DNA from: a virus
Virus record (IMG/VR): IMGVR_UViG_3300031236_000004
Coordinates: 22,622 to 86,621 of that record
Length of the DNA stretch: 64,000 bases
Direction: 5' to 3' (one strand)
The notes under the pieces were generated by a model. The model searched no databases. It worked only from the letters and a program-made list of their open reading frames with translations, and was not told the DNA's origin. The position numbers and the translations under genes were made by a program. Shown here one piece after another: positions 1-64,000 of this stretch. Each line of letters starts with the position of its first letter. Within the stretch, counting starts at the first letter, position 1.

Positions 1-83
1 GCGACCTGCGCCTGCGTCAGCTTCTTGCGGCGGCGCGTCTCGCGCAGCTCCCTGAGGAGGTTCTCGTATGCGGGGTCGGGCAT
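1..83 (-). CDS. Partial XRE-type helix-turn-helix regulator (N-terminus)
   Basis: The gene starts with ATG at 83 on the minus strand and runs off the left edge, leaving 27 codons. The visible residues include LRETRRRKKLTQAQVA, which is the usual start of a Cro/C1-type helix-turn-helix: a basic first helix followed by the LTQAQVA turn. Such proteins bind DNA and repress promoters. An AT-rich CTAGAATT box lies nine bases upstream of the start. The function beyond DNA binding cannot be judged from this fragment. Confidence 0.55.
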   Translation of the reverse strand, partial: MPDPAYENLLRELRETRRRKKLTQAQV

Positions 84-111
84 TGCGGACACAATTCTAG
101 TCGCTTGAGGT

Positions 112-2256
112 TTATGGCACAAACGCCGGTCCGGCCGCCAGCTTCGCGACCTTCCTGAAGTGCGCCGTGAACCGCGGGAGGTACTGCTCGCACACCTTGA
201 AGTTCGACGTGATCAGGTCGTTGGACCACGGCAGCGCGCGTCGGACCTGCGAGCCGTAGCTCTTGTCCCAGACCCTGGAGTCCAGGATGGCGACGCAGCC
301 GCGGTCGTCCCGCGTGCGGATGAGCCGGCCCACGCCCTGGCGCAGGTCGATGAGCATGTCGACGAGCTGGACGTCGCGGAACGCGTCTGCCTTGCCGGCG
401 AGCCGCTCGCGGGCCTTGACGATCGGGTCGTTGAACTGCGGGAACGGCAGCTTCGCCATGATGACCAGGCGCAGGTCGCCGCCCGGCACGTCGACGCCCT
501 CCCAGAACGACTTGGAGCCGACGAGGATCGCGTCGCGCGTCGCCTTGAACTTGCCGAGCGCCGCGTTCGGGTCGCCGTCGTGCGGGTTGTTGCGGTGGCC
601 CTGCGCGAACGTGCGGCGCGGGAAGCGCTCCTTGAGCGCGGCCGCGAACATGTCCAGCTCGTCGTTCGCGGTCGTCAGGATGAACGCGCCGCCGTCGGAC
701 AGCTCGACGAGGCGGACGGCCAGCGCGACCCGCCGGCGCATCGAGTCGGCGTAGGCCTCGGCGTCGTAGCGGCTGACCGCGGGCATCTCGCGGGGCACGA
801 AGACGAAGCCCTGCGCGTCGTAGTTGAACGACGTCGGCAGGACCTCGGCCTTGACCGGCGCGATCCCGGTCATGCTGGTGACGTGGTCGAAGCCGCCCTC
901 GACGGCGAGGGTCGCGCTGCACACCACCACCGTCTTGACCGTGGAGAGGTAGCGGCCCGCGATGCCGCCGACGCCGACCGGCGCGCACTGGATCGCGAAG
1001 CGGCCGCGGTCGTCGCTGGTCGAGTAGATGACCGTGTTGGCCAGGATGCGCGCGCGGCGCATCGCCTCCCTGTCCGGATCGCCCTCCGTCTCGATCGGGT
1101 CCGGGTCCACGATCCCCTGCGCGGTCTGCAGGCCGCGGAGCAGGGAGTCGACGCGCCGCTGCGCCTGCGTGAGCAGGGCCTGCTCGCGGGCCGAGTCGTC
1201 GGCCAGCGCCTCCCGGTCGAGCCCGCCCTCGATCCCCTCGACGGGCTCGTCGCCGACGTAGATGTCGTCGCTGACCTCGTCGGGCTCGTCGGGCTCGTCG
1301 GCGACCAGGTAGCTCGCGAGGGTCTTGGCGATCTCGAGCAGCGACGCCCGGAGGAGCCCGATGACCTCGTCGGCGGGGCCGCCGGGGAACACGGGCGCAT
1401 CGCGCGCCTTGGACTCGTAGCCGCGGTCGGTGACGCCCTCGAACATCCCCTCCCACGGCCGGAGGAGCTTCTTCGTCGCGGGGAAGTCCCGGCCCGTCCG
1501 CTTGAGCACGTCCCACAGCTGGCTGATCGAGTCGTCGCCGACCTTGTGGGAGAACGCGGACCGGATGCCGGCCGCGAGCGTGTGGGCCTCGTCGATGACG
1601 AGCACGTCGTACGGTCCGCCGACCATCTTGCCGTGGCCGAAGAACATCTCGGCGCCGAGCACGTGGTGGTTGGTCACGACGAGGCGAGAGTCGGCAACCG
1701 CGCGCTTGAGGCGGATGTAGCCGCAGTTGTTGTAGTTGCCGCAGCGCTTGCCGACGCAGTCCTCGGCCGTGGCCTGCGACCACCAGCGCGGCGGCGCGCC
1801 GGGGTACTCCGCTCGGTCGCCGTACATCGAGTGACCGATGAACGTCTCAAACCTGGCGTCGTTCTCGCCGCTCTTCTCGAGGAGCGAGAAAGCTGCTGCA
1901 GCGCATGCGTAATTGGAACGGCCCTTCAAGGGCGTCGCAATGGTCGGTCCGGTTACGTTTTTGATCACGACATGTACTGCTGGGAAGTCCTTGTTGATGA
2001 TCTGATCTTGGAGTGCACGCTTCGCGGTCGCGACGACGACTCGACGGCCCTTCGCCAAGAGCGTAGGCACGAGGTACGCAAGGCTCTTGCCCAAGCCGAC
2101 CGGTCCTTCACAGAAATAAGCGCCGCCTTCTCGGAGGACTTGTTCGATCGATGCGGCCATTTGCAATTGCGATGGCCTCACCTCACGGATCAATCCGAGC
2201 GCCGGGTCGGACAGGAGCATTTGGCTGGTAAGCATGGATGTTGGTTCCATAAACAT
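112..2256 (-). CDS. DinG/XPD-family superfamily 2 DNA helicase
   Basis: Up to 714 residues; starts at 2256, 2250 or 2235 are all possible and none has a strong ribosome binding site. The P-loop GPVGLGKS is at residues 51-58 and the DEAH box at 222-225. Between them sit four cysteines (118, 167, 172, 178) spaced like the iron-sulphur cluster of Rad3/XPD/DinG helicases. Near the C-terminus QGVGRLIRT is helicase motif VI. Family members are 5'-3' helicases that resolve R-loops and D-loops, so a role in phage replication or recombination is likely. The N-terminal coding part (about 1860-2256) is noticeably AT-richer than the rest. Confidence 0.88.
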   Translation of the reverse strand: MFMEPTSMLTSQMLLSDPALGLIREVRPSQLQMAASIEQVLREGGAYFCEGPVGLGKSLAYLVPTLLAKGRRVVVATAKRALQDQIINKDFPAVHVVIKNVTGPTIATPLKGRSNYACAAAAFSLLEKSGENDARFETFIGHSMYGDRAEYPGAPPRWWSQATAEDCVGKRCGNYNNCGYIRLKRAVADSRLVVTNHHVLGAEMFFGHGKMVGGPYDVLVIDEAHTLAAGIRSAFSHKVGDDSISQLWDVLKRTGRDFPATKKLLRPWEGMFEGVTDRGYESKARDAPVFPGGPADEVIGLLRASLLEIAKTLASYLVADEPDEPDEVSDDIYVGDEPVEGIEGGLDREALADDSAREQALLTQAQRRVDSLLRGLQTAQGIVDPDPIETEGDPDREAMRRARILANTVIYSTSDDRGRFAIQCAPVGVGGIAGRYLSTVKTVVVCSATLAVEGGFDHVTSMTGIAPVKAEVLPTSFNYDAQGFVFVPREMPAVSRYDAEAYADSMRRRVALAVRLVELSDGGAFILTTANDELDMFAAALKERFPRRTFAQGHRNNPHDGDPNAALGKFKATRDAILVGSKSFWEGVDVPGGDLRLVIMAKLPFPQFNDPIVKARERLAGKADAFRDVQLVDMLIDLRQGVGRLIRTRDDRGCVAILDSRVWDKSYGSQVRRALPWSNDLITSNFKVCEQYLPRFTAHFRKVAKLAAGPAFVP

Positions 2257-2301
2257 GATAAGACATTGAACGCGGACCGGGAAGCGTACCTCGCCAAGAA
2301 A

Positions 2302-2327
2302 CGCGATAAGGAGCGCGCGTTATCGCG
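2302..2327. promoter_or_regulatory. Inverted repeat in the divergent control region
   Basis: CGCGATAA at 2302-2309 and its exact reverse complement TTATCGCG at 2320-2327 flank a 10-base spacer. They lie in the 139-base gap between the minus-strand helicase gene and the plus-strand tail operon, so an operator for both directions is the natural reading. A hairpin in the leader RNA is the alternative. No T-run follows, so it does not look like a terminator. Confidence 0.4.
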
Positions 2328-2395
2328 CAGACCCCCGGAGGGGCGTCGGAACAGTAAACATTGTTCTCGGCAGCGAATCCTTGTACCAAATAGCG

Positions 2396-3028
2396 ATGCC
2401 AGGTTCAGACGAGGTCAGCATCGGAGACTTCTCGAAGCCCGTCGCGCCGCGACCGAAGGCCGCAGCGCCGGCCGGCGCGCCTGGCGCGACCGGCGCCACG
2501 CGGGACGCGCTGGTCGCCGCGGAGACGCAGCTGGACGCGGAGGTCTCCAGGGACGAGGCCGCCATCAAGCCGATGGTCTCCTACGAGGAGAAGCTCGCCG
2601 CCGTCAAGCTGACGCGCGAGCAGGCCGCGCAGATCGTCGACGCCGTGCTGCTGCGGGGCTACTGGGCCGAGGACGTCCCGGTCACCAAGACGATCAGGGC
2701 TCGGTTCCGCACCCGCAGCGCCCGCGACGCCCGGCGCGCCTACGAGATGCTCGAGGCGCAGCGCTGGACGGTGGACGCCCACTACTCCGACGCGATGAGC
2801 CGGATCGTGCTGGCCGCGTCGCTCGAGCAGTTCGGCGGCACGAAGCTCCCGCACGTCGCGGACCTGCGCAAGGCCTCCGCGAAGGAGGTCGAGGACGCCT
2901 TCGTCGAGCGCCTCGCCTACGTCGACGGGCTCGGGGAGCCGGCGATGCGCCTGCTCTTCGCCAAGCTCTGGAGGTTCGACAACCGGGTCTCGGTCGCCCT
3001 CGAGGAGGGCTCCGTCGAAAATTTCTAG
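2396..3028 (+). CDS. Tail assembly chaperone, short form (lambda gpG-like)
   Basis: 210 residues from ATG 2396. A TTG at 2381 in the same frame is less likely. The N-terminus is Ala/Pro-rich (about 15-40) and the rest is charged and probably helical. No motif identifies it alone. The call rests on position and architecture: it precedes the tape-measure candidate, and its last two sense codons form a perfect -1 slippery heptamer leading into an overlapping open frame that ends just before that gene. Chaperones of this type coat the tape measure during tail assembly and are absent from the finished virion. Confidence 0.7.
   Translation: MPGSDEVSIGDFSKPVAPRPKAAAPAGAPGATGATRDALVAAETQLDAEVSRDEAAIKPMVSYEEKLAAVKLTREQAAQIVDAVLLRGYWAEDVPVTKTIRARFRTRSARDARRAYEMLEAQRWTVDAHYSDAMSRIVLAASLEQFGGTKLPHVADLRKASAKEVEDAFVERLAYVDGLGEPAMRLLFAKLWRFDNRVSVALEEGSVENF
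3019..3025 (+). promoter_or_regulatory. Programmed -1 ribosomal frameshift site A AAT TTC
   Basis: In the zero frame the codons read GAA AAT TTC TAG, so the heptamer A AAT TTC fits the X XXY YYZ rule and lies directly before the TAG at 3026-3028. A one-base slip back continues CTA GGT TCC into a 149-codon open frame ending at 3474. A GC-rich stem (3044-3054 with 3065-3074, one bulged G, 10-base loop) lies 18 bases downstream; that is further than the usual 5-9 bases, so its role is uncertain. Confidence 0.8.
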
Positions 3029-3474
3029 GTTCCCCGGGGGGCAACGCGCGCGCGGTCGTCTTCTCGCGCGGCGTGCAGCTGGCGCCCCACGGGTCCGTCG
3101 AGGACCGCGTGATGCGCGAGATGGTCTTCCGGGAGCGCCAGGAGCGCGTGGCCCACCTCGACGCGATCGGCAAGATGATCGCGCGGGTGTTCACCGTCGA
3201 CGCCGAGAAGGCGTTCGGCGCGATCGTGGGCGAGTACGCGGCCGAGGTGTTCCAGGAGACCTATGACGTCGACCTCCTGAGGCGGAAGATCGCCTTCCGG
3301 CGGGCCGAACAGGCGCGCGTCCGCGCCCGGCGGCGGCAGGACGAGGACGCGATCAAGAAGCTCGAGCGGATGGGGCAGTACGCGGACCGGAAGATCGCGG
3401 CGGCGAAGGCCGCAGAGGCGGCCGCCTCAAAGGTCCCCGGCCACGCGCCGCAAAAGCCCAAACCTAACAAGTAA
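3025..3474 (+). CDS. Tail assembly chaperone frameshift extension (gpT-like part)
   Basis: This open frame has no convincing start of its own and is reached by the -1 slip at 3019-3025, giving a G-T fusion of about 359 residues. It adds 149 mostly charged helical residues ending in a basic, Ala/Lys/Pro-rich tail. In lambda the T part contacts the tail tube protein while G binds the tape measure. The frame closes 30 bases before the tape-measure start, which is the classic arrangement. Confidence 0.72.
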   Translation, partial: LGSPGGNARAVVFSRGVQLAPHGSVEDRVMREMVFRERQERVAHLDAIGKMIARVFTVDAEKAFGAIVGEYAAEVFQETYDVDLLRRKIAFRRAEQARVRARRRQDEDAIKKLERMGQYADRKIAAAKAAEAAASKVPGHAPQKPKPNK

Positions 3475-3504
3475 CTCGGCGGATCTACTACAATACGAGT
3501 CTCC

Positions 3505-6500
3505 GTGGCCGATCAGCAGTCCAACGAGACGATCCGCCAGATGATGGACGGATTCAGCTCCATGCAGTTCAACCTCGGGCTGCTGCCGATGCGACAGGCC
3601 CAGGCGATGGCCGGCGCGGCCGCGCCGTTCCAGGCGCCCCCGCCGCCCCCGCAGGTCCCGCACCCGTCGGAGGCTGCGGCCGCCGCCATGCAACACCAGC
3701 AGGCGATGATGTCGCAGTCGCTGCAGATGGCGCAGGCGACGCGCTACGCGCCGCCGCCGTCGGCGCCGACGCCCGCGCTCAGCGCGATGGGGGCGTACGC
3801 GCCCGCATCTCCCGTCGGAGGCGGCGGATTCATGGGCGGCGGAATGGGCGGGTATGGCGGCATGGGCGGCGGCGTCGCCGGCTTCAGCGGCGGGGGCTTC
3901 GCGCCGGCCGCCCGGGCGATGCCGTCGATCTTCAACCCGCTCGCGCCGGCGCTGCCGGGCGCGCACTTCATGTCGCCCGCGCTGCAGCACCTGCAGGTCC
4001 AGCAGCACCACCAGTCACAGTTCATGGGGGCGGCGGTCGGGATCGGCAGCGCCGGAGTCGGCTTCGGCGGCTCCATGCTCGGCGGCGCGCTCGGGTCGGC
4101 CTTCGGCCCACTCGGCACGATGGCGGGCAGCTGGCTCGGCGGCCAGATCGGCAACGCCGTCTCGAGCATGATCTTCAACCCGGTCACGGCCGACTTCGCG
4201 CGCGGGCGCCAGATCCAGCAGATGACCTCGCCGTTCATGGTGTCGGGGCCGAGCATGAACATGGCCACGGGCCAGGGCCTCTCCGCGCAGGCCGGGCGCG
4301 ACGTCGCGACGGGCATCCGGCACCTGTCCCGCGACTACGACTTCGAGCGCACCGGGTTCAACACCCAGGACGCGATGAAGATCATGCAGTCGTCGGCGAG
4401 CGCGGGCCTGCTCACCGGCGCCCAGTCGTCCGACCAGATCGTCCAGAAGGTCAAGGACATCTCCAAGACGGTCAAGATGCTCGCGCAGCTGACGGGCGAC
4501 CCCGACGTCCAGCACGCCGTCCAGGCGCTCGGCCAGATGAGGTCGCTCGGCTTCCAGGGCCTCGCCGCGCAGGCCGGCGCGGTCAACAACCGCGCGGTGT
4601 ACGCGCGCATGGCCGGGCAGTCGCAGGCCCAGATGACCGCGACGATGATGGGCGGCGCGGACATGGCCGGGCAGTTCGGCCTCGTCGGCGCGACGGGCGC
4701 CACCGCCGCGATGTACGGTGCGGGCTCCGCCAACGTCGCGGCGTCGTCGGGCGCGCTGAACGACCTGCAGCTCGCCCGCGCGGGCGGCGTGCAGGGCCTG
4801 GGGCGCCTGAACACGGCGGGCGCGCTTTCCGCGGTGAACAACGAACAGTACCTGCTGGCGGCGATGGGTCGCGACAAGCAGGGCAAGTTCACGGTCGACA
4901 TGGACGAATACCGGAGGCTGAAGGACCTGTCGTTCGGAGAGGTCCAGAGGCGCGCCGCCGACGCCATCCAGGGCATGGGCGCGAAGGGCATCTTCGAGTG
5001 GAACTCCCAGAAGCAGGAGCTGAAGGACCGCATCTCGCAGCAGATGCGACCCGGCGAGGCCCAGATGATGATGCGCTCGCAGGCGCTCCAGACCATGCGC
5101 GCGGTGCCGGGCATGGACATGGCAACCGCGATCTCAAAGAACACGGGCATGAGCGCGAGCGACGCGCAGAGCGTCTCGGAGGAACTCTCGAGCCGCAAGT
5201 ACTGGGACGGGATGATCCAGCAGGCCGAAGTCCAGAAGCGCGAGACCATCGATCGACAGCGCGCGCAGAACGCGCAGTACCGAACCCCCGGTCTGATGGG
5301 GCAGCTGGGACGCAGCGCTCGCGGCTTCGTCGGGGGAGTCAGCGACGCGATCTCGTCGCCGTTTCGAAGCCTGTCCGAACGCATCGAGCGCGCGGGCGAA
5401 GACGAGGACGCCGCGAGCCACGGGCAGCACATCCGGCGCGTCTCGGGTCTCGCGATCGCCAGGGACGACGCGGAGCGGTCGATGTCGCACATCGATCGTG
5501 AATTTCTCCAGGCCTACTCTCAGAACGTGGGCGCCTCGGTGTTCTCGCCCAAGCCAGTAACGGCACAGTCGATGTACGCCTCCATGTTTCGCGGGGAAGC
5601 GTCGAGGTCTGAATACGGAGGTGGAAGTAACCGGATGGACAACCGGATCGGGTCGCTCCTCGGGCTCACCGCGGAGAGCGACGAGAACCGCGTCGTCAGC
5701 CTCGCGAGCCGCGCCGAAGGTTCGATGTACGGCTGGCACCCGTTCGCGTCGTTCGGCGACGTCGGGGACGCGGTGGAGAAGGTTCGAAACGTCGAGCGCG
5801 CCGCGTACTCGATCCAGCAGGCGGGGTCGATCTCGACGCAGGACACGCGGGACGTCATCGGGCGCCTGGGGCGCGGCGGCGGCGGTGGCGGGTCCGAGAA
5901 GTTCGACAAGTTCGCGGCCGCGCTCGCGGCGCACGTTCACTCGCTGGAGGCCGGCGCCGCTCCCGCCGCGCCTGACGGAGTCGATCCCGACAGCTATGCA
6001 GGTCGACAGGGCCGAGCCATGTTGGGCATGTTCACGCGCGCGCGGAGCGCGAGCGCCCTCACCGCAGATAAGATGCGGCAGATCTACATCGACCAACAAC
6101 CCGGTAACGAGAAGGCCGCGGCCGCCGAGTACGACGCCGACCCCAAGCTCGCGCAGGCCGCGCTCAAGCGCGTGATGCAGACCGGCGGCACTAAGACGCA
6201 GGAGGTGCTGGGCCTGACCTCGGACATCGGGATCGACGCGGGCGGCATCAAGGGGGGTCGCAGCCGCAAGGGAGCCGACGCGCTGATCGGCTCGGAGATC
6301 GTCGACGCCGGGATGGTCGGCGTCGCCGGCCTGGGTCAGATGGGCGAGCTGAAGTCGTTCTTCGCTCACCACGACGACAACGACGAGGTCGCGATCGCGG
6401 CCGCCATGGCCGCGTCGCAGAGCGACGACGCAGACGTCGCCAAGCAGGGCAGCGAGCAGCTGGCCGCGATTCGCAAGCGCCTCGGCGAGGCCAAGTACAC

Positions 6501-7125
6501 GGAGAAGTCCACGAGCGTCGCCGGAGACCTCACGCCGTCGTCCGCGCGCGCGCTCACCACGTTCGCGATGGGCGGGAAGGACATCACCTCCCGCATCGGC
6601 ACGGGGCGCAAGGCCTTCGGAAACATCCAGGGCAAGGCCGACATGGGCGCGGTGATGGAGAAGGTTCGAGCCCTGGGCGGCGAGGAGGGCGACGACGTGG
6701 TCACCTCGCTCAAGAGCGTCACCGGATCGCGGCTCGACGCCGAGGATGATCCGACTCTCGCGAAGCTCTTTCGGGCCGCTCAAACCGGCGACGCGGACGC
6801 GATCGACGCGCTCGCCAAGCACCTCGCGCCCACCTCGACGGAGGCCCGCTACGGGGGAGCCGCCAGCGGCACTAAGCAGCTGGACGCGGACATCGCCAAA
6901 ATGAAGGAGGCGCGCGACCAGCTGAGCGATGACAGCTCGGCCGGAGGTTCGCAGGCCAAGGGGATGCTGGACGCCACGGCCGCTTTCACCGACGCGGTGA
7001 AGTTGTTCGCCAAGGCGGCTGGCGTCGTCGCCGACCGCGGCGATCAAGCCGAACTCGACAAGGCAAATCCGGCCGAATGGGCCAGCAGGGTCTGGGGCTA
7101 CCAGCTGCCGAAGGATAAGAGCTGA
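3505..7125 (+). CDS. Tail tape-measure protein (probable)
   Basis: 1206 residues from GTG 3505. The N-terminal quarter is Ala/Gln/Pro-rich, with a run of GGG and GGM repeats at about 104-131. A hydrophobic glycine-zipper segment follows at 175-222, of the kind that lets tape-measure proteins enter the host membrane during ejection. The rest is polar, Ala-rich and mostly helical, with no recognisable enzyme. Placement right after a frameshifted chaperone is the main evidence. The stop overlaps the next start as TGATG. A structural protein of another kind is possible. Confidence 0.7.
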   Translation: MADQQSNETIRQMMDGFSSMQFNLGLLPMRQAQAMAGAAAPFQAPPPPPQVPHPSEAAAAAMQHQQAMMSQSLQMAQATRYAPPPSAPTPALSAMGAYAPASPVGGGGFMGGGMGGYGGMGGGVAGFSGGGFAPAARAMPSIFNPLAPALPGAHFMSPALQHLQVQQHHQSQFMGAAVGIGSAGVGFGGSMLGGALGSAFGPLGTMAGSWLGGQIGNAVSSMIFNPVTADFARGRQIQQMTSPFMVSGPSMNMATGQGLSAQAGRDVATGIRHLSRDYDFERTGFNTQDAMKIMQSSASAGLLTGAQSSDQIVQKVKDISKTVKMLAQLTGDPDVQHAVQALGQMRSLGFQGLAAQAGAVNNRAVYARMAGQSQAQMTATMMGGADMAGQFGLVGATGATAAMYGAGSANVAASSGALNDLQLARAGGVQGLGRLNTAGALSAVNNEQYLLAAMGRDKQGKFTVDMDEYRRLKDLSFGEVQRRAADAIQGMGAKGIFEWNSQKQELKDRISQQMRPGEAQMMMRSQALQTMRAVPGMDMATAISKNTGMSASDAQSVSEELSSRKYWDGMIQQAEVQKRETIDRQRAQNAQYRTPGLMGQLGRSARGFVGGVSDAISSPFRSLSERIERAGEDEDAASHGQHIRRVSGLAIARDDAERSMSHIDREFLQAYSQNVGASVFSPKPVTAQSMYASMFRGEASRSEYGGGSNRMDNRIGSLLGLTAESDENRVVSLASRAEGSMYGWHPFASFGDVGDAVEKVRNVERAAYSIQQAGSISTQDTRDVIGRLGRGGGGGGSEKFDKFAAALAAHVHSLEAGAAPAAPDGVDPDSYAGRQGRAMLGMFTRARSASALTADKMRQIYIDQQPGNEKAAAAEYDADPKLAQAALKRVMQTGGTKTQEVLGLTSDIGIDAGGIKGGRSRKGADALIGSEIVDAGMVGVAGLGQMGELKSFFAHHDDNDEVAIAAAMAASQSDDADVAKQGSEQLAAIRKRLGEAKYTEKSTSVAGDLTPSSARALTTFAMGGKDITSRIGTGRKAFGNIQGKADMGAVMEKVRALGGEEGDDVVTSLKSVTGSRLDAEDDPTLAKLFRAAQTGDADAIDALAKHLAPTSTEARYGGAASGTKQLDADIAKMKEARDQLSDDSSAGGSQAKGMLDATAAFTDAVKLFAKAAGVVADRGDQAELDKANPAEWASRVWGYQLPKDKS

Positions 7126-8156
7126 TGGCGACGCCCGGCCTCTTCACCGAGGTGACGCAGGGCCCGTTCGCGCCCGGGTCGGTGGCCGTCCCGTTCCTGA
7201 CGGCTAACGCCGGTGGCACCAGCCCGGGACAGGCCGGCGTCTTCGGGCTCAACCCGCTGATGACGCCGAAGTACTCGAAGTGGCGCCAGCGCGACGCCGA
7301 GTACAAGGACACGCTCGCGCGGCTCTACATCTCGCTGCCGACGACCGGCGACGGTTCCGTGGACCCGAAGGTCCGCCAGGCCTTCCTCGACAGCCTGCCG
7401 GGTGACCCCGCCACGCAGGCCCTCGCGCAGGTGCTCATCGCCGGCCCGGGCGGCGGGACCGGCTTCGTCGACTTCTTCCTCGGCCAGGCCAGCGAGCGAG
7501 TCCAGGAGGTCGTGCAGCTCGACAAGGTCCTCGCCGACGACTACGTCGCGTTCTTCTTCGGGCAGGAGCCGCCGCGGTTCGAGTACTCGGGCATGCTGCT
7601 CAACTCGCTCCAGGACGACCAGCGGTCGGGCTTCGCGCGGGCCTACGGCGCGCTCCTGCGCGGCACCCAGCTGGCGCGCCGCGGCGCGCTCGCGCGGCTC
7701 AAGTACGACTCGGTGATCGTCTCCGGCGTGATGCTGGCGCACCAGCAGACGCTGAACGCCGACAACGAGCTGGCCGTGCCGTTCTCGTTCTCCTTCCTGG
7801 TGAAGGAGTACGTGATCCAGGCGGACCTGCCGTTCGCCAAGATCGACCAGGCTCAGTACGTCCAGCTGTCCGCCGACCTCGCCGTCGCCAACCTGTCGAC
7901 GACGGGCGACACGCAGTCCAGCGGGGTCAGCGCGACCGCGACAGCGCCGCCCGTCCCGGCCTCGACGTCGACCGCCGGCGCCGCGCAGAATACCGCCGTG
8001 GTCGATCCCAGCCAGAACGCGGCGCAGCAGACGGTGACCGCGGCGAACGCCTCGAACCAGCCTCCGTCCCCGACGAGCAATCTCTACGGGACGCCTGTCG
8101 ACGACCCGGAGAATATCGAGATAGACCCACCCCCGCCTCCGAGCGGTTCGCCGTGA
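7125..8156 (+). CDS. Putative tail structural protein
   Basis: 343 residues from ATG 7125, coupled to the tape-measure gene by a one-base overlap and to the next gene by GTGA. The first 230 or so residues look like a compact mixed fold. From about 255 on the protein is low-complexity Ala/Thr/Ser/Pro and ends in a run of prolines, suggesting a flexible tail. No family was recognised. Position between tape measure and hub suggests a tail-tip or baseplate connector. Confidence 0.6.
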   Translation: MATPGLFTEVTQGPFAPGSVAVPFLTANAGGTSPGQAGVFGLNPLMTPKYSKWRQRDAEYKDTLARLYISLPTTGDGSVDPKVRQAFLDSLPGDPATQALAQVLIAGPGGGTGFVDFFLGQASERVQEVVQLDKVLADDYVAFFFGQEPPRFEYSGMLLNSLQDDQRSGFARAYGALLRGTQLARRGALARLKYDSVIVSGVMLAHQQTLNADNELAVPFSFSFLVKEYVIQADLPFAKIDQAQYVQLSADLAVANLSTTGDTQSSGVSATATAPPVPASTSTAGAAQNTAVVDPSQNAAQQTVTAANASNQPPSPTSNLYGTPVDDPENIEIDPPPPPSGSP

Positions 8157-8593
8157 GCGTCGCGTGCTGGTACGGCCCGTCGTCGGCCCTCGAGCTTCAG
8201 ACCCTGCAGCCCATTCCGACGTACGCCCTCGAGCAGCTGCGGCAGCGCCTGCTGTTCGCGCTCACCACGTCGAGGTCGCCGACCACGTCCGCGCGCGTGC
8301 TCCTGCAGATGGTCACGGAGACCGAGATCGGCGTCGCGCTCCAGAAGATCGTCGCGTTCCCGCCCGACGTCGCGAGCGTCGTCGTGTGCGAGCGCCGTCG
8401 CTACGTCGACGTCGACTTCGACATGCGGCTGCAGGGCTACCTGGTGAATCCGGCGCTCGCCGCGCTCGCCGGCTACGTCAGCATCCCGGCCCCGTACGTC
8501 GATCTGGTGGCCCTCTACGCCAACTCAGACTACCCGCGGTACCGCGTGAGCGCGCTCGCCGCCGCCGTCTGCATGGGAGCCGCCCTCCAGTGA
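8153..8593 (+). CDS. Small tail/baseplate protein, unknown
   Basis: 146 residues from GTG 8153, with GTGA overlaps at both ends, so translated together with its neighbours. It is hydrophobic and Ala/Val/Leu-rich near the C-terminus and has no signal peptide or clear motif. Size and position are compatible with a tail-tip adaptor, but that is inference from context only. Confidence 0.6.
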   Translation: MSVACWYGPSSALELQTLQPIPTYALEQLRQRLLFALTTSRSPTTSARVLLQMVTETEIGVALQKIVAFPPDVASVVVCERRRYVDVDFDMRLQGYLVNPALAALAGYVSIPAPYVDLVALYANSDYPRYRVSALAAAVCMGAALQ

Positions 8594-11500
8594 CCGCGTC
8601 GCCGAGCCGCAGCACGTTCGCCTCGAGCGCGCCCCACCAGGCCGCGTTCATCGTCTACATCAACGGCCTGGAGGTGCCCGCCAAGTCGGTCTCGATGCGC
8701 TTCGGCGTGTGGGTCACGCCGGAGATGCAGGTCGAGATGGTCGCGGACCCGGTGCTGATCCGCCTCGGCAACGAGGATCGGGTCCAGGTCGCCGTGTTCT
8801 ACCTCGACGACTGCGCCGTCGACCCGAGCGTCCAGCCCGAGTTCAGGCTCTTCGGCGAGGGCGAGATCACGGGGTGGGGCTACCGCAACACGTCGGGCGG
8901 TCGCTCGATCGTGTTCACCGTCGTCAACCAGATCGCGATCTTCACGCAGCTGTTCGTCCAGTTCATGACGACGCTCGACGACATGGTCGGCCACAGCGCA
9001 GCCATCGACTCGACGACGAAGATCTCGGTCCCATCGAGCGAGCTGGTGTTCCCGTTCGCGCTGTTCCAGCAGGGGCTGCTGCCGACGCAGGGACAAAAGA
9101 ACTCGCTCATCACGCGCCCCTTCGACTTCCTCTACAACGCCGTCCGCTGGATGATGGACTCGGTCGTGCCGGCGGACCAGCGCACCGTCCCGGCCGCGAA
9201 CTTCTTCACGCGCTGGGCCCGCCTGACCAACTTCCACAACCGGTTCGCCGGGTGCCCGTCGTTCGACGCGACTAGCAACGCGAGCGTGTTTCCTGTATTG
9301 CAGGCTCTTCAGAGCACGTCGGCGATCGACGCCGTGATCAAGAACCTCATCCCGAACGTCCAGAACACGGGGTCCATCTGGGACATGCTGCAGCTCGTCT
9401 TCCAGACCATGCTGATGGAGATCGCGATGATCCCGGGGATGCCCCTGGTGAGCGTCAGCCTCGCCACCGGCATGGTGCTGCAGACGGACTTCAGCTCGCA
9501 CCAGCTGGTCCTGTCCGACGTCTTCACCTCGGGTCCTGGCATCCCTCCGCCCGTCAACACGCCCGCGTACACGGCCCTCGGCGCGGGCGCGCGCGGCCAG
9601 TGGGTCCCGACGGTCTCGGACGCCGCCCGCGCGACGCAGCCGCTGCGGATGCAGAACTATTTCCCCAAGCCGCAGATGCTGTTCAGCATCCCGCCCTCGT
9701 GCAACGTCATCTTCCCGTCGCAGCTCAAGACGATCGCGTACGAGGAGAACTACGCCACGCAGCCGACCCGGCTGTACCTCAACGACGAAGTGCTCACGCA
9801 AATCGTGAAGGCACCGCAGAGCGGTCTGACGCAGTCGATTGAGAACGCGCTCACTATTGCATACCCTCCGCTGGCCGATCAGATCCTGCAGAGTGCACTG
9901 AAGCAGCCCATCTACCACGCCAAGAACTTCCTCCTGTACCCCGAGGAGTTCTTCAAGGGCCCGGTCATGGATCGGAGAACGGCGCCTCCGTGGTTGTTCT
10001 TCCTGAAGCAGAACGAGGTCACGCAGGTCACGGCACCTGCGGACAACGCGGCGCCGCCGAATCCGGCGACGCCGGCGCAGACCGGCAACCAGGCACCGCC
10101 GAGGCCTGGCTCCGTCGCGCCCGGCGTTATGGTTACACAGTCGAACGCGGGCGTCGCGGGCGCGGGTCCTGGCGGGCGTCGCCAGTACGACCCGGCCACG
10201 GAGGCCCTGCGTCCCAAGATCCAGGCGCTCATCGGTACGGGCTACAACGCCATCCCACTCGATTTTGCGCTCTGCTGGGTCAACATGGAGTCCGGCGGGA
10301 GCATCAAGTCGACGGACCCCAGCGACGGTTCGATTGGCTACTTCCAGCTCAACAACGCGGAGCGCCCCAGCCTGCGCTCCGCCGCGTTTCCGGAGGGGGT
10401 CACGTCCGCGCAGGTCCTCGCACTGAATTCCAACTTGTCCGACTTCAACCCGGCCACCAACACGGCGATCACGTCGGGTCTGGCGTTCATCGCGCAGCTG
10501 CGCCCGCGCGCGAACGCGCTCGCCAAGCAGTTCGGGCTCAACTGGTCAGAGGGCGACATGTGGCGCCTGACTAAGGCGTTCCACGCGGGCATCGGCTTCT
10601 GGGGAGGCACCACGTCCGGGTACCCCGGCTTCTTCGCGATCGCGAAGCAGGCGCTGGGCGGTCCCGCGCCGGACTGGTCCTCTCTGTTCAACGCGGTCCT
10701 GCCTACCCTCACGCCCGGCGGCCAGCTCCACCGAGCCCTGATGAACGCGACCGCGTGCGGGGGCGTGATCGCTACGGCCAGCGGCACGATGATCACGAAA
10801 GAGGATCCGCGGCCGTTCACGGCGCCGAGCGCGACGCCCTCGCCGCCGGCTCCGTCTGTCGCCACGTCAGCGCCGCCCGCGCCGCCCGCACCCGCGGACG
10901 CCGCTCCCGTCGTCGACGCGACCACGCAGGCCGCCGTCGCGACCTTCACCGAGGACGTCTACCACCTCTACGCGAAGTACGAGTACTTCCGCGAGCGCTA
11001 CGCCCGCCGAAGCGGCTCGGCCACCGTCGCGTGGAACCCCTACGTCGTGCCCGGTTTCCCGGGCGCGATCTTCGACCAGCGCGCCTCCCGCGTCGACCTG
11101 ATGGTCTACATCACGGGGGTCCAGCTGAGCATGTCGCACGCCGGACAGCGGTCAACGACGCTGTCGTTCCTCTACGGCCGCCAGTTCCAGGAGATGTTCG
11201 AGCAGCTCGCGACCGAGTTCGCGCAGAACGACGCCACGGCGCGCGGGTCGGGCCCGCAGGAGCCCATCCGGGCGATCAGCAACATCGTCCAGTCGTTCCC
11301 GCAGGCGGAGACGTTCTACCAGCAGCTCTTCTACGGCGGTCAGTCGCTGTTCGGCAAGGCCGCGTCGTTCGACTTCCGAGCCGTCGTCGGGCTGGAGTCC
11401 ACCGTGCCGGGCGGTTCCCCGGAGCCCATCTTCGTCGACGGGCCAGACTCGGCGACGCAGGACGGCAACATCGCGGCCGCGCAGACCATCTCGACCCTGC

Positions 11501-12162
11501 TGACGAAGCAGGTGGCGGCGACGTCGCTCGTCGCGTCGCTGCAGTCCCAGCTGGAGGCGGCGCAGGGCACCGCGGACACGTACGCGAGCCAGGGTTCGAC
11601 GGTCGCGCGGGCCGCGTACCTCGCGGCCACCCAGGACGCGGCCGACCTGCGGACCCAGATCCTGGGCGCGCAGGCGCAGCTGACGTCCATCAACGTGCAG
11701 ATCGCGGCCGCGACCACGACGCTCCAGGCGCAGACGGGAACCCCCGGCGTGCCGCGGGTGCTGCACAACCTCGACGACGCGGCCGCGCGCCCGCTCGTCC
11801 CGCTTCCAGCCACGCAGACGCTGTTCGACAGCTACGACGCCGCGACGGCCTACAACTGGCGGCCGATCTGCACGCTCGACGAGTACGTCATCTTCTACGA
11901 CGTCGCGGGCGTCGGCGCGATCCCCGCGTACGGCCACCCGCGCAGCGTCGGCGCGCGCTACTTCGACCGCATCCGCACGCTCACGCCGCCGCCGGCTCCG
12001 GTGAACGGCGTGCCCTTCGCGCCGCCGCCCGGGTCCGACGGCACGACGACGACCGCGGTACCGGGCCTCAACCAGGCATTTCCCCAGGTCGCCGCGGATT
12101 GGGACGCGCAGCTGCTCGCGTACAAGAACAACGTGCTCAACGTGAAGGCCCCCCGCACGTGA
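8590..12162 (+). CDS. Baseplate hub protein with lytic transglycosylase domain
   Basis: 1190 residues from GTG 8590. The first 330 or so residues resemble a tail-hub fold by general character, not by motif. At about 540-690 there is an SLT-type lysozyme-like domain: the catalytic Glu is Glu567 in WVNMESGG, followed by the DGSIGYFQLNN pattern that matches the G-Y/L-x-Q part of the family. Pro/Ala-rich linkers flank the domain. Residues after about 780 form another structural region with an Ala/Gln coiled stretch. Such hubs (compare T4 gp5 and gp27) puncture the envelope and cut peptidoglycan during infection. Overlaps both neighbours as GTGA. Confidence 0.75.
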   Translation: MTASPSRSTFASSAPHQAAFIVYINGLEVPAKSVSMRFGVWVTPEMQVEMVADPVLIRLGNEDRVQVAVFYLDDCAVDPSVQPEFRLFGEGEITGWGYRNTSGGRSIVFTVVNQIAIFTQLFVQFMTTLDDMVGHSAAIDSTTKISVPSSELVFPFALFQQGLLPTQGQKNSLITRPFDFLYNAVRWMMDSVVPADQRTVPAANFFTRWARLTNFHNRFAGCPSFDATSNASVFPVLQALQSTSAIDAVIKNLIPNVQNTGSIWDMLQLVFQTMLMEIAMIPGMPLVSVSLATGMVLQTDFSSHQLVLSDVFTSGPGIPPPVNTPAYTALGAGARGQWVPTVSDAARATQPLRMQNYFPKPQMLFSIPPSCNVIFPSQLKTIAYEENYATQPTRLYLNDEVLTQIVKAPQSGLTQSIENALTIAYPPLADQILQSALKQPIYHAKNFLLYPEEFFKGPVMDRRTAPPWLFFLKQNEVTQVTAPADNAAPPNPATPAQTGNQAPPRPGSVAPGVMVTQSNAGVAGAGPGGRRQYDPATEALRPKIQALIGTGYNAIPLDFALCWVNMESGGSIKSTDPSDGSIGYFQLNNAERPSLRSAAFPEGVTSAQVLALNSNLSDFNPATNTAITSGLAFIAQLRPRANALAKQFGLNWSEGDMWRLTKAFHAGIGFWGGTTSGYPGFFAIAKQALGGPAPDWSSLFNAVLPTLTPGGQLHRALMNATACGGVIATASGTMITKEDPRPFTAPSATPSPPAPSVATSAPPAPPAPADAAPVVDATTQAAVATFTEDVYHLYAKYEYFRERYARRSGSATVAWNPYVVPGFPGAIFDQRASRVDLMVYITGVQLSMSHAGQRSTTLSFLYGRQFQEMFEQLATEFAQNDATARGSGPQEPIRAISNIVQSFPQAETFYQQLFYGGQSLFGKAASFDFRAVVGLESTVPGGSPEPIFVDGPDSATQDGNIAAAQTISTLLTKQVAATSLVASLQSQLEAAQGTADTYASQGSTVARAAYLAATQDAADLRTQILGAQAQLTSINVQIAAATTTLQAQTGTPGVPRVLHNLDDAAARPLVPLPATQTLFDSYDAATAYNWRPICTLDEYVIFYDVAGVGAIPAYGHPRSVGARYFDRIRTLTPPPAPVNGVPFAPPPGSDGTTTTAVPGLNQAFPQVAADWDAQLLAYKNNVLNVKAPRT

Positions 12163-12917
12163 CGAGCCTGGCTGCCATCGCGAAGCTCGCAGCGACGAGC
12201 CGGCAGACGTCGGACCTCGAGGCGTGGCACGCCTGGAAGGCGAAGCCGACGGACGCCAACGCGAGCGCGCTGCTCGCGCAGGTCTCCCCGCTCATCCACC
12301 GCGAGGCCAACAAGTGGGCGGGCTCGCTCGCGAGGCCCCTGCTCGAGACGGAGGGCAAGCGCCTGGCGATGCAGGCGTTCCACAGCTACGACCCCGGCAA
12401 GGGCGCCGCCCTGGGGACGCACGTCGTCAACTCGCTGCAGCGGATGTCCCGGCTGTCGTACGCGAACCAGAACGTCGCCCGGCTGCCCGAGAACAAGATG
12501 CTGCTGTACCACGGCTTCAACGTGGCCCACTCGGAACTGTCCGACGCGCTGGGCCGCGCTCCGACGGCCGACGAACTGGCCGATCGGCTCGCGTGGCCCG
12601 TCGACAAGGTCGCGGAGTACCGCAAGTCGATCGGTCGGCGCGAGATGCTCGAGTCCGGCGGCCTGTTCGAGGGCAGCGACGCCGGGCTCTACGACGCGGA
12701 CAAGTCGGACCACGTCGTCGACTTCATCCACCACGACCTGCCGCCGCCGCAGAAGGCGATCTTCGAGCATTTGACAGGCTACGGAGGGGCTGACGTCCTG
12801 TCGAACCAGGAGATCCAGAAGAAGCTCGGCCTGACGCAGGGGCAGTACTCGCACCTCAAGGGCAAGCTCGTCGCGCGCGTCGAGGCGCTGACCGCCGGGG
12901 GCAGCCGTGGCGGGTAG
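12159..12917 (+). CDS. Sigma-70-like protein inside the tail operon
   Basis: 252 residues from GTG 12159. Residues about 20-110 resemble sigma region 2, but weakly. LGRAPTADELADRL at about 130-145 is the typical region 3 helix of FliA/WhiG-type sigma factors, and LSNQEIQKKLGLTQGQYSHL near 215-235 is a region 4 helix-turn-helix. It would recruit an RNA polymerase to phage promoters. It starts on the hub gene stop (GTGA) and its end overlaps the next gene by 11 bases, so it is made together with virion proteins. Whether it is packaged in the virion is unknown. Confidence 0.68.
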   Translation: MTSLAAIAKLAATSRQTSDLEAWHAWKAKPTDANASALLAQVSPLIHREANKWAGSLARPLLETEGKRLAMQAFHSYDPGKGAALGTHVVNSLQRMSRLSYANQNVARLPENKMLLYHGFNVAHSELSDALGRAPTADELADRLAWPVDKVAEYRKSIGRREMLESGGLFEGSDAGLYDADKSDHVVDFIHHDLPPPQKAIFEHLTGYGGADVLSNQEIQKKLGLTQGQYSHLKGKLVARVEALTAGGSRGG

Positions 12918-13995
12918 CGCGCCACCGCCGCCGGGTCCGCCGGGGACCCCGGCGGACGTCGTGCTGCGCCTCGCGCGCGCCGGCGCCGGCCAGCGCGCCC
13001 GCGTCGGCTCTGATCTGAACCAGGCGCAGGTCGTCCCCGAGTACGACGCCGCGACCAAGAGCTACCTCTACGAGACCGCGCCGACCGCGCTCAAGCAGCT
13101 CTTCGGTTCGCCGCTCGCGCAGAAGGGCAGCTTCGCGCGCGGCCGCGACGGCGAGAGGCTGGTCACGAGCGGCTGGGGCGACCCGCCGCCCCCGGGAGCC
13201 GGGTCCACGTCCTACAACCAGGCGATCGAGTTCGCCGCCGCGCTCGGCGAGACGGTCTTCGCGGCCGCCGACGGAATCGTCCAGTTCGTCGGCGTGCAGG
13301 CGTCGGCCGGCGGCGTGCCGGTGCCCGGGGTCCACGCGGACGAGTCCGCGCAGACGATCTTGGGCAGCAGCAACGTCGTCGTCGCGTCGTCAGCTCAGGG
13401 CAACGTCGGCTTCGGCGGCATCTACGTCGCCGTCCAGCACGACGGGGACTTCCAGGGCTACCAGACCGAGTACCACCGCCTCTCGACGGTCTCGGTCGCG
13501 AGCGGCCAGGCCGTCACCATGGGCCAGGCGATCGGCACCGTCGGCGGTGCGGGCGGCGCCTCCGGGTGGGCGAGGCAGAACTTCGTCCTGCGCTTCCAGA
13601 TCGCGCTCGCCTCCGGCGGCATCCGCGCGCTGGTCAACCCGACCGCGCTCGTGCCGAACGTCTGGCCCGGGCACGCGGACTCGACCAACACCAGCGAGGC
13701 CTCGTCGGTCCTCGTCCCGATCATCGGCCCGGTGGGGAGCCAGATGGCGATCGCGCGCGCCGCCAACCTCGTCATCGCGCTCAACCGCAACACCGCGCTG
13801 GAGAACAAGGGCGTCGCCGAGACCAAGGCCGACATGTCCGCTCACGCGGCGAAGACCGCCCAGAACATCGCCGTGGAGAGCTGCGCGGCCCAGGCGGCCT
13901 TCAATGGGTTCCAGGACCCGGGCTCGGTGGTGCAGAACCCCATGGCATTCAACTTCACGACGGGACTCTGGACGCCGGACGGGAGGCCCGTCTGA
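12907..13995 (+). CDS. Baseplate protein with degenerate M23 peptidase domain
   Basis: 362 residues from GTG 12907. Residues about 100-245 follow the beta-sheet pattern of M23/LytM endopeptidases: an entry strand, AADGIVQFVG, TEYHRLS, VTMGQAIGTVG and a closing strand. The zinc ligands are mostly gone: Asn104 and Glu108 stand where His and Asp are usual, and the HxH pair reads Val227 and Arg229. Only His190 remains. The domain is therefore probably structural, perhaps a tail-tip or spike part. It lies between the sigma-like gene and the gp25-like gene; the next start overlaps its stop as TGATG. Confidence 0.65.
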   Translation: MAGSAPPPPGPPGTPADVVLRLARAGAGQRARVGSDLNQAQVVPEYDAATKSYLYETAPTALKQLFGSPLAQKGSFARGRDGERLVTSGWGDPPPPGAGSTSYNQAIEFAAALGETVFAAADGIVQFVGVQASAGGVPVPGVHADESAQTILGSSNVVVASSAQGNVGFGGIYVAVQHDGDFQGYQTEYHRLSTVSVASGQAVTMGQAIGTVGGAGGASGWARQNFVLRFQIALASGGIRALVNPTALVPNVWPGHADSTNTSEASSVLVPIIGPVGSQMAIARAANLVIALNRNTALENKGVAETKADMSAHAAKTAQNIAVESCAAQAAFNGFQDPGSVVQNPMAFNFTTGLWTPDGRPV

Positions 13996-14441
13996 TGCCC
14001 GCCTACGACGTCAACATCCAGATCATCTCCGCCGCCGACTACACCGGCATGGCGTTCTACTCGTTCGGGCAGACGCGCTCGCTCGGCGTGCGCGGCATCC
14101 AGAAGCTCGTCAACATGGTCGCCAAGTTCCTGCTCACGCCGATCGGGACGGACCCGCTCGACCCGACCTACGGGACCAACTTCACCTACCTGATCGGCTC
14201 GAACGTCGACATCAGCGACGCGCGCGAGGTGCTGGACGCGGCCGTCGACCAGACCGCCGCCGCGATCATCGGCTGGCAGACGGGCGCCCCCGTGCCGGAC
14301 GACGAGCGGCTCGCGACCCTCGCCGTGAGCGCCTACATCCAGATCCCAGACGGCCCAGGCTTTGCCGCGCAGATCCTGATCACCAACGTCAGCGGTCAGC
14401 AGCTTCAGATTCTCCTACCGACGCTGGAGGTCCGGCAGTGA
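13995..14441 (+). CDS. gp25/gpW-like baseplate wedge protein
   Basis: 148 residues from ATG 13995. The stretch LLTPIGTDPLDPTYGTNF at about 46-63 matches the conserved core of the gp25/lysozyme-like baseplate family, in which a short loop is followed by a YG motif. The family sits in the inner baseplate of contractile-tailed phages and related injection machines, next to the J protein. That is the order seen here: the stop overlaps the next GTG as GTGA. This is one of the better arguments for a contractile tail. Confidence 0.75.
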   Translation: MPAYDVNIQIISAADYTGMAFYSFGQTRSLGVRGIQKLVNMVAKFLLTPIGTDPLDPTYGTNFTYLIGSNVDISDAREVLDAAVDQTAAAIIGWQTGAPVPDDERLATLAVSAYIQIPDGPGFAAQILITNVSGQQLQILLPTLEVRQ

Positions 14442-16438
14442 GCACGACCATCACGATCGACGCGTCCGACGTCACCGCGGCCACAAACTTCCTCCAGCAG
14501 TTCTTAACTGACCAAGTTCCTCTCGGCGACTTCACCGCCGGGACCGCGCTGCGCGACATCGCCATCAAGGCGATCGCGGCGGTCGTCGCGTTCCTGCGCG
14601 GCGACGCGGCCCAGATCCGCCAGATGCAGTCGCTGGTCACCGTGCAGGCCGCGACGGGCGGCGACCCCGAGGCCCTCGCCGACGCGGTCACCGGCATCCT
14701 GTCCAACTTCTTCGTCACCGCCGGGGCGGGGACGTACGCGCGCGGCTTCGCGATCGGCCACGCGTCGTCGCCCTCCGACGTGTTCATCCCGTCGACGATC
14801 AGCTTCACGTACAACGCGGGGCTCGTCTTCGTCGTCGACAACGGCGGCAACACGCTGTTCATCCCGCAGGCGCAGCTCGTGCCGATCATCGACACGACCG
14901 GCGACGTGCTCGACTACGAGTTCCGCATCCCGCTCGTGGCCGTCGCGACGGGTACCCAGTACAACATCCAGCCGGGCTTGTTCGTGGGGTTCGACCGCTT
15001 CAACCCCTACGTCACCAGCGTCGAGTGCACGACCACCTTCGAGGGCGGAGACGGGCCGGAGTCGACGACCGCGCTCATCGCGCGCGCGCCTACCGCGATC
15101 TCGACCCGGTGCCTCATCAACACCCGGTCCATCCCCGCGACGCTTGACGCCAACTTCGACGGCATCGACGCCGTGCTGGTCGTCGGCATGGGCGACCCCG
15201 AGATGATGCGCGACATCGTCCCCACGATCGCGCCGCACCTGCTGGTCCACGTCGGCGGCTGCGCCGACGTCTACCTGCGCACCGCGCTGGTCGAGACCTC
15301 GGTCACCGCCGCCGTCGGCGGCCTGTTCGCGCGCCCCGACGGCGTCGCCAACGCGTTCCGCGACGGGCTGACGAGCTTCTCGGGGGTCCATCCCGGCGAC
15401 GTCATCACCATCACGGCGGGGCTCCCCACCGTCCCGCTGCAGTTCCTCGTGACCGAGAACCTGGGGACCACGCTCCTGGTGAGCGAGTCGGCCCCGTTCC
15501 CGATCGCGACCGACCAGGCCGACCCGCCGACCACGGTCAGCTACACGATCGGCCGCGTCGCGCCGCTCTACAACGACGTCGTCTCGGGCGTGGGCGGCGT
15601 GCCGCTGACCACGGGGTCTACGTCGGGGTCGATCGGGATGTCCGGGCGCATCACCATGCCGGGCGGCCCGGTGATGAACATCCTCGATGTCGCCGTCGTC
15701 AACCCGCCGGTCGGGGAGTCGGCCTACGTCTCCACGCTGGACGGGTTCGAGCACTTCCCCAACCAGGTCAACCAGGTCCCGTCCCAGCTGCAGACCCCGG
15801 CGCAGGGACTCCAGTTCCAGACGGTCATCCACAACCCCCAGAGCGCCCAGAGTGCCCAGCAGTGGATGGAGGTCGTCGTCGGCACGGACCTGAACCAGGG
15901 CAGGTTCGACGGCCTAAACCTGCGCGTCACCTACCAGACGCTCGACCAGTTCGGCGCGATCGACGAGTTCGTACGGAGCACGGACGAGCGGATCGTCGCC
16001 GCTTACCTGCTGCCGCGGGCCCACAACCCGATCGTCATCAGCATGGCGATCTCGTACGTACTCAGCGCGTCCGCTACCGTGCTGGTCGACGACGGGGCGA
16101 TCGCCCAGACGGTCGCGAGCTACGTCAACGCGTTCGACGCGACCGACGCGCAGATCAGCGTGTCGGCGATCATCCAGCTCATCTTGAACACCTACCCGTC
16201 GATCGCCTACCTGGTCCCGCCGCTGGCGGGCCAGCCCATCCTGACGATCTTCTACAGCCTGCTCGCGCCCACGGGCGACGTGTTCTCGTACGCGTCGTCG
16301 GACATCGTCACGGTCGACCCCTCGCGCATGATCGCGGGCCCGACGTCGTACACGCTGGCGTCGCTCGGCGTCACCGACCGGGTGATGCGGTACGTGGCCG
16401 CCGCGTCGGACGTCGTCGTCAAGCAGCAGGGGACCTAG
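14438..16438 (+). CDS. Baseplate J-like protein
   Basis: 666 residues from GTG 14438. The N-terminus contains TAGTALRDIAIKAIA and, further on, VAVATGTQYNIQPG, the two marks of J-like/gp6-like baseplate wedge proteins (the GT-x-LRD start and the A-G-x-x-N-x-x-x-G middle). The remainder is beta-rich. J proteins form the ring that links the hub to the tail fibres. Length is on the long side for the family. It lies directly after the gp25-like gene and six bases before the next. Confidence 0.82.
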   Translation: MSTTITIDASDVTAATNFLQQFLTDQVPLGDFTAGTALRDIAIKAIAAVVAFLRGDAAQIRQMQSLVTVQAATGGDPEALADAVTGILSNFFVTAGAGTYARGFAIGHASSPSDVFIPSTISFTYNAGLVFVVDNGGNTLFIPQAQLVPIIDTTGDVLDYEFRIPLVAVATGTQYNIQPGLFVGFDRFNPYVTSVECTTTFEGGDGPESTTALIARAPTAISTRCLINTRSIPATLDANFDGIDAVLVVGMGDPEMMRDIVPTIAPHLLVHVGGCADVYLRTALVETSVTAAVGGLFARPDGVANAFRDGLTSFSGVHPGDVITITAGLPTVPLQFLVTENLGTTLLVSESAPFPIATDQADPPTTVSYTIGRVAPLYNDVVSGVGGVPLTTGSTSGSIGMSGRITMPGGPVMNILDVAVVNPPVGESAYVSTLDGFEHFPNQVNQVPSQLQTPAQGLQFQTVIHNPQSAQSAQQWMEVVVGTDLNQGRFDGLNLRVTYQTLDQFGAIDEFVRSTDERIVAAYLLPRAHNPIVISMAISYVLSASATVLVDDGAIAQTVASYVNAFDATDAQISVSAIIQLILNTYPSIAYLVPPLAGQPILTIFYSLLAPTGDVFSYASSDIVTVDPSRMIAGPTSYTLASLGVTDRVMRYVAAASDVVVKQQGT

Positions 16439-16444
16439 GCGCCC

Positions 16445-18874
16445 ATGCCGGCCATCGGGTACGGATACAACCTCCTGAGCGGACTTTCCGACTTCTGGAC
16501 TCGCTTCTTCGCCGACGCGGATCAGCTCTCGGCCCTGTACGAGGGCTCGGCCCTCCTCATCGGCCAGGCCTACCTCGACTACCTCTCGACGGTCCTCGGC
16601 GTGTCGCTGCAGGACTGCGTCGCGCTCGATCGCGAGCTGTTCCAGCTCATCACGATCCGCGAGGATCAGGTCTCGTTCGTCGAGGGCGACGTCACGGCGG
16701 ACGACCGCTGGTCGTTCGCGCTGCCCAGCGTCACCGCCGGCGGCGCGCCGCAGCAGGTGGTGTCGTTCGTCTCGCTCGACAACCAGGTCGTCGAGCCGAC
16801 CGCGTCGCTCGAGCCCAACCTCGACTTCGAGTTCGGCGGCAGCGCGGTCCTGTTCCACGCGGACCCGACCAACCCGACCGGCAGCGGCGTCCCGCTCGAC
16901 GGGTTCGCGCGCCGCACCGTCGACGTCGCCGTCGGCGGCCAGTTCACCGACTCCGCGGTCGCGGACTGGACCGCGACGAGCGTCGCCAAGGGCGACGCGA
17001 TCCGGCTGCTCGACGTCGGCACGAACGGGCTGCAGCGGCGCAGGGCGGACTACCCCGTCGTCCTGGTGCGCGCGCCTGGCCTCTTCGTCTCCAGCTCGAC
17101 CCCGATGCCGCCGCCGGCCTCGTCGGTCGACTACGTCGTCCTGCGCGTCCCGTTCAACGCCCAGGTGGTGTCCGAGTCGGACTCCGTCGTCGGTGGCGTC
17201 GGGGGCACGCTGACGCTGGGGCACACGCGCGTCGACCAGGGCTCGCTGTCGATCTACGCGCCCAACCCGATCGGCGCCAACGTCGTCGAGGGCACGGACT
17301 ACACCGTCAACTACGAGACCGGCGTCGTCACCGTGCTGACCGCGTGGCTGCGCCTGCCCGGCCCCTACGGCGTGAGCTACACGTGGCGCGAGGAGGTCTT
17401 CCCGGCCTCCGGCGCGTCGCCGCGCCTGGCCACCACCGGCGTCATCGCGGCGCAGTCGACGGCGACCGTCCCGCTGACGACCACCGCGCTCGAGATCGCG
17501 GCCTGGGCGCCGGACGCCCGCGTCGATCGCCTGACGCTGGCCAACAACTTCGGCGCGCTCATCGGGTACTCGCAGCCCAGCTCGGAGGCGTACCGCGCGT
17601 TCCTGCGGGGCATCTTCCAGCTCTACGTCCTGGGCCCGGTGCTCGACCGCATCGAGAGCGCGCTCAACGTCGTCATGAACCTCCCCGTCGTCCACCAGGA
17701 CGGCGAGATCTACCAGTCGGCCGACACGAGCAACCCGACGGTCTGGCAGATCTTCACGACCTCGCCGACGTCCGGGCAGACGGTCGCGTACTCGTTCCCG
17801 CCGAACACGCCGCTGCGGGCGGACTTGACCGCCGGGTCCGTCCTGTCGGCCTTCGAGGTGCTCACGACGGCGGTCACGGTCACCGACTACGTGCAGACGC
17901 CGAGCTGGTGGTACGGACAGGTCGTCCCGAAGGCGCTGTTCGGGGGAATGGTTCCCCCGATCGACCGGCGCACCGCGAGCCCCGTCTACGTCGAGCACGT
18001 CTGCAACCCGTCGGACGGCGCGCTGTGCGGCGACCCGGGCCTGATCTGCGGTGCCGACGAGGACGGGTTCGTCCCCTCGAACGGCAAGACCCCGCTGCGC
18101 CACCGCATGGCCTTCGTCCTGATGAACCGCTACCTCAAGTTCCACACGTTCTCCGTGTCGTTCAACGCGATCGCGCTGTCGGCAATCGCCAGCTCCGCGG
18201 CCGCGTTCGCCCAGAGCCTGGACAACCTCAACAACCTCGTCCTGTCCGCCAAGCCGTCCTACACCTACGTGTTCACGACGCCCGGCACGTTCCTCGCCGA
18301 CGCCGTCGAGGTGGACGAGGACGACATCTCGTTCGACCGGCTGGTGGGCTCGCGCGTGTACGGTCCCGACGAGGTGATCTTCACGGACGGGTACCCGATC
18401 TCGGGCACCAACGGCTGGCTGTCGGGCGACTACTTCCACTACGAGGTGTTCACGGCGTCGACGGCGTTCCCGACGCCCAGCACGCCCGTCGCGCTGCCCG
18501 ACGCACCGGCGTCGCCGCGCCGGCGGCGTCTGGTCAAGGTCGACATGTCCGCGGGCGCCATCGGCGGCCTCAAGCTGATCGAGAACGTCGACTACTCGGT
18601 CGACTACGTGAACTGCACGGTCACGCGCCTCACGACGTGGACGTCCACCACGATCAACGTGACGTTCAGGCAGCTCAACATCGGCAACCTGTCGAACGCG
18701 GCCCCGACGCCGAGCCTGGGCGACATGTACCTCCAGACCGGCGGGATCGACCCCGCGCTCACCACGGCCGCGTTCAACCCCGCAGCCGCCGGGTGGGATG
18801 GTACGGTCGAGGGCCTCACTGCCCCGCGAGACATCGGGATGGTGGAGAGCCCCCTCATCATCACCGTGACCTAG
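16445..18874 (+). CDS. Large baseplate or fibre-attachment protein
   Basis: 809 residues from ATG 16445, six bases after the J-like gene. The first 80 residues look helical and the rest is beta-rich with many Val/Thr/Gly strands and repeated ENVDYSVDY- or GTDYTVNY-like hairpins, a pattern common in tail appendages. It contains a short cysteine cluster near residue 520 (CNPSDGALCGDPGLICGAD). No family was recognised with certainty. Place and size suggest the protein that joins baseplate and fibres. Confidence 0.65.
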   Translation: MPAIGYGYNLLSGLSDFWTRFFADADQLSALYEGSALLIGQAYLDYLSTVLGVSLQDCVALDRELFQLITIREDQVSFVEGDVTADDRWSFALPSVTAGGAPQQVVSFVSLDNQVVEPTASLEPNLDFEFGGSAVLFHADPTNPTGSGVPLDGFARRTVDVAVGGQFTDSAVADWTATSVAKGDAIRLLDVGTNGLQRRRADYPVVLVRAPGLFVSSSTPMPPPASSVDYVVLRVPFNAQVVSESDSVVGGVGGTLTLGHTRVDQGSLSIYAPNPIGANVVEGTDYTVNYETGVVTVLTAWLRLPGPYGVSYTWREEVFPASGASPRLATTGVIAAQSTATVPLTTTALEIAAWAPDARVDRLTLANNFGALIGYSQPSSEAYRAFLRGIFQLYVLGPVLDRIESALNVVMNLPVVHQDGEIYQSADTSNPTVWQIFTTSPTSGQTVAYSFPPNTPLRADLTAGSVLSAFEVLTTAVTVTDYVQTPSWWYGQVVPKALFGGMVPPIDRRTASPVYVEHVCNPSDGALCGDPGLICGADEDGFVPSNGKTPLRHRMAFVLMNRYLKFHTFSVSFNAIALSAIASSAAAFAQSLDNLNNLVLSAKPSYTYVFTTPGTFLADAVEVDEDDISFDRLVGSRVYGPDEVIFTDGYPISGTNGWLSGDYFHYEVFTASTAFPTPSTPVALPDAPASPRRRRLVKVDMSAGAIGGLKLIENVDYSVDYVNCTVTRLTTWTSTTINVTFRQLNIGNLSNAAPTPSLGDMYLQTGGIDPALTTAAFNPAAAGWDGTVEGLTAPRDIGMVESPLIITVT

Positions 18875-18892
18875 AATTCGGAGGCCCTCCAC

Positions 18893-19435
18893 ATGCGCAA
18901 GCGACTACTGCAACGCGGACTGAATACCCTCCCGATGCGGGGGACCATCGAGATGGTCGTGCGCGACGCAAGGACGCGCAAGCCGCTGCGGAGGATCGCC
19001 ATCCGCAACAAGATCATGTACCTCGCGGCGGACGTGCTCGTCGAACTCCTGGCGCAGCGGGCGACGGACCCGGCGCCGCTCGGCGACGCCATCTACTCGA
19101 TGCGGATGGGGACCTCGACGACGCAGCCGACGCGCGCGGACACGAACCTCGGAGCCTTCGCGTTCGGCGTCGCGCTCGGCGACGTCGGCAAGGTCACGAT
19201 CGCGCAGGGCGCGATCAGCTTCGTGGCGACGCTCGAGTCGGGCGACGCGAACGGCAACACGCTCACGGAGGCGGGGCTGTTCACCGGCGGCACGGCGTTC
19301 TCGGTGAGCGACACGCCGGGAACGACGCCGGGGACGACTCGGATGTTCGCGCACCAGGTCTACGCTGGCATTGCTAAAAGCTCTGCAATTGTCATAGATT
19401 ATAGTTGGACAATCAGTTTTACTTCGAGTCCATAG
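18893..19435 (+). CDS. Tail fibre/appendage protein
   Basis: 180 residues from ATG 18893 with a good ribosome binding site (GGAGG at 18880-18884). The body is beta-rich and ends in a TEAGLF turn and a final strand, like the N-terminal or connector parts of tail-collar fibres. The last 22 or so codons (from about 19367) are strikingly AT-rich compared with everything before them. Together with the HNH gene that starts one base after the stop codon, this suggests the 3' end was replaced when the endonuclease gene entered. Confidence 0.6.
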   Translation: MRKRLLQRGLNTLPMRGTIEMVVRDARTRKPLRRIAIRNKIMYLAADVLVELLAQRATDPAPLGDAIYSMRMGTSTTQPTRADTNLGAFAFGVALGDVGKVTIAQGAISFVATLESGDANGNTLTEAGLFTGGTAFSVSDTPGTTPGTTRMFAHQVYAGIAKSSAIVIDYSWTISFTSSP

Positions 19436-19436
19436 C

Positions 19437-20000
19437 GTGGGCCGAATCGTCAAAATGGAAATCGGTAACACGTATGGACGCCTCACGGTCCTTGCGCAGG
19501 AAGGCACCTTGCCTGACGGGACGCTTAAGTACCGCTGCGGATGTTCATGCGGAAATGAACACATTACTGCCGGGACAAACCTTCGCCGAGGTGTTACGCG
19601 CAGCTGTGGCTGTCTTGTGCGAGAAAACAAAGGTTCCTTGCGTTTCTTTGATCGCGAGGTTCCAGCGTTCAATCAAGTCGTTGTTGCTTATCGTACGCAA
19701 GCCGCGCGTAGGAGTCTGGCCTGGGAACTTAGCGATGACGATTGTCGTCGTCTCTTTAAGTCCGCATGTTTCTATTGCGGCGATGTCGAGACCAACACGG
19801 TCACCAAGCAACGCAAACATCACCCTCCGTGTGTATTCAAGTACAACGGCATCGACCGGTGCGACTCTAGCCTCGGCTACGTGTTGTCCAACGTCGTGTC
19901 CTGCTGCTTTATCGACAACCGCGCGAAGCGCGACATGTCGATGTCCGACTACTTGGCGTGGTTGGCGCGCCTCATCGATCACCGCAACCGCATTTCGTAA
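19437..20000 (+). CDS. Free-standing HNH homing endonuclease
   Basis: 187 residues from GTG 19437; ATG 19455 is an alternative start. The N-terminal part IGNTYGRLTVL, then CGCSCGN and SCGCL is the small zinc-binding DNA-recognition module often seen on phage HNH proteins. The C-terminal half has CFYCG and NGIDRCDSSLGY, the HNH-like nuclease core, ending in a CC...N...K stretch. Base composition is much more AT-rich than the neighbours, as expected for a recent arrival. It sits between two fibre genes and probably spreads by cutting intron-less or endonuclease-less relatives. Confidence 0.82.
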   Translation: MGRIVKMEIGNTYGRLTVLAQEGTLPDGTLKYRCGCSCGNEHITAGTNLRRGVTRSCGCLVRENKGSLRFFDREVPAFNQVVVAYRTQAARRSLAWELSDDDCRRLFKSACFYCGDVETNTVTKQRKHHPPCVFKYNGIDRCDSSLGYVLSNVVSCCFIDNRAKRDMSMSDYLAWLARLIDHRNRIS

Positions 20001-20012
20001 CGGAGAACGCAC

Positions 20013-22508
20013 ATGCCCGGCACCGTAGACCAGTTCATCGACTACTCCGCAGGGTCCAACGGCGACTCGGGCGAGAACACCGTCCTGTCCGTCCTGCCGC
20101 TCCTCGACGGCCAGGCGCTGAACAACGCCAACATCATGCGCTCCGTCGAGAGCCTGCGGCAGCGCTTCGAGGCCGTCCGCAGCGTCTTCAAGGACTCGCT
20201 CTACCTCCGCGACGCGGACCGCCACCTGGTGATCGCGGGGCCGGGGCTGATCACCTGGCCCGGCAGCACGACGGCGTCGGCGAGCGGCATTCCCGTCATC
20301 AGCGACAACCTCTACGTCCTGCCGATGCTCACGCCGGGCTTCGCGCAAACGCCGCCGATCCCGCCCGTCGGCTCCGCGTTCGGCACCATCGTCCTGCAGA
20401 AGACAGGTCCCGCCGCGGGCATCGTCGTCACGTCGCTCCGCCGGAGCTACGCCAGCGGCGACCAGATCAGCATCGACGTCGTGTCGGGCGCGTCGTTCTC
20501 GTGCACGCTCGACGTCGAGCTGGCCACGACGTTCCAGCGCACGATCCACATCGTGGCCACCGGCTCGACCGCGCTGGCCACCGTGATCACCGCGCTCGCG
20601 GCGCTCACGCCGAACGCGCCCTCGGGTGACCTGACCCCCATCGTGTCCGCGGCGCTGGCGGTCGGCGCCTCCGGCTCCGACCTGATCCTGGCGACGCAGG
20701 CCAAGCAGTTCATGTCGGGGAACTACGACGGCGAGGGCCACACCATCACGCCGGCGAACCTCGCGGCGTTCTTCACCGCGAACCCATCCTCGGCGCTCGC
20801 CGAGGGTGACACGCTGGGCATCTCCTTCGCGGAGGTCGCCGACACCTCCACGATGGGTGGGCGCCGTCAGGCGATCCCTGAGAATTCGAACACCGCTGTG
20901 GGCGTCGGCTCGTTCTTCAACAGCCGCGTCAGCCCCAACCTGCTCGTCAACGCCATCCCGATCTGCAAGGTCGTCAACGGCTACCTGGTATTCGGCACCG
21001 GCGCGACCGTGCCAGCGGGCGCCGTGACTGTGAACCTCGGCACCGTCACCGCCGCGAGCGTGAACTACGCCGGGGGTCCTAACTGGGCCGACGGTACGAC
21101 GAACCCCGCGACGACGGTCCAGGCGCAGCTGTCGAAAGTCATCTCGGACCTCGCCGGCGCCGCGGGCACGGCCAAGGTCCAGGGTGCGACCGTGTCATCG
21201 TGGCTCACGGCCGCGACGCTCGCGGCCCAGCTCGTCAAGCTCGAGCAGCTCGCGCGCAACCCGCGCTCGCTCGCCAACAGCGACGTCGTCCCGCTGGTGA
21301 CCTACCGGGATTTCGGCACCAACCCGCGTTCGCTCGTCGATCACAACGGCTATCGGATGGGCCAAGTCACCGAGATCAGCGACGACTGGTCCGAGTTGCG
21401 CGCGCGGACCCTCAGGGTCTCGCCCTCGGCGGCGGCGTTCGCCGTCGGCTCGGGTACCGCGGGCGGCTGGATCACCGGGCCCGCCGCGCTCGACTTCAAC
21501 TCCAGCGCTGTCGGCACGTACGACCTGGCGCTCTCCGGTGTTCCCGACGGCGCGTTCATCACCGGCGTGACCGTCTACGGAGTCGCCGGTGATGGCACGA
21601 GCACCTTCACGGCCACCCTGCAAAGCGTGGACGAGAGTGGCAGCCAGACGACGATCGTCGCTAACCACCGTACCGGCAATAGCGCGTTCTCGCTGTCACT
21701 GGGCACCTCGCCTTCTGCGGGCGCGTTGCCGTTCTACTACGACGCCGGGTTGATCATTCCCTTGTCGCTGAACCTGCAGATGGCGGTGAGCGGGTCCGTC
21801 GGCGCCTCGACCTCGGTCTTCCAGATCGAGATCGACTACGTCACGATGCCGGCGAGCTGGCAGCTCCTGGTCAGCACCGCAGGTGGCGGCAGCAACGGCT
21901 TCGTCACGGTCAGCACATCGACCGACTCGAACCTGCGGCAGCGCTCGCTCGCCCTGTCGTCGGGCACGGGCGTCAATCGATACATCTTCGCGCGTCCCCT
22001 CAACTACAACGAGACGTTCGACGACAACTCGACCTACGTCGTCGAGTACATGCTGCGCACGGCGACCATCGACGACGGCGCGCACGGTTGCGTGCTCCGC
22101 GCGAACCTCGTCGACGACGGCCTCGGCGCGAGTCAGGCGTTCGGCATCTACTGGGATCACTCACTGACGAACTGGCGTTTTCAGGTCGAAGCCAACATCA
22201 ACACCGGCATCGCAGACAGCGTCACGAGCAGCGCGGACACCGGCGTGGCCGTGGCGAGCAACACGACCTACCGCGTGCGGCTCGAGTTCCAGGGCGCCAA
22301 CGTCGTGGGCCTGTCGTCGGGCCAGGCTGAGCTGCGCTGCTACATCAACGGCGCACTTGTGGCGTCATTCGCGAGCATCACCTGGAGCAATCCCGACCTT
22401 CGTCCTCACTTCGAGGTCTACTCCAACTCGACGGGCGGACCCTACCAGATGAACGTCGGACGGGTTCGCCGCGTGTGGAACCACCTGCTTTCGAACGACG
22501 CGCTCTAG
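20013..22508 (+). CDS. Tail fibre / receptor-binding protein
   Basis: 831 residues from ATG 20013 with an AACGGAGA ribosome binding site. The N-terminus is a mixed helical attachment part (about 1-130); the long middle is beta-rich, Ala/Gly/Thr-rich. The last 200 or so residues (with NYNETFDDNSTYVVEYML and WRFQVEANINTG) look like a concanavalin/LamG-type jelly roll, a common sugar-binding end. It is the last plus-strand gene of the tail block; its stop overlaps a convergent minus-strand gene by four bases. Receptor specificity cannot be read from sequence. Confidence 0.7.
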   Translation: MPGTVDQFIDYSAGSNGDSGENTVLSVLPLLDGQALNNANIMRSVESLRQRFEAVRSVFKDSLYLRDADRHLVIAGPGLITWPGSTTASASGIPVISDNLYVLPMLTPGFAQTPPIPPVGSAFGTIVLQKTGPAAGIVVTSLRRSYASGDQISIDVVSGASFSCTLDVELATTFQRTIHIVATGSTALATVITALAALTPNAPSGDLTPIVSAALAVGASGSDLILATQAKQFMSGNYDGEGHTITPANLAAFFTANPSSALAEGDTLGISFAEVADTSTMGGRRQAIPENSNTAVGVGSFFNSRVSPNLLVNAIPICKVVNGYLVFGTGATVPAGAVTVNLGTVTAASVNYAGGPNWADGTTNPATTVQAQLSKVISDLAGAAGTAKVQGATVSSWLTAATLAAQLVKLEQLARNPRSLANSDVVPLVTYRDFGTNPRSLVDHNGYRMGQVTEISDDWSELRARTLRVSPSAAAFAVGSGTAGGWITGPAALDFNSSAVGTYDLALSGVPDGAFITGVTVYGVAGDGTSTFTATLQSVDESGSQTTIVANHRTGNSAFSLSLGTSPSAGALPFYYDAGLIIPLSLNLQMAVSGSVGASTSVFQIEIDYVTMPASWQLLVSTAGGGSNGFVTVSTSTDSNLRQRSLALSSGTGVNRYIFARPLNYNETFDDNSTYVVEYMLRTATIDDGAHGCVLRANLVDDGLGASQAFGIYWDHSLTNWRFQVEANINTGIADSVTSSADTGVAVASNTTYRVRLEFQGANVVGLSSGQAELRCYINGALVASFASITWSNPDLRPHFEVYSNSTGGPYQMNVGRVRRVWNHLLSNDAL

Positions 22509-22795
22509 TCGTCGACGTCGCGAACGATCGGCTCTCCGCCGCCCCCGATCACGCGGCACCCGAACTCGCACCACCGGATGCGCCTCCCCGCCCGGTGGAA
22601 CTCCACGACGAGTCCGCCCTGGCTCGGCAGCTCAGGGTCGCTCGAGGTCTTCCAGTCGTACAGCGACCTGACGACGACGGAGTCGTAGGCCGGGTGCTCG
22701 CTGGGGTAGGTGCCGACCCCGCGCTGCAGGTACGAGAACGCCAGCCTCTTCAGCATGGGGGTCAGGCCGAGCCGGTGGTCGACCTTCGCGCTCAC
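22505..22795 (-). CDS. Small protein of unknown function
   Basis: 96 residues from GTG 22795, which overlaps the stop of the upstream gene as GTGA. It contains two cysteines (WCEFGC) and a basic N-terminus and ends in an acidic VRDVDD tail. No family was recognised. It probably belongs to the minus-strand operon that begins with the RuvC-like and reductase genes upstream. Confidence 0.5.
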   Translation of the reverse strand: MSAKVDHRLGLTPMLKRLAFSYLQRGVGTYPSEHPAYDSVVVRSLYDWKTSSDPELPSQGGLVVEFHRAGRRIRWCEFGCRVIGGGGEPIVRDVDD

Positions 22796-23007
22796 CCCGC
22801 GGCCTTGGCGGGCTTCCTAACCTCGAGCGGCTGGAACTGCTCGTACGCGAACCCGCCGGGCTGGCCGCGCCGGAGCACGAGCTTGACGAGCGTGGCGTCC
22901 TTCAGGCAGGAGCCGCAGATCTCGGCGGAGGAGCGCCCGCGCTCCGTGGCGACCAGGCCCTCCTCGTCGGGGTTGAACGCGGCCTGGCAGTTGTCGCAGT
23001 TGGTCAT
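22792..23007 (-). CDS. Small zinc-ribbon protein
   Basis: 71 residues from ATG 23007. Two CxxC pairs (Cys4/Cys7 and Cys31/Cys34) fit a treble-clef or rubredoxin-like zinc knuckle; the C-terminus is basic. Such proteins often bind nucleic acid or a partner enzyme. It lies 23 bases downstream of the ribonucleotide reductase gene and is coupled to the next gene. Confidence 0.6.
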   Translation of the reverse strand: MTNCDNCQAAFNPDEEGLVATERGRSSAEICGSCLKDATLVKLVLRRGQPGGFAYEQFQPLEVRKPAKAAG

Positions 23008-23030
23008 GCGACAGGTTTATCACGCCGACG

Positions 23031-24890
23031 TCAGGCGATGCTACACGCGCCGCCCGCGCACGCGGGCTCCGCGGTCACGCTCGTCCCGTCCTCGGCCTCC
23101 ACCATCGAGTAGTAGTCGACCGGCCGGTAGTCCGCGATCAGCTCGTTCCAGCGGCGCTCCTGGGCCTCGGTGCGCACAGCCTCGAACGGCGCGAAGGCGT
23201 AGATCGTGTCCGTGTCGTCGGGCACGAGCGACACGCCCGTGAAGTCGCCGCGGTTCCGCCAGAGGTAGTCCGCGACCGTCTTCCACTCGTCGGACCTCAC
23301 CGTAATCGTGTTCGACACGTTGTGGCTCGCGTCGCCGCGCGCGGTGCCCGGCACGACCCAGCTCTGCTGCGTCGAGCGGACCACCTCCATGAACTGCTCG
23401 GCGGTCAGGTCCTCCTTGAGCGTCGCCCCCTCGGGAGCCTCGACGGGGAACTCGACGGTCCACTTCCCGTTCGGCATGCGCTGGCACATGTGCGGGTTGA
23501 CCTGCCTGAACGCCTGGAACACGGCCTCGTACTCGTCCGCGGTGACGCGGCGGATGTAGCGCCGGGCGTGGTGCGGGTGGATGCCGGACCCGACGTTGCC
23601 CAGCTCGAGAGACGTCGTGTTGTGGCTCTTAACAGCTCCGTCGTAGAACCAGTGCGTTCCCTCAACCTCGACGTCAAATGTCGGCATCACGCCGAGCGAG
23701 CGAACCTCGCGCACCTTGCCTGCGATTTGACGACCCCGCTTTGTCTCTTTATCCATCTGCCATTCGACAAAACGAGAATCCGTCATGTGCATCGAACATT
23801 TCACGCTGCATGCGACCAAGTGCGCGAAGGCATCCCGATCTGTGGGGCCCGCCGCCAGCACGAGGTGATACAAGTGCCGTTCGGATTGGAAACTCTCTCC
23901 TTGGGATTGCAGCGACCGACCGAAACCAAGGCCCACCGACCACATGACCTGCTGAAAATGTCGCGCGAATGCCTCGGTCGCAGAAGACACTTGGACTCGA
24001 CTGCCCGTCGACGTCGGGGAAACGCAGCCATCCGAGTCGACCAGCCCCGATGCGAACGCCACGACGTGTCGCCACGACGAGCTGCGAACGCAGCGCGGAA
24101 TGATGTCGAGCGTCTTTGCTTCGGCGTATTTTTCTAGTCCATTGCGTACACACCACAGCCACAGGTGCTTCGAAGCGACCTCTAGGCTAGCCGCGTTGCG
24201 GTCTGTCAATTCGACCACCTCCCCGCGCAAGCCGAACTTCTCTTCGATGATCTGAGCAGCCTTCGCGATCGTCTGACGATTTCCGTCGACAAACCGCAGC
24301 CGGTATTTGCTGACAGACATCGCGCCGTCTCCCCATAGATAGCCGGCGAGCCACGCCAGGTCATCATCCATGACCATAGGCATCGTGATCGGTCGAGCGT
24401 TTGAGCGCATCGTTAACGCTCGGGGATTAACAGCCTTCAACGAGGCTGCGTGTTCGTTCCGATAAGGCGCGATGGCCACGTCGAGCACATCTCCGGGGCG
24501 CAGCTCGCCCGCCGGAATCCAAGCATCCACGGGCGTCCAATGAGACGTACTATTGTGGTCGTGATGGGCGTGCACACGCCACGGATGGTTCCTCGTAGAA
24601 CGGACCACCAGACCGAAATTCATTTCGACTTCGAGGACTTCAGCGAGGCCGTTGTCGAACGTTTTGGTGAGGCGAGACTGGGTCCCGTCTTGGACGGCAG
24701 ACAAACCTTCAACGGGGGCCCACGTTTCCCCCGTTGGATGGTCCGCAAATAACTCTTCCAGCGTTAGGACGCCGCAGTTGGTCACCGTCAAGGAGTCCCA
24801 CGGGCGACACCCGCTGGGCTTGACGCAGGTCGTCCTCGCCGCGGGGTTGATGTCGAGCACCTCCGCCCACTCCGCGTTCCACGCGATCAC
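23031..24890 (-). CDS. nrdJ: Class II ribonucleotide reductase, C-terminal half (with intein 3)
   Basis: 619 codons are shown from a GTG at 24890, but the frame is continuous with the upstream half: only the TAG at 24909-24911 separates them. Extein residues TCVKPSG join TTSLELG after removal of an intein. The C-terminus ACAGGACSIA carries the CxxxxC redox pair that re-reduces the active site in monomeric B12-dependent reductases such as the Lactobacillus enzyme. No ribosome binding site precedes the GTG. The half includes the SSG/HP and RRV segments typical of the catalytic barrel. Product: dNTPs for phage DNA, with no separate radical-generating subunit needed. Confidence 0.8.
   Translation of the reverse strand: MIAWNAEWAEVLDINPAARTTCVKPSGCRPWDSLTVTNCGVLTLEELFADHPTGETWAPVEGLSAVQDGTQSRLTKTFDNGLAEVLEVEMNFGLVVRSTRNHPWRVHAHHDHNSTSHWTPVDAWIPAGELRPGDVLDVAIAPYRNEHAASLKAVNPRALTMRSNARPITMPMVMDDDLAWLAGYLWGDGAMSVSKYRLRFVDGNRQTIAKAAQIIEEKFGLRGEVVELTDRNAASLEVASKHLWLWCVRNGLEKYAEAKTLDIIPRCVRSSSWRHVVAFASGLVDSDGCVSPTSTGSRVQVSSATEAFARHFQQVMWSVGLGFGRSLQSQGESFQSERHLYHLVLAAGPTDRDAFAHLVACSVKCSMHMTDSRFVEWQMDKETKRGRQIAGKVREVRSLGVMPTFDVEVEGTHWFYDGAVKSHNTTSLELGNVGSGIHPHHARRYIRRVTADEYEAVFQAFRQVNPHMCQRMPNGKWTVEFPVEAPEGATLKEDLTAEQFMEVVRSTQQSWVVPGTARGDASHNVSNTITVRSDEWKTVADYLWRNRGDFTGVSLVPDDTDTIYAFAPFEAVRTEAQERRWNELIADYRPVDYYSMVEAEDGTSVTAEPACAGGACSIA
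23619..24809 (-). mobile_element. Intein 3 in the reductase, with LAGLIDADG endonuclease
   Basis: 397 residues, from Cys28 to Asn424 of the C-terminal open frame, inserted between VKPSG and TTSLELG. It starts with Cys and ends His-Asn before a Thr, as a splicing intein should. Splicing block B is visible in VVRSTRNHPWRVHA. Two LAGLIDADG-type helices, LAWLAGYLWGDGA and FASGLVDSDGC, show a homing endonuclease. The DNA is AT-richer than the flanking exteins. The PSGT site is a known intein position in reductases. Confidence 0.9.
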
Positions 24891-24908
24891 GCGCGCGGCG
24901 ATCGCGCG

Positions 24909-27900
24909 CTAGAAGGCCGGGTTGCAGGCGACGTGCGGCGCGTCCTGCATGCCGGTCATGCCGACGCCGAGCAGGGCGTCGCGGCGCACGATGGCCTCCG
25001 TCACCTTGCCGAGGTAGGGCATGTCCGTGTACGTGGCCTGCAGCGTCCCGATGACGGTCGCGGCCCAGGCCGCCTCGCGGAAGTCCTCGAACGAGGTGAG
25101 CCTCGCCGCGTTGATCTCGGTGAGGTTGCACATCGCCCAGCCCGTCGATCTCGTCTCGTTCGCGTGTTCGAGAACCGGTTGGAGGTTGATCTCACCGCAG
25201 TTCGACACGAGCAGCCCACCCGTCCAGTACGTGTGCTCCTCAGCCTCGACGGTGATGTCGTAGACGGAATGGTCGCCCATGGTCGTCCGACACTCGATCT
25301 CGTGCGTGGACCGGCCGTCTTGGTTCGGATACAGGGCTCTGTCGATCGAGCGGGCCTCACGGACCTCCACGCGCTTTCCGTGAACCATCACGCGGTGGTT
25401 CTCCGTTCCGAAGAAAACCCCGGCTTGCGTGTGGTAACCGAAGACCGGCTTGACCCCGGTCAATACCTTGTGCGTGATCTTCGTCCACCTGACCCCGGAC
25501 CAGATCGTACTCCCGACGCCGACGTCATCGAAGGTGCGGATGCCGTCGGGCGTGAGCACCGTCGCCCACCCAGGCTGACAAGGGTTCGTGACGTGGTCGT
25601 AGTCGTTCACGAACAACACGCCGGGCTCCCCGTAGTGCCGCGTCATCCCGAAGATCCGCTTGAACTGCTTCTCCTTCGCCTCGTCGCGCTTGAGCACGAC
25701 CGAGTTGTTCGCGTTGGCCAGCCAGGGTTCCTTGTTGAACCAGCTGCGGTCTGCCTTGACGTTCATTAGCTCGCTGTCCTCAAGCGAGAACAGGCAGATC
25801 ATCGCGCTGTTATGAACGAGTAAGCCTTCGGCCACAAATTCGTGGTCACGTTCGATCGTAAGATCAAACGTCGCACTCGTTCCTACGCCTTGCTTGACTT
25901 CGATTACGGCGATCGGCATGAGCCCACGCCGATCTACGCCGCAGCGCTCTGCCGTGCCCGCTGTCATCTGGGCACTGACGGGTGACCATTTGGTGTTGTA
26001 GTTGACGTCTTCGCCGAGGATGAATTCGCGCGGGTACCCGTAATCGAACTGCGTTCCAGTACGGGCGGGCGCGCGCTTGACGGCGTGTGGAGCAACGCGC
26101 GCGTCAAAGGCTCTACGCGGGAGTTCTCCGACGAGAGTCAGGTGCCACAGCGCTTGCCAGGTTCCCTGCTCCGGCCGGTTGAGCTTCATTCGCGTGACGA
26201 TTCCCAAGCTGGCGTATACGGCTCGAACTTGCCGCACGAAGTCAGGGTAGACCGAGGATAAGAGGAGGAGCGGCCGATTGTCAGCCCCACCATCAGAATC
26301 CAACAGACCAGCCAAGTAGGCTCCACGAATAACCGGGAGTCCCTCCAGTACACACGCTGGCACGTGCAACGGGACCTTCGGCTGCTTGAAGTTCTCGCAG
26401 TAGAGCGCCAACTGTTTTCCAGCCGCTGAAACGCGGCGCGTCTCCTCGCCCTCGAGCTTCACGTCAGAACAAGACACGCCCATGCGCGCTAAAACCGCAC
26501 GGAGCCTCCTCACACGCTCAGGCGTTTCTTCGTCTTGTTCGTTCATGCTGAACGATACGCAGTTGGACCCTCCCTCTGTGGAGGTTCGATTCACGTGCAC
26601 GTAACCGTTTCCGTGGAGATACCCGAGAAACCACGCGATCTCCTCGTCGAGGTCTGGGACGTGGATGTCAACGCTCGTGTGGTCGTGAGGCGATCGCTCG
26701 TAGGACCACGGAGGCAACGATGTCGTGTGGCCCTCAACGACATGATCAACAAACACCATTCGGTCACCGGGCTTGAGCGAGCCCGCCGTCTTCCATTCGT
26801 ACGCCGCTGTGCTCGTCAGCACGGCCACGCGATGGTTGGCCGTGCAGCGAAACGGCCCCATCTGCGTAGTCACTTCAACAAGCTGTTGCGTGCCCTGTTC
26901 GATGACGTCAGTGACGCGCGACCATCCCGCAGCAGTGCGGGCCGCGTCTCCAGCGCGGACCGCTTCGATGGGGACGAGGCCCCGGGTCAAGTGGACAAGC
27001 GTTCCAGCGGGCAAGCAGCGCCGGATGCCGCCGGAGAGCACCGCGTCGGCCGCGTGACACATGACGCGGTGGGCCTCGATCGGTCGTAGCTGACGCCCCT
27101 GGGCGCCCGCGAGCACCTCGCGGACGCGCTCGAGCGCGAGCTTCAGCTTGAGGTGGCCCGGGGCGCGGCCGCCCGACGTCTTGAGCGGCGAACCCGCCCG
27201 GCGGATCAGGTGGTACGCGAACTCGACGTGGTAGCCGCCGATGAATCCGCTCACGAGCGCGTCGAGCGCGTTGGCCCAGCCCTCGATCGTGTCCTCGATG
27301 ACGTGGTGGACGACCTTCTTGGAGTCGACGTCGGCGATCGGAGGGAGCTTCTCGACGTGCTCGTATTGGACGGAGTACCCCACGCCGCAGCCGCACAGGA
27401 GCAGGTACATCGCCTCGGCGAACGCGCGCGGGCGGTCGACGAGCGTCGCGGAGCAGTTGTACTGCCGGCAGTGGACCGCCTCGACGGCGGGACCTCCGAA
27501 CTGCATGGACCGCATCGACGGCAGGACGCGCTTGTCGCGGACGAGGTCGAACGCCCGCCGGATCTCGGCGAGGCGCGCCTCCGGCAGGTGCGCGAAGCGG
27601 CGCAGGTGCATCGCCTCGACGCGCGCGACGGTTTCGTCGTAGACCTCGCGGCGCTGCTCGTCGGGGAGGTAGCGCGCGTACTTGCTGGCGTGGATGTAGT
27701 CCGACACGGCGAGCGAGTTCGGGCGCAGGCGCTCGCGGCGGGCCTCGGACCGCATCTGGCGGTAGATGATGTACGCCTTCGCGACGGCGAACTTCTTGGC
27801 GCGCATGAGCGCGACCTCGACCAGGTCCTGGATCTGCTCGACGTCCGCGACGTCCGCGGGGAGCGTCGCCGCGACGAACGAGACCACCCGGTGGACCTCC

Positions 27901-28046
27901 TCGGCGTCGGCCGCGCCCTCCACCTCGAGCCACGCCTTGCGCACCGCGCTCTCGATCTTCCCGACGTCGAACGGTTGTGTGGTCCTGCCGTCCCGCTTGC
28001 GAACCGTGGTGGGCTGAACGACGGGAATATCGAACGACGATTGCAT
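24909..28046 (-). CDS. nrdJ: Class II ribonucleotide reductase, N-terminal half (with inteins 1 and 2), ending at an in-frame TAG
   Basis: 1045 codons from ATG 28046 (AGGAG ten bases upstream). An ATP-cone begins the protein (RKRDGRTTQPFDVGKI, 17-32). CGCGVGYSV at 218-226 and the spliced NP-CGEINL motif mark a reductase of the monomeric, adenosylcobalamin-dependent type; the Cys of CGEI is the expected thiyl-radical residue and its Glu the expected base. Translation stops at TAG 24909-24911 in the middle of the catalytic domain, while the same frame continues with the missing part. A sequencing error, readthrough, a split enzyme or a dead gene are all possible. Confidence 0.85.
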   Translation of the reverse strand: MQSSFDIPVVQPTTVRKRDGRTTQPFDVGKIESAVRKAWLEVEGAADAEEVHRVVSFVAATLPADVADVEQIQDLVEVALMRAKKFAVAKAYIIYRQMRSEARRERLRPNSLAVSDYIHASKYARYLPDEQRREVYDETVARVEAMHLRRFAHLPEARLAEIRRAFDLVRDKRVLPSMRSMQFGGPAVEAVHCRQYNCSATLVDRPRAFAEAMYLLLCGCGVGYSVQYEHVEKLPPIADVDSKKVVHHVIEDTIEGWANALDALVSGFIGGYHVEFAYHLIRRAGSPLKTSGGRAPGHLKLKLALERVREVLAGAQGRQLRPIEAHRVMCHAADAVLSGGIRRCLPAGTLVHLTRGLVPIEAVRAGDAARTAAGWSRVTDVIEQGTQQLVEVTTQMGPFRCTANHRVAVLTSTAAYEWKTAGSLKPGDRMVFVDHVVEGHTTSLPPWSYERSPHDHTSVDIHVPDLDEEIAWFLGYLHGNGYVHVNRTSTEGGSNCVSFSMNEQDEETPERVRRLRAVLARMGVSCSDVKLEGEETRRVSAAGKQLALYCENFKQPKVPLHVPACVLEGLPVIRGAYLAGLLDSDGGADNRPLLLLSSVYPDFVRQVRAVYASLGIVTRMKLNRPEQGTWQALWHLTLVGELPRRAFDARVAPHAVKRAPARTGTQFDYGYPREFILGEDVNYNTKWSPVSAQMTAGTAERCGVDRRGLMPIAVIEVKQGVGTSATFDLTIERDHEFVAEGLLVHNSAMICLFSLEDSELMNVKADRSWFNKEPWLANANNSVVLKRDEAKEKQFKRIFGMTRHYGEPGVLFVNDYDHVTNPCQPGWATVLTPDGIRTFDDVGVGSTIWSGVRWTKITHKVLTGVKPVFGYHTQAGVFFGTENHRVMVHGKRVEVREARSIDRALYPNQDGRSTHEIECRTTMGDHSVYDITVEAEEHTYWTGGLLVSNCGEINLQPVLEHANETRSTGWAMCNLTEINAARLTSFEDFREAAWAATVIGTLQATYTDMPYLGKVTEAIVRRDALLGVGMTGMQDAPHVACNPAF
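25200..25580 (-). mobile_element. Mini-intein 2 in the reductase, at the catalytic cysteine
   Basis: 127 residues, Cys823 to Asn949, inserted between NP and CGEINL. It has the N-terminal splicing block (CQPGWATVLTPDG), block B (GTENHRVMV) and the C-terminal block (HTYWTGGLLVSN), but no endonuclease domain. The residue before the last Asn is Ser instead of the usual His. The +1 extein residue is the predicted active-site cysteine, so the enzyme cannot work until splicing is complete. Confidence 0.88.
25809..27017 (-). mobile_element. Intein 1 in the reductase, with LAGLIDADG endonuclease
   Basis: 403 residues, Cys344 to Asn746, inserted in GGIRR-SAMICLF, a conserved substrate-site segment of reductases. 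Start Cys, end His-Asn before Ser. Block B is RCTANHRVAVL. The endonuclease helices are WFLGYLHGNGYV and YLAGLLDSDGG, both with the acidic residue kept, so it may still be active. Lower GC than the extein. Confidence 0.9.
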
Positions 28047-28067
28047 CGGCGGGCTCCTGTTCGGTTG

Positions 28068-28622
28068 TCAGACTGCTGCTTTGACGAGCTGTCGCGCGCG
28101 GCGCGGGCGACGGGGCTTCTTGTCGGCGGGGGGCGTCCGGAGGGTGCGGATGACCTCCGCCTCGCGGCGCACCGTCGCGTTCCCGACGTGCCAGGCCCGC
28201 GCGATGCGGGCCAAAAAAAACGCGTCGGCCTCGTTGTCGTTGGAGACGGACGCGCCGCAGGTCGCAGCCGCGCGCAGCATCGCCTCCTTGGTAGCGAAGG
28301 CGAGCCCGGTGGCGAACTTCTTCACGAGGACGGGCGGGACGGTGACGTAGGGGACGCGGCGCTCGGCGAGCAGGGCCTTGATCACGCCGCCGACTTCTCC
28401 CAGCTCGAACACCCGGCCCACGGAGGCGTAGGAGTAGCCCTCGACTGCCGCCGCCGTCACCAGGAGCAGCATGCCGTCGACGACGCTGCGGATGTGGGCG
28501 AGGCGCTCGCCGTCGCGGCGGTCGCCGGGATCCGCGGTGGTCACCGTTCGGACGTCTCCGCCTTCTCCGATGAGGCAGAGCCCGGTGGCGTTCAGGGACT
28601 GGTCTATGCCTAGGAACGCCAT
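28068..28622 (-). CDS. RuvC-like RNase H-fold nuclease
   Basis: 184 residues from ATG 28622; a GTG at 28643 would add seven. GIDQSLNATG at the N-terminus carries the first catalytic Asp, VEGYSYAS the Glu, and NDNEADAFFLA the last acidic pair of RuvC-type Holliday junction resolvases. The tail is strongly basic (KKPRRPRRARQ). Phages use such enzymes to resolve branched DNA before packaging. It is the first gene of the minus-strand operon, with 21 bases to the reductase start. Confidence 0.82.
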   Translation of the reverse strand: MAFLGIDQSLNATGLCLIGEGGDVRTVTTADPGDRRDGERLAHIRSVVDGMLLLVTAAAVEGYSYASVGRVFELGEVGGVIKALLAERRVPYVTVPPVLVKKFATGLAFATKEAMLRAAATCGASVSNDNEADAFFLARIARAWHVGNATVRREAEVIRTLRTPPADKKPRRPRRARQLVKAAV

Positions 28623-28644
28623 GGCCGGACAGGAGGGAGCCACC

Positions 28645-28652
28645 CTATAATT
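28645..28652 (+). promoter_or_regulatory. Candidate -10 promoter box CTATAATT
   Basis: The consensus TATAAT occurs at 28646-28651, 48 bases before the GTG at 28700, in a gap between divergent genes. No good TTGACA lies 16-18 bases upstream. The same CTATAATT octamer occurs at 62683-62690 before another plus-strand gene. Confidence 0.45.
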
Positions 28653-28699
28653 TTAGGGCGCCGCGTTGCAAGTCTGACCCGCCTCTTTGAGGAGAACCC

Positions 28700-29068
28700 G
28701 TGGCTAGCTTCACGCTTCAACAAACCACGGCCATCGTCGAGGTCAACAAGTACCAGGTCGTGAACACGGTCATCCTCGCCGTCGGCGCGGACCCGAACAT
28801 CTACGTCTTCAAGACCTCGACGCGGCGCTTCAGCCACTACGCGTCGGCCGCCGACGTGGCGCAGTGGCCCGTCGACTGCGACGTCGCCTCCCTCACCGGC
28901 GCGGCCTACTACCGCCAGCCCACCGTCACCCGGATCTGGGATACCGTCAGGATGATGAAGGCGGACCTCGCGGCCTCGCTGTTCCGGGCCCGGTCGCTCG
29001 CGAGCGAGCTGACCGAGCAGCAGGCCTCGCTCGTCGGCACGACGACCACCACGGTGACGGGGAGCTGA
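28700..29068 (+). CDS. Unknown protein, probably structural
   Basis: 122 residues from GTG 28700 with a TTGAGGAGAA ribosome binding site. The first half is beta-like and the second half helical, ending in a Thr/Ser run. No motif was recognised. It is one of two plus-strand genes between minus-strand blocks and is followed one base later by the next gene, so the two are probably made together. A small virion protein is a guess from style only. Confidence 0.55.
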   Translation: MASFTLQQTTAIVEVNKYQVVNTVILAVGADPNIYVFKTSTRRFSHYASAADVAQWPVDCDVASLTGAAYYRQPTVTRIWDTVRMMKADLAASLFRARSLASELTEQQASLVGTTTTTVTGS

Positions 29069-29069
29069 C

Positions 29070-30050
29070 GTGGCCTTCCTCCAGCAGACGCGCTCCGTGC
29101 AGCTGGTGCCCGGCGCCGCAGAGGCGTTCGTCATCCAGAACTTCATGCTGTCGGCGCTCATCCCGACGGAGCTGCCGCACCTCAACGTCTTCGTCATCTC
29201 GGTCGCGGACCCGACCGACCCCACGCAGGACGCGCTCGCTCGCGTCGCTGGCATCGCCGACCTGTCCCTCATTCCGATCGGTCGGGACGCCGGGATCGCG
29301 GCGCCGGGCCCCAACGGGATCGAGTACCTGTCGCAGGCGGCCACGGTCAGCTACTCCGACATCCAGACGGCGAACACCGCCGCGACCACGTTCGTCGACC
29401 GCGTCAGCGCGCTGGTCTCCGCCTGGATCCTCTTCGACTCCGAGTTCTACGCGCCGACGGCGACGCCCGCGACGTACCAGCTGCCCATCGTCGACGCGTC
29501 CCAGTCGCAGGCCCTCATCAACGCGTACGCGGCGGCCAAGCAGGCGGGCTACGTCCAGCTGCAGACCTCGACGGCCGCCAACGCGGCCCTCACCGCCGCG
29601 CAGGCCGACTACGCGTACAAGTCGAGCCTCCTGACCGGCATCGCGACCGTCGTCACCAGCGCGACCAAGGTCCAGACCGAGTTCGGCACCACGGTCACGC
29701 AGTTCGGCGTCCTGTACGCCACGGGCCAGACGTTCTACGCGGCCAACACCGGCGGTACCGGCGCGGCGACGTTCCTCGCGGCGCTGAACGCGGCCGTCGC
29801 GCAGCAGGGCGCGATGCCGGGCTACCTGACCGACGCGATCGCGGCCGTGACGGCGGCGACCGCCTACCAGACCGCGCGCACGAACGACGTGACCGCGTCG
29901 GCGACCGCGCTGGCCGGTGCGCAGAACACCCAGATCACGCAGGCGCAGGCGCTGACGGCCGCGAACGCGCTGACGGCCGCGGCGCTCGCAGCCGTGCTCG
30001 CCGTGTGCCCCGACTTCGACCCGACGACCGTCCCGTACGTGCACGGGTAG
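29070..30050 (+). CDS. Ala-rich unknown protein, probably structural
   Basis: 326 residues from GTG 29070. After a mixed N-terminal region (about 1-145) it is dominated by Ala/Thr/Gln helices (about 145-310) that look like a long helical bundle or coiled coil. No signal peptide, membrane helix or enzyme motif. Virion or tail-associated function is inferred from composition and from its partner gene. It is followed by about 220 bases without a gene. Confidence 0.55.
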   Translation: MAFLQQTRSVQLVPGAAEAFVIQNFMLSALIPTELPHLNVFVISVADPTDPTQDALARVAGIADLSLIPIGRDAGIAAPGPNGIEYLSQAATVSYSDIQTANTAATTFVDRVSALVSAWILFDSEFYAPTATPATYQLPIVDASQSQALINAYAAAKQAGYVQLQTSTAANAALTAAQADYAYKSSLLTGIATVVTSATKVQTEFGTTVTQFGVLYATGQTFYAANTGGTGAATFLAALNAAVAQQGAMPGYLTDAIAAVTAATAYQTARTNDVTASATALAGAQNTQITQAQALTAANALTAAALAAVLAVCPDFDPTTVPYVHG

Positions 30051-30157
30051 GCCAAAAAAGGGGTCGACCGCGCGGGCGGGCGTCGAGAAGGAGCGGAGGA
30101 CTCTAGCCCCTGACCAGGGAACCACCACCGGCCTTCCGCGCGATCGACCGAACAAGA

Positions 30158-30226
30158 GCTAGCACGCGCGACCCACGAGCGAGTGGTTTGCGCACCCCGC
30201 GCTCGCATCGGCCGTTGCGTGCTAGC
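30158..30226. other. Structured non-coding segment with a long inverted repeat
   Basis: GCTAGCACGC at 30158-30167 and its exact reverse complement GCGTGCTAGC at 30217-30226 enclose 49 bases, within which CCAC (30173-30176) can pair with GTGG (30183-30186). The whole 30051-30268 stretch has no credible gene. It is flanked by a plus-strand gene end and a minus-strand gene end, so it could be a shared terminator or RNA element, an operator, or a small RNA. No T-run and no tRNA T-loop are visible. Confidence 0.5.
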
Positions 30227-30268
30227 CGACGCGATTCTACCTCGCGCGCCTCAGTGAGGCGACACGTA

Positions 30269-30403
30269 CTACGATCGCAGCTGCGGCGGCACGTCGGGCA
30301 CGTCGTCGACGGGCATGTCGTCGTTCTCGTCGCTGCTGCAGTCCCAGTAGGTGACGCTGTTCCACGCCCAGGCCCACAGGACGCACGCGACGAAGAACGT
30401 CAC
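30269..30403 (-). CDS. Very small membrane protein
   Basis: 44 residues from GTG 30403, overlapping the stop of the gene before it as GTGA. The N-terminus is one hydrophobic helix (FFVACVLWAWAW) followed by an acidic tail (SDENDDMPVDDVPDVP). It may anchor something at the host membrane; no function is known. Coupling to a gene of clear coding character is the main reason to accept it. Confidence 0.5.
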   Translation of the reverse strand: MTFFVACVLWAWAWNSVTYWDCSSDENDDMPVDDVPDVPPQLRS

Positions 30404-30597
30404 CGGACCCGCTTGAGCTGGTCGATGCGTTCTCCCAGTTCGCGGATGATCCCGCGCAGCTCGCGCGCGGCGCACCGGATGCAGTAGTTGCCCATGCACC
30501 CGCCCTGGACGGGGTCGGGACAACCCTTGGTGTCGTTGCGCAGGACGGTCTCGACCATCTCGTTAGCGCGCCTGAGAGCCGCCGCGTCATCCCTCAC
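30400..30597 (-). CDS. Small cysteine-containing protein
   Basis: 65 residues from GTG 30597, coupled by GTGA to the DUF932-like gene. Four cysteines lie in CPDPVQGGC and YCIRCA, a possible zinc or disulphide site, and a helical basic C-terminus follows. Unknown function. Overlaps at both ends support it as a real gene. Confidence 0.55.
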   Translation of the reverse strand: MRDDAAALRRANEMVETVLRNDTKGCPDPVQGGCMGNYCIRCAARELRGIIRELGERIDQLKRVR

Positions 30598-31748
30598 GCA
30601 GCCGCCTTCTCCCTCACCGGCGGCAACATGATCTGCCCGGCGACCTCCTCCAGCTCGAGGCGCCGCTCCGGCACCGTCAGGCTCTTGGCGAACCAGCTGA
30701 TCGCGTTGGCCAGCCGGGCCTTCGTCGCCCCGCTCGGCAGCATCTCGACGTCCCCGTCGACGAACAGCTCCTTGACCTTGTCGATCTCGCCCTTGAGCAG
30801 GCCCAGCCCGGGCAGCTCCTTCCACGCCTCGGCCGGGACGATCCGGGCCTCGAGCGCCTCGCCGATGCGGCCCACGAGGGCGTTGACCTTGTCCGGCGCG
30901 AGCACCTGGTGGACCATGTCCTTCACGGCCGAGACCATGAGGTCGGTGTCGAGGCGGTAGGTCTCCTTGGAGAACACCATGTCGTCCGAGAGTCGCTTGC
31001 CGATGTGGATCTTCCGCATGACCTGCTCGAGGGTCGCCGTGTTCGTGCAGACCAGGCGCGTGCAGAACGCGTTGAGCCCGAGCGGGCCCTTGCCGAAGTC
31101 CGAGTTGGAGAGCTGGAGCCCGAAGGCCACCACCTCCTCCATGCCGCGCTTCGCGGAGGGCTGGAACACGTGCGGCAGCATCGCCTTGATGGCCCAGCGC
31201 AGGTCCCCGCCGATGCCCTCGACGGGAACCGCTCCGATCTTCCCGCACGCTTCGACGAATGCCTTGATGATCGGCTCGGAGTCCATGCGCTTGAACGAGT
31301 CGGACAGGACCCCGCGAACCTCGCCGTCGACGGAGCGGACGAGGAGCTTCTTGTTCTCCTCCTCTCGGTAGATCCGCGACAGGTTCTCGATGATCAGCTC
31401 GCGACCGTAGGGCTTGTCGAGCAGGCGGTTGACGTACGTGCTGGGGATGCCCGCGCGCTCCGCGATCTGGTCGAGGCCGTTCTTGTGGAGCCGGTTGCAG
31501 AAGTAGTGCTCGGCCTGGTGGTTGCGCGGGCCCATCAGGATGGCGTTGCTGTCCTCCTCGCCGTCGACCAGGAACTCGAGCTGGGTCGAGTCCGCGAGGC
31601 GGTCGTCCGGCGTCTCGCGGATGACCTTCTCGAAGACGGTCATCGCGCTGTGCTGCGTCCGGTGGATCATCTCCTCGAGCTTGGTCTTGAAGCCGGCGGC
31701 CGCCTCGCCGAGGGCAACGTCGTAGTCCTTGTCGCTGTGGTGGATCAT
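30594..31748 (-). CDS. DUF932-like phage/plasmid protein
   Basis: 384 residues from ATG 31748; longer frames upstream lack support. The region around VRGVLSDSFKRMDSEPII, and the overall length and pattern, resemble the DUF932 family found on phages and plasmids, whose function is not known. It is next to the peptidase/VWA gene and a MoxR-like ATPase, so the three could work together. The stop overlaps the next GTG. Confidence 0.6.
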   Translation of the reverse strand: MIHHSDKDYDVALGEAAAGFKTKLEEMIHRTQHSAMTVFEKVIRETPDDRLADSTQLEFLVDGEEDSNAILMGPRNHQAEHYFCNRLHKNGLDQIAERAGIPSTYVNRLLDKPYGRELIIENLSRIYREEENKKLLVRSVDGEVRGVLSDSFKRMDSEPIIKAFVEACGKIGAVPVEGIGGDLRWAIKAMLPHVFQPSAKRGMEEVVAFGLQLSNSDFGKGPLGLNAFCTRLVCTNTATLEQVMRKIHIGKRLSDDMVFSKETYRLDTDLMVSAVKDMVHQVLAPDKVNALVGRIGEALEARIVPAEAWKELPGLGLLKGEIDKVKELFVDGDVEMLPSGATKARLANAISWFAKSLTVPERRLELEEVAGQIMLPPVREKAAA

Positions 31749-31942
31749 GGTTTCTTCGCGCTTTCGTGGATGCACCAGATGCAAGTCACTGGTGCTCCGT
31801 AGATGGGTCGTGGCTGCAGCCACAAGACGGTTGGATGGTGGTGATCGCACAGGGAAAGTCGGTCCGTGTGCGTGAGCTTGAGGTGGAGGACGCCGTGGTT
31901 GTCGCTGTACGCGGCGTCCAGCGTGAAGCGGGGACGTGTCAC
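31745..31942 (-). CDS. Small putative zinc-binding protein
   Basis: 65 residues from GTG 31942, with GTGA and ATGA overlaps to the genes on both sides. LCDHHH in the middle and TCIWCIHE near the end could form a zinc site. No family recognised. The double coupling strongly suggests it is translated. Confidence 0.55.
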   Translation of the reverse strand: MTRPRFTLDAAYSDNHGVLHLKLTHTDRLSLCDHHHPTVLWLQPRPIYGAPVTCIWCIHESAKKP

Positions 31943-33381
31943 ACGTCCTTGTAGTGTTTGTTATGGGCGTCGTCGCACACGATGATCTCCCCGTAGCCCT
32001 CCGCGATGTGCGAGCTGTGCTCCGGCGTCACCAGCCAGATGACGGGGATCTCCGCGGGCAACCTGTTGTCCTGCGTGACCGGCGGAGCGTAGCCGTCCGT
32101 GTAGATCACGACGATGTCCGGCGCCTTGTCGTCCTCCTTGGCGTACTGCCACATGTACTTGAAGTACGCGTTGAAGTCGGTGCCGCCGCGCCCGAGCATC
32201 TGGCCGGGGATCGCGTCGCCCGTCTTGAGCACAACGTCGAGGTGGACCTCGCAGTCCCCCTGCATGTAGCGGATCTCCATGTTCTCGTCCGCCGAGAGCA
32301 TGTGGTGCAGCTCGCTCTGGACGATCTCGAGCGACCTCGTCGCCATCGAGCCCGACGTGTCCACGAACAAGAACACGCGCCACGAGCGGTCCCGCGCGCG
32401 GCCCGGCAGCGGGATGACGCGGTCGTCCTCCTCGGCGAGCCCGAGCAGGACCCGGTTCGGCGTCGCGACGGTGCGGCGCAGCTTCGAGGCGCGCGACATC
32501 TTCGCGCGGGTCGTGAAGACGTCCCACCACGGGACGACGGGGTCGGCGAGGTAGGCCTCGAGCCACTCCTCGATGCTCCCGGGCAGCGTCCCGCGCCCGA
32601 AGCCGCCGTTCGACCGGACCGCGCTGCGGAGGGTCTGCTTGAGGTGCTCGCGGGCCCGGGTAGCCTGCGCGAGCAGATCGTCTCGCGTCTCGAACTTGCG
32701 GTCCCGCGCGTCGCCGCCGTCGCCGCCCTGGCCGTCCTTGCTACCCCCTGAACCCTGCTCCTGCCCGTCGCCCTCCTGCTCGGCCCACCGGCCGTGATCG
32801 GAGCCGCCCTCGAGCAGCACCGCGATCTCGACGACCTGCACGCGCTGCATGAGGACCCACTGGTAGTCCTCGAACGAGCCGTTCGACGGCAGGTCCCACT
32901 TCTCCGGCATCACCATGCCGTCGAGGGGGTGGGGTGACGCGGTCTGGTCCCGCGCCTTCGTCTTCGCCTCGATGCGCGCGCGCAGGAACTCCTCGACTTC
33001 CGCGCGGCCCTCGTGCTCGCGGAGCAGGCAGTTGATGGCGGCATCCATGGAGATGTTGTAGACCGCGCCGGCCTTCTTCTTCTCGAGGTCCGTCGGGCAC
33101 GCCGCGAGCAGCTCGAGGTCCCGCGGGATGTGGTCGAGGAGGATGTGCAGCATCTCGTGCTCCAGCACGAAGGCGGCCGCCTTGAAGGACAGCCCCTCGA
33201 TGAACTCCGGATCGTAGAACAGCGTGATCCGCCCGTCCCGCATCCCGACGGCCATCGTCCCCATGCCCGCCACGGCCACGCGCTGGATGCTCGAGGCGAG
33301 CCTGCCGTAGAAGCTCTTCTTCATCATCAGGTGGATGAAGAACTCGGAAAGTTTGGAAGTCACAGCGGATTCTCCTATCAT
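31939..33381 (-). CDS. Metallopeptidase-like/VWA protein (DUF2201 type)
   Basis: 480 residues from ATG 33381. HEMLH at 75-79 (HExxH) in a helix, with another His at 84, fits the DUF2201 metallopeptidase-like domain. A Gly/Asp-rich linker lies near 200-230. The C-terminal VWA-like domain has the MIDAS motif DTSGS near 340 and GTDF downstream. This pairs with a MoxR-type AAA+ ATPase (35052-36320): the ATPase usually remodels the target that the VWA protein presents. The target in the phage cycle is unknown. Separated from its partner by two plus-strand genes. Confidence 0.75.
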   Translation of the reverse strand: MIGESAVTSKLSEFFIHLMMKKSFYGRLASSIQRVAVAGMGTMAVGMRDGRITLFYDPEFIEGLSFKAAAFVLEHEMLHILLDHIPRDLELLAACPTDLEKKKAGAVYNISMDAAINCLLREHEGRAEVEEFLRARIEAKTKARDQTASPHPLDGMVMPEKWDLPSNGSFEDYQWVLMQRVQVVEIAVLLEGGSDHGRWAEQEGDGQEQGSGGSKDGQGGDGGDARDRKFETRDDLLAQATRAREHLKQTLRSAVRSNGGFGRGTLPGSIEEWLEAYLADPVVPWWDVFTTRAKMSRASKLRRTVATPNRVLLGLAEEDDRVIPLPGRARDRSWRVFLFVDTSGSMATRSLEIVQSELHHMLSADENMEIRYMQGDCEVHLDVVLKTGDAIPGQMLGRGGTDFNAYFKYMWQYAKEDDKAPDIVVIYTDGYAPPVTQDNRLPAEIPVIWLVTPEHSSHIAEGYGEIIVCDDAHNKHYKDV

Positions 33382-33387
33382 TAGGTC

Positions 33388-34371
33388 ATGGTCGTGGATC
33401 AGTTCTCAGACCCCGTGCTGGCCAACCTGGCTCGGCGCGTGGTCGACCGGCCCAAGCTCGCGGCGGCGCTCAAGGACTTCGACGTCGACCCCGCGGAGGC
33501 CGAGTCTCTCCCCGACGGGGCCTTCGCCTGGCCCGAGAAGCGGGCCTTTCCCCTCCACGGCCGCGAGCACGCGATGATGTCGCGGGCCTACAGCGAAGAC
33601 CTGCCGGGCCTGCCGGCGCACGTCGCGACCGCCATCAAGCAGGCCTGCGCCGTCTACCTCGTCGACGACGCGCTGTACGCGCGCACCAAGGTCGCCGCCG
33701 CGCCGCCGCCCGCGAGCGACTACCTCCTCCCCGACATCCGCAGGCTCCGCGTCACCGACGCCGCGCAGGTCAAGGTCGCCGAGGAGCGACTCCGCACCGA
33801 GGGGAGTCGGCTCTCGCTCGAGCACCGCGCGCTCGCGAGCGCCAACCTGGCGCGGAAGGCGGCCAACTACGGCGTCAGCCTGCGCCCGGAGACGCTGAAG
33901 ATGGCGGGCGTGGCCGTCACCGATCGGCGGACGCTCGTCGACTGGCTCGAGGCCCGCTACGAGGCCGCGCCGGCCGAGCACAAGGACGGCTACCGCAAGC
34001 TCGCGGGCGCGGCCTCCAGGCTCCCGACCGAGCTTCGCGACCGAGAGGTGCAGGTCAAGCTCGCCGAGGCCATCCAGGAGCTGGACGAGAGCGCGGGACT
34101 CGACCGGCACTGGGGCCGCCGCCTCCTCGACCCCGTCCTGACCGTGTTCAACACGAAGACCGCGGGCCCTGGCGTCACGCTCGCCGGGCGCCACATCCCG
34201 ATGGCTCGCCTGGCGGCCTACCCGTCGAGCTTCTACTCCGACGTGCTCGGCCCCGACATCGTGCGCGAGGCCTCCGACGGCGCGGGCCAGTTCGACCCCT
34301 ACAAGCTCGCCGCGGTGCTCGGCACCCTGCCCGTCGACATGCAGCGCGTGCTCTCCGCGCAGATGCGCTGA
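33388..34371 (+). CDS. Unknown protein
   Basis: 327 residues from ATG 33388, seven bases from the divergent VWA gene. It is Ala/Leu/Arg-rich and mostly helical, with no transmembrane stretch or known motif. CCTATCATT at 33374-33382 resembles the CTATAATT boxes seen elsewhere and could be its promoter. Its role is unknown; being placed between the VWA and MoxR genes it could be their substrate. Confidence 0.6.
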   Translation: MVVDQFSDPVLANLARRVVDRPKLAAALKDFDVDPAEAESLPDGAFAWPEKRAFPLHGREHAMMSRAYSEDLPGLPAHVATAIKQACAVYLVDDALYARTKVAAAPPPASDYLLPDIRRLRVTDAAQVKVAEERLRTEGSRLSLEHRALASANLARKAANYGVSLRPETLKMAGVAVTDRRTLVDWLEARYEAAPAEHKDGYRKLAGAASRLPTELRDREVQVKLAEAIQELDESAGLDRHWGRRLLDPVLTVFNTKTAGPGVTLAGRHIPMARLAAYPSSFYSDVLGPDIVREASDGAGQFDPYKLAAVLGTLPVDMQRVLSAQMR

Positions 34372-34374
34372 GGC

Positions 34375-35028
34375 GTGTCGGCGCAGACCATCCTGCTCGA
34401 CGAGGGCGCGTCCCCCGTCGGCCTCGTGCGCGCGGCTCGGGCGCGGCTCGGCGACTTCGTCGCACATGAGCCCGAGTCGATCTGGATTGAGTTGCAGCAC
34501 CAAGACGTCGACGTGCCAGTCGGCAACCGGTCGAAGCTCATGGCGTGCGTCGCGCTCCTGCTGGTGCCGTCGTTCTACTGGGACGCGATCGTCTTCGAGA
34601 AGACCGCGCTCGCCTTCGCCGGCGTCCCCGGCAACCCGGAGATCCTCGAGGAGGCGACGCCCGCGCAGCTCGCGTCGGCCGTCGCCGAGGCCGCCGCGGT
34701 CATCCGCGACGCCCGGAACACGTCGTGGGAGTTCGAGTCGGAGCCGCGCGCGTACGCGGGCGTCGTCCTGCACCGGGCGGGCTTCGTCCTGGCGCCGGCG
34801 GGGCTCGACTTCGCGCAGCGAGCCCTGTCGCGCGAGAACGGACCCGAGGCCGAGGACCTGCTGGGTCAGGTGAGGAAGCGCTGGGCCGGCGTCAGCACCG
34901 ACCACCTCGAGCAGCTCTCCCTCGGGGAGACCGCCGTCGACGTCCAGATCGCGCGCCTCGCCGCCGTCGCGCTGCGCGTCCGAGAGCGCGCCGAGCGCGC
35001 GCGGCGCGACCTGGCCGACGTCGCATGA
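34375..35028 (+). CDS. Unknown protein
   Basis: 217 residues from GTG 34375, three bases after the previous stop. Helical, with many Ala/Glu/Arg, and a basic, coiled C-terminus (RERAERARRDLADVA). No family recognised. Probably co-expressed with the preceding gene. A hairpin follows at the convergent junction with the MoxR gene. Confidence 0.58.
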   Translation: MSAQTILLDEGASPVGLVRAARARLGDFVAHEPESIWIELQHQDVDVPVGNRSKLMACVALLLVPSFYWDAIVFEKTALAFAGVPGNPEILEEATPAQLASAVAEAAAVIRDARNTSWEFESEPRAYAGVVLHRAGFVLAPAGLDFAQRALSRENGPEAEDLLGQVRKRWAGVSTDHLEQLSLGETAVDVQIARLAAVALRVRERAERARRDLADVA

Positions 35029-35053
35029 GGCCGGCTGCGCCACCGCCGGGCCT
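35028..35053. terminator. Hairpin between convergent genes
   Basis: AGGCCGGC (35028-35035) can pair with GCCGGGCCT (35045-35053), with one bulged base and a 9-base loop. It lies exactly where a plus-strand gene and a minus-strand gene end, so a two-way terminator is plausible, though there is no T-run on either side. Confidence 0.35.
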
Positions 35054-36320
35054 ACGCGTCCTTCTTCTGCGCGGCCGTGCGGGCCATGTGCAGCCGGGCC
35101 ACCGCCGCGCCGTAGCTCTTGATCGGAGCGAACAGCTGGTTCAACTTCGTCAGGTAGCTCTTGGCGTCGACGCCCACGCGCTGCGACTCGTCGCCCATCT
35201 TGGTGAAGAAGGACATGAGGATCTCGGGGGGCAGGTCCGCGACGAAGGCCGCGAGCGGGTCGACGATCGTGGCGGGGTCGCGCTTGAGGTCCGCGAAGAT
35301 CCGGACGACGATTCCCGTCGTCAGCTGCGAGACCTTGTCGTACCGGCCGCCGTCCTCGGTGAGGTAGGCCTTGAACCGGGCCTGGACCTCCGAGTTCGGC
35401 GCGTAGGTGGTCATCACGTCCTCGGCGGTGACCAGCAGCGTGTGGTCCCTGACGTACTCGAGGAACTCGGCCGCCGACGCGGACCCGATCGAGCCGGCGA
35501 TGGACACGCGGGCGGTTACGCTGTCCAGCGGGATGCCAGCGTCCTCGAGCTTGTAGCAGTCGCGGGAGACGGACTCCCAGGTGGCCGGACAGGCGAAGGC
35601 CTTGCCCGCGCCGAGGGCCAGCTCGTCGTAGCCGGCGGAGGGCACCGCGCCGAGGTACGCCACGACGCGACCGTGGAACTTGGCCTTCTGGGCGTAGGCC
35701 ATGAAATCGCCGTAGCTGTACCCGATGCCGAAGCACTTCAGGCGCCGGCGCATAGCCGGGTCCTTCTCGAACTCGTTGACCGAGAACCCGCTGCCCGACG
35801 GGTTCATCGTGGCGACGATCTGGACGCAGTCGGGGAGCGCGACGTCGCCGATCATGCGGTCGCCGATCAGGACGAACGCGGCCCGCGTGACGGACTTGTC
35901 CGAGGCCCGGTTCAGCTCCTCGATCGCGAGGATCGGGCACATGTCCTTGGGCACCTTGCCGCCGTACTTGTCCGTCATCGCGTCGCTCCACTCGAGCAGG
36001 CGCTGGAAGGTCCTCGGGATCCGCTGGTCGAAGTAGACCTTCGTGCCCTCGGCCGTCGTCGGGATGAAGAAGCCCTCCTGCGTGGCGGTCGGCATGAAGA
36101 CGGGCACGTAGGGCACGCCCTTGCCGCCGTTGCGGCGCGCGGCCACCTGCTTGGGGATGGCGGTCTTGCCGATGCCGGAGGGCCCGATGGCGCACGCCAC
36201 GTCGATGGACCCCGCGTGCAGGTCGATCTGCCTTTCGAACTCGCGGGGGCCCGTGTGCTCGATGCCGAGCTTGGAGGTGAAGGTGTCCTCGGCCACCTTG
36301 GGGACGTCGGTCTTGCTCAT
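35052..36320 (-). CDS. MoxR-like AAA+ ATPase
   Basis: 422 residues from ATG 36320, chosen because AAAGGA precedes it. The Walker A motif GPSGIGKT is at 46-53, Walker B ILAIEE at about 129-134, and sensor-1-like IVATMNP follows, as in MoxR/CoxD ATPases. These use ATP to load or remodel partner complexes, typically with a VWA protein. The VWA partner lies at 31939-33381. It is divergent from the terminase gene with 39 bases between. Confidence 0.82.
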   Translation of the reverse strand: MSKTDVPKVAEDTFTSKLGIEHTGPREFERQIDLHAGSIDVACAIGPSGIGKTAIPKQVAARRNGGKGVPYVPVFMPTATQEGFFIPTTAEGTKVYFDQRIPRTFQRLLEWSDAMTDKYGGKVPKDMCPILAIEELNRASDKSVTRAAFVLIGDRMIGDVALPDCVQIVATMNPSGSGFSVNEFEKDPAMRRRLKCFGIGYSYGDFMAYAQKAKFHGRVVAYLGAVPSAGYDELALGAGKAFACPATWESVSRDCYKLEDAGIPLDSVTARVSIAGSIGSASAAEFLEYVRDHTLLVTAEDVMTTYAPNSEVQARFKAYLTEDGGRYDKVSQLTTGIVVRIFADLKRDPATIVDPLAAFVADLPPEILMSFFTKMGDESQRVGVDAKSYLTKLNQLFAPIKSYGAAVARLHMARTAAQKKDA

Positions 36321-36359
36321 CGTCGTGGTTCCTTTGTTGTATCGTTTGGTTAGTAGCTC

Positions 36360-39110
36360 GTGGCGGAAGCAGTCTACAGGTCGACGATCGCGCAGGGGTT
36401 GTTCTACGTGGACGGCAAGCCCCTGTCGCTCGCGGACTACCCGATGTTCGAGGCCGTGTACGACGGCCAGTACTCGCGCATCCTGCTCAAGACTGCACGT
36501 CAAGTTTCCAAAAGTACGACGCTCGCCGCCTTCATGATCGCGGAGGCCATCGCGGTCGTCCCGTTCAAGTCGTACTACGTCTCACCCACGCAGGAGCAGA
36601 CCCGGAAGTTCTCGCACACGCGCGCTGCGAAGATCCTGGCGTACAGCCCAGACGTGCGGAAGAAGTACATCGGCCCGGAGTCCATCGACAACGTCTACCT
36701 GCGCATACTCAAGAACGGCTCGGAGATGGCGTTCACGTACGCCATGGACGACCCGGACAGGGCGCGCGGCTACTCGGCGGACCGAACGTGTTTCGACGCG
36801 ACTGCCGAAGTCCTCACGCGCGTGGGTTGGAAGCTCGTGCGCGCCTTGACGCCGACCGACGAGGTCGGGGTGCTCGCACCGGACGGCGCGCTCGAGTGGC
36901 ACCGACCCACGCGACTCATTCAGTTCCGCCACAAAGGCTCGATGGTTTGCTTCACCCACCACGGCGTTTCACTTCGAGTGACCTCCAACCACAAGATGTG
37001 GGTGAACTTTAGAGTCAAGACCTCACCTACCTTCAAGACGCCAGATGTTTGGGAGTTCGTTGAAGCGGGGTCTCTGGCGAACACGACGCGCATGGGCTTC
37101 AAGTTCACGGGTCGCGCTGTCCTGCGCGGGAGTCAGGTGCCGCAGGTTAAGGTGCTCGAGGGCGGGGAAGGCTATGAAGTAAGTCGGCGTTCGCTCTCGA
37201 TCCCATTTCTGGAATTCGCCGAGTTGGTGGGTTGGTACCTCTCCGAGGGCTCGATCGTCTGGAAGATGCTCAACGGTCGTCGCCAAGCGCGCGGCGGCGC
37301 AGGTGTGTTCTCGAACGGGTTCGCACCGCGCCGCGCGCCGAAGGGCGTCTCGATCGTGCAATGTCCGGGACCCCATGCAGACCGCATCAAGCGGTGCCTC
37401 CGTGCCTGCGGCCTCGTGTTTTCTGCACACCCAACTGAATACCAAACCAGCAGGGGCGCACGCCTCACGCACGCGTACGTCGTCACATCCGCACAGCTCG
37501 GCAGCTACTTCGAGGGGCAGGGGCTCTGCCGGGATAAGCACATTCCAGAAGAGTTCTTTGAACATCCAGCCGCACTGACGCGGCTGTTGGAGAGCCTTCA
37601 CTTCGGAGATGCGACCATGCGCGATGGGACACTGCGCACGCGTTCGAAGCGTCTGGCGGATGACGTCCACCGCGCGTGGACCCTGCTCGGGCGGTCTTCT
37701 GCCATCCACACGCGAATGATGGCGCCGCGCCCCGGCGCTCCTTTGGAGCCTCTGTACGAGGTTCAGGCCTTCAAATACGACTACCACGTGTTCTGGCGGC
37801 CCGAATTCGAGTCGAAGAAGCGCGTCGTCGTAGAACAGGTTGTAGACGAGGACGTCTTCTGCTTCACCGTCAAACACCATCGTCCGATCGTGCGCGGCGG
37901 ATTTGGACAGAGACCTATCGTTACGGGTCAGTGCTTCGACGAAGTGCAGGACATGGTCTTCGAGGCGGTCATCCCAGTCATCGAGGAGTGCATGGCGGCG
38001 TCGAAGTATCAGTACTCCTCGTACTGCGGCACGCCCAAGACGATGGAGAACACCATCGAGGTCCTGTGGGGGCTCTCGTCGCAGACCGAGTGGTGCATGC
38101 GGTGCGACGCGTGCTCGAAGTGGACGTTCGTCGCGAGCACGAAGGCGATCGGGAAGAAGGGGCTCATCTGCCTCTCGTGCGGCGGCCTCCTGAATCCGCG
38201 CAACGGCAAGTGGATCGACATGGCGAGCGGCCAGGGCATCAAGGGCTTCCACATCAGCCAGGCGATCATGCCGACGAACGTACCGGCCGCGTGGCAGCCG
38301 GGGACGGAGGGGTACGACGTCGCCGTCGACCGCTGGGAGAAGCTGCTCTACAAGATGGAGTCGCCGCTCTACGGCGAGTCCAAGTTCCTCAACGAGTGCA
38401 TCGGCGTCAGCACGTCGACCGGCGTCCGCCTCCTCACCAAGGAGATCCTCGAGGCCCTCTGCGACGACAAGCTCGCCATCACGCGGCTGCCGACCCCGAC
38501 CTCGCTCCAGGGCATCGTCCGCGTCGTCGCCGGCGTCGACTGGTCCGGCGGCGGCGGCGAGGTCAAGGGCAGCGAGGGCCTCTACAAGTCCCGCACGGTG
38601 TTCCACGTCTGGGGTCAGCAGCCGGACGGCAGGCTCCGCACGCTCACCTCGAAGGTCTTCCCCAACGGGCATGCCACCGGCTGGATCGACGAGATCGTCG
38701 AGTTGTGCAACGCCTGGGGCGTTCAGATGGTCGGCTGCGACGCCGGTGAGGGCGCGCTCGCCAACTCGTTCCTGCGCCAGCGCCTCGGCGACCAGCGGGT
38801 CCTCGCGTTCAAGTACCAGATGATGTCGAAGCCGCTCGAGTGGAACCCCGCCGCGCTGACGTACAACGTCGACAAGACCACGATGGTCGACACCTACGCG
38901 CGCATGCTGCTCCACAAGCAGGTCGTCTACCCGAACCTCCGGGACGCGAAGGTGGCCATCGACGACATCCTCAACGTCTACGAGGAGATCACGCCGAGGG
39001 GCATGAGGGTCTGGAAGCACTCGCCGGTGATGCCTGACGACAGTCTTCACGCCCAAATTTTCGCGTGGTTAGCCTGGGGCGTGCTGTCGGGGAACCTGAA
39101 GTTCAACTAG
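36360..39110 (+). CDS. terL: Large terminase subunit (with intein)
   Basis: 916 codons from GTG 36360; 535 residues remain after removal of a 381-residue intein. The P-loop-like RQVSKSTT is at 47-54 and the Walker B acidic pair appears after splicing as CFDEVQDM. A zinc-ribbon CMRCDACSKW ... CLSCGG lies beyond it. VAGVDWSGGG and VGCDAGEG carry the acidic residues expected of the RNase H-like nuclease. The protein pumps and cuts DNA into the procapsid at the portal. Its end overlaps the convergent exonuclease gene by four bases. Confidence 0.88.
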   Translation: MAEAVYRSTIAQGLFYVDGKPLSLADYPMFEAVYDGQYSRILLKTARQVSKSTTLAAFMIAEAIAVVPFKSYYVSPTQEQTRKFSHTRAAKILAYSPDVRKKYIGPESIDNVYLRILKNGSEMAFTYAMDDPDRARGYSADRTCFDATAEVLTRVGWKLVRALTPTDEVGVLAPDGALEWHRPTRLIQFRHKGSMVCFTHHGVSLRVTSNHKMWVNFRVKTSPTFKTPDVWEFVEAGSLANTTRMGFKFTGRAVLRGSQVPQVKVLEGGEGYEVSRRSLSIPFLEFAELVGWYLSEGSIVWKMLNGRRQARGGAGVFSNGFAPRRAPKGVSIVQCPGPHADRIKRCLRACGLVFSAHPTEYQTSRGARLTHAYVVTSAQLGSYFEGQGLCRDKHIPEEFFEHPAALTRLLESLHFGDATMRDGTLRTRSKRLADDVHRAWTLLGRSSAIHTRMMAPRPGAPLEPLYEVQAFKYDYHVFWRPEFESKKRVVVEQVVDEDVFCFTVKHHRPIVRGGFGQRPIVTGQCFDEVQDMVFEAVIPVIEECMAASKYQYSSYCGTPKTMENTIEVLWGLSSQTEWCMRCDACSKWTFVASTKAIGKKGLICLSCGGLLNPRNGKWIDMASGQGIKGFHISQAIMPTNVPAAWQPGTEGYDVAVDRWEKLLYKMESPLYGESKFLNECIGVSTSTGVRLLTKEILEALCDDKLAITRLPTPTSLQGIVRVVAGVDWSGGGGEVKGSEGLYKSRTVFHVWGQQPDGRLRTLTSKVFPNGHATGWIDEIVELCNAWGVQMVGCDAGEGALANSFLRQRLGDQRVLAFKYQMMSKPLEWNPAALTYNVDKTTMVDTYARMLLHKQVVYPNLRDAKVAIDDILNVYEEITPRGMRVWKHSPVMPDDSLHAQIFAWLAWGVLSGNLKFN
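36789..37931 (+). mobile_element. Intein in the terminase, at the Walker B motif
   Basis: 381 residues, Cys144 to Gln524 of the open frame, between DRT and CFDEVQDM. It begins CFDATAEVLTRVGWK, has block B (VTSNHKMWV), and ends IVTGQ before Cys, with Gln in the place of the usual final Asn. The endonuclease part shows LVGWYLSEGSIVW, but the second helix, LLESLHFGDATM, is changed, so nuclease activity is in doubt. Much AT-richer than the extein. Confidence 0.88.
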
Positions 39111-39685
39111 GCCGGCGCCTCGGCGTGCTTCTGGATCCCGGGGCCGTAGATCTCCATCAGGCGCAGGAAGACGCCGCGACACGCGTGCGCGTCGGCGAGC
39201 GCCGAGTGCGCGTTCTCGTAGGGGATCTTGAAGTAGGCTGCCATCGTGACCAGCTTGACGTTGACCACCAGCCCGGCGCGCAGCAGGGGCATCGCGAGCG
39301 AGACGGTGTCGAGGGAGTGGTAGCTGCCGGGCCACCGCATCGAGTGGTCCGCCAGGGCCGCCTCCAAGAACGCCTTGTCGAACGGCGTGTTGTGGCACAC
39401 CAGCATCGTGTCCTTGGCCATCAGCAGCACGTTGATCAGCGCGTCGTGCGCCGAGACGGCCTCGGCGGCCCACTTCTCGGCGTTGTAGCCGTTGATGGCC
39501 GCGGCCTCCGGGTCGACGGGCTTCTTGGGGAACGTCTTGGCCACGTACTCGCCGAGCACGGTCTTGCCGCTGGGGTCGGTGCGCACGCACGCAACCTCGA
39601 CGAAGTCGTGCTTCGTCGCGGACAAGCCGCCCGTCTCGAAGTCCAGGAAGAGCAGGTTGTGGTCTTTCAGCGCGGGACGAGCCAT
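39107..39685 (-). CDS. DnaQ-like 3'-5' exonuclease
   Basis: 192 residues from ATG 39685. FLDFETGGL carries the DxE of motif Exo I, CHNTPFDKAFLE is Exo II, and HSALADAHACR gives the HxAxxxD of motif III. Such proteins proofread or trim DNA 3' ends, or degrade RNA. It is the last gene of the minus-strand replication block and ends on the terminase stop. The DNA polymerase here has its own exonuclease domain, so this one may serve repair. Confidence 0.85.
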   Translation of the reverse strand: MARPALKDHNLLFLDFETGGLSATKHDFVEVACVRTDPSGKTVLGEYVAKTFPKKPVDPEAAAINGYNAEKWAAEAVSAHDALINVLLMAKDTMLVCHNTPFDKAFLEAALADHSMRWPGSYHSLDTVSLAMPLLRAGLVVNVKLVTMAAYFKIPYENAHSALADAHACRGVFLRLMEIYGPGIQKHAEAPA

Positions 39686-39751
39686 CGATGGACCTCTGCG
39701 TCCACTTATACCAACGATGCTAGGACTTTTTCCAGGGTTTATGGCACCGAC

Positions 39752-39946
39752 CTAGCGAGACTGCAGGTGCCTGTCCCGCCTCGGCAGGTACTGCCCGTGC
39801 ACGCCCGCGAACGACCCGTGCCCCTCGAACAGGCCGCCGCAGAAGCAGCAGACGTAGTCCCGGTATCGCGGGCGGGTGTGGATGCAGTGGTGCGGGTGCT
39901 CCTCGTTGTCCTCGGGCGACGAGGGGCAGGTGCCCTCGCCCCTCAC
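39752..39946 (-). CDS. Small putative zinc-binding protein
   Basis: 64 residues from GTG 39946, coupled by GTGA to the upstream gene. HPHHCIH and CCFCGG form a possible zinc site. No family recognised. A longer frame on the same strand (39720-40025) looks like a shadow because it has a simple Arg/Pro/Leu composition. Confidence 0.5.
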   Translation of the reverse strand: MRGEGTCPSSPEDNEEHPHHCIHTRPRYRDYVCCFCGGLFEGHGSFAGVHGQYLPRRDRHLQSR

Positions 39947-40650
39947 GGCTTCCGCACCCACTGGAAGCGGGGGTCAGTGAGGTAGTCCTCGTCAGCGCAC
40001 TGCCGACACAACGAGAAGATCGCAACCCGTCGCACGTCCCCGGGCTCGAACTGGTCGAACGTCATCTTCGCGATGCCGGTCGCATCGTGCGCGGGGCGCA
40101 TCTCGTGCGGGTGCGTGCCCCACTGGGAGCACGTCATCACCGCCAGCCGCTCCAATTCGGCGATCACCTTGAGGTGATCTGGGTCCGTAGTACATGCGGA
40201 CCATCCACGTGCGAGACGTCCAATCGCTTCGCGCAGGACCTGGACGTGCGGGACGCGCTTCTCTTTGTTGACCTGCTCGCCCGTATACGTGCCGGACGCG
40301 ATCGCATCAAGCCCGGCCTGCGTGGGGCGCCACACCGCCGCAGGGGAGCCCGTCCGCGTGGGCCGCGTTTCCCCGGTATCGCGAGCCAGGCCGTCTCTCG
40401 CGAGGACGCCGAATCGGGCACTGAACGACGACGAGAACCGCCCGTAGCGAACCTGGGTCGCGTCAGGAGTTGCGCCATCCGGCTCGACGGCGACCAGGTG
40501 CTGCATGATCTCGAGGCGCGCCTGATCCTGCGTCTTGGCGGCAATCTTCGCTGCCGCCTTCGACGTGGCCGTCCCGTTGTGCGGCAGGGAGCCCAGTCCG
40601 CCGTCTTCGTCGTCCGTGTCGTCCTCATCACTGCCGTCGTCGTTGCTCAT
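39943..40650 (-). CDS. Putative winged-helix DNA-binding protein
   Basis: 235 residues from ATG 40650, overlapping the polymerase stop as ATGA. The acidic N-terminus (DDGSDEDDTDDEDG) is followed by a helical domain with GATPDATQVRYG and SFSARFGVLARDGLA that resembles a winged helix reading DNA. Two cysteines near the end (CRQC) may bind zinc. Role unknown; the location suggests a replication accessory or regulator. Confidence 0.55.
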   Translation of the reverse strand: MSNDDGSDEDDTDDEDGGLGSLPHNGTATSKAAAKIAAKTQDQARLEIMQHLVAVEPDGATPDATQVRYGRFSSSFSARFGVLARDGLARDTGETRPTRTGSPAAVWRPTQAGLDAIASGTYTGEQVNKEKRVPHVQVLREAIGRLARGWSACTTDPDHLKVIAELERLAVMTCSQWGTHPHEMRPAHDATGIAKMTFDQFEPGDVRRVAIFSLCRQCADEDYLTDPRFQWVRKP

Positions 40651-43600
40651 GATGCCTGTGCCTCCTCTTCCTCATCCTCTTTGGTGTCGAACATCGAATC
40701 CGCCTGCTTGCCGTCCTCGTCGACGACGAAGTCGTTGAGCGCGTCCTGGTCGAGCAGCTCCATCAGCTCCTGCTCCTGCGTCATGGCGAGCCCCGGGTTC
40801 TTCTTGAGGTAGTCGTCGAGCGCGATGGTCTCGCCGTAGCTCGGGCCGACCGCGATGTCGTACGCGAAGTCGACCGGCAGCCAGGCGTACTTCTCGCGGA
40901 CGCGCTGGACGCAATAGTAGTCGAAGAACGCCTTCGCCTTGTGCAGGTGCTTCTTCTTGATCACGCCCACGATCGAGTCGTGGACCGTGATGCAGAGCCG
41001 GCCACCCAGCTCGTGGATGTGCTCGAAGATCTCGATGAGCTGCGCGATGACGATGTCCGACGACGTCGACTGGATCTTCATGTTCTTGCCGCGGCGCTCG
41101 GCCTGACCGCGGAAGAAGCCGTTGACGCCCTGGAGCGGGAACCGGCGGCGGCGGCCGAACAGCGTCTCGACGAAGCCCTTCGCGTGGATCTGCGAGACGA
41201 CCTCGTCCATGTAGTTCTTCAGCGACGGGAACCGCTCGAACAGCTTGTCGATGATCTGCTGCGCGCGTTCCTCGCTGACGCCGGCGGTCTCGGCGATCTT
41301 CTTCGCCATCGCGCCGTAGAGGATGCCGAACACGACGCGCTTCACCGTCGTTCGCAGCGCGTTCATCGACAGGCCGAACTCGGGGAGGATGTAGTCCGTG
41401 TTCTCCTTCTTGGCCTCGACCTCCGCGTACGGGATGCCGAAGATCTCCTGCGTGAACCAGCTGTGGACGTCCAGCCCGTCGTTGAGCGCCTTGATCAGCT
41501 CCTCGTCCGGCGCGTACGCCGTGAACACGCGGATCTCGGCGCCCCTCCAGTCGACGTTGAACACCACCTCCTCGTCCGGATCGTCCGGGATGAAGATCTT
41601 CTTGATGTTCACGCCCGCCAGCTTCTTGGGCGTGTTTTGCATGTTCACATTCGACGAGGACGTGCGCCCGGTCGACGTGCCGTGCAGGTGGAAGCTGGTG
41701 TGCAGGAAGCCGTCGTAGGCCGAGAGGTCCTTGATGTCCTTGACGAACCCGGTGAGCGCCTTGTGCGCCGCCCGGTACTCGAGCAGCGTCCTGGCGAACA
41801 GGCACCGGGTCTGCTCGGCGATCGCCTTGAGCGTCTTCTTGTCCGTCTTGCGCTTGCCGGACTTGAGGTTCTTCTCGGCGAACGTGTGGCGCTTCACGCG
41901 CGGGCCGCTGCCCTCGAACACGCCGACGTCGAACAGCACCTCCGCGACGTGCTCGGTGGAGTTCGGGTTGAACGCCACGCCCTTCTCGGACGAGACCGTG
42001 GCCCGCTGGCCAGGCAACTTGGTGCCCTCCCACTGGGCCTCCAGGAGCTTCCGCTTCGCCTTGACGATCTCGGTGAGGTCGACCTCGAGCTTGTCGATGT
42101 AGGGCCGGTCGACGCGGAACCCGTCGAACTCCATCTTGCCGAGCGCGCGCGACGCGGGGATGCAGTGGGTCTGCATCAGGCTGCGCGCGTTGGCGTGGAA
42201 GCCCTCGGTCTTCATCCGGCCGAACTGGTGGCGGAGCAGGCGCCGGGTCAGGTCGGTGTCGATTGCCGCGTAGGTGTCCAGCGTGTCGATGGGCACCCGC
42301 TCGTACCCCGCGTCCATCGCGCTCTTCTTCTGCTCGCGCTTGGTCCCGAAGACCTCGCGCGCGACCTCGGTCTTGGTCATGGTGTAGACCAGGCCCTCCT
42401 CGATGCCGACGACGTCCTTCTTGGGCTTGCCCTTCTTGACGTTCGCCAGCGCGGCGTGCTTCTCCGCCTCCTCGGGGGTGAGCTGCTCGGCCAGCTCCTG
42501 GACCTTGTCCGCGTAGTTGCCGAACATCGGGAAGTAGGACCGCCCGAGCGTCTTGAGGCCGTAGGACCCCGTCATGTCCTCGCGCAGCAGGTGCTCGCCC
42601 AGCAGCGAGTCCCACATGACGTTGTTGACGCGCCAGCCGTGGCGCAGCTCGAGGAACTTGAGGTCGAACTTGGCGTTGTGAAAGACCTTGGGCTTGGCGC
42701 ACTCGAGCACGCGCCGGACGTGCGCGACGACCTGCTCCAGCTCCTGGGGCGTCCACGGCGCCTCGCGGTGGAACAGCGGAACGGCGCCCGCGCGTCCGGT
42801 GTCCCACGCGAACGACACGCACAGGACCTTGGCGTCCTCGCGGTGCGGGTTGAGCGTGTTCGTCTCGACGTCGACCGCGATCGCGCAGTGGGCGGCCGAC
42901 GGGGCGCCCTCGACGACGTGGTTGATGATGTGGTCGCACAGCCGGCCTACCTCGTCGACCGTCTTGGGGATCCAGTAGTCCCGGGTCAGCTCCTCGAGCG
43001 TCGTGTTGGCGCCGACCTCGTCCGCGCCGCCGGCGATGCGGATCGCGCGCACGAAGTCCGCGTAGAACAGGTTGTAGAGGCCTGTCTTGGCGACCATGAG
43101 CTTGGTCGAGAACGTCGGCAGGACCTTGTAGATCTGGCCCTCGATCTCGACGTCGAGCAGGCGGCCGCGCGCCTCCATGAACCGCTCGGCCTTGTAGCCG
43201 GTGGCCTTGAGCGCGGTCGCGCCGAACGCCAGGATGATCTTGGGCTGCGCGTTCTTGATCTTGGCGCGCAGGAACGACGAGCACCGCTGGATCGTCGACG
43301 CGTTCGCGGTGGCGCTCTGGTCCTTCCCCTCCTCGACCTGGCACTGGACGGCGTAGGTGTCCCAGCGCTTGAGGTGGGCCATCTTCAGCTTGCCGCCGTT
43401 CTTCTTGTCCAGCTCGCGGAGATCGCGCCACGCGGTGCGGATGATGCGGCCGCCTCGGCCGTAGAACATCGCCTTGTTGTTCACCGACCAGGACGACGGC
43501 GACTCGGACACCATCATGATGTCGACGAGGCCGGAGGCGCCCTCGCCGAGCATCTGCCGCTTCTTGTATAGGGCGCAGCCCTCGCAGTGCCCGGACTTGC

Positions 43601-43688
43601 AGTCGGGGAGCTGGTTCTCGGGGAGGAGCGACGGGTCGTCGAGGGAGACGACCGGCAGCTTCACCTTGGGCTTCTTGGCGTCAGCCAT
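40647..43688 (-). CDS. polA: Family A DNA polymerase with N-terminal uracil-DNA glycosylase-like domain
   Basis: 1013 residues from ATG 43688. Residues about 30-220 look like a family 4 uracil-DNA glycosylase, with cysteines 35, 38, 116 and 136 placed like its iron-sulphur ligands. The exonuclease has D273/E275, D342 and D477. In the polymerase domain motif A is NVDWRGAEIR (Asp713), motif B is RTTVKRVVFGILYG, and motif C reads VHDSIV (903-908), with Ser instead of the usual Glu. It is the replicative polymerase. Similar UDG-Pol I fusions are known in SPO1-type phages. Confidence 0.93.
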   Translation of the reverse strand: MADAKKPKVKLPVVSLDDPSLLPENQLPDCKSGHCEGCALYKKRQMLGEGASGLVDIMMVSESPSSWSVNNKAMFYGRGGRIIRTAWRDLRELDKKNGGKLKMAHLKRWDTYAVQCQVEEGKDQSATANASTIQRCSSFLRAKIKNAQPKIILAFGATALKATGYKAERFMEARGRLLDVEIEGQIYKVLPTFSTKLMVAKTGLYNLFYADFVRAIRIAGGADEVGANTTLEELTRDYWIPKTVDEVGRLCDHIINHVVEGAPSAAHCAIAVDVETNTLNPHREDAKVLCVSFAWDTGRAGAVPLFHREAPWTPQELEQVVAHVRRVLECAKPKVFHNAKFDLKFLELRHGWRVNNVMWDSLLGEHLLREDMTGSYGLKTLGRSYFPMFGNYADKVQELAEQLTPEEAEKHAALANVKKGKPKKDVVGIEEGLVYTMTKTEVAREVFGTKREQKKSAMDAGYERVPIDTLDTYAAIDTDLTRRLLRHQFGRMKTEGFHANARSLMQTHCIPASRALGKMEFDGFRVDRPYIDKLEVDLTEIVKAKRKLLEAQWEGTKLPGQRATVSSEKGVAFNPNSTEHVAEVLFDVGVFEGSGPRVKRHTFAEKNLKSGKRKTDKKTLKAIAEQTRCLFARTLLEYRAAHKALTGFVKDIKDLSAYDGFLHTSFHLHGTSTGRTSSSNVNMQNTPKKLAGVNIKKIFIPDDPDEEVVFNVDWRGAEIRVFTAYAPDEELIKALNDGLDVHSWFTQEIFGIPYAEVEAKKENTDYILPEFGLSMNALRTTVKRVVFGILYGAMAKKIAETAGVSEERAQQIIDKLFERFPSLKNYMDEVVSQIHAKGFVETLFGRRRRFPLQGVNGFFRGQAERRGKNMKIQSTSSDIVIAQLIEIFEHIHELGGRLCITVHDSIVGVIKKKHLHKAKAFFDYYCVQRVREKYAWLPVDFAYDIAVGPSYGETIALDDYLKKNPGLAMTQEQELMELLDQDALNDFVVDEDGKQADSMFDTKEDEEEEAQAS

Positions 43689-43740
43689 GGCGCGATGTTT
43701 GTACCATAAACATACCTGGCATCGTGTCCTCCTGACTGAC

Positions 43741-46700
43741 TCAGATCACGATGTCGTCGTCCCCCTGGATCTTGTCCGGGTCGATCTCCTTCGCCTCGTC
43801 GGCCGCGCTCGCGGGGTCGGCCGGCTTGGTCATCGCGCGATCGCGCCGCGCGCGGACCTCGTCCAGCATGTGACGGACGGAGAACACGGAGATCACGTCG
43901 AGGCGCTGGCACGGGCCCATGACGTCGACCAGGCGGTCGAGCACCTGCGCGCCCTTCACCTCCTCGACGGGGACGTGGTGGGGCGAGCGCTGGGCGATGT
44001 CCTTGAGCCATGACGGCGAGTTCCGCTTCAGCTCGGACATCGAGAGGACGCCGCGCCCGCTGGTGGCCTCGATCCAGTTGACCACGAGCCACTCCATCTT
44101 CGTGTCGAGGTAGACGCCGACCATGGTCTTGTTGATGTCGTCGAGCTTGTTCAGCTCGCCGAGCATCTTCCTGACCGACATCGTGTCGGTCATCGCCTCC
44201 TTGTCCTTGACGTTGGTGATCTGGAACTGCGAGCTGATGACGGCCTCGAACACCTGCTCGTCCTGCGACGTCGTCTTGAGCTGCGCGAGCTGCTCGCGGC
44301 GGGACTCGGCGAAGTCGTAGGCGAACTTGCGGTAGTCCGGCGCCAGGTCTGGACGGCCGGACGCGTTGGCGAGGTTCCCGAGCAGGCGCAGCATGCACAG
44401 GACGGGCACGAGCGCCTCGCGGAAGCGGGACGTGGCGTGGGCTGGCAGCATCGCGCCGGAGGCGTACTCCTTCTCGATGGCGCCCTGCAGCTGGCGGAGG
44501 GTCAGCATGTGCGGCAGGACGCCGACGAACATGTCGTGGCGCGTCCTGGCGATGCCGACCTCCCCGTCTTCTCCGAACTTCTCCAGGAGCACGTTCTCGG
44601 GCGAGGGCCGCGCGTCGTCCTTGACCAGCTCGAACCGGATGAAGCGGGACAGCGACGCGGCGTCGCGCAGCGGGCGGATGGAGCACGCGGCCAGCGGGAA
44701 CCGCAGGCGGTAGGTCCGTGCCTCGCCCGTCGCCGTCCCGATGGACCAGTGCACGGCGTTCTCGGAGATGAGATCGCGCGTCAGCTCGAGCACCTTGCGC
44801 ACCGCGATCGACTTGGCGTCGTTGCCGCCGTAGTCCTCGAACTCCTCGAGGCAGAGGCACAGGCTCGTGTCGCTGTGGTTCTGCCTGATCGACGCGGCGG
44901 TGTAGCCCTGCATGGCGACGGCGTGCGCGACGACGTTGATGCTGCGGAAACTGGTGCCTCCGATGAAGCCCGCCGTCAGCTTGCTCTTGCCGGCCTGGTG
45001 CTCGGCGTTGATGATGATCGCGGTCTGCCGCGTGAACAGCGTCATCACGCCCAGGCACATCACGTACGCGGCCAGGAATGTGCAGTCGAGGTCCTGGTGG
45101 CGGAACGCCCACCCGGTCTGGAGCATGTCGCGCACGCGCCAGAACAGCGCCACGAGGTCGACCTCCGCGCCGGCGTCGGCGACGAGGTCCTCCGCCTTGG
45201 TGACCGACTCGATCCACATCCGGCCGCTGTTGTTGAAGATGAACTCCTCGTGGCGCGGGCCCTCCAGGGCGGACGCCTCGAAGTTGGCCCCGTCGTGCTT
45301 GAGCACGTACACGTCGCGGCCGTTGATCATGTACGACAGCATCTGGGTGTCGGAGACGCGTGCCATGTGGACGCCCTGGCTGCGGGTCTGCGCGTGGTCC
45401 ATGGAGGGAAGCCCCTTGGCGACCCTGAGGAGGGCCGAGTTGAGATACTCGCGGTACTTCTTCGACTTGAGCGAGACGTTGAACGGCGGCGGCTCGTCCG
45501 GATCGTCACCCACGATGAACGGCGGGTCGCCGACGGTGGCCGCGATGAAGTCGTAGATCGGGCCGAACTTCGCCGACACGAAGGTCTCGGCGTTGCGCTC
45601 GTCGTTGAGGACGACGGACGTCATCGCGCGCGAGGTCTTGTCCCACATCAGCAGGATCTTCTTGCGCCCCTCCGCGTTCTGGATGCCCAGCGGGTGGTAG
45701 TGCACCAGGAGCGCGACGTGGACGCGCTTGATGAACTCCTCCTCGTTGTCCTCCTTGACGAAGATGTCTCGACGCAGGACGACGGGGTCCAGGCCATAGT
45801 TGCTCGCAATCGCGTTGCAGAACGCGACGCAGACCTGCTCCTCGCGGATGAGCGCGCCCCACTCCTTGGCGACGCGGCTGACGGCGGCCATGTCCTTGTT
45901 GTTCCCGCCGTCGATGACGGCGGCGGCCTGGTCGTAGCACCACTCGTTGATCGCGACGTAGGAGCCGGCGTCGTCGCGGCAGTACCGCACCCAGCGCGGG
46001 TAGCCCAGCTCGCGGATGGCGTCGTCGACGTCCTTGATGGACGCGTCCGGGCGGGTCGGGTCGCGCCAGTCGGCGTACTCGCCCGGCCAGTCGAAGATCC
46101 GGTACCCGAAGTCCTTCTTGGCAGTCTCCTCGAGGACCTGCTTGACGAACTTCACGCCGCCGTCGTCGCGGTCCTGCAGGAACCGGACGCGCAGGACGCC
46201 GAGGTCGTAGAGCTTGTCGACGCCCTGGGCCCCGCCGCCGCTGAGCCCGAGCGCGATGTAGTCGTCGCTCGCGCGGCGGATCTGCTGCGCGATGCCGGCC
46301 AGCGCGTCGAACTCGCCCTCGCTGACGTAGCCGAGGTGGCCCTTGTCGGGACCGTCCGCACCGTGGGCGGGGTCCGTGAGGTAGCTGGCGTAGTAGCGCA
46401 GCCCGTAGAACCCGCGGAACGAGCCCATCTGGGCCTCGTAGGCGTCGGGGATCCACCGCTGGACGACGCACGGCTTGGCGGGCTCCCTGAGCTTGAACCT
46501 GGCGATGGACGTCGGCGTGTCGTCGTACGGGAAGACGAGGTGGCCGTGGTACGTCTGGCCGCCGATGCACTCGCCGAAGTAGCTCTCGAAGAACCTCGCC
46601 TCCTCTGAGGTGTCGCCGAACTTGTCGCGCACGTACCCGGTGGGCGGGAAGACGCCGAGGAGCTGGTGGCTGCAGATCAGCGACACCCAGACGCCGTACT

Positions 46701-47283
46701 GGTCAAACTCGCCCGTGGACTCCTGCCCGGCGGGCGCCAGCTGGCGGAGCCCGTTCTCGCCGAGGCGGCGCGCCAGCAGGTACTCCACGGCGGCGCCGGC
46801 CCAGCCCAGCCCGTCGGCCTCGAGCTGGCCGCGCGAGTACGACGCCATGCACTGGAAGAGCAGCTCCGCGAAGTACTTCATCAGCGTGGTCTTGTTGCGC
46901 TGGTAGACCTCGTGCGCGCGGATCGTCTCGAACATCTCCTTGGGGATGGCGGCCGAGAGTCCCCACCGCTTCTTCGCGAAGAGGAGCGCGTCCGCGATGC
47001 TCGTATTGTTGACCTCCGAGATGAAGTGGATGGGGCTCCAGAAGGCCCTGCGGCAGCCGAAGCACGACGCCCGCATCTTGTGCGGTGAGAGGTGGAACGA
47101 CGCGGTCGAGTCCTCGTGGAACGGGCAGCGGCCCTTGACGTGGTTGCCGCTGACCCTCCACATCCCGTCGGGGCGGACCTCCGCCAGCCACGAGGCCCAC
47201 GCCGACAGGTCGACGTCGGTCCAGATGCGGTTGAGGCGCTTGAAGGTGACCTTGCCGTCCTGGGGCTTCTTAGACTTCGCCAT
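43741..47283 (-). CDS. DNA primase-helicase
   Basis: 1180 residues from ATG 47283. A CHC2 zinc finger is made of Cys53, His56, Cys74 and Cys77. The Toprim region has the acidic SEGEFDALAG and DRDDGG. A P-loop-like AEHQAGKSK lies near 765 in the C-terminal helicase-type domain, with LCLEEFEDYGG as a possible Walker B. The long middle (about 400-700) has no recognised motif. It unwinds DNA and lays primers at the phage replication fork. Its start overlaps the Cas4-like nuclease gene. Confidence 0.85.
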   Translation of the reverse strand: MAKSKKPQDGKVTFKRLNRIWTDVDLSAWASWLAEVRPDGMWRVSGNHVKGRCPFHEDSTASFHLSPHKMRASCFGCRRAFWSPIHFISEVNNTSIADALLFAKKRWGLSAAIPKEMFETIRAHEVYQRNKTTLMKYFAELLFQCMASYSRGQLEADGLGWAGAAVEYLLARRLGENGLRQLAPAGQESTGEFDQYGVWVSLICSHQLLGVFPPTGYVRDKFGDTSEEARFFESYFGECIGGQTYHGHLVFPYDDTPTSIARFKLREPAKPCVVQRWIPDAYEAQMGSFRGFYGLRYYASYLTDPAHGADGPDKGHLGYVSEGEFDALAGIAQQIRRASDDYIALGLSGGGAQGVDKLYDLGVLRVRFLQDRDDGGVKFVKQVLEETAKKDFGYRIFDWPGEYADWRDPTRPDASIKDVDDAIRELGYPRWVRYCRDDAGSYVAINEWCYDQAAAVIDGGNNKDMAAVSRVAKEWGALIREEQVCVAFCNAIASNYGLDPVVLRRDIFVKEDNEEEFIKRVHVALLVHYHPLGIQNAEGRKKILLMWDKTSRAMTSVVLNDERNAETFVSAKFGPIYDFIAATVGDPPFIVGDDPDEPPPFNVSLKSKKYREYLNSALLRVAKGLPSMDHAQTRSQGVHMARVSDTQMLSYMINGRDVYVLKHDGANFEASALEGPRHEEFIFNNSGRMWIESVTKAEDLVADAGAEVDLVALFWRVRDMLQTGWAFRHQDLDCTFLAAYVMCLGVMTLFTRQTAIIINAEHQAGKSKLTAGFIGGTSFRSINVVAHAVAMQGYTAASIRQNHSDTSLCLCLEEFEDYGGNDAKSIAVRKVLELTRDLISENAVHWSIGTATGEARTYRLRFPLAACSIRPLRDAASLSRFIRFELVKDDARPSPENVLLEKFGEDGEVGIARTRHDMFVGVLPHMLTLRQLQGAIEKEYASGAMLPAHATSRFREALVPVLCMLRLLGNLANASGRPDLAPDYRKFAYDFAESRREQLAQLKTTSQDEQVFEAVISSQFQITNVKDKEAMTDTMSVRKMLGELNKLDDINKTMVGVYLDTKMEWLVVNWIEATSGRGVLSMSELKRNSPSWLKDIAQRSPHHVPVEEVKGAQVLDRLVDVMGPCQRLDVISVFSVRHMLDEVRARRDRAMTKPADPASAADEAKEIDPDKIQGDDDIVI

Positions 47284-48091
47284 CGCTCACCATCCGCTTG
47301 TAGGCGTCGCACGACGCCTGGTAGCCGCACCACGCGCAGGGCCAGCGGGGTGCCGGCCTCGCCTGGAGGGGCTCGACGAGGTTCTCGGCCGCATCGCAGA
47401 TGCGCCCGAACAACCAGGGGACGTGCGTCTTCCGCAGCAGCGCCGCGGGGACGTAGGTCCCGAACTGGATCCGCAGGTCCTCGTCTCCCTGCATGAAGTG
47501 GATGCCTCCGCGCACGCCCGCGATGTCGGGCACGTTCGGCAGGGCGAGCACGGCGTAGGCCTGGAGCTGCTGGCGCTTCTTCTGATCGCGGGCGAGCGGC
47601 TTGGCGCGGCCCGACTTGTGGTCGATGAGGTAGAGGTCGTTGTCGCGGGTGATCGCGCCGAGGTCGAGCTTGCCGCGGAAGTAGACGTCCGCGCCGAAGA
47701 AGTCCGCCTTCTGGTACGCGTCGGTGAAGCCCCACGCCTCCTCGCAGAGGATCTTGGTGACGCCCTCGCGCTTGCAGAACGCGTCGAAGCGACGGAGGAA
47801 GTCGTCCATGCTCTCGTCGAGCAGCTGGAGCATCTCCCGCTCCTGCGTCGTCAGCGGGGACGCGTCGGAGGCGGCCTTCTTCGCGTCGGCCTCGGGCAGG
47901 CCCTGGACGCGGCGCTCGAGGATCGCGTGGGCGACGATGCCGACCTTGGTGTCGGAGGTCGCCGGCGCCGAAGCCGTCTTGCGGACGTGCTTGTGCGCGA
48001 ACTGGGCCGGGCACGACTCGGCCGTCTCGAGCTTGGAGAAGCTCCAGGGCGCGTACTTGCGGGCGAGTTCCGAGATCGGGTAGGCGGGCAT
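47270..48091 (-). CDS. Cas4/RecB-like PD-(D/E)XK exonuclease
   Basis: 273 residues from ATG 48091, chosen for the GAGGAG before it. WSFSKLETAESCPAQF opens the fold, and FRGKLDLGAI, YLIDHKSGRA and LQAYA carry the catalytic Asp, DxK and Gln-Tyr. The single N-terminal Cys and the CAWCGYQASC cluster at the end fit an iron-sulphur nuclease of the Cas4/AddB type. It likely resects DNA ends for recombination-driven replication. Confidence 0.83.
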   Translation of the reverse strand: MPAYPISELARKYAPWSFSKLETAESCPAQFAHKHVRKTASAPATSDTKVGIVAHAILERRVQGLPEADAKKAASDASPLTTQEREMLQLLDESMDDFLRRFDAFCKREGVTKILCEEAWGFTDAYQKADFFGADVYFRGKLDLGAITRDNDLYLIDHKSGRAKPLARDQKKRQQLQAYAVLALPNVPDIAGVRGGIHFMQGDEDLRIQFGTYVPAALLRKTHVPWLFGRICDAAENLVEPLQARPAPRWPCAWCGYQASCDAYKRMVSDGEV

Positions 48092-48108
48092 CGGCTCCTC
48101 GTCGCGTG

Positions 48109-48135
48109 AAAAAAGAAGTGCCAGTCTCTCCTGGC
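48109..48135 (-). terminator. Rho-independent terminator (minus strand)
   Basis: On the minus strand GCCAG and CTGGC enclose a 6-base loop (48120-48135) and a run of six T follows at 48114-48109 after a short spacer. It could end transcription of the gene at 48246-49289, or act as an attenuator before the next start at 48091. Confidence 0.5.
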
Positions 48136-48245
48136 TGTCACGACTGTTCCGGGCGGCGACCAATTGCCTTGTTCCGTGACGGGCGCTACCCGCCATCAAC
48201 TATCCCGAGGCTCGTCGTTTCCTTGGTCTCGTCGGGCCCCGGGCC

Positions 48246-49289
48246 CTACATCGGCTTGTGCGTCGACCTCGCGTTCTTGTTGCCGGTCGCGATCGGCGTC
48301 ACCGGCGTCGTCAGGTCGGCCTCCTCGCCGCCGCTGCCGTCGCCCGACGCGAGGTTGGCGTCGATCGCGCCGGCGGCGAAGTTCCCCTCCGCCTCCGCGG
48401 CGGCCTGCGGCGCGCGCGCCGGCCTGGTGTAGTGGCCGTGGAGCATCAGCTTGCGCTCCGCGATGTACAGCGCGTAGATCGTCTCGACCAGCTTGCGCAC
48501 GTGGTCCGGGTTGTTCCGCCCGGTGGCCTCGACCTTGTAGTGCCACCACTTGCCGGACGCGTTGTTCGACACGTCGGTCGTGATCCGGTAGCTCTGCGCC
48601 CACACCTGCTTCTGCGCGCCTGCGAGCTGCATCATCGCGCGGCCCGCCTTGTGGGACGTCTTGCCGAACTGCACCGCGTAGACCTGGGACAGGTCGGTAG
48701 GCACCGCGATGCAGACGATGTTGTTGGTGCAGTCCGTCGGCGCCTGGTCACCCTGGCCGCCGTTCTGCTTTCCGAACGGCAGGAACGGGCACTTCGCGCA
48801 CTCGCCCAGCGGGGAACCGAGCTTGGCGTCGGGCGACGAGCAGACCGGCACCTTCTGCCCGTCCTTGAAGTTGATGTTCTCCTCGTGGAAGTAGGCGGGG
48901 ATGATCTCGAACGGCTTCGGGAGGAGGATGCCCGCGGTCGTGAAGAGGTCTCCGCCCTTGGCGCTCTCCGGCTTGGCCTCCGTGCGCGTGGACAACTGCG
49001 CGATCATGACGCGCGGCAACTTCCAGGCGACCAGCATCTCCTCGAGGCCGGGCTTGGTCGGCGAGGCGTAGGCCGCGAGATCGCGCACCGCCTGGCGCGC
49101 GTCCTCCGGCATCGACGGGTCATCGACCAGGGCGAACAGCCTGTCGCGGCACGCGAGGATGTTGGCCTGCAGCTCGACGGGGTCGGCCTGCGCGGCGAGG
49201 AGTCCCATGTGGAGCTTGGCGCTCTTGGTGGTCAGGGCCTTGGGTGCGAGGGCCGCGTCGCTCGAATCGTTACCGTTGGATTCCGTCAT
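48246..49289 (-). CDS. Unknown replication-region protein
   Basis: 347 residues from ATG 49289. A cysteine-rich stretch (VCSSPDAKLGS, ECAKCPF and TDCTNN at about 150-190) suggests a zinc or iron-sulphur site. The rest is mixed, and the C-terminus is low-complexity Ala/Gly/Asp, as in single-stranded-DNA-binding proteins; the position, between a nuclease and a sigma gene, suits an SSB or annealing protein. No family was recognised, so this is a guess. Confidence 0.55.
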   Translation of the reverse strand: MTESNGNDSSDAALAPKALTTKSAKLHMGLLAAQADPVELQANILACRDRLFALVDDPSMPEDARQAVRDLAAYASPTKPGLEEMLVAWKLPRVMIAQLSTRTEAKPESAKGGDLFTTAGILLPKPFEIIPAYFHEENINFKDGQKVPVCSSPDAKLGSPLGECAKCPFLPFGKQNGGQGDQAPTDCTNNIVCIAVPTDLSQVYAVQFGKTSHKAGRAMMQLAGAQKQVWAQSYRITTDVSNNASGKWWHYKVEATGRNNPDHVRKLVETIYALYIAERKLMLHGHYTRPARAPQAAAEAEGNFAAGAIDANLASGDGSGGEEADLTTPVTPIATGNKNARSTHKPM

Positions 49290-49387
49290 GTCACTACCTT
49301 TGCGGGTGTGAAGGTTGGAGGGTCAAGCTATCGGGCCCGGTGTTCGTTTGACAAGCTCGACGCCAAAGTTTCGTAGCACTAGGGGTT

Positions 49388-49409
49388 GTGGTGTCATTTG
49401 GGACACCAC
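49388..49409. promoter_or_regulatory. Perfect 8-bp hairpin in a divergent control region
   Basis: GTGGTGTC (49388-49395) and GACACCAC (49402-49409) flank a 6-base loop. It lies in the 159 bases between the divergent starts at 49289 (minus) and 49449 (plus), about 40 bases before the sigma start, so it is more likely an operator than a terminator. Confidence 0.5.
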
Positions 49410-49448
49410 TAGACGGTAGTCTAACTACGCGATAGGTTGTGTCTACGC

Positions 49449-50534
49449 ATGCACACGAAAGCTCCGCGTACCTCGGCCACGTACTACGCCGACATCGCCC
49501 GTACGCTGCTGGTCGACGACCCGGCGGAAGAGCGGAAGCTGCTGCGGCGCTGGCAGGCGCGGGGCGACGTGGCCGCCCGCGACGCCATCGTCAAGACGCA
49601 CCTCCGCTTCGTCGTGAAGATGGCGCACAAGCGCACCAAGGACCCAGAGGCGGTCAAGGACTACATCGCGGCGGGCAACCTGGGCCTCCTCAAGGCGGCC
49701 GACAAGTTCGACTGCGAGCGCAAGCCGTACATCCGCTTCCTGACCTACGCGGGCTGGTGGGTCTACGAGGAGATGTCCAATCAAGACTACACCATGGCCT
49801 CGCTCGTCCACGTGCCGGCGCACCGGCACAAGACGCAGCGGCGCCAGGCGCGCGAGTTCCGCGCCGCGCTGCAGGAGTACGGGCCCGACAAGGTCGCCGA
49901 GCACGCCGGCGACGCCGTCGAGCGGCTGGTCGAGCTGCGCGCCCAGGCCAAGAAGGCCCAGGGCCCCGCGCTGCGGCGCGTCGAGAAGCAGATCCGCTTC
50001 TACGAGGCGATCCAGGAGCCCGGCCTTCCCGAGGGCGTCGTCACCACGATCGACGCGGTGCGCAACGCGCCCGACCTCCCCGAGACCGAGCCCGCCGTCA
50101 GCTACGACGCGGAGCGGCTGCGCGGCACGGTGCGCCAGGCCATCGCGCGGCTGCCGCTGCGCGAGCAGACCGTCCTGAACCAGTGCTTCGGGGTCAAGGA
50201 CGAGCCGCGCAACCTCGTCCAGATCGCGGCGATGATGGGCGTGTGCTCAGAGCAGGTGCGCCTGCTCAAGATCCGGGGCATGCGCCTGCTCCACCGCGAA
50301 CTGGTGCTCGGCGCGGTGTCGAGCCTCCCGCTCCTCGAGCGGACGGTGATCGAGCGGAGCTTCGGGCCCGAGGGCGAGCCGCAGACCGCCGAGACCGTGG
50401 CCGGCGACATGAAGTTGACCGTCGCGTGCGTGCGGCGCATCCAGCAGGCGAGCATGCGACTCCTGCAGTCGGAGCTGCACTCGCGCGTAGGGATGTCGAT
50501 CGAGCCGCTGGCGGCGATGACCGCGGCGACCTAG
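49449..50534 (+). CDS. Sigma-70-family factor with two region 4-like domains
   Basis: 361 residues from ATG 49449. Region 2 (about 30-115) is clear: HLRFVVKMAHKR, YIAAGNLGLLKAADKFD and FLTYAGWWVYEEM. The C-terminus has two successive helix-turn-helix units of the region 4 kind, LPLREQTVLNQCFG...IAAMMGVCSEQVRLL and LPLLERTVIERSFG...VAGDMKLTVACVRRI, roughly 237-290 and 295-345, each about 55 residues. They look like a tandem duplication. It would direct an RNA polymerase to phage promoters; the second copy may read an extra element or bind a partner. Confidence 0.82.
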   Translation: MHTKAPRTSATYYADIARTLLVDDPAEERKLLRRWQARGDVAARDAIVKTHLRFVVKMAHKRTKDPEAVKDYIAAGNLGLLKAADKFDCERKPYIRFLTYAGWWVYEEMSNQDYTMASLVHVPAHRHKTQRRQAREFRAALQEYGPDKVAEHAGDAVERLVELRAQAKKAQGPALRRVEKQIRFYEAIQEPGLPEGVVTTIDAVRNAPDLPETEPAVSYDAERLRGTVRQAIARLPLREQTVLNQCFGVKDEPRNLVQIAAMMGVCSEQVRLLKIRGMRLLHRELVLGAVSSLPLLERTVIERSFGPEGEPQTAETVAGDMKLTVACVRRIQQASMRLLQSELHSRVGMSIEPLAAMTAAT

Positions 50535-50998
50535 AACCCGAGGAACTTCAGCTCCTCGTACGTGAGCCTGAACAGCTCGACGTACTCCGAGCCGCTCGCC
50601 GTGCGCCGGTGGACGTTCTTGATGTTGCGGACGAGCAGCTCCAGCCGCTCGACCTGCGCCTTCTCGCCGCTGATGAAGTCCTGCTCGGTGAGCAGGAAGT
50701 TCACGACGCCCGCTCCGACCGTGACGGTCTGATCCCCTCCCCCGTCGTCCGACCGGACGCTCGAGCTGTACTGCGCGATCGCGGCGTTCTGCGCCTGCGC
50801 GCGCATCTGGTTCATGATGTCGTTGAGCACGGCGTCCGTGATCTTGTGCTCATCGCGCGTCCGGCGGATGCGCTGCTTGCGCTCCTCGATCTTGAGGTCG
50901 ATGCGGTGCGCCTTCTCGCGCGCGGCCGTGCGGATCTCCTCCGCGGTCTTCTCGAACGTGATGCTGTTGAACAAGTTGTCGATGCGCTGAACCTGCAT
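50531..50998 (-). CDS. Unknown helical protein
   Basis: 155 residues from ATG 50998. A charged helix (KAHRIDLKIEERKQRIRRTRDEHK) of coiled-coil character is followed by a beta-like C-terminus. No family recognised. It is converging on the sigma gene, with the two stops overlapping by four bases, and is the last gene of the minus-strand operon. Confidence 0.6.
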   Translation of the reverse strand: MQVQRIDNLFNSITFEKTAEEIRTAAREKAHRIDLKIEERKQRIRRTRDEHKITDAVLNDIMNQMRAQAQNAAIAQYSSSVRSDDGGGDQTVTVGAGVVNFLLTEQDFISGEKAQVERLELLVRNIKNVHRRTASGSEYVELFRLTYEELKFLGF

Positions 50999-51000
50999 TG

Positions 51001-51501
51001 CTATTTCTTTCTCTTCCTGTTCGTCGCCTCGCGCCTGGCCGCGAACACCGCGTCCTCGCACAGCGACTGGATCTCCTGGAGCAGCGTCTCCCTGTCGTCG
51101 GTCGCGTCGACCACGCGGAAGACCGTGAGCTGGTTGGCCTCGTTGAGCGCGTTCGCGACGGCGGCGCTGCCGAGCAGGTCGACGTTGAGCGACGCGATCG
51201 GGTTCTTGGCGTCGTCCCGCGCGAGGATGCGGACCATCATGAAGTGGACGGGATCCAGCACCCAGCCCGCCGGCTCGACCCGGAAGAGCCTCGCCATGAG
51301 GTTGACGGGGTCGACCGGCGCAATCGCCAAGAGCGCCATGACGACGTCGGGCGTGCAGAGACCGAGCCGCTGGAGCTTCGCGAGGTTCTTGAGCGCGCCC
51401 GGGGAGGGCTGCTCATCCAGCCGGAACTTGACGTCTACCGGCGGTTCGACGTCGAACATCTGGTCGGTGTCGATGCGGGCCAGGTCGTCGAGCGTTCGCA
51501 T
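51001..51501 (-). CDS. Unknown protein
   Basis: 166 residues from ATG 51501, two bases upstream of the previous entry in transcription order. Acidic N-terminus, helical middle, basic KRKK end. No known motif. Its start overlaps the stop of a small membrane-protein gene as TGATG, which supports the short start. Confidence 0.6.
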   Translation of the reverse strand: MRTLDDLARIDTDQMFDVEPPVDVKFRLDEQPSPGALKNLAKLQRLGLCTPDVVMALLAIAPVDPVNLMARLFRVEPAGWVLDPVHFMMVRILARDDAKNPIASLNVDLLGSAAVANALNEANQLTVFRVVDATDDRETLLQEIQSLCEDAVFAARREATNRKRKK

Positions 51502-51659
51502 CAGAAGTCCCGAGCGTGCTTGAGGATGTCGAGGACGGTGTCTCGGATGTACGCGCTCTTCCGCGCGCGGTTGCGATCCCACAGGACGATCGCCAGCCCG
51601 GCGACCTCGAGCAGGATCAGGCCGACGGCGCGGGCTCGCGCCGACGTTATGGCTCGCAT
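51501..51659 (-). CDS. Very small membrane protein
   Basis: 52 residues from ATG 51659, ending on the next start as TGATG. It has one hydrophobic segment (AVGLILLEVAGLAIVLW) after a basic N-terminus and a charged C-terminal half. A single-pass inner-membrane protein is likely; the role is unknown. It is too short for many gene callers. Confidence 0.6.
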   Translation of the reverse strand: MRAITSARARAVGLILLEVAGLAIVLWDRNRARKSAYIRDTVLDILKHARDF

Positions 51660-51662
51660 GCG

Positions 51663-51947
51663 TTACTCCCTCGCGTGCGCCAGGGCGCGCTCGCGGCTGA
51701 TGCGGGTGAACTTGAGCTGGTGGAGGGGCGTCCCCATCATGAGGTCGCCGACGAGGCCGACGAACTCCGCCCCGATGGCGTCGTGCGACCAGCGCGGGTC
51801 GTTGGTGGCCGCGAACCACAGCGACCGGATGTCCCGATAGCGCGCGGCGATGTCGACCACGACGCGCGCGGCGACGCCGCTGCGCCCGCTCGCCTTGCGG
51901 CGGGTCACGGGCTTGGTTCTAGCGCCTTGGTTCCGCACCTGGGACAT
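51663..51947 (-). CDS. Small basic protein
   Basis: 94 residues from ATG 51947. The N-terminus is strongly basic and the rest a helical domain with WFAATNDPRWSHDAIGAEF. No family recognised. Its first 43 bases overlap the end of the zinc-ribbon gene in another frame. Confidence 0.55.
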   Translation of the reverse strand: MSQVRNQGARTKPVTRRKASGRSGVAARVVVDIAARYRDIRSLWFAATNDPRWSHDAIGAEFVGLVGDLMMGTPLHQLKFTRISRERALAHARE

Positions 51948-52063
51948 ATTGGCACGTTGGCGTCGAGCCTGAGCGGCGACCTGCATGACGGGCACGATGG
52001 GGTCTTCTCTTCGGCGGCCGTCTTGGCCGTCTTGGGGTCAACGTCGACGCCGTACTTCTCCAT
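51905..52063 (-). CDS. Very small zinc-ribbon protein
   Basis: 52 residues from ATG 52063. Two CxxC pairs, CPSC and CPRC, separated by 12 residues, form a typical zinc ribbon (about 24-43). The N-terminus is Lys/Ala-rich. It overlaps the next gene by 43 bases. Function unknown. Confidence 0.6.
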   Translation of the reverse strand: MEKYGVDVDPKTAKTAAEEKTPSCPSCRSPLRLDANVPICPRCGTKALEPSP

Positions 52064-52072
52064 GCGTCGACT

Positions 52073-52441
52073 CTAGCGCAGCGTGACCTTCTTGTTGGCG
52101 CCGACCCGCAGGCCGCGGAGGACCGCGTAGGTCTCGGGGGCGCCCTGCGCGTTCAGGAACTTCTCCGCCTTGGCCGGGGTCTCGAACTCGTGGACCTCGC
52201 CGACGACGATGAAGATCTTCTTGGACTTCGCGAGGCGTTCCGCCTTGGCCGCGGCCTTCTCGGCCTCCGACATGTCGGCGGCCTTCTTGCGGGGCGGCTG
52301 AGGCGGCGCCGCCGGCTTGGCGTCCGCGTGGCCCGCGTGCGACTCGGTGGTCGGCGCCGCGGGACCGCTCATGGCGGCGGCGGCCGCTGCTGCGCCGAGC
52401 GTGGAGGCGAGGGACGGCTTGTGGCCTTGTGCTTGCGTCAT
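52073..52441 (-). CDS. Unknown Ala/Pro-rich protein
   Basis: 122 residues from ATG 52441, preceded by GAGGATGTTT. A low-complexity Ala/Pro/Lys N-terminus (about 1-75) leads to a compact C-terminal domain (IFIVVGEVHEFETPAKAEKF) of roughly 45 residues. It resembles a small nucleic-acid or protein-binding module, but no family is recognised. Confidence 0.58.
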   Translation of the reverse strand: MTQAQGHKPSLASTLGAAAAAAAMSGPAAPTTESHAGHADAKPAAPPQPPRKKAADMSEAEKAAAKAERLAKSKKIFIVVGEVHEFETPAKAEKFLNAQGAPETYAVLRGLRVGANKKVTLR

Positions 52442-52454
52442 AAACATCCTCGTA

Positions 52455-52778
52455 TCACGCACGCGTACGTAACCGCAAGAACTCGAAGATTGTCTTCGGA
52501 CCCTTCTTCAGGTTGCACGTCTTGCAGGCGGGCCTAAGATTCGCAGGCCAGTTCGTCCCGTTCCGCGAAAATCGAGCGACGCTCGTTTTCCGCTTGTCGG
52601 GATTGGCCGCCGCCCAGCGTCGAGATAATGCACGTGCACGTTCAGGGTCTGCGGCGCGTCTCACGCGGACCTTGTTTCGCGATTTTTCTAAGTCCTTCGC
52701 ATAACGAGCACGTTCCTGCGTGCGAATCCTTTCTTTATTCGCTTCCCTATACGCACGCCACTGTTCCTTACTCCGCAA
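52455..52778 (-). pseudogene. HNH endonuclease remnant without its catalytic core
   Basis: 107 residues from a TTG right after the stop of the next gene upstream. The C-terminus GTNWPANLRPACKTCNLKKG is the end of an HNH nuclease, but the preceding CxxC and His-His part is absent: a basic N-terminal helix runs straight into it (KTSVARFSRNGTNW). The DNA is AT-rich and unlike the neighbours. A deletion that left the frame open is the simplest explanation. Confidence 0.65.
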
Positions 52779-53702
52779 CTATTTTCCTCGGCAATGGCGC
52801 CATACACTGCACCAGCGTTCCGAGCACCACCAATTAGACGGATCAGTCATTCCAAACGTGCCCTGACCAATCGCTTTCGCTACGCCCTCGACGACCGCGA
52901 CCGCGTGGGCCGCCATCTTGGCCGTGACCACGCCGGTGAGCTTCTCGTAGCGGGGGCGCGGGACCTTCGCCCGCCCCTTGACCACCTGGTCGACCTGCAC
53001 GTCCGGGATGTGCTCGACGCCGGCGTAGATCGCGAACTGGAGATCGTTGTCCAGGTCGGACTGTGACCACTTGTCCGCCGTGACCTTGAGGTCGTGGATG
53101 CGCTTGGGCTTCAGGATGGGCGACTCGTCGCCGGCGGCGACCTTGGCGCGGATGTCCTGATACTCCGCCTCCGTGTGCGACTGCACCTGGATGCTGTCGA
53201 TGCGGCCCAGGATCGGCAGCTTGACCTTGCCGTCCGGCGAGCGGATCACGACGCTGAACGTCTTCTCCACCGCGATGGGGCTCGCGTCGACCGCGGCCTC
53301 GTCGTAGTAGGCCTTCGTGCACTTGACGCCCGTGTCCTTGACGGAGCCCTCGGTCTCGTCCTCCCAGTCGTCGATCAGCTGCTTGGACTTGTCGAACGCG
53401 TCCGAGAACGCGTCGGTCGCCGCCTCGAGGGGCGGCAGCTTGCCCTTCGCCAGCCGCTCCTTGAGGACGGCCTCGATGCCGTTGTGGACGAAGATGCCCT
53501 GGAACATTCGGGCGACCGTCCGGCGCGGCTTGCCCTCGACGTAGGCCAGCTCCCACGAGCGCGGGCACTTGAGGAACATCGTGGTCTGCGAGGGGGACAG
53601 GTAGCCCTTCGGCAGCATGTCGGCCAGCTCGGGCTCGACGTCGGGGGGAACGGGGATCGACGGGTCGAGGATCTCCTCGACCTCCTCCATGCCTGTGGTC
53701 AT
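52779..53702 (-). CDS. Second Cas4/RecB-like PD-(D/E)XK nuclease
   Basis: 307 residues from ATG 53702. LSPSQTTMFLKCPRSWELAY at the N-terminus is the usual first helix of this family with its cysteine; GRIDSI, HDLKVTAD and LQFAIYA carry the catalytic Asp, DxK and Gln-x-x-x-Tyr. The end WCSERWCSVWRHC supplies the other three cysteines of the cluster. The last 20 or so codons are AT-richer, next to the HNH remnant. It is distinct from the nuclease at 47270-48091. Confidence 0.82.
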   Translation of the reverse strand: MTTGMEEVEEILDPSIPVPPDVEPELADMLPKGYLSPSQTTMFLKCPRSWELAYVEGKPRRTVARMFQGIFVHNGIEAVLKERLAKGKLPPLEAATDAFSDAFDKSKQLIDDWEDETEGSVKDTGVKCTKAYYDEAAVDASPIAVEKTFSVVIRSPDGKVKLPILGRIDSIQVQSHTEAEYQDIRAKVAAGDESPILKPKRIHDLKVTADKWSQSDLDNDLQFAIYAGVEHIPDVQVDQVVKGRAKVPRPRYEKLTGVVTAKMAAHAVAVVEGVAKAIGQGTFGMTDPSNWWCSERWCSVWRHCRGK

Positions 53703-54076
53703 CGGAACTCCTCCGGCGGGTCATAGGACTCGCCGTCTAGCAGGGTACGCTCGGGCGATTGAAACTTGCCCTCGGTGGTCTTCTCGAGGTGCTTGGACGC
53801 GCGGAAGATGTCGGACATGTCGACGGGCTCGGCGCCGCCCTCGATCGCGGTGAGCGCGGGGGGCGGGCGCGCCGCCGGCGGCTGATCGACCGCGGGGGCC
53901 GGCGGCGGCGGCGCCGCGACTGGCGGCTCGTCCCCGGGCTGGACCTCGACGCGCACGGTCACGTCGCCCTTGGGGCACTTGACGTCCGCGTCGGCGGCGG
54001 CGATGCCCTGTCGGGCGAGGTCCTGTCGGATGAGCCGAACGACGTCGGCGGGTTCGTACGTGACGACGATCTTCAC
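53699..54076 (-). CDS. Unknown protein with Pro-rich linker
   Basis: 125 residues from GTG 54076, coupled by GTGA to the SNF2 helicase gene and by ATGA to the nuclease gene. A compact N-terminal part (about 1-55) is followed by a Pro/Ala-rich linker and an acidic tail with PVDMSDIFRASKHLE. It probably links or regulates the two neighbouring enzymes, but that is inference. Confidence 0.6.
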   Translation of the reverse strand: MKIVVTYEPADVVRLIRQDLARQGIAAADADVKCPKGDVTVRVEVQPGDEPPVAAPPPPAPAVDQPPAARPPPALTAIEGGAEPVDMSDIFRASKHLEKTTEGKFQSPERTLLDGESYDPPEEFR

Positions 54077-56058
54077 GGGACTCCTCGCTGCAGCGAGCGC
54101 GCCTTGATGACGGGCCTCGCCACCGTCTTGGGGTAGATGCACCCCGGCCTGAACGGCTCGATGCCGTTCTTGAGGCAGTTGACGCTGTGCGGGCACAGCG
54201 CGCACTCGATCTTGTTGGCCAGCAGCACGTCCACGTCCACCTTGTGGTCCAGCAGGTGCGCTACCGCGGCTTCCAGCGTGCGCCTGCCGATCATGCGATA
54301 CACCGTGACCGGGTTATCCTGCCCGAGCCGGTAGTTCCGGTCCAGGCTCTGCGAGTACTGCGTCAGCGAATACGGCAGCGACCCGTATATGGCGTACGTC
54401 GCGGCGACCAGGTTGATGCCGACGCCTGACGCGACCTGCCCGACGTACACCCGCGTGTGCGGGTCGTCGTTGAACTGGTCGATCTGCTCCATCGGCCTGC
54501 GCGTGTCGCCGTCGACGCGCACGTGTCCGATGCCTGCGCGGGTCAACCGCCCGACGATCGAGTCCATCTCCGGGTGGAACACGCACCACACGATGACCTT
54601 GGCGCCCGGGACCACGACGATGTTGTCGACCAGCTCCATGATCGCGTCGTGCTTGGGGTTGTCGTCGGAGAAGATCGTCTCCGTCGGCCAGGGGGACTGG
54701 ATCACCTTGCAGCGGCGGGTGTGCGGCTTGACGTCGTCGACCACGCAGTCGCGGACGTGCTCGCAGGGCTGGCCGCCGCGCGCGGTGTCGCAGAAGTTCG
54801 GATCGACGACGTTGTTGATGACGAAGCCGGACGTGATCTGCAGAAGCTTGAGCAGGGCGGCGGCGCGGTGCGGCAGCGCGATCTCAGGCGGCAGGTCCAG
54901 CAGGGCCGGCAAGAGCCCGGGGGCGCGCTCCGGGTCGTCGCGGATGCCGAGCGCGAAGGCCTGCAGCTCGTCCGGGCTGATGCCCATCGTCTCGACGACC
55001 TGGTTGTAGAGGGCGGTCTGGGAGGCCGAGAGCGCGTAGTCGACGTCGACGAAGGTCCGCTTCGGCAGGTCCAGGCACTGCTCCTTGGTGCGGCGGAGGC
55101 TCAGGAACGTGGTCCGGGCGTTGATCACGTCGAGGTTCTTGAACCCCGTGACGACGTGGGACCGCGGTGACGGCCGCTTCGTGAAGAGCCGCTCGTACCT
55201 GAAGTAGGGCTCCGGCATGAAGCAGTCACCCAGGATCTTGTAGGGGGCGTAGACGTTGCGCGGGTCGCCCTCGGTCGGGGAGCCCGTCATCAGCACCCGC
55301 CGCTGGGCCTTCTGGGCGATCTCCCAGACGCCCTTGGTCCGGTCGGACGACCAGGCGTTGACGTTGTGGCTCTCGTCGCAGACCAGCAGCGCGTAGGGGA
55401 GCCGCTCGACCAGCGAATCCACTATCCTTTTGGCAGTGTCGTACGTGACCAAGACGACGTCGGCCCGCTCCGCGACCGCGCGGTCGAGGGCCGCGTACTT
55501 CTGCGCGCGCGAGCCCATCAGGGCGACCCACGAGAGCTGCCCGCCCGAGTGCTTGTCGATCTCCCGCCCCCAGTTCTCGACGGTGATGCGCGGCCCCAGG
55601 ACGAGCGCGCAGCCGTGAGCGCCGACGCGCCGCAGCAAGCGGATGAGGTCGATGGCGATCTTCGACTTGCCCGTGCCGGGATCGAAGTAGAGCGCGGACC
55701 TCGAGTAGTAGAAGGTGTGGCAGAGCCCCTCGACCTGGTGGTCGCGCGGCCGGGTGACGTACTCGAAGCCGGCCGGCAGTCGTCGGTCGGTCAGCGCGGC
55801 GCGGTCGCGCGCGAGGGCCTCGACGTGCTGCCGAGCGACGTCGGACAGCGACACGTCCAACTCGCCCGAGAGCACGTCGAAGTCGGACAGCACCTTGTCG
55901 GAGGCCGGCAGGAACGCCGGGTACATCCACAGGGCCCGCTCGGGATCCCACGTCGCGCCGAAGATCCGCTGGTGGTCGAGCGTCTGACCCGGAATGAGGA
56001 ACACCGGGGTGCCGTTTCCCGCTCGGCCTACGCGCACTTCCATCCGGTATCGGGCCAT
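54073..56058 (-). CDS. SNF2-family helicase/translocase
   Basis: 661 residues from ATG 56058 (AAAGG nine bases before it). Walker A DPGTGKS is at about 126-132, the DESH box in LVCDESHN follows, then TGSPT and the motif VI region SLDRNYRLGQDNPV. Two cysteine clusters (FCDTARGGQPCEHVRDC with RRC downstream, and ECALCPHSVNC at the end) may bind zinc or iron-sulphur. SNF2 proteins move along DNA and strip other proteins. Divergent from the portal gene with 55 bases between. Confidence 0.85.
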   Translation of the reverse strand: MARYRMEVRVGRAGNGTPVFLIPGQTLDHQRIFGATWDPERALWMYPAFLPASDKVLSDFDVLSGELDVSLSDVARQHVEALARDRAALTDRRLPAGFEYVTRPRDHQVEGLCHTFYYSRSALYFDPGTGKSKIAIDLIRLLRRVGAHGCALVLGPRITVENWGREIDKHSGGQLSWVALMGSRAQKYAALDRAVAERADVVLVTYDTAKRIVDSLVERLPYALLVCDESHNVNAWSSDRTKGVWEIAQKAQRRVLMTGSPTEGDPRNVYAPYKILGDCFMPEPYFRYERLFTKRPSPRSHVVTGFKNLDVINARTTFLSLRRTKEQCLDLPKRTFVDVDYALSASQTALYNQVVETMGISPDELQAFALGIRDDPERAPGLLPALLDLPPEIALPHRAAALLKLLQITSGFVINNVVDPNFCDTARGGQPCEHVRDCVVDDVKPHTRRCKVIQSPWPTETIFSDDNPKHDAIMELVDNIVVVPGAKVIVWCVFHPEMDSIVGRLTRAGIGHVRVDGDTRRPMEQIDQFNDDPHTRVYVGQVASGVGINLVAATYAIYGSLPYSLTQYSQSLDRNYRLGQDNPVTVYRMIGRRTLEAAVAHLLDHKVDVDVLLANKIECALCPHSVNCLKNGIEPFRPGCIYPKTVARPVIKARSLQRGVP

Positions 56059-56113
56059 GTGACCATGCCTTTCTATCACGACGCGTCACGACATGTTTGC
56101 GAGGTAAACCCCG

Positions 56114-57919
56114 ATGCCTGATGGAATGCTCGACCTCGACGTCGCCAGCCTGTCGTCGCACAACACCGCCTCGCAGGGCAGCCCGCTCTTCGACTTCCTC
56201 ACCGCGTTCGCGCCCAGGAAGCTGAAGGACCTCTTCCGCCTGTGCGAGTACCTCTACTTCAACAGCGCCCAGATCTACGCGGCGCTGCAGAAGTTCTGCA
56301 CGTACCCCGTCACGAGCATCGTCTACGAGACGCAGAACGAGTCGCTCAAGCAGTTCTACAAGGACCTGCACGAGAAGACGCTCAAGACGCTGCGGATCCT
56401 CATCCGCGCGGCCGTCGACAAGTTCGTCTACGGCAATGGCTTCTTCTCGATGTACGCGCCGTTCGTGCGCTTCCTGAAGTGCCCGCGCTGCGCCGCGCTC
56501 ACCAACATCCACCAGGTGACCTACCGCTTCAAGCTCAAGAAGTTGACGTTCAACTACGAGTGCGGCGGCTGCAGCGCGCGCGTCGACGCCGGCGAGAAGG
56601 ACGTCATCGACCGCAAGATCACGCGCAAGGACCGGATCGCGGTCATCCGCTGGGACCCGAAGCTGATGGACATCGACTACAACCCCATCACCGGGCACAG
56701 CGAGTACTTCTACACGATCCCCAAGGAGCTGAAGGAGCGCTGCGCCAAGGGCAACAAGCACCTCGTCGACACGATGCCGATGGAGTTCCTCAAGGCGATC
56801 CGCGACGACAAGATCTTCAAGTTCGCCGAGGGTCAGATCCTCCACATGCGCATGGACGCGCCCGCGGGCATCGAGGCCCAGTGGGGCTTCCCGCCGCTCG
56901 CGTCGACCATCAAGTTGTTCTTCTACGCGGCGGTCCTGCGCAAGGCGAACGAGGCCATCGCACTGGACTACGTCGTCCCGCTCCGCATCATCTCGCCCAA
57001 GCAGTCGTCAGCCAACGCGGATCCGATGACCACCATCAACCTGTCGAAGTGGTCGGCGCAGATGAAGGAGAGCGTCAAGAAGTGGCGCCGCGACCCGCTC
57101 CACATCATGTGGTCGCCGGTCCCGGCCGAGGTCACGCACCTCGGAGGGCAGGCGCGTGCCCTGATGACGCTCGGCGAGGTGCAGGCGGCCGAGGACAACA
57201 TCATCGCGGCCCTGGGCCTGCCCAAGGAGTTCATCTACGGCGGCTTCTCGGCGATGGGCTCGGGCATCCAGCTCCGCGTCCTCGAGAACCAGCTCGTCCA
57301 CCAGACCGGCGACCTCAACGACCTGCTGCAGTGGATCACGGACAAGTCGGCCAAGCAGCTCGGTCGCGGGACCATCCAGGTCTCGCTCGCGCCGTTCCGC
57401 TTCATCGACGACGTCCAGCAGAAGGCGCTGCTGCTCCAGCTCAACGTCGCCGACCCGACGTCCGGGCCGTGGCTCTCCCAGCGCACGCTCGGCGAGGCGT
57501 TCGACGTCGACCCGGCCGAGGAGCGCAAGTGGCGCAAGCAGGAGGCCCTCGAGCAGGCCCGCGTGCAGCAGGAGCTGCAGATCGAGCTGACCAAGCGCCA
57601 GAACTCGCTCGCCTCGCAGGCCCGCGCGCAGGCGCAGCAGGGTCAGCAGGGCCTGTCCTACGACCAGCAGGCGGTGATCGGCCAGGCCGACCAGGTCGTG
57701 CAGCAGATGCAGGGCCTCGACCCCGGGTCCCGCCAGTCCCAGATGCACGCGCTGCAGTCCGAGGACTTCGTCATGTGGGCCGTGGTCTCCGCGCGCCTGA
57801 AGCTGCAGGAGACGCAGATGAACCACGAGGCGATCGCGCAGATGCGCCAGGGCGGGGGCGCGGGCGGCGACCCGAGCGGCGGCGGCGGCGGCGAGGGCGC
57901 GCCCCCGATGGCCGCCTGA
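56114..57919 (+). CDS. Portal protein
   Basis: 601 residues from ATG 56114 with a GAGG ribosome binding site. The early KDLFRLCEYLYFNSAQIYAAL helix, WDPKLMDIDY, the conserved LGLPKEFIYGG and the basic/Gln-rich helical C-terminus fit a phage portal ring subunit. Between about 120 and 160 there is an insert with two CxxC pairs (CPRC and CGGC), a zinc ribbon not usual in portals. The portal is where DNA enters the capsid and where terminase docks. First gene of the plus-strand block that includes the RNA polymerase. Confidence 0.82.
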   Translation: MPDGMLDLDVASLSSHNTASQGSPLFDFLTAFAPRKLKDLFRLCEYLYFNSAQIYAALQKFCTYPVTSIVYETQNESLKQFYKDLHEKTLKTLRILIRAAVDKFVYGNGFFSMYAPFVRFLKCPRCAALTNIHQVTYRFKLKKLTFNYECGGCSARVDAGEKDVIDRKITRKDRIAVIRWDPKLMDIDYNPITGHSEYFYTIPKELKERCAKGNKHLVDTMPMEFLKAIRDDKIFKFAEGQILHMRMDAPAGIEAQWGFPPLASTIKLFFYAAVLRKANEAIALDYVVPLRIISPKQSSANADPMTTINLSKWSAQMKESVKKWRRDPLHIMWSPVPAEVTHLGGQARALMTLGEVQAAEDNIIAALGLPKEFIYGGFSAMGSGIQLRVLENQLVHQTGDLNDLLQWITDKSAKQLGRGTIQVSLAPFRFIDDVQQKALLLQLNVADPTSGPWLSQRTLGEAFDVDPAEERKWRKQEALEQARVQQELQIELTKRQNSLASQARAQAQQGQQGLSYDQQAVIGQADQVVQQMQGLDPGSRQSQMHALQSEDFVMWAVVSARLKLQETQMNHEAIAQMRQGGGAGGDPSGGGGGEGAPPMAA

Positions 57920-57931
57920 TAGGATGCCCGG

Positions 57932-58309
57932 ATGGATGAGCAAGACGACTTCGTCGGAGCCCTCGCCCGCGCCCAGCGCCTGTCGGGCGACGGCGGCACC
58001 ATGTTCGGGCCCGACGGCCCGGGCCGCGTGGCCTTCGAGGGCGACCCGCGCAAGGTGGGGCCCGACCTGGAGCACGACGCCCACGTCGGGGTCTTCACGA
58101 TGCCGACCGACCGGGGCGAGTACGAGGACGTCCTCAACGAGGTCATCCGCGGCGAGGCGGTCCTCCGCTACGAGGAGAAGACCTTCACCAAGGACGGCGA
58201 CTTCATCGTGGCGATCTGCTGGATGACCCCGCGCGTGCGGGCGGCGCCGGCGCCCGGGCAGGACGCGGGCGACGCGGAGGCGCCCGTGCTGCCGCGAAGG
58301 ATCCCGTAG
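57932..58309 (+). CDS. Unknown small protein
   Basis: 125 residues from ATG 57932. Mixed acidic sequence with a beta-rich middle, and an Ala/Pro-rich tail. No family recognised. Twelve bases after the portal and 24 before the polymerase, so probably co-expressed with both. Confidence 0.58.
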   Translation: MDEQDDFVGALARAQRLSGDGGTMFGPDGPGRVAFEGDPRKVGPDLEHDAHVGVFTMPTDRGEYEDVLNEVIRGEAVLRYEEKTFTKDGDFIVAICWMTPRVRAAPAPGQDAGDAEAPVLPRRIP

Positions 58310-58333
58310 CGCTCTCTTTTACCAAGGAAAGCC

Positions 58334-61300
58334 ATGAATCTCCGGCCGGTCATCGAAGACGCAGCGACTCGCCGCGAGGCCATCCGCCGAAAGGCGACGG
58401 AGGCCCTCGAGCAGGTCTTCCCGCTCAAGGCGGGCAAGCACGCGCTCGAACTGACCAACGTCCGCGTCGAGCCGAGGGAGTTCTCGTCTCGCGAGCAGAA
58501 GCTGGCCGTCCTCGAGGGTCGGACGCTCTCCGAGCGAGTGCGCGGCGACCTCGTAGCCAAGGACGCGGCGGGCCAGCAGGTCAGCGCAGCGAAGGACTTC
58601 ACGCTGATGCAGCTGCCGTACTTCACCCCGCGGCACACGTTCATCGTCGACGGCACGGAGTACTCGGTCGCCAACCAGCTGCGTACCAAGCCCGGCGCCT
58701 ACGTCCGCCGGCGTGGCAACGAGGAGCTGGAGGCGACGTTCAACCTCGCCAAGGGCGCCAACTTCCGCGTGTCGATGGACGCCGAAAAGGGCCTGCTGTA
58801 CATGCAGCCTTCGCACGGGACGTCCAAGATCCCGCTGCACCCGGTGCTCCGCGCGCTCGGCGTGCCCCAGCAGGACATCGCGGCTGCGTGGGGTCAGGAG
58901 CTGGCGGGCCTCAACCGGGACGCGTGGAAGTCGCCAGACAAGCACGTCGACAAGCTGTACTCGACGCAGGTCCACCCCGCGAAGCAGACGGCGGCGACGA
59001 CGGACGAGAAGGCGCGCGTGCTGCGCGAGTACTTCGACAACACCGTCATGGACCCGGAGGTGTGCGTCAAGACGCTCGGCTACCCGTTCGACAAGGCGTC
59101 GCCGGCGGCGGTGCTCGCGGCCTCGAAGAAGCTCCTCGACGTCCACCGCGCGGCCGCCGACGTGGACGACCGAGACTCGCTCGCGTTCAAGACGCTCCAC
59201 TCCGTCGACGACTTCGTCAAGGAGCGCATCCAGCTCGGGGCGCGCGCCATGAAGGCCAAGCTCGGGTGGAAGCTGGACGCGGCGCGCGGCGACGTCAGGA
59301 AGGCGATGCCGGCGGGCCCGTTCACGGGGGCGGTGCGGGGCCTGCTCACCGGGACGTCGCTGTCGTCCGTCCCGATGCAGATCAACCCGATGGAGCTGCT
59401 GGACCAGGCATCGAAGGTCACGATGCTCGGCGAGGGCGCGATCCCGTCGGAGCGGGCCATCCCGCTCGAGGCGCGCGACGTCCACCCGACGCACATGGGG
59501 ATCCTCGATCCGGCCCGGTCGCCCGAGTCGTTCTCAATTGGCGTCGACCTGCGAGCGGCCATCGGGGCCCGCCGCGACGATCGCGGCAACCTCTACGCGC
59601 CCGTGCGCGACGTCAAGACCGGCAGGTCGACGCACCTCGCGGCCGCCGACATGGAGAAGTCGGTCATCGCGTTCCCGGGCGAGAAGGTGGAAGCCGGGCG
59701 GCTCGTCGACGCGATGAACCGAGGCAAGGTCGAGCGCGTCAACGCGGCCGACGTGACGCACCAGATCGAGCACGTCCACGACCTCTACGGGCCGACGTCG
59801 AACCTGCTGCCGCTCATCTACGGCATCCAGGGCAACCGCGTGCTGATGGCGTCAAAGCACCAGGGTCAGGCGCTGCCGCTCGTCCACCGCGAGGCGCCGC
59901 TGGTGCAGGTCGAGTCGTGGAAGCCCGGCGTGTCGGTCGAGCGAGAGATGGTCAAGCAGATCGTCCCGACCGCGCGCGAGGCGGGCGTGGTGACGAAGAT
60001 CGACGAGGACTTCGTGCACCTCGGGCCATCCGAGAAGGCCGCGGCCGCCCCCTCGAAGCTCCACTACGATCAGGACTTCCCCCTCGCCGCCAAGACCGCG
60101 CTCCACAACACGCTGACGGTCAAGGTCGGCGATCGCGTCGAGGCGGGTCAGCCGCTCGCGGAGAGCAACTTCACCAGGGACGGCGCGTTGGCGCTCGGGA
60201 CGAACCTCCGCGTGGGCTACGTGAGCTACCGCGGGCTCAACGCCAACGACGGCATCGTCGTCTCGCAGGGCGCGGCCGACAAGCTGATCAGCGAGCACAT
60301 GTACCAGCACGGCGTCTCGCGCGACGGCGGCGCCGAGATCGGTCGCGAGAAGCACCGGGCCTACTTCGGCGGCAAGTACGCCGCGTCGCAGTACGCCAAC
60401 CTCGACGAGGACGGCGTGGTCAAGCCGGGCGTCGTTCTCCGGCACGGCGACCCGATCGCGGTCGGCGTCCGCGAGAACAAGGCCACCGGCGACGCGGCGC
60501 TGCTCGGCAAGCTCTCCAAGTCGCTCGTGAAGCCCTACGAGGAGGTGGTCGAGCGCTGGGAGCACGACAACCCGGGGACCGTGGTCGACGTGGCGAAGAC
60601 CGGGGACCGCGTCGCGGCGTCGGTCAGGACGACGGAGTCACTGAACATCGGCGACAAGCTGACCGGCAGGTACGGGAACAAGGGGGTCATCGCCAAGATC
60701 GTCCCCGACGACCAGATGATCCGCGACGAGCACGGCCGCCCGCTCGACCTGCTGTTCACGTCGGCTGGCGTCGTCTCGCGCATCAACCCGGGACAGATCG
60801 TCGAGAGCGCGCTGGGCAAGGTCGCGGAGAAGACGGGCAAGCCGATCATCCTCCCCCAGTACGTGCCCGGGCGAGACAACGTCGAGTACGCCAAGAAGCT
60901 GCTCGCTGAGCACGGCCTGTCGGACAAGGAGACCGTGCACGACCCGGTCACGCGGCGGGACATCCCGAACGTGATGGTCGGCAAGAGCTACATCCTGAAG
61001 CTGATGAAGACGGCGGACTCGAACTGGAGCGCGCACGGGAGCGAGCGCTACGACTTCAACCAGCAGCCAGGACGCGGCGGCGACGAGGGCGCGAAGGGGA
61101 TCGGGCGCATGGAGTTCGACGGGCTGGTGTCGCACAACGCCCGCAACATCCTGCGCGAGGCTGCGTCGATCAAGAGCCAGCGGAACGACGAGTTCTGGCG
61201 AGCGGTGCAGCTCGGGCTCCCGACGCCCGCGCCGAAGACGCCGTTCGCGTACGACAAGCTGCTGTCGATGCTCACCGGCGCGGGCGTCAAGGTCGACAAG

Positions 61301-62680
61301 AGCGGCTCGCGGCTGGCCCTCGGGCCGCTGACCGACGCGGACGTGGCGAAGATGTCGTCCGGCGCGCTCCAGGACCCGAGCAAGCTCATCCGGGCCAAGG
61401 ACCTGCGCCCGGAGACCGGCGGCCTGTTCGACCCCGGCGTCACCGGCGGCATGTCCGGCACGAAGTGGTCGCACGTCGACCTGCACGAGCCGATCGTCAA
61501 CCCGGTGTTCGAGGAGCCGGTCCGCCGCCTGCTCGGGCTGACGCAGAAGGAGTTCAGCGAGCGCGTCGGCCGCGGCGGCGAGTGGTTCAAGAAGGCGCTC
61601 GACGAGATCGACGTCGACGACAAACTCGCCGAGCTGCGGGTGGAGTCGCGCCGCGCGCGCGGACCAGCACTCGACGGCGTCGTCAAGCAGGTGAAGTACC
61701 TCGAGGCGCTGCGCGACCGGAAGCTCAAGCCGAGCGACGCGTACGTCCTCTCGAAGGTCCCCGTCACGCCCCCGGTCATCCGGCCGATCCTGCCGCTCAA
61801 GGACGGGCGCCTCCAGGTCGGCGACGCGAACCTGCTCTACAAGGACGCCTTCCTCGCCAGCGACCAGCTGCGCGAGGCCTCGAAGTCGCTGCCGGAGTCG
61901 GAGCTGGCCGACCCCCGCCGCCACCTCTACGACGCCGTCGGCGCGCTGTTCGGCGTCGGCGAGCCCGTGAGCCCGACCGCCGAGCGGCGAGGCACCAAGG
62001 GCTACCTCGCGGCCATCGCCGGGACGCGGCCGGGCTCGGGATTCTTCCAGGGGAAGATCCTCAAGCGCCAGCAGGACGTCAGCGGCCGCGCGACCGCGGC
62101 GCCAGACCCGACGCTCTCATTGGACGAGGTGGGCGTCCCGGAGGAGATGCTGTTCAAGATGTACGGGAAGTTCGTCATCGGACGCCTCGTACGCCGCGGG
62201 TACAACGCGACGGACGCGCAGAAGCTAGTCGACGATCGCGCGCCCATCGCACGCGATGAACTGATCAACGAATCCCGCGAGCGTCCCGTCTTGCTCAACC
62301 GTGCTCCCAGCCTCCACAAATTCAACATCATTGCCGCATACCCGAAGATGGTCGACGGCAAGACGCTCAAGACAAATCCGTTCATGGAGAAGGGGAGCAA
62401 CCTGGACTACGACGGAGACGCCCTGCAGGTGCACGCACCGGTCACTCCGGGCGGCATCGAGGACGCGAAGAAGATGACGCTGTCGCACCTCATCTTCGCG
62501 GACAAGCGACCCGGCGTGCTGAACGTGGCGCCGGAGCAGGACAGCGTGCTCGGGCTGCACCGCGCCACGCGAGCGCCGTCGAACGCCAAGACGCGCCACT
62601 TCGGATCGCAGGAGGACGCGCTGGCGGCCTACCACCGCGGAGACATCGCGCTGAACGACCCGATCGAGATCAGGCGCTGA
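58334..62680 (+). CDS. RNA polymerase beta fused to the N-terminal half of beta-prime
   Basis: 1448 residues from ATG 58334 with AAGGAAAG upstream. Beta marks: PYFTPRHTFIVDGTEY, HPTHMGILDPARSPESF (385-401), ALALGTNLRVGYVSYRGLN, GDKLTGRYGNKGVIAKIVP (about 773-791) and YDFNQQPGRGG near 900. After a linker at about 955-997 come beta-prime marks: GGLFDPGVTGG, KDGRLQVGDANLLY, GKILKRQQDVSGRA, RPVLLNRAPSLHKF and the catalytic loop NLDYDGD with Asp1358, 1360 and 1362. The protein ends about 80 residues later, so bridge helix and trigger loop are missing and must be in another gene. Nothing in the window supplies them. Confidence 0.92.
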   Translation: MNLRPVIEDAATRREAIRRKATEALEQVFPLKAGKHALELTNVRVEPREFSSREQKLAVLEGRTLSERVRGDLVAKDAAGQQVSAAKDFTLMQLPYFTPRHTFIVDGTEYSVANQLRTKPGAYVRRRGNEELEATFNLAKGANFRVSMDAEKGLLYMQPSHGTSKIPLHPVLRALGVPQQDIAAAWGQELAGLNRDAWKSPDKHVDKLYSTQVHPAKQTAATTDEKARVLREYFDNTVMDPEVCVKTLGYPFDKASPAAVLAASKKLLDVHRAAADVDDRDSLAFKTLHSVDDFVKERIQLGARAMKAKLGWKLDAARGDVRKAMPAGPFTGAVRGLLTGTSLSSVPMQINPMELLDQASKVTMLGEGAIPSERAIPLEARDVHPTHMGILDPARSPESFSIGVDLRAAIGARRDDRGNLYAPVRDVKTGRSTHLAAADMEKSVIAFPGEKVEAGRLVDAMNRGKVERVNAADVTHQIEHVHDLYGPTSNLLPLIYGIQGNRVLMASKHQGQALPLVHREAPLVQVESWKPGVSVEREMVKQIVPTAREAGVVTKIDEDFVHLGPSEKAAAAPSKLHYDQDFPLAAKTALHNTLTVKVGDRVEAGQPLAESNFTRDGALALGTNLRVGYVSYRGLNANDGIVVSQGAADKLISEHMYQHGVSRDGGAEIGREKHRAYFGGKYAASQYANLDEDGVVKPGVVLRHGDPIAVGVRENKATGDAALLGKLSKSLVKPYEEVVERWEHDNPGTVVDVAKTGDRVAASVRTTESLNIGDKLTGRYGNKGVIAKIVPDDQMIRDEHGRPLDLLFTSAGVVSRINPGQIVESALGKVAEKTGKPIILPQYVPGRDNVEYAKKLLAEHGLSDKETVHDPVTRRDIPNVMVGKSYILKLMKTADSNWSAHGSERYDFNQQPGRGGDEGAKGIGRMEFDGLVSHNARNILREAASIKSQRNDEFWRAVQLGLPTPAPKTPFAYDKLLSMLTGAGVKVDKSGSRLALGPLTDADVAKMSSGALQDPSKLIRAKDLRPETGGLFDPGVTGGMSGTKWSHVDLHEPIVNPVFEEPVRRLLGLTQKEFSERVGRGGEWFKKALDEIDVDDKLAELRVESRRARGPALDGVVKQVKYLEALRDRKLKPSDAYVLSKVPVTPPVIRPILPLKDGRLQVGDANLLYKDAFLASDQLREASKSLPESELADPRRHLYDAVGALFGVGEPVSPTAERRGTKGYLAAIAGTRPGSGFFQGKILKRQQDVSGRATAAPDPTLSLDEVGVPEEMLFKMYGKFVIGRLVRRGYNATDAQKLVDDRAPIARDELINESRERPVLLNRAPSLHKFNIIAAYPKMVDGKTLKTNPFMEKGSNLDYDGDALQVHAPVTPGGIEDAKKMTLSHLIFADKRPGVLNVAPEQDSVLGLHRATRAPSNAKTRHFGSQEDALAAYHRGDIALNDPIEIRR

Positions 62681-62682
62681 GC

Positions 62683-62690
62683 CTATAATT
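62683..62690 (+). promoter_or_regulatory. Candidate -10 promoter box CTATAATT
   Basis: TATAAT at 62684-62689 begins four bases after the polymerase stop codon and lies 12 bases before the next ATG at 62702. It repeats the octamer at 28645-28652. Transcripts from here would be leaderless or nearly so. Confidence 0.45.
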
Positions 62691-62701
62691 CGAGGGTTCC
62701 A

Positions 62702-63154
62702 ATGCCCTTCCGCAGCGAGAGCCAGCGGCGCTTCATGTACGCCCGCCACCCAGAGATGGCCAAGGAGTGGCAGGAGCACACGCCCGAGGGAGCCAAGCTC
62801 CCCGAGAAGCTCAAGCACTCGCACGCCCTCGGCGCCGCCGACGCCCTCTCCCGCTTTGGCTTCAAGACTGCCGGCGAGGAGATCCGGCTGAAGATCCCGC
62901 GGCGCGAGTTCCACGGCTGGGACGAGGCCTTCCGCGCCAAGCCCGGCGCCAAGCGCGCCAGCGAGGGGAACGCGGACGCCCTGGCCGAGGCGCTCGACAA
63001 GCTCGACGCTCCGCAGTCTCCCGGGGACCAGCTCGCCGCGCGCGACCCGCTCGACCGCTCGACCGCGTGGGGCGCGCCGTCGAACCTGCAGGCAGGGGAC
63101 ACGGCGGGACGGCTCAGCGACATGGGTCAGAACACCAGCTTCGGAGGCATCTGA
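62702..63154 (+). CDS. Small unknown phage protein
   Basis: 150 residues from ATG 62702. PFRSESQRRFMYARHPEMA at the N-terminus is a motif seen in small phage proteins of unknown role. Further on GAADALSRFGF is repeated in related form in the next two genes. The C-terminus is Ala/Asp/Gly-rich. The stop overlaps the next start. Confidence 0.6.
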   Translation: MPFRSESQRRFMYARHPEMAKEWQEHTPEGAKLPEKLKHSHALGAADALSRFGFKTAGEEIRLKIPRREFHGWDEAFRAKPGAKRASEGNADALAEALDKLDAPQSPGDQLAARDPLDRSTAWGAPSNLQAGDTAGRLSDMGQNTSFGGI

Positions 63155-63561
63155 TGCTCGAGCAAGTCGCGAACCGGGGACGCGCGGATGCGCTGAAGAC
63201 CTTCAAGATCGCAGATGTTGAGCCCGAGCCGGGCGCAATGTCCGGCCTCCTCGACAAGGCCAAGGCCTTTGGTCAAGGCCAGTGGGGCGCCGTCAAAGAC
63301 CTCGGCGCAAACCTGCGAGGTGGATTCGGCGGCAAGGAGAATCCAGCCCTCGCGGGCGTGGGCAGCCTCGCCGAAGGCATGCACGGGCCCGCGGTCGACA
63401 TGGGACAGCTGCAGCGCGGACGCGCGCTCGGCAACCTCAAGACGCTCGCGCCGACGCTGGCGGCGGGCGGCGCGATGTACCTGCTCCACCAGCACAACCA
63501 GGCGAAGCGCGAACAGCAGGCCCGCCAGCAGCAGATGCTGATGGGCCAGGGAGTGTACTGA
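63154..63561 (+). CDS. Small protein with hydrophobic segment
   Basis: 135 residues from ATG 63154 (TGATG overlap). GRADALKTFKIAD near the N-terminus repeats the ADA-x-x-x-F motif. Glycine-rich in the middle, with a short hydrophobic segment (TLAAGGAMYLL) before a Gln/Arg-rich end. Likely a virion or membrane-linked protein. Unknown family. Confidence 0.58.
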   Translation: MLEQVANRGRADALKTFKIADVEPEPGAMSGLLDKAKAFGQGQWGAVKDLGANLRGGFGGKENPALAGVGSLAEGMHGPAVDMGQLQRGRALGNLKTLAPTLAAGGAMYLLHQHNQAKREQQARQQQMLMGQGVY

Positions 63562-63562
63562 C

Positions 63563-63850
63563 ATGCCGATGAGTCCACTGATGATGCACAGCCTGTTGGG
63601 CGCGGGGATCGGCGCGGCCGGCGGCGCGCTCGCAGGAGGCGAGGGTCACCGCATGGAGGGAGCGCTCGCGGGCGGCGCACTCGGCGGCATCGGTGCCCAC
63701 GTCGGCAGCAAGGCCAGAACCAACTGGATTGCTAACGCGCCCGTATACGGGCCGCCGAAGCCTGTATACAACTACGGCCCAAACATGGGGACCTTGGCTC
63801 AGCACCACGCCCAAGGCGCAGCCGACGCCATCCGCAACTTCACGCTCTGA
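63563..63850 (+). CDS. Glycine-zipper protein, first copy
   Basis: 95 residues from ATG 63563. LLGAGIGAAGGALAGGEGHR is a glycine zipper, typical of small proteins that insert in or cross membranes, followed by ALAGGALGGIGAHVG. The C-terminus GAADAIRNFTL repeats the motif of the two genes before it. The next gene is a clear paralogue, so this pair arose by duplication. Membrane penetration during infection or lysis is a possible role. Confidence 0.6.
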   Translation: MPMSPLMMHSLLGAGIGAAGGALAGGEGHRMEGALAGGALGGIGAHVGSKARTNWIANAPVYGPPKPVYNYGPNMGTLAQHHAQGAADAIRNFTL

Positions 63851-63893
63851 CCGATGCCTACGACCGAGATGATGGACCGAGGAGGGTGCTGAT

Positions 63894-64000
63894 ATGCCGC
63901 CAATGAACCCCCTGCTTCAGAAGATGTTGATCGGTGGAGGTATCGGCGCGATCGGCGGAGCCGTCGCGGGTGGCAAGGGTCATCGCATGGAGGGCGCACT
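63894..64000 (+). CDS. Glycine-zipper protein, second copy (partial)
   Basis: Starts at ATG 63894 after a strong GGAGGG site and runs off the right edge. The visible residues (MLIGGGIGAIGGAVAGGKGH and RMEGA) align with the start of the previous gene position by position, so the two are paralogues. Confidence 0.6.
   Translation, partial: MPPMNPLLQKMLIGGGIGAIGGAVAGGKGHRMEGA

Follow-up and report, generated by a model that had tools for sequence, protein, structure and literature searches.

Jumbo phages of the phiKZ/AR9 type encode multisubunit RNA polymerases (RNAPs) that consist of four to five polypeptides without an alpha subunit, and the virion form of the enzyme is packaged and serves early genes (PMC7598289, PMC13282480). 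These phages have no sigma homologue detectable by sequence, phiKZ gp68 and AR9 gp226 being sigma-like only in structure or role. Reviews describe RNAP-bearing jumbo phages as devoid of a sigma homologue and sigma-bearing ones as devoid of an RNAP (PMC7598289, PMC7824862, PMC13282480), in agreement with the preliminary description of the DNA analysed here, according to which phage multisubunit RNAPs generally do without typical sigma factors. The sigma-encoding jumbo and T4-like phages that take over the host RNAP are likewise reported to lack an RNAP of their own (PMC7824862). The mReC Caudovirales (Weinheimer & Aylward 2020, PMC7481178) are tailed phages known from metagenomes, and their beta and beta-prime subunits can be aligned to the cellular ones; their description mentions neither a sigma factor nor a split subunit, and their capsids are reported to match PF07068 (PMC7481178). 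In the crAss-like and YonO-type RNAPs, beta- and beta-prime-like parts are joined in one highly divergent chain (PMC7481178).

The stretch of DNA under study (hereafter the window) comprises 64,000 nucleotides at the end of a viral fragment of 86,621 bases and belongs to a single syntenic lineage that includes the cultured Salmonella phage Arash (OQ632216; PMC10585845) and the Vibrio phages D69, D148 and D181. These four phages share the fused polymerase subunit described below (35–36% identity over 98–100% of its length), the C-terminal part of beta-prime (beta'C), both sigma factors and the gene order. The order portal, small gene, fused RNAP gene, beta'C is kept; one sigma gene precedes the RNAP gene by about 9–10 kb, and the tail operon contains the other. 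The window clade differs from Arash and D69 in its promoter-like motif and in an altered replication-region sigma.

The lineage resembles phiKZ/AR9-type phages in having a multisubunit RNAP without alpha, but it has two core chains, one of them a fusion of beta with N-terminal beta-prime (beta-beta'N), and two sigma-70 proteins recognisable by sequence; a type defined by at least four core polypeptides and no sigma homologue does not include it. As in the mReC phages, its beta and beta-prime align to cellular subunits, and the Arash terminase matches the mReC-type PF03237; the Arash capsid does not match PF07068 and gives only a weak match to PF05065. Joined beta and beta-prime parts are shared with the crAss-like and YonO-type enzymes, whereas the chain described here combines a cellular-type beta with part of beta-prime. 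The lineage also shares sigma-70-family proteins with host-using phages, but the motif that binds the host core, lost in those of the lineage, is retained by most of the host-using phage sigmas examined. The lineage has both an RNAP and sigma factors, against the reviews published up to 2026, and promoter finding by a viral RNAP could therefore be studied through familiar sigma biology. In the literature, which was incompletely covered, the Arash table was all we found on this combination, and no paper was found that treats it as a system. The study of Arash names the components and briefly suggests a role in early transcription, but describes neither a sigma–RNAP system nor the fusion, and neither the two classes of promoter-like motif nor the lack of the second sigma in the virion (PMC10585845).

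The fused polymerase subunit and its genomic setting

The RNAP gene and the features around it are as follows.

54073–56079, minus strand: SNF2-family helicase adjoining the portal/RNAP operon, matching Arash gp198
56114–57919, plus strand: portal protein, separated from the RNAP gene by one small gene, in the same order as in Arash and D69
57932–58309, plus strand: small gene between the portal and RNAP genes; a small gene lies there in Arash and D69 too
58334–62680, plus strand: RNAP subunit of 1448 amino acids in which beta is joined to the N-terminal third of beta-prime (Pfam and NCBIfam, beta and beta-prime chains of the PDB, end point shared with relatives)
61610–61717, plus strand: stretch of the beta-prime clamp resembled by the sigma insert (RNAP residues 1093–1128)
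61823–61948, plus strand: beta-prime clamp helices, docking site of sigma region 2; helices kept, residues equivalent to R275, E295 and Q300 of E. coli changed
62405–62419, plus strand: catalytic motif DYDGD, which corresponds to the D-D-D triad of NADFDGD (sequence and alignment)
62682–62690, plus strand: CCTATAATT, promoter-like, right after the RNAP stop codon

The polymerase gene and the two sigma-like genes were all found where the preliminary description had placed them, with Pfam, PHROG and family-profile scores far above chance. What had been called a polymerase subunit gene encodes a whole beta followed by N-terminal beta-prime rather than one ordinary subunit. It matches RNA_pol_Rpb2_6 (3e-39), Rpb1_2 (2e-18) and Rpb1_1 (3e-7) in Pfam, and rpoB TIGR02013 (4e-83) and rpoC TIGR02386 (6e-56) in NCBIfam; residues 1 to about 990 correspond to beta and the remainder to approximately residues 180–550 of bacterial beta-prime. 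The conserved beta domains, including Rpb2_6, thus occur together with the beta-prime catalytic motif, as in two-barrel RNAPs, and of the 21 relatives compared, 20 share the DYDGD form of this D-x-D-G-D motif with the window and one has DFDGD. The alignment with beta and beta-prime chains of the PDB takes in both places where sigma binds in bacteria, the flap of beta and the clamp helices of beta-prime. The chain stops about 90 residues past DYDGD, and we interpret this break in beta-prime as a true split and not an error because relatives at 36–86% identity end at the same point.

The fused gene is nevertheless incomplete as a polymerase without a second gene, that of beta'C, which had been missed earlier. 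No beta'C gene occurs within the contig, as the contig stops at window base 64000, ahead of its expected place. In all 14 longer relatives beta'C is a separate gene a little further downstream; among relatives its distance from the fused gene is 0.6–5 kb. The protein of the close relative L017 has about 590 residues and aligns to the remaining part of beta-prime with recognisable bridge-helix and trigger-loop stretches, so that these elements are seen in relatives, outside the window itself. An alpha subunit (PF01193) was absent from 11 records, including 2 complete genomes, in a search whose control was positive in 13 of 14 cases; known phage RNAPs also lack alpha (PMC13282480), and its absence therefore does not argue against a phage RNAP. 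No bacterial genome carrying this RNAP was found among bacterial genome contigs, which leaves the window phage without a hint of its host, and the window holds no tRNA.

Several genes of the lineage carry additional domains. L014 and L022 have a GNAT acetyltransferase-like domain (1e-8 and 5e-7) in frame within the beta part of the RNAP, at about residue 573, where L025 and L028 also have an insertion. In-frame insertions of about 350–440 amino acids are present at residue 777 of the RNAP in L015 and L017, at about 1040 in L027 and at about 393–441 in L012 and L020, with a LAGLIDADG match in L015, intein and LAGLIDADG matches in L027 and no assignment for the L012 insertion. In the window, the ribonucleotide reductase gene (24909–28046, minus strand) contains an intein with a LAGLIDADG endonuclease, and a single chain encoded at 40647–43688 (minus strand) combines DNA polymerase A, an exonuclease and a uracil-DNA-glycosylase domain.

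The two sigma-like genes

12159–12917, plus strand: tail-operon sigma factor, orthologue of Arash gp10 (profile, family profile, fold, orthology)
49449–50534, plus strand (open frame from 49437): replication-region sigma with region 2, an RNAP-like insert and two region-4 copies
49905–50018, plus strand: RNAP-like insert, residues 157–194 (alignment; predicted helical hairpin)
50139–50291, plus strand: sigma region 4, first copy (Pfam)
50298–50489, plus strand: sigma region 4, tandem second copy, residues 288–351

The earlier call of two sigma-like genes stands in that both products belong to the sigma-70 family; the insert and the doubled region 4 of 49449–50534 had been missed. The latter gene sits between minus-strand replication genes and reads on the plus strand, the translation of its minus strand yielding no sigma. 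Matches to Sigma70_r2 (6e-9) and to two copies of Sigma70_r4 (2e-13), together with a predicted model of modest confidence (pLDDT 70) that is nearest to sigma-S and matches sigma folds, identify the replication-region protein, by profile and predicted fold, as a sigma-70-family member, RpoS-like and the more canonical of the two. It is present in 14 of 20 records. Of the other six, the contigs G014 and G015 reach only a little way upstream past the RNAP gene and stop short of its place, and the divergent relatives G011, G012, G013 and G016 gave no match in contigs that cover it.

The insert aligns without gaps to residues 1093–1128 of the phage's own RNAP with a score of 87; the best of 2000 shuffles reached 49, and no other protein of the contig scored above 38. 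The corresponding insert of L015 scores 97 against the RNAP, with about half of the residues identical. The window shares the insert and the second region 4 with its closest relatives, L015 and L017; the other relatives have neither. The insert occupies the place of region 3 in bacterial sigmas, and as a guess it may pack on the clamp in place of that region. The presence of an RNAP-like insert in the sigma would be an unusual case of a machine part copied into its partner.

The tail-operon protein alone scores more weakly (Sigma70_r3, 2e-6; PHROG sigma, 1e-8), and its regions 2.1–2.2 are weak or degenerate. Its family profile matches SigA chains over regions 2.3 to 4 (9e-12), and the best Foldseek matches of its predicted model, also of modest confidence (pLDDT 64), are nearly all sigma chains, over the full length. 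By profile and fold, then, this member of the structural (tail) operon is also assigned to the sigma-70 family. It was detected in 15 of 20 records, that is, in every record covering its locus, the remaining five contigs stopping before it as judged from its spacing from the RNAP gene in G008. Among 50,697 phage records, strong matches were obtained only for Arash, D69, D148 and D181 (next best E value 2e-4). A profile–profile comparison of the two sigma families was not significant (probability 1.4%), and we do not present them as recent copies of each other for this reason.

The putative core–sigma interface and promoter-like motifs

In E. coli numbering, sigma is contacted by R275 and E295 of the beta-prime clamp helices, and the clamp by Q406 and E407 of sigma-70 region 2.2. 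The equivalent of R275 is never arginine in the phage RNAPs (lost in 23/23) and that of E295 is lost in 22/23, with the helices themselves kept. On the sigma side, the bacterial D-L-I-Q-E-G-N motif has become D-x-I-A-A-G-N in 9 of 10 replication sigmas and holds N-A at these positions in D69, and the tail sigmas are likewise devoid of the host region 2.2 motif; Salmonella RpoS and four host-using phage sigmas keep EE, QE or QV there. Since contact residues are lost from the clamp and from the sigmas alike, both sides have moved off the host pattern. These changes fit a private phage interface, which would provide an orthogonal transcription system; those on the clamp are also compatible with an enzyme that works without sigma and has diverged at its surface.

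Two classes of promoter-like sequences, which are to be distinguished from mapped start sites, were detected in Arash and D69. Arash has 31 occurrences of GGTATAAG, where 3.4 would be expected. TGnTATAAG, mostly located 30–60 bases ahead of a start codon, is found on the early/replication strand rather than the late strand (18 versus 0 in Arash and 24 versus 1 in D69; 42 versus 1 in total), and NTAAAATA lies ahead of late and structural genes (10 versus 4 and 23 versus 5; in total 33 on the late strand versus 9 on the early strand). The strand split of the two classes across both genomes is highly significant (Fisher p = 3e-14). TGnTATAAG has a G where the host -10 box has a T, and a search for near-consensus host sigma-70 promoters, allowing one mismatch, gave 3 in Arash and 1 in D69. 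We do not claim a -35 box upstream of TGnTATAAG because two weak columns were seen in Arash and none in D69. Judged from these sequences, the pairing of two promoter-like classes with two sigmas is suggestive.

Neither motif of Arash and D69 was found in the window clade, where CCTATAAT and TGTTTAT...AAACA occur instead. CCTATAAT lies at the matching place after the RNAP gene in L004, L006, L009, L012, L014, L021 and L022 (eight phages with the window) and is present in 8 copies in the relative G006, against 0.1 expected. The inverted motif TGTTTAT...AAACA, a possible operator or promoter, is found near gene starts and mostly on the replication strand; it occurs at window position 43712 (minus strand), just upstream of the DNA polymerase start, and at several sites in G006.

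Virion proteins and the proposed roles of the two sigma factors

Another laboratory has analysed Arash virions by mass spectrometry; the RNAP and the tail sigma of this relative are each about 36% identical to those of the window. The fused subunit gp206 was the most detected virion protein (3516 spectra, 128 unique peptides), accompanied by beta'C gp216 (1210 spectra, 40 unique peptides) and the tail sigma gp10 (467 spectra, 24 unique peptides, full coverage), whereas enzymes of the primase or ligase type gave about two unique peptides and the replication sigma gp196 is not listed in the virion table (PMC10585845). From this table we computed 2.31, 2.00 and 2.00 spectra per residue for gp206, gp216 and gp10, spectral counts being a crude measure of stoichiometry, and 6.6–10.3 unique peptides per 100 amino acids for the RNAP chains and gp10 versus 0.2–0.6 for primase, ligase and similar enzymes. 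The near-equal counts of gp206, gp216 and gp10 lead us to infer a packaged holoenzyme. The authors of the Arash study considered that the virion RNAP may serve early transcription or be carried over (PMC10585845). By orthology with Arash, where it was shown by others, the RNAP is probably also present in the mature particle of the window phage.

We consider a virion-packaged sigma–RNAP holoenzyme, complemented by a second sigma made during infection, to be the best reading of these data, with a probability of about 0.6. The phage would make its own sigma-dependent RNAP with a core of two chains, beta-beta'N and beta'C, and no alpha, the fusion probably standing in for the alpha dimer that links beta and beta-prime. 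The tail sigma would be packaged with this core, as the particle content reported for the Arash orthologues suggests, and the holoenzyme would enter the cell ready for use and start phage transcription; the second sigma, which was not found in the Arash particle, would be made in the cell and redirect this core to promoters of the other class. We advance only tentatively, at somewhat short of an even chance, the fuller proposal that the lineage packages a complete holoenzyme and later switches sigma on the same core, that the interface has left that of the host, and that in the window sub-lineage a hairpin copied from the clamp takes the place of region 3 in the second sigma. If the preferred reading is right, the enzyme of the lineage works like a bacterial holoenzyme. 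With Arash and the Vibrio phages in culture, the presence of a whole bacterial-type holoenzyme in a virus particle is directly testable.

The preliminary description suggested that both sigmas work with the phage enzyme. This is well supported for the tail sigma, by its co-occurrence with the RNAP and by the Arash virion data, and indirectly for the replication sigma, for which the changed core motif and polymerase surface, synteny and promoter-like motifs have to be set against its absence from the Arash table and the failure to find it in G011, G012, G013 and G016. Phage sigmas redirect the host RNAP in T4 and SPO1, and the roles could be split in this lineage, the tail sigma serving the packaged phage RNAP and the replication sigma redirecting the host enzyme. 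Such a split would suit the listing of gp10 as the only one of the two sigmas in the Arash virion, the more canonical, RpoS-like character of the replication sigma, and the four divergent relatives in which it was not found and which keep the RNAP and, where covered, the tail sigma. We regard it as unlikely, as region 2.2 of the replication sigma reads AA or NA rather than QE or EE in 10/10 family members, its insert resembles the phage's own RNAP, and TGnTATAAG carries a G in place of the T of the host -10 box.

That both sigmas redirect the host RNAP, with the phage RNAP initiating sigma-free as described for phiKZ-type virion enzymes, appears improbable. Phage sigmas described to date are considered to work with the host core (PMC7598289, PMC7824862) and the phage RNAP is devoid of the usual sigma-contact residues, but the clamp helices and flap are retained, near-consensus host promoters are almost absent from Arash and D69, and the tail sigma is confined to phages with the RNAP fusion and accompanies the RNAP chains in the Arash particle at near-equal spectra. 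The position of the tail-operon gene among structural genes, the detection of its orthologue in virions alongside many tail proteins, the degenerate region 2.2 and the weak single-sequence score could also indicate a tail or baseplate protein that kept the sigma fold and lost the function. This interpretation is very improbable in our view, given that homology covers regions 2.3 to 4, that the protein tracks the RNAP and not tail genes in general, and that its 2.00 spectra per residue compare with 2.00–2.31 for the RNAP chains.

The Arash particle also contains gp217 (L070:29262–30680), an SNF2-family helicase encoded directly after beta'C, with 1148 virion spectra and 38 unique peptides. It was considered as a conserved partner of the RNAP and left out of the model because no separate orthologue was seen in D69 or G006. 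In addition, an inverted-repeat element with the core CTTATATAAG, flanked by GTTACAACGTTT, occurs five times in the Arash genome, at 26.7, 66.4, 100.2, 138.5 and 173.3 kb (L087, L106, L107, L070 and L108).

Follow-up and report, generated by a model that had tools for sequence, protein, structure and literature searches.

The gene at positions 58334..62680 (+ strand) of the window, a stretch of 64,000 nucleotides from a viral record in IMG/VR, encodes a 1448-residue protein in which a whole RNA polymerase beta subunit is followed, in one chain, by the N-terminal part of beta-prime. Pfam, phmmer and alignment identify this fusion, which is unbroken in 69 non-redundant loci. The protein would be the larger chain of a complete predicted core, composed of beta-beta-primeN and a separate beta-primeC. 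Since both chains of the same enzyme and a phage sigma factor are present in virions of Salmonella phage Arash, this RNA polymerase very probably depends on sigma and is packaged; the virion data come from Arash only. A two-chain core that travels in the capsid together with a sigma factor, and that arose by fusion and then fission, is the best explanation as a whole, with high confidence. The direct support for it consists of the homology of all parts, the catalytic residues, the co-inheritance of the chains and the presence of the enzyme in the Arash virion.

The fusion gene and its partner

The open reading frame begins at an ATG preceded by AAGGA. Its Pfam domains run in the order Rpb2_2, Rpb2_3, Rpb2_6 (3e-39), Rpb1_1, Rpb1_2 (2e-18). 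A phmmer comparison with the PDB assigns residues 90-1009 to bacterial beta (7.6e-62) and residues 1077-1447 to beta-prime (1e-47). The beta module (residues 1-986; 58334..61291, +) reaches the last residues of bacterial beta, its C-terminal profile extending to residue 1382/1384 of Salmonella beta. The junction, at about residues 986-994 (61289..61315, +), is a very short linker, and the end of the beta profile is the start of the beta-prime N-terminal profile. The beta-prime N module (residues 994-1448; 61313..62677, +) consists of the clamp and the DxDxD barrel, covered by Rpb1_1 and Rpb1_2, and terminates at about residue 551 of E. coli beta-prime. The first-pass annotation had read this frame as all of beta followed by the first half of beta-prime; the domain order, the phmmer matches and the nearly linkerless junction all bear that reading out.

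Both catalytic barrels are intact, and beta is whole within the chain. The beta catalytic lysines K775 and K783 (GDK..GNKG; 60656..60682, +), beta-prime R1323 and the three aspartates D1358/D1360/D1362 of the DYDGD metal-binding loop (62405..62419, +) are invariant in an eight-member alignment, so the loop is intact, as had been claimed. Both modules are trimmed relative to E. coli, and beta-prime lacks the cysteines of its N-terminal zinc ribbon. The frame stops 86 residues after the DxDxD motif (the earlier figure of about 80 was fair), short of the bridge helix. It has no beta-primeC part and hence is not a whole beta-beta-prime chain.

Compared with three relatives, dN/dS is 0.17-0.21 for the complete gene, 0.10-0.13 over the junction and 0.15-0.19 over beta-prime N. 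Because these values are low in all three, the frame is not a product of chance. No stop or frameshift occurs in the fusion across relatives, a check that the annotation had proposed. A structure model of residues 574-1448 (pLDDT 82, pTM 0.67) gives a good match for the beta-prime half only (cyanobacterial gamma, target TM 0.53), so no inference is drawn from it on the packing of the two barrels.

The remainder of beta-prime is found in a gene of about 600 residues that contains the bridge helix, the trigger loop and a second zinc site. This beta-primeC gene lies 3' of the fusion in 57 relatives, always on the same strand, after a gap of 460-5,874 bases. Its profile and predicted fold (pLDDT 85) resemble bacterial beta-prime, and its zinc cysteines C209/C258/C265/C268 are near-invariant. 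In E. coli numbering the two halves adjoin at beta-prime 551/573, before the bridge helix, where the cut had been put on first reading. Searches with PF04998 and Arash Gp216 did not find beta-primeC in the 86.6-kb contig to which the window belongs. The contig is a fragment that ends too early, 1.3 kb after the fusion; in the closest relatives, L018 and L020, beta-primeC starts 1.4 kb past it. The annotation's prediction of a separate gene outside the window thus agrees with both the contig and the relatives. Three relatives (L022, L028 and L031) have a C-terminal extension of beta-primeC, whose identification as the Gp217 helicase was rejected for want of any similarity or Pfam match.

Neighbouring genes and virion evidence

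The portal gene (56114..57919, +; 31% to Arash portal Gp204, 8e-84) lies two genes 5' of the fusion. A small conserved gene fills the interval (57932..58309, +; 71% in L018 and L020). On the other strand, an SF2 helicase (54073..56079, -; PHROG DNA helicase, 2e-82) keeps conserved synteny beside the portal and the fusion. The window also encodes two sigma factors. One is a sigma-like protein of 252 residues (12159..12917, +), the orthologue of virion-packaged Arash Gp10 (37% identity, 9e-35); such an orthologue is present in all eight records searched, the window among them. The other has 365 residues (49437..50534, +), with sigma70 regions 2 and 4 (Pfam 6e-9 and 2e-13; PDB SigA/RpoS, 8e-20); it occupies the position of Arash Gp196 and matches the gp196 region. 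Region 2 of sigma70 was found in 9/9 records and was recognised in only one of nine one-chain genomes (a class described below), so that sigma dependence may not extend across the family. One beta was found per record, and a single polymerase set per genome. The alpha subunit (PF01193) was not found in 18 records, some of which may be incomplete, with 13 of 14 controls positive; the phage enzyme could use host alpha.

The same two-chain enzyme occurs, unrecognised, in Arash (gp206/gp216, OQ632216) and in Vibrio phage D69. In Arash virions, Gp206 is the most-detected protein, above the major capsid protein, with 3516 spectra, 100% coverage and 128 peptides (PMC10585845). The same study reports 1210 spectra for Gp216, 467 for the sigma factor Gp10 and 1148 for the helicase Gp217. 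Roughly, this corresponds to 2.3 spectra per residue for Gp206, 2.0 for Gp216, 2.0 for Gp10 and 2.4 for Gp217.

In the proposed mechanism, beta-primeC, encoded just beyond the contig end, would dock on the fusion and bring the bridge helix, trigger loop, second zinc site and remainder of beta-prime. The enzyme would travel in the capsid with a Gp10-type sigma and, once injected, would transcribe early genes; at a later stage it is probably redirected by the second sigma. A covalent link between beta and beta-prime may aid assembly where a phage alpha is lacking. Functional assembly of a fused E. coli beta-beta-prime is described in work cited in PMC1750930.

Architectures and history of the family

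About 100 loci were compared. They include one-chain enzymes, two-chain enzymes such as that of the window and three-chain enzymes, together with genes split by a homing endonuclease. The one-chain enzymes, with about 2,000-2,170 residues, contain whole beta-beta-prime; this form is found in 10 relatives, L125 and L144 among the class. In every architecture the beta/beta-prime junction is unbroken. The trees of beta, beta-prime N and beta-prime C agree and give the same five groups, so the chains do not fall into unrelated families, the second check that had been suggested. The one-chain class is sister to all multi-chain classes (97/99), and the phage clade is separate from 11 bacterial rows (100 support). 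The root is placed by a bacterial outgroup, in which beta-prime is unsplit, on a long branch and without bootstrap. Some apparent phage matches (OR84xxxx, CAKLQH, AFYI) are bacterial-looking rpoB/rpoC contigs and were used as outgroups only; ribosomal genes are annotated beside some of them. A search for prophage copies across bacterial genomes yielded no more than two partial loci, L080 and L081.

Several other readings of the gene structures were discarded. The insertions of about 1 kb in some relatives were considered as introns, but those in L015-L027, L018-L020 and L030 are in-frame inteins, and insertions of about 0.3-0.5 kb represent a GNAT domain. The three-chain class is not a sequencing frameshift, for it forms one clade and some of its members have a gene in the gap.

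By parsimony on these sequences, the family would have undergone one fusion and then successive splits. Neighbouring beta and beta-prime genes would have fused to form a single chain of about 2,100 residues, which would then have been cut once at the border between barrel and bridge helix to give the two-chain form. The opposite history, in which beta-prime was split first, beta was next fused to beta-primeN and the one-chain forms were later re-fused, is unlikely. The tree alone is compatible with re-fusion, since it shows the one-chain enzymes as a sister clade of the multi-chain ones, and the cyanobacterial gamma/beta-prime split indicates that such splits can precede fusion. However, this history needs three events (split, fusion and re-fusion) rather than two. 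In addition, the border between beta-primeN and beta-primeC is continuous in the one-chain forms and homologous with bacteria, and the unsplit beta-prime of the bacterial outgroups argues against an early split.

As to its role, the enzyme might instead be a non-virion polymerase for middle and late genes that enters virions as carry-over only; the authors of the Arash study consider carry-over of abundant proteins possible, and the 116 proteins that they detected in the particles include replication enzymes (PMC10585845). This is quite unlikely, given that the fusion exceeds even the major capsid protein in detection, that a single polymerase set was found per genome and that the fusion gene adjoins the portal in the structural gene cluster. 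That the fusion is instead a catalytically incomplete decoy, which lacks a beta-primeC partner in this phage and binds DNA or pieces of the host polymerase, is hardly credible. A record of 86.6 kb without beta-primeC would fit a decoy, but the contig ends before the point at which the partner begins in L018 and L020. The partner's presence in 57 relatives, the invariant catalytic residues and a dN/dS of about 0.2 also count against it.

A broader model can be offered tentatively for the packaged two-chain enzyme and its relatives. The large phage family would possess an alpha-free, sigma-dependent virion polymerase, whose one chain was cut stepwise to two and three while mobile elements invaded and sometimes split the gene. 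The junction would have been kept as a substitute for the alpha platform, and the enzyme would be injected pre-assembled with its own sigma.

Comparison with known polymerases

The origin of multi-chain phage RNA polymerases is an open question, and intron mobility, cyanobacterial descent and pre-cellular ancestry have been proposed as causes of splitting (PMC7598289, PMC7824862). The series of one-, two- and three-chain enzymes within one phage family is new. With all three versions on a single tree, and with inteins and a homing endonuclease in the gene, both the direction and the route of splitting become testable. The core is compact and bacterial-like, with about 2,050 residues in total. 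It has a sigma of its own and apparently lacks alpha, and its presence in a cultured Salmonella phage makes it immediately accessible to biochemistry and cryo-EM.

The split had been described as one not recognised from known phages. This holds for the combination with a whole, fused beta, but not for the beta-prime break itself: splits after the DxDxD barrel have been described in phiKZ-type vRNAP and nvRNAP and in cyanobacteria (PMC7598289). Since the break falls in this known inter-domain region, novelty is confined to the combination and the series. The fusion was also already deposited in cultured-phage genomes, although unrecognised there. Arash Gp206/Gp216 and Vibrio phages D69, D181 and D148 have the same fusion, with about 36-37% identity to the window, the downstream beta-primeC, the synteny of portal and helicase and a phage sigma, and are labelled plain beta and beta-prime, or hypothetical. 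Arash and D69 have the fusion in one uninterrupted frame, like the window, whereas in D181 and D148 a homing-endonuclease gene interrupts beta.

The phiKZ and AR9 enzymes are likewise packaged, multi-chain and without alpha, with beta-prime split after the DxDxD barrel (packaging in the window phage being deduced from Arash). They differ in that beta is also split, two enzyme sets are present and there is no sigma; in the window family beta is undivided and fused, a single set is found and sigma genes are present. In cyanobacteria the gamma/beta-prime split likewise separates the DxDxD barrel from the bridge helix, but it lies about 50 residues beyond the window break at approximately E. coli 551-573, and gamma is not fused to beta. 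The fused rpoB-rpoC of Helicobacter, as cited in PMC1750930, joins beta and beta-prime end to end like the one-chain relatives. In contrast, beta-prime is cut in the window, cellular fusions retain alpha, and the phage chain is far shorter.

The single-chain polymerases of crAssphage and YonO also resemble the one-chain relatives in having both barrels in one phage chain. The crAssphage enzyme has no recognisable sequence homology with cellular beta/beta-prime profiles (PMC7481178), whereas the window family is strongly similar to bacterial subunits. Cellular profiles did retrieve the tailed-phage beta/beta-prime of mReC, a clade apart from cells, from sources that included IMG/VR; no fusion or split is reported there (Weinheimer and Aylward 2020, PMC7481178). 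The window family is likewise a phage clade apart from bacteria, in a tree built without mReC sequences. The mReC-type capsid PF07068 was not found in 11 records, in a search without a positive control, and the window terminase matches PF05876, not the PF03237 of mReC.

The fusion gene and its partner

The window forms the final 64 kb of its contig. The fusion gene (58334-62680, + strand) encodes 1448 amino acids. In its single frame, the Pfam domains Rpb2_2, Rpb2_3 and Rpb2_6 of the polymerase beta subunit are followed by Rpb1_1 and Rpb1_2 of beta-prime, and in sequence searches of the PDB, bacterial beta aligns with residues 90-1009 and beta-prime with 1077-1447. Both barrels keep their catalytic residues, and purifying selection acts alike on beta, the junction and the front half of beta-prime (beta-primeN). 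The first-pass annotation had read beta and beta-primeN in one open frame, which the domain order, PDB matches and catalytic residues bear out; the fusion is real and, on every test of its sequence, functional. The C-terminal beta profile stops 2 residues short of the Salmonella beta C terminus, and the profile that follows begins near the start of bacterial beta-prime. The two parts are thus joined head-to-tail, nearly without a linker, at approximately residues 986-994. Beta-prime lacks its N-terminal zinc-ribbon cysteines here.

The fusion ends at approximately E. coli beta-prime residue 551. A separate gene for the back half (beta-primeC) had been predicted outside the window. None was found in the 86,621-base contig, which ends 1.3 kb past the fusion; the relatives support the prediction. 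A gene of approximately 590-630 residues lies downstream of the fusion in the Salmonella phage Arash, the Vibrio phages D69 and D181, and IMG/VR relatives. Its product starts at approximately E. coli beta-prime residue 573 and contains the bridge helix, the trigger loop and four second-zinc-site cysteines, and the fold predicted for it (pLDDT 85) agrees with that of bacterial beta-prime chains. At the cut site the window reads ...LNDPIEIRR, beta-primeC of relatives TTLGxxLV..., and the one-chain relative L125 ...SDLVTIRGLKTTVGKLVV...; comparison with such one-chain relatives shows almost no loss of sequence where the chain is cut. In a single clade (L022:15065-18397, L028, L029, L031), beta-primeC carries a C-terminal extension of approximately 380-500 residues without a Pfam match.

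One, two and three chains

Three scans of IMG/VR and a phage collection yielded approximately 100 non-redundant loci, classed with purpose-built profiles of beta, beta-primeN and beta-primeC. The two-chain arrangement of the window occurs in 69; beta-primeC is seen in 57 of these, 460-5,874 bases downstream and always on the same strand. Ten loci are one-chain, with all three parts in a single ORF of approximately 2,000-2,170 residues, and in ten beta-primeN is itself divided, 40-70 residues from its start. In D181/D148 and L063, an HNH homing-endonuclease gene interrupts beta near profile position 414. No architecture among these loci is broken at the beta/beta-prime junction.

A tree of the three parts was rooted with 11 bacterial sequences. 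In this tree, a quick search without bootstrap and with a long outgroup branch, the one-chain loci form a group (SH-aLRT 97) whose sister group unites all multi-chain members (99), with the three-chain group nested. Separate trees of beta, beta-primeN and beta-primeC give the same five groups. Since outgroup bacteria have beta-prime unsplit, and beta and beta-prime unfused, parsimony suggests that the family ancestor was one chain, later cut; that the one-chain forms arose by later re-fusion is considered unlikely.

A beta-prime break after the DxDxD barrel has already been described in phiKZ-type phages and cyanobacteria (PMC7598289), and fused rpoBC is known from Helicobacter (PMC1750930). 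The Arash authors named the two proteins beta and beta-prime (PMC10585845). A deep clade of tailed-phage polymerases is known as mReC (PMC7481178). For phages of this kind, no description of a beta/beta-primeN fusion or of a bacterial-type polymerase in one chain was found in the open-access literature searched; the main novelty is the family-wide series of split states.

Other arrangements were also seen. Yersinia phage YerA41 has beta-primeN, beta-primeC and beta as adjacent genes in that order, Cobetia phage Carin-5 has an unsplit beta-prime adjoining beta and a sigma, and in Escherichia phage EP_H11 the beta-prime halves lie apart. The 897 kb megaplasmid NZ_CP062975 of the bacterium Pontibacillus encodes its own beta, beta-prime and alpha in neighbouring genes.

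Probable virion packaging and proposed function

In the published Arash virion proteome, no other protein was detected as strongly as the fusion (Gp206), for which there are 3516 spectra and 128 unique peptides that cover 100% of it; beta-primeC (Gp216), sigma (Gp10) and helicase (Gp217) gave 1210, 467 and 1148 spectra (PMC10585845). Crudely computed from these counts, spectra per residue are 2.3, 2.0, 2.0 and 2.4, respectively; such similar values are what a packaged complex would give. In the window, Gp10 has an orthologue (12159-12917), and a second sigma (49437-50534) contains regions 2 and 4; the gene order sigma, helicase, portal, small gene, fusion is shared with relatives. An alpha subunit was looked for in 18 records and not found. 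From these observations, it is proposed that beta-beta-primeN and beta-primeC form a virion RNA polymerase, injected with its own sigma. Once in the cell, the packaged enzyme would transcribe early genes, while the second sigma may serve later genes and the beta/beta-prime junction may stand in for alpha.

Several very long genes (up to 1332 residues) lie within 3505-12162 and 13547-22508, with no PHROG match for those scanned. The long gene just before the Gp10-like sigma has the same place as the cell-wall hydrolase Gp8 in Arash.

Inteins and other inserts

The fusions of L018/L019/L020, L015/L016/L023/L026/L027 and L030 contain in-frame inteins; taken together, these relatives have them at three conserved sites, approximately residues 399, 777 and 1043. 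The site at residue 777 lies within the catalytic GDK..GNKG active-site motif. In the window, the terminase large-subunit gene (36360-39110) contains what looks like an in-frame intein (CFDATAEVL... to GQC, approximately residues 144-520), 30% identical to the intein in the polymerase fusion of L018/L020. An ATP-cone protein, probably a ribonucleotide reductase (24909-28046, - strand), has an intein-splicing domain and a LAGLIDADG endonuclease; the adjoining gene (23031-24890, - strand) also has a LAGLIDADG domain.

Near fusion residue 570, beta of L017 (11600-12148) carries an in-frame insert that Pfam assigns to a GNAT acetyltransferase-like domain; L025, L028 and L031 have what is probably the same domain there. 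L106-L108 have an insert of similar size, and these inserts are spread over several branches.
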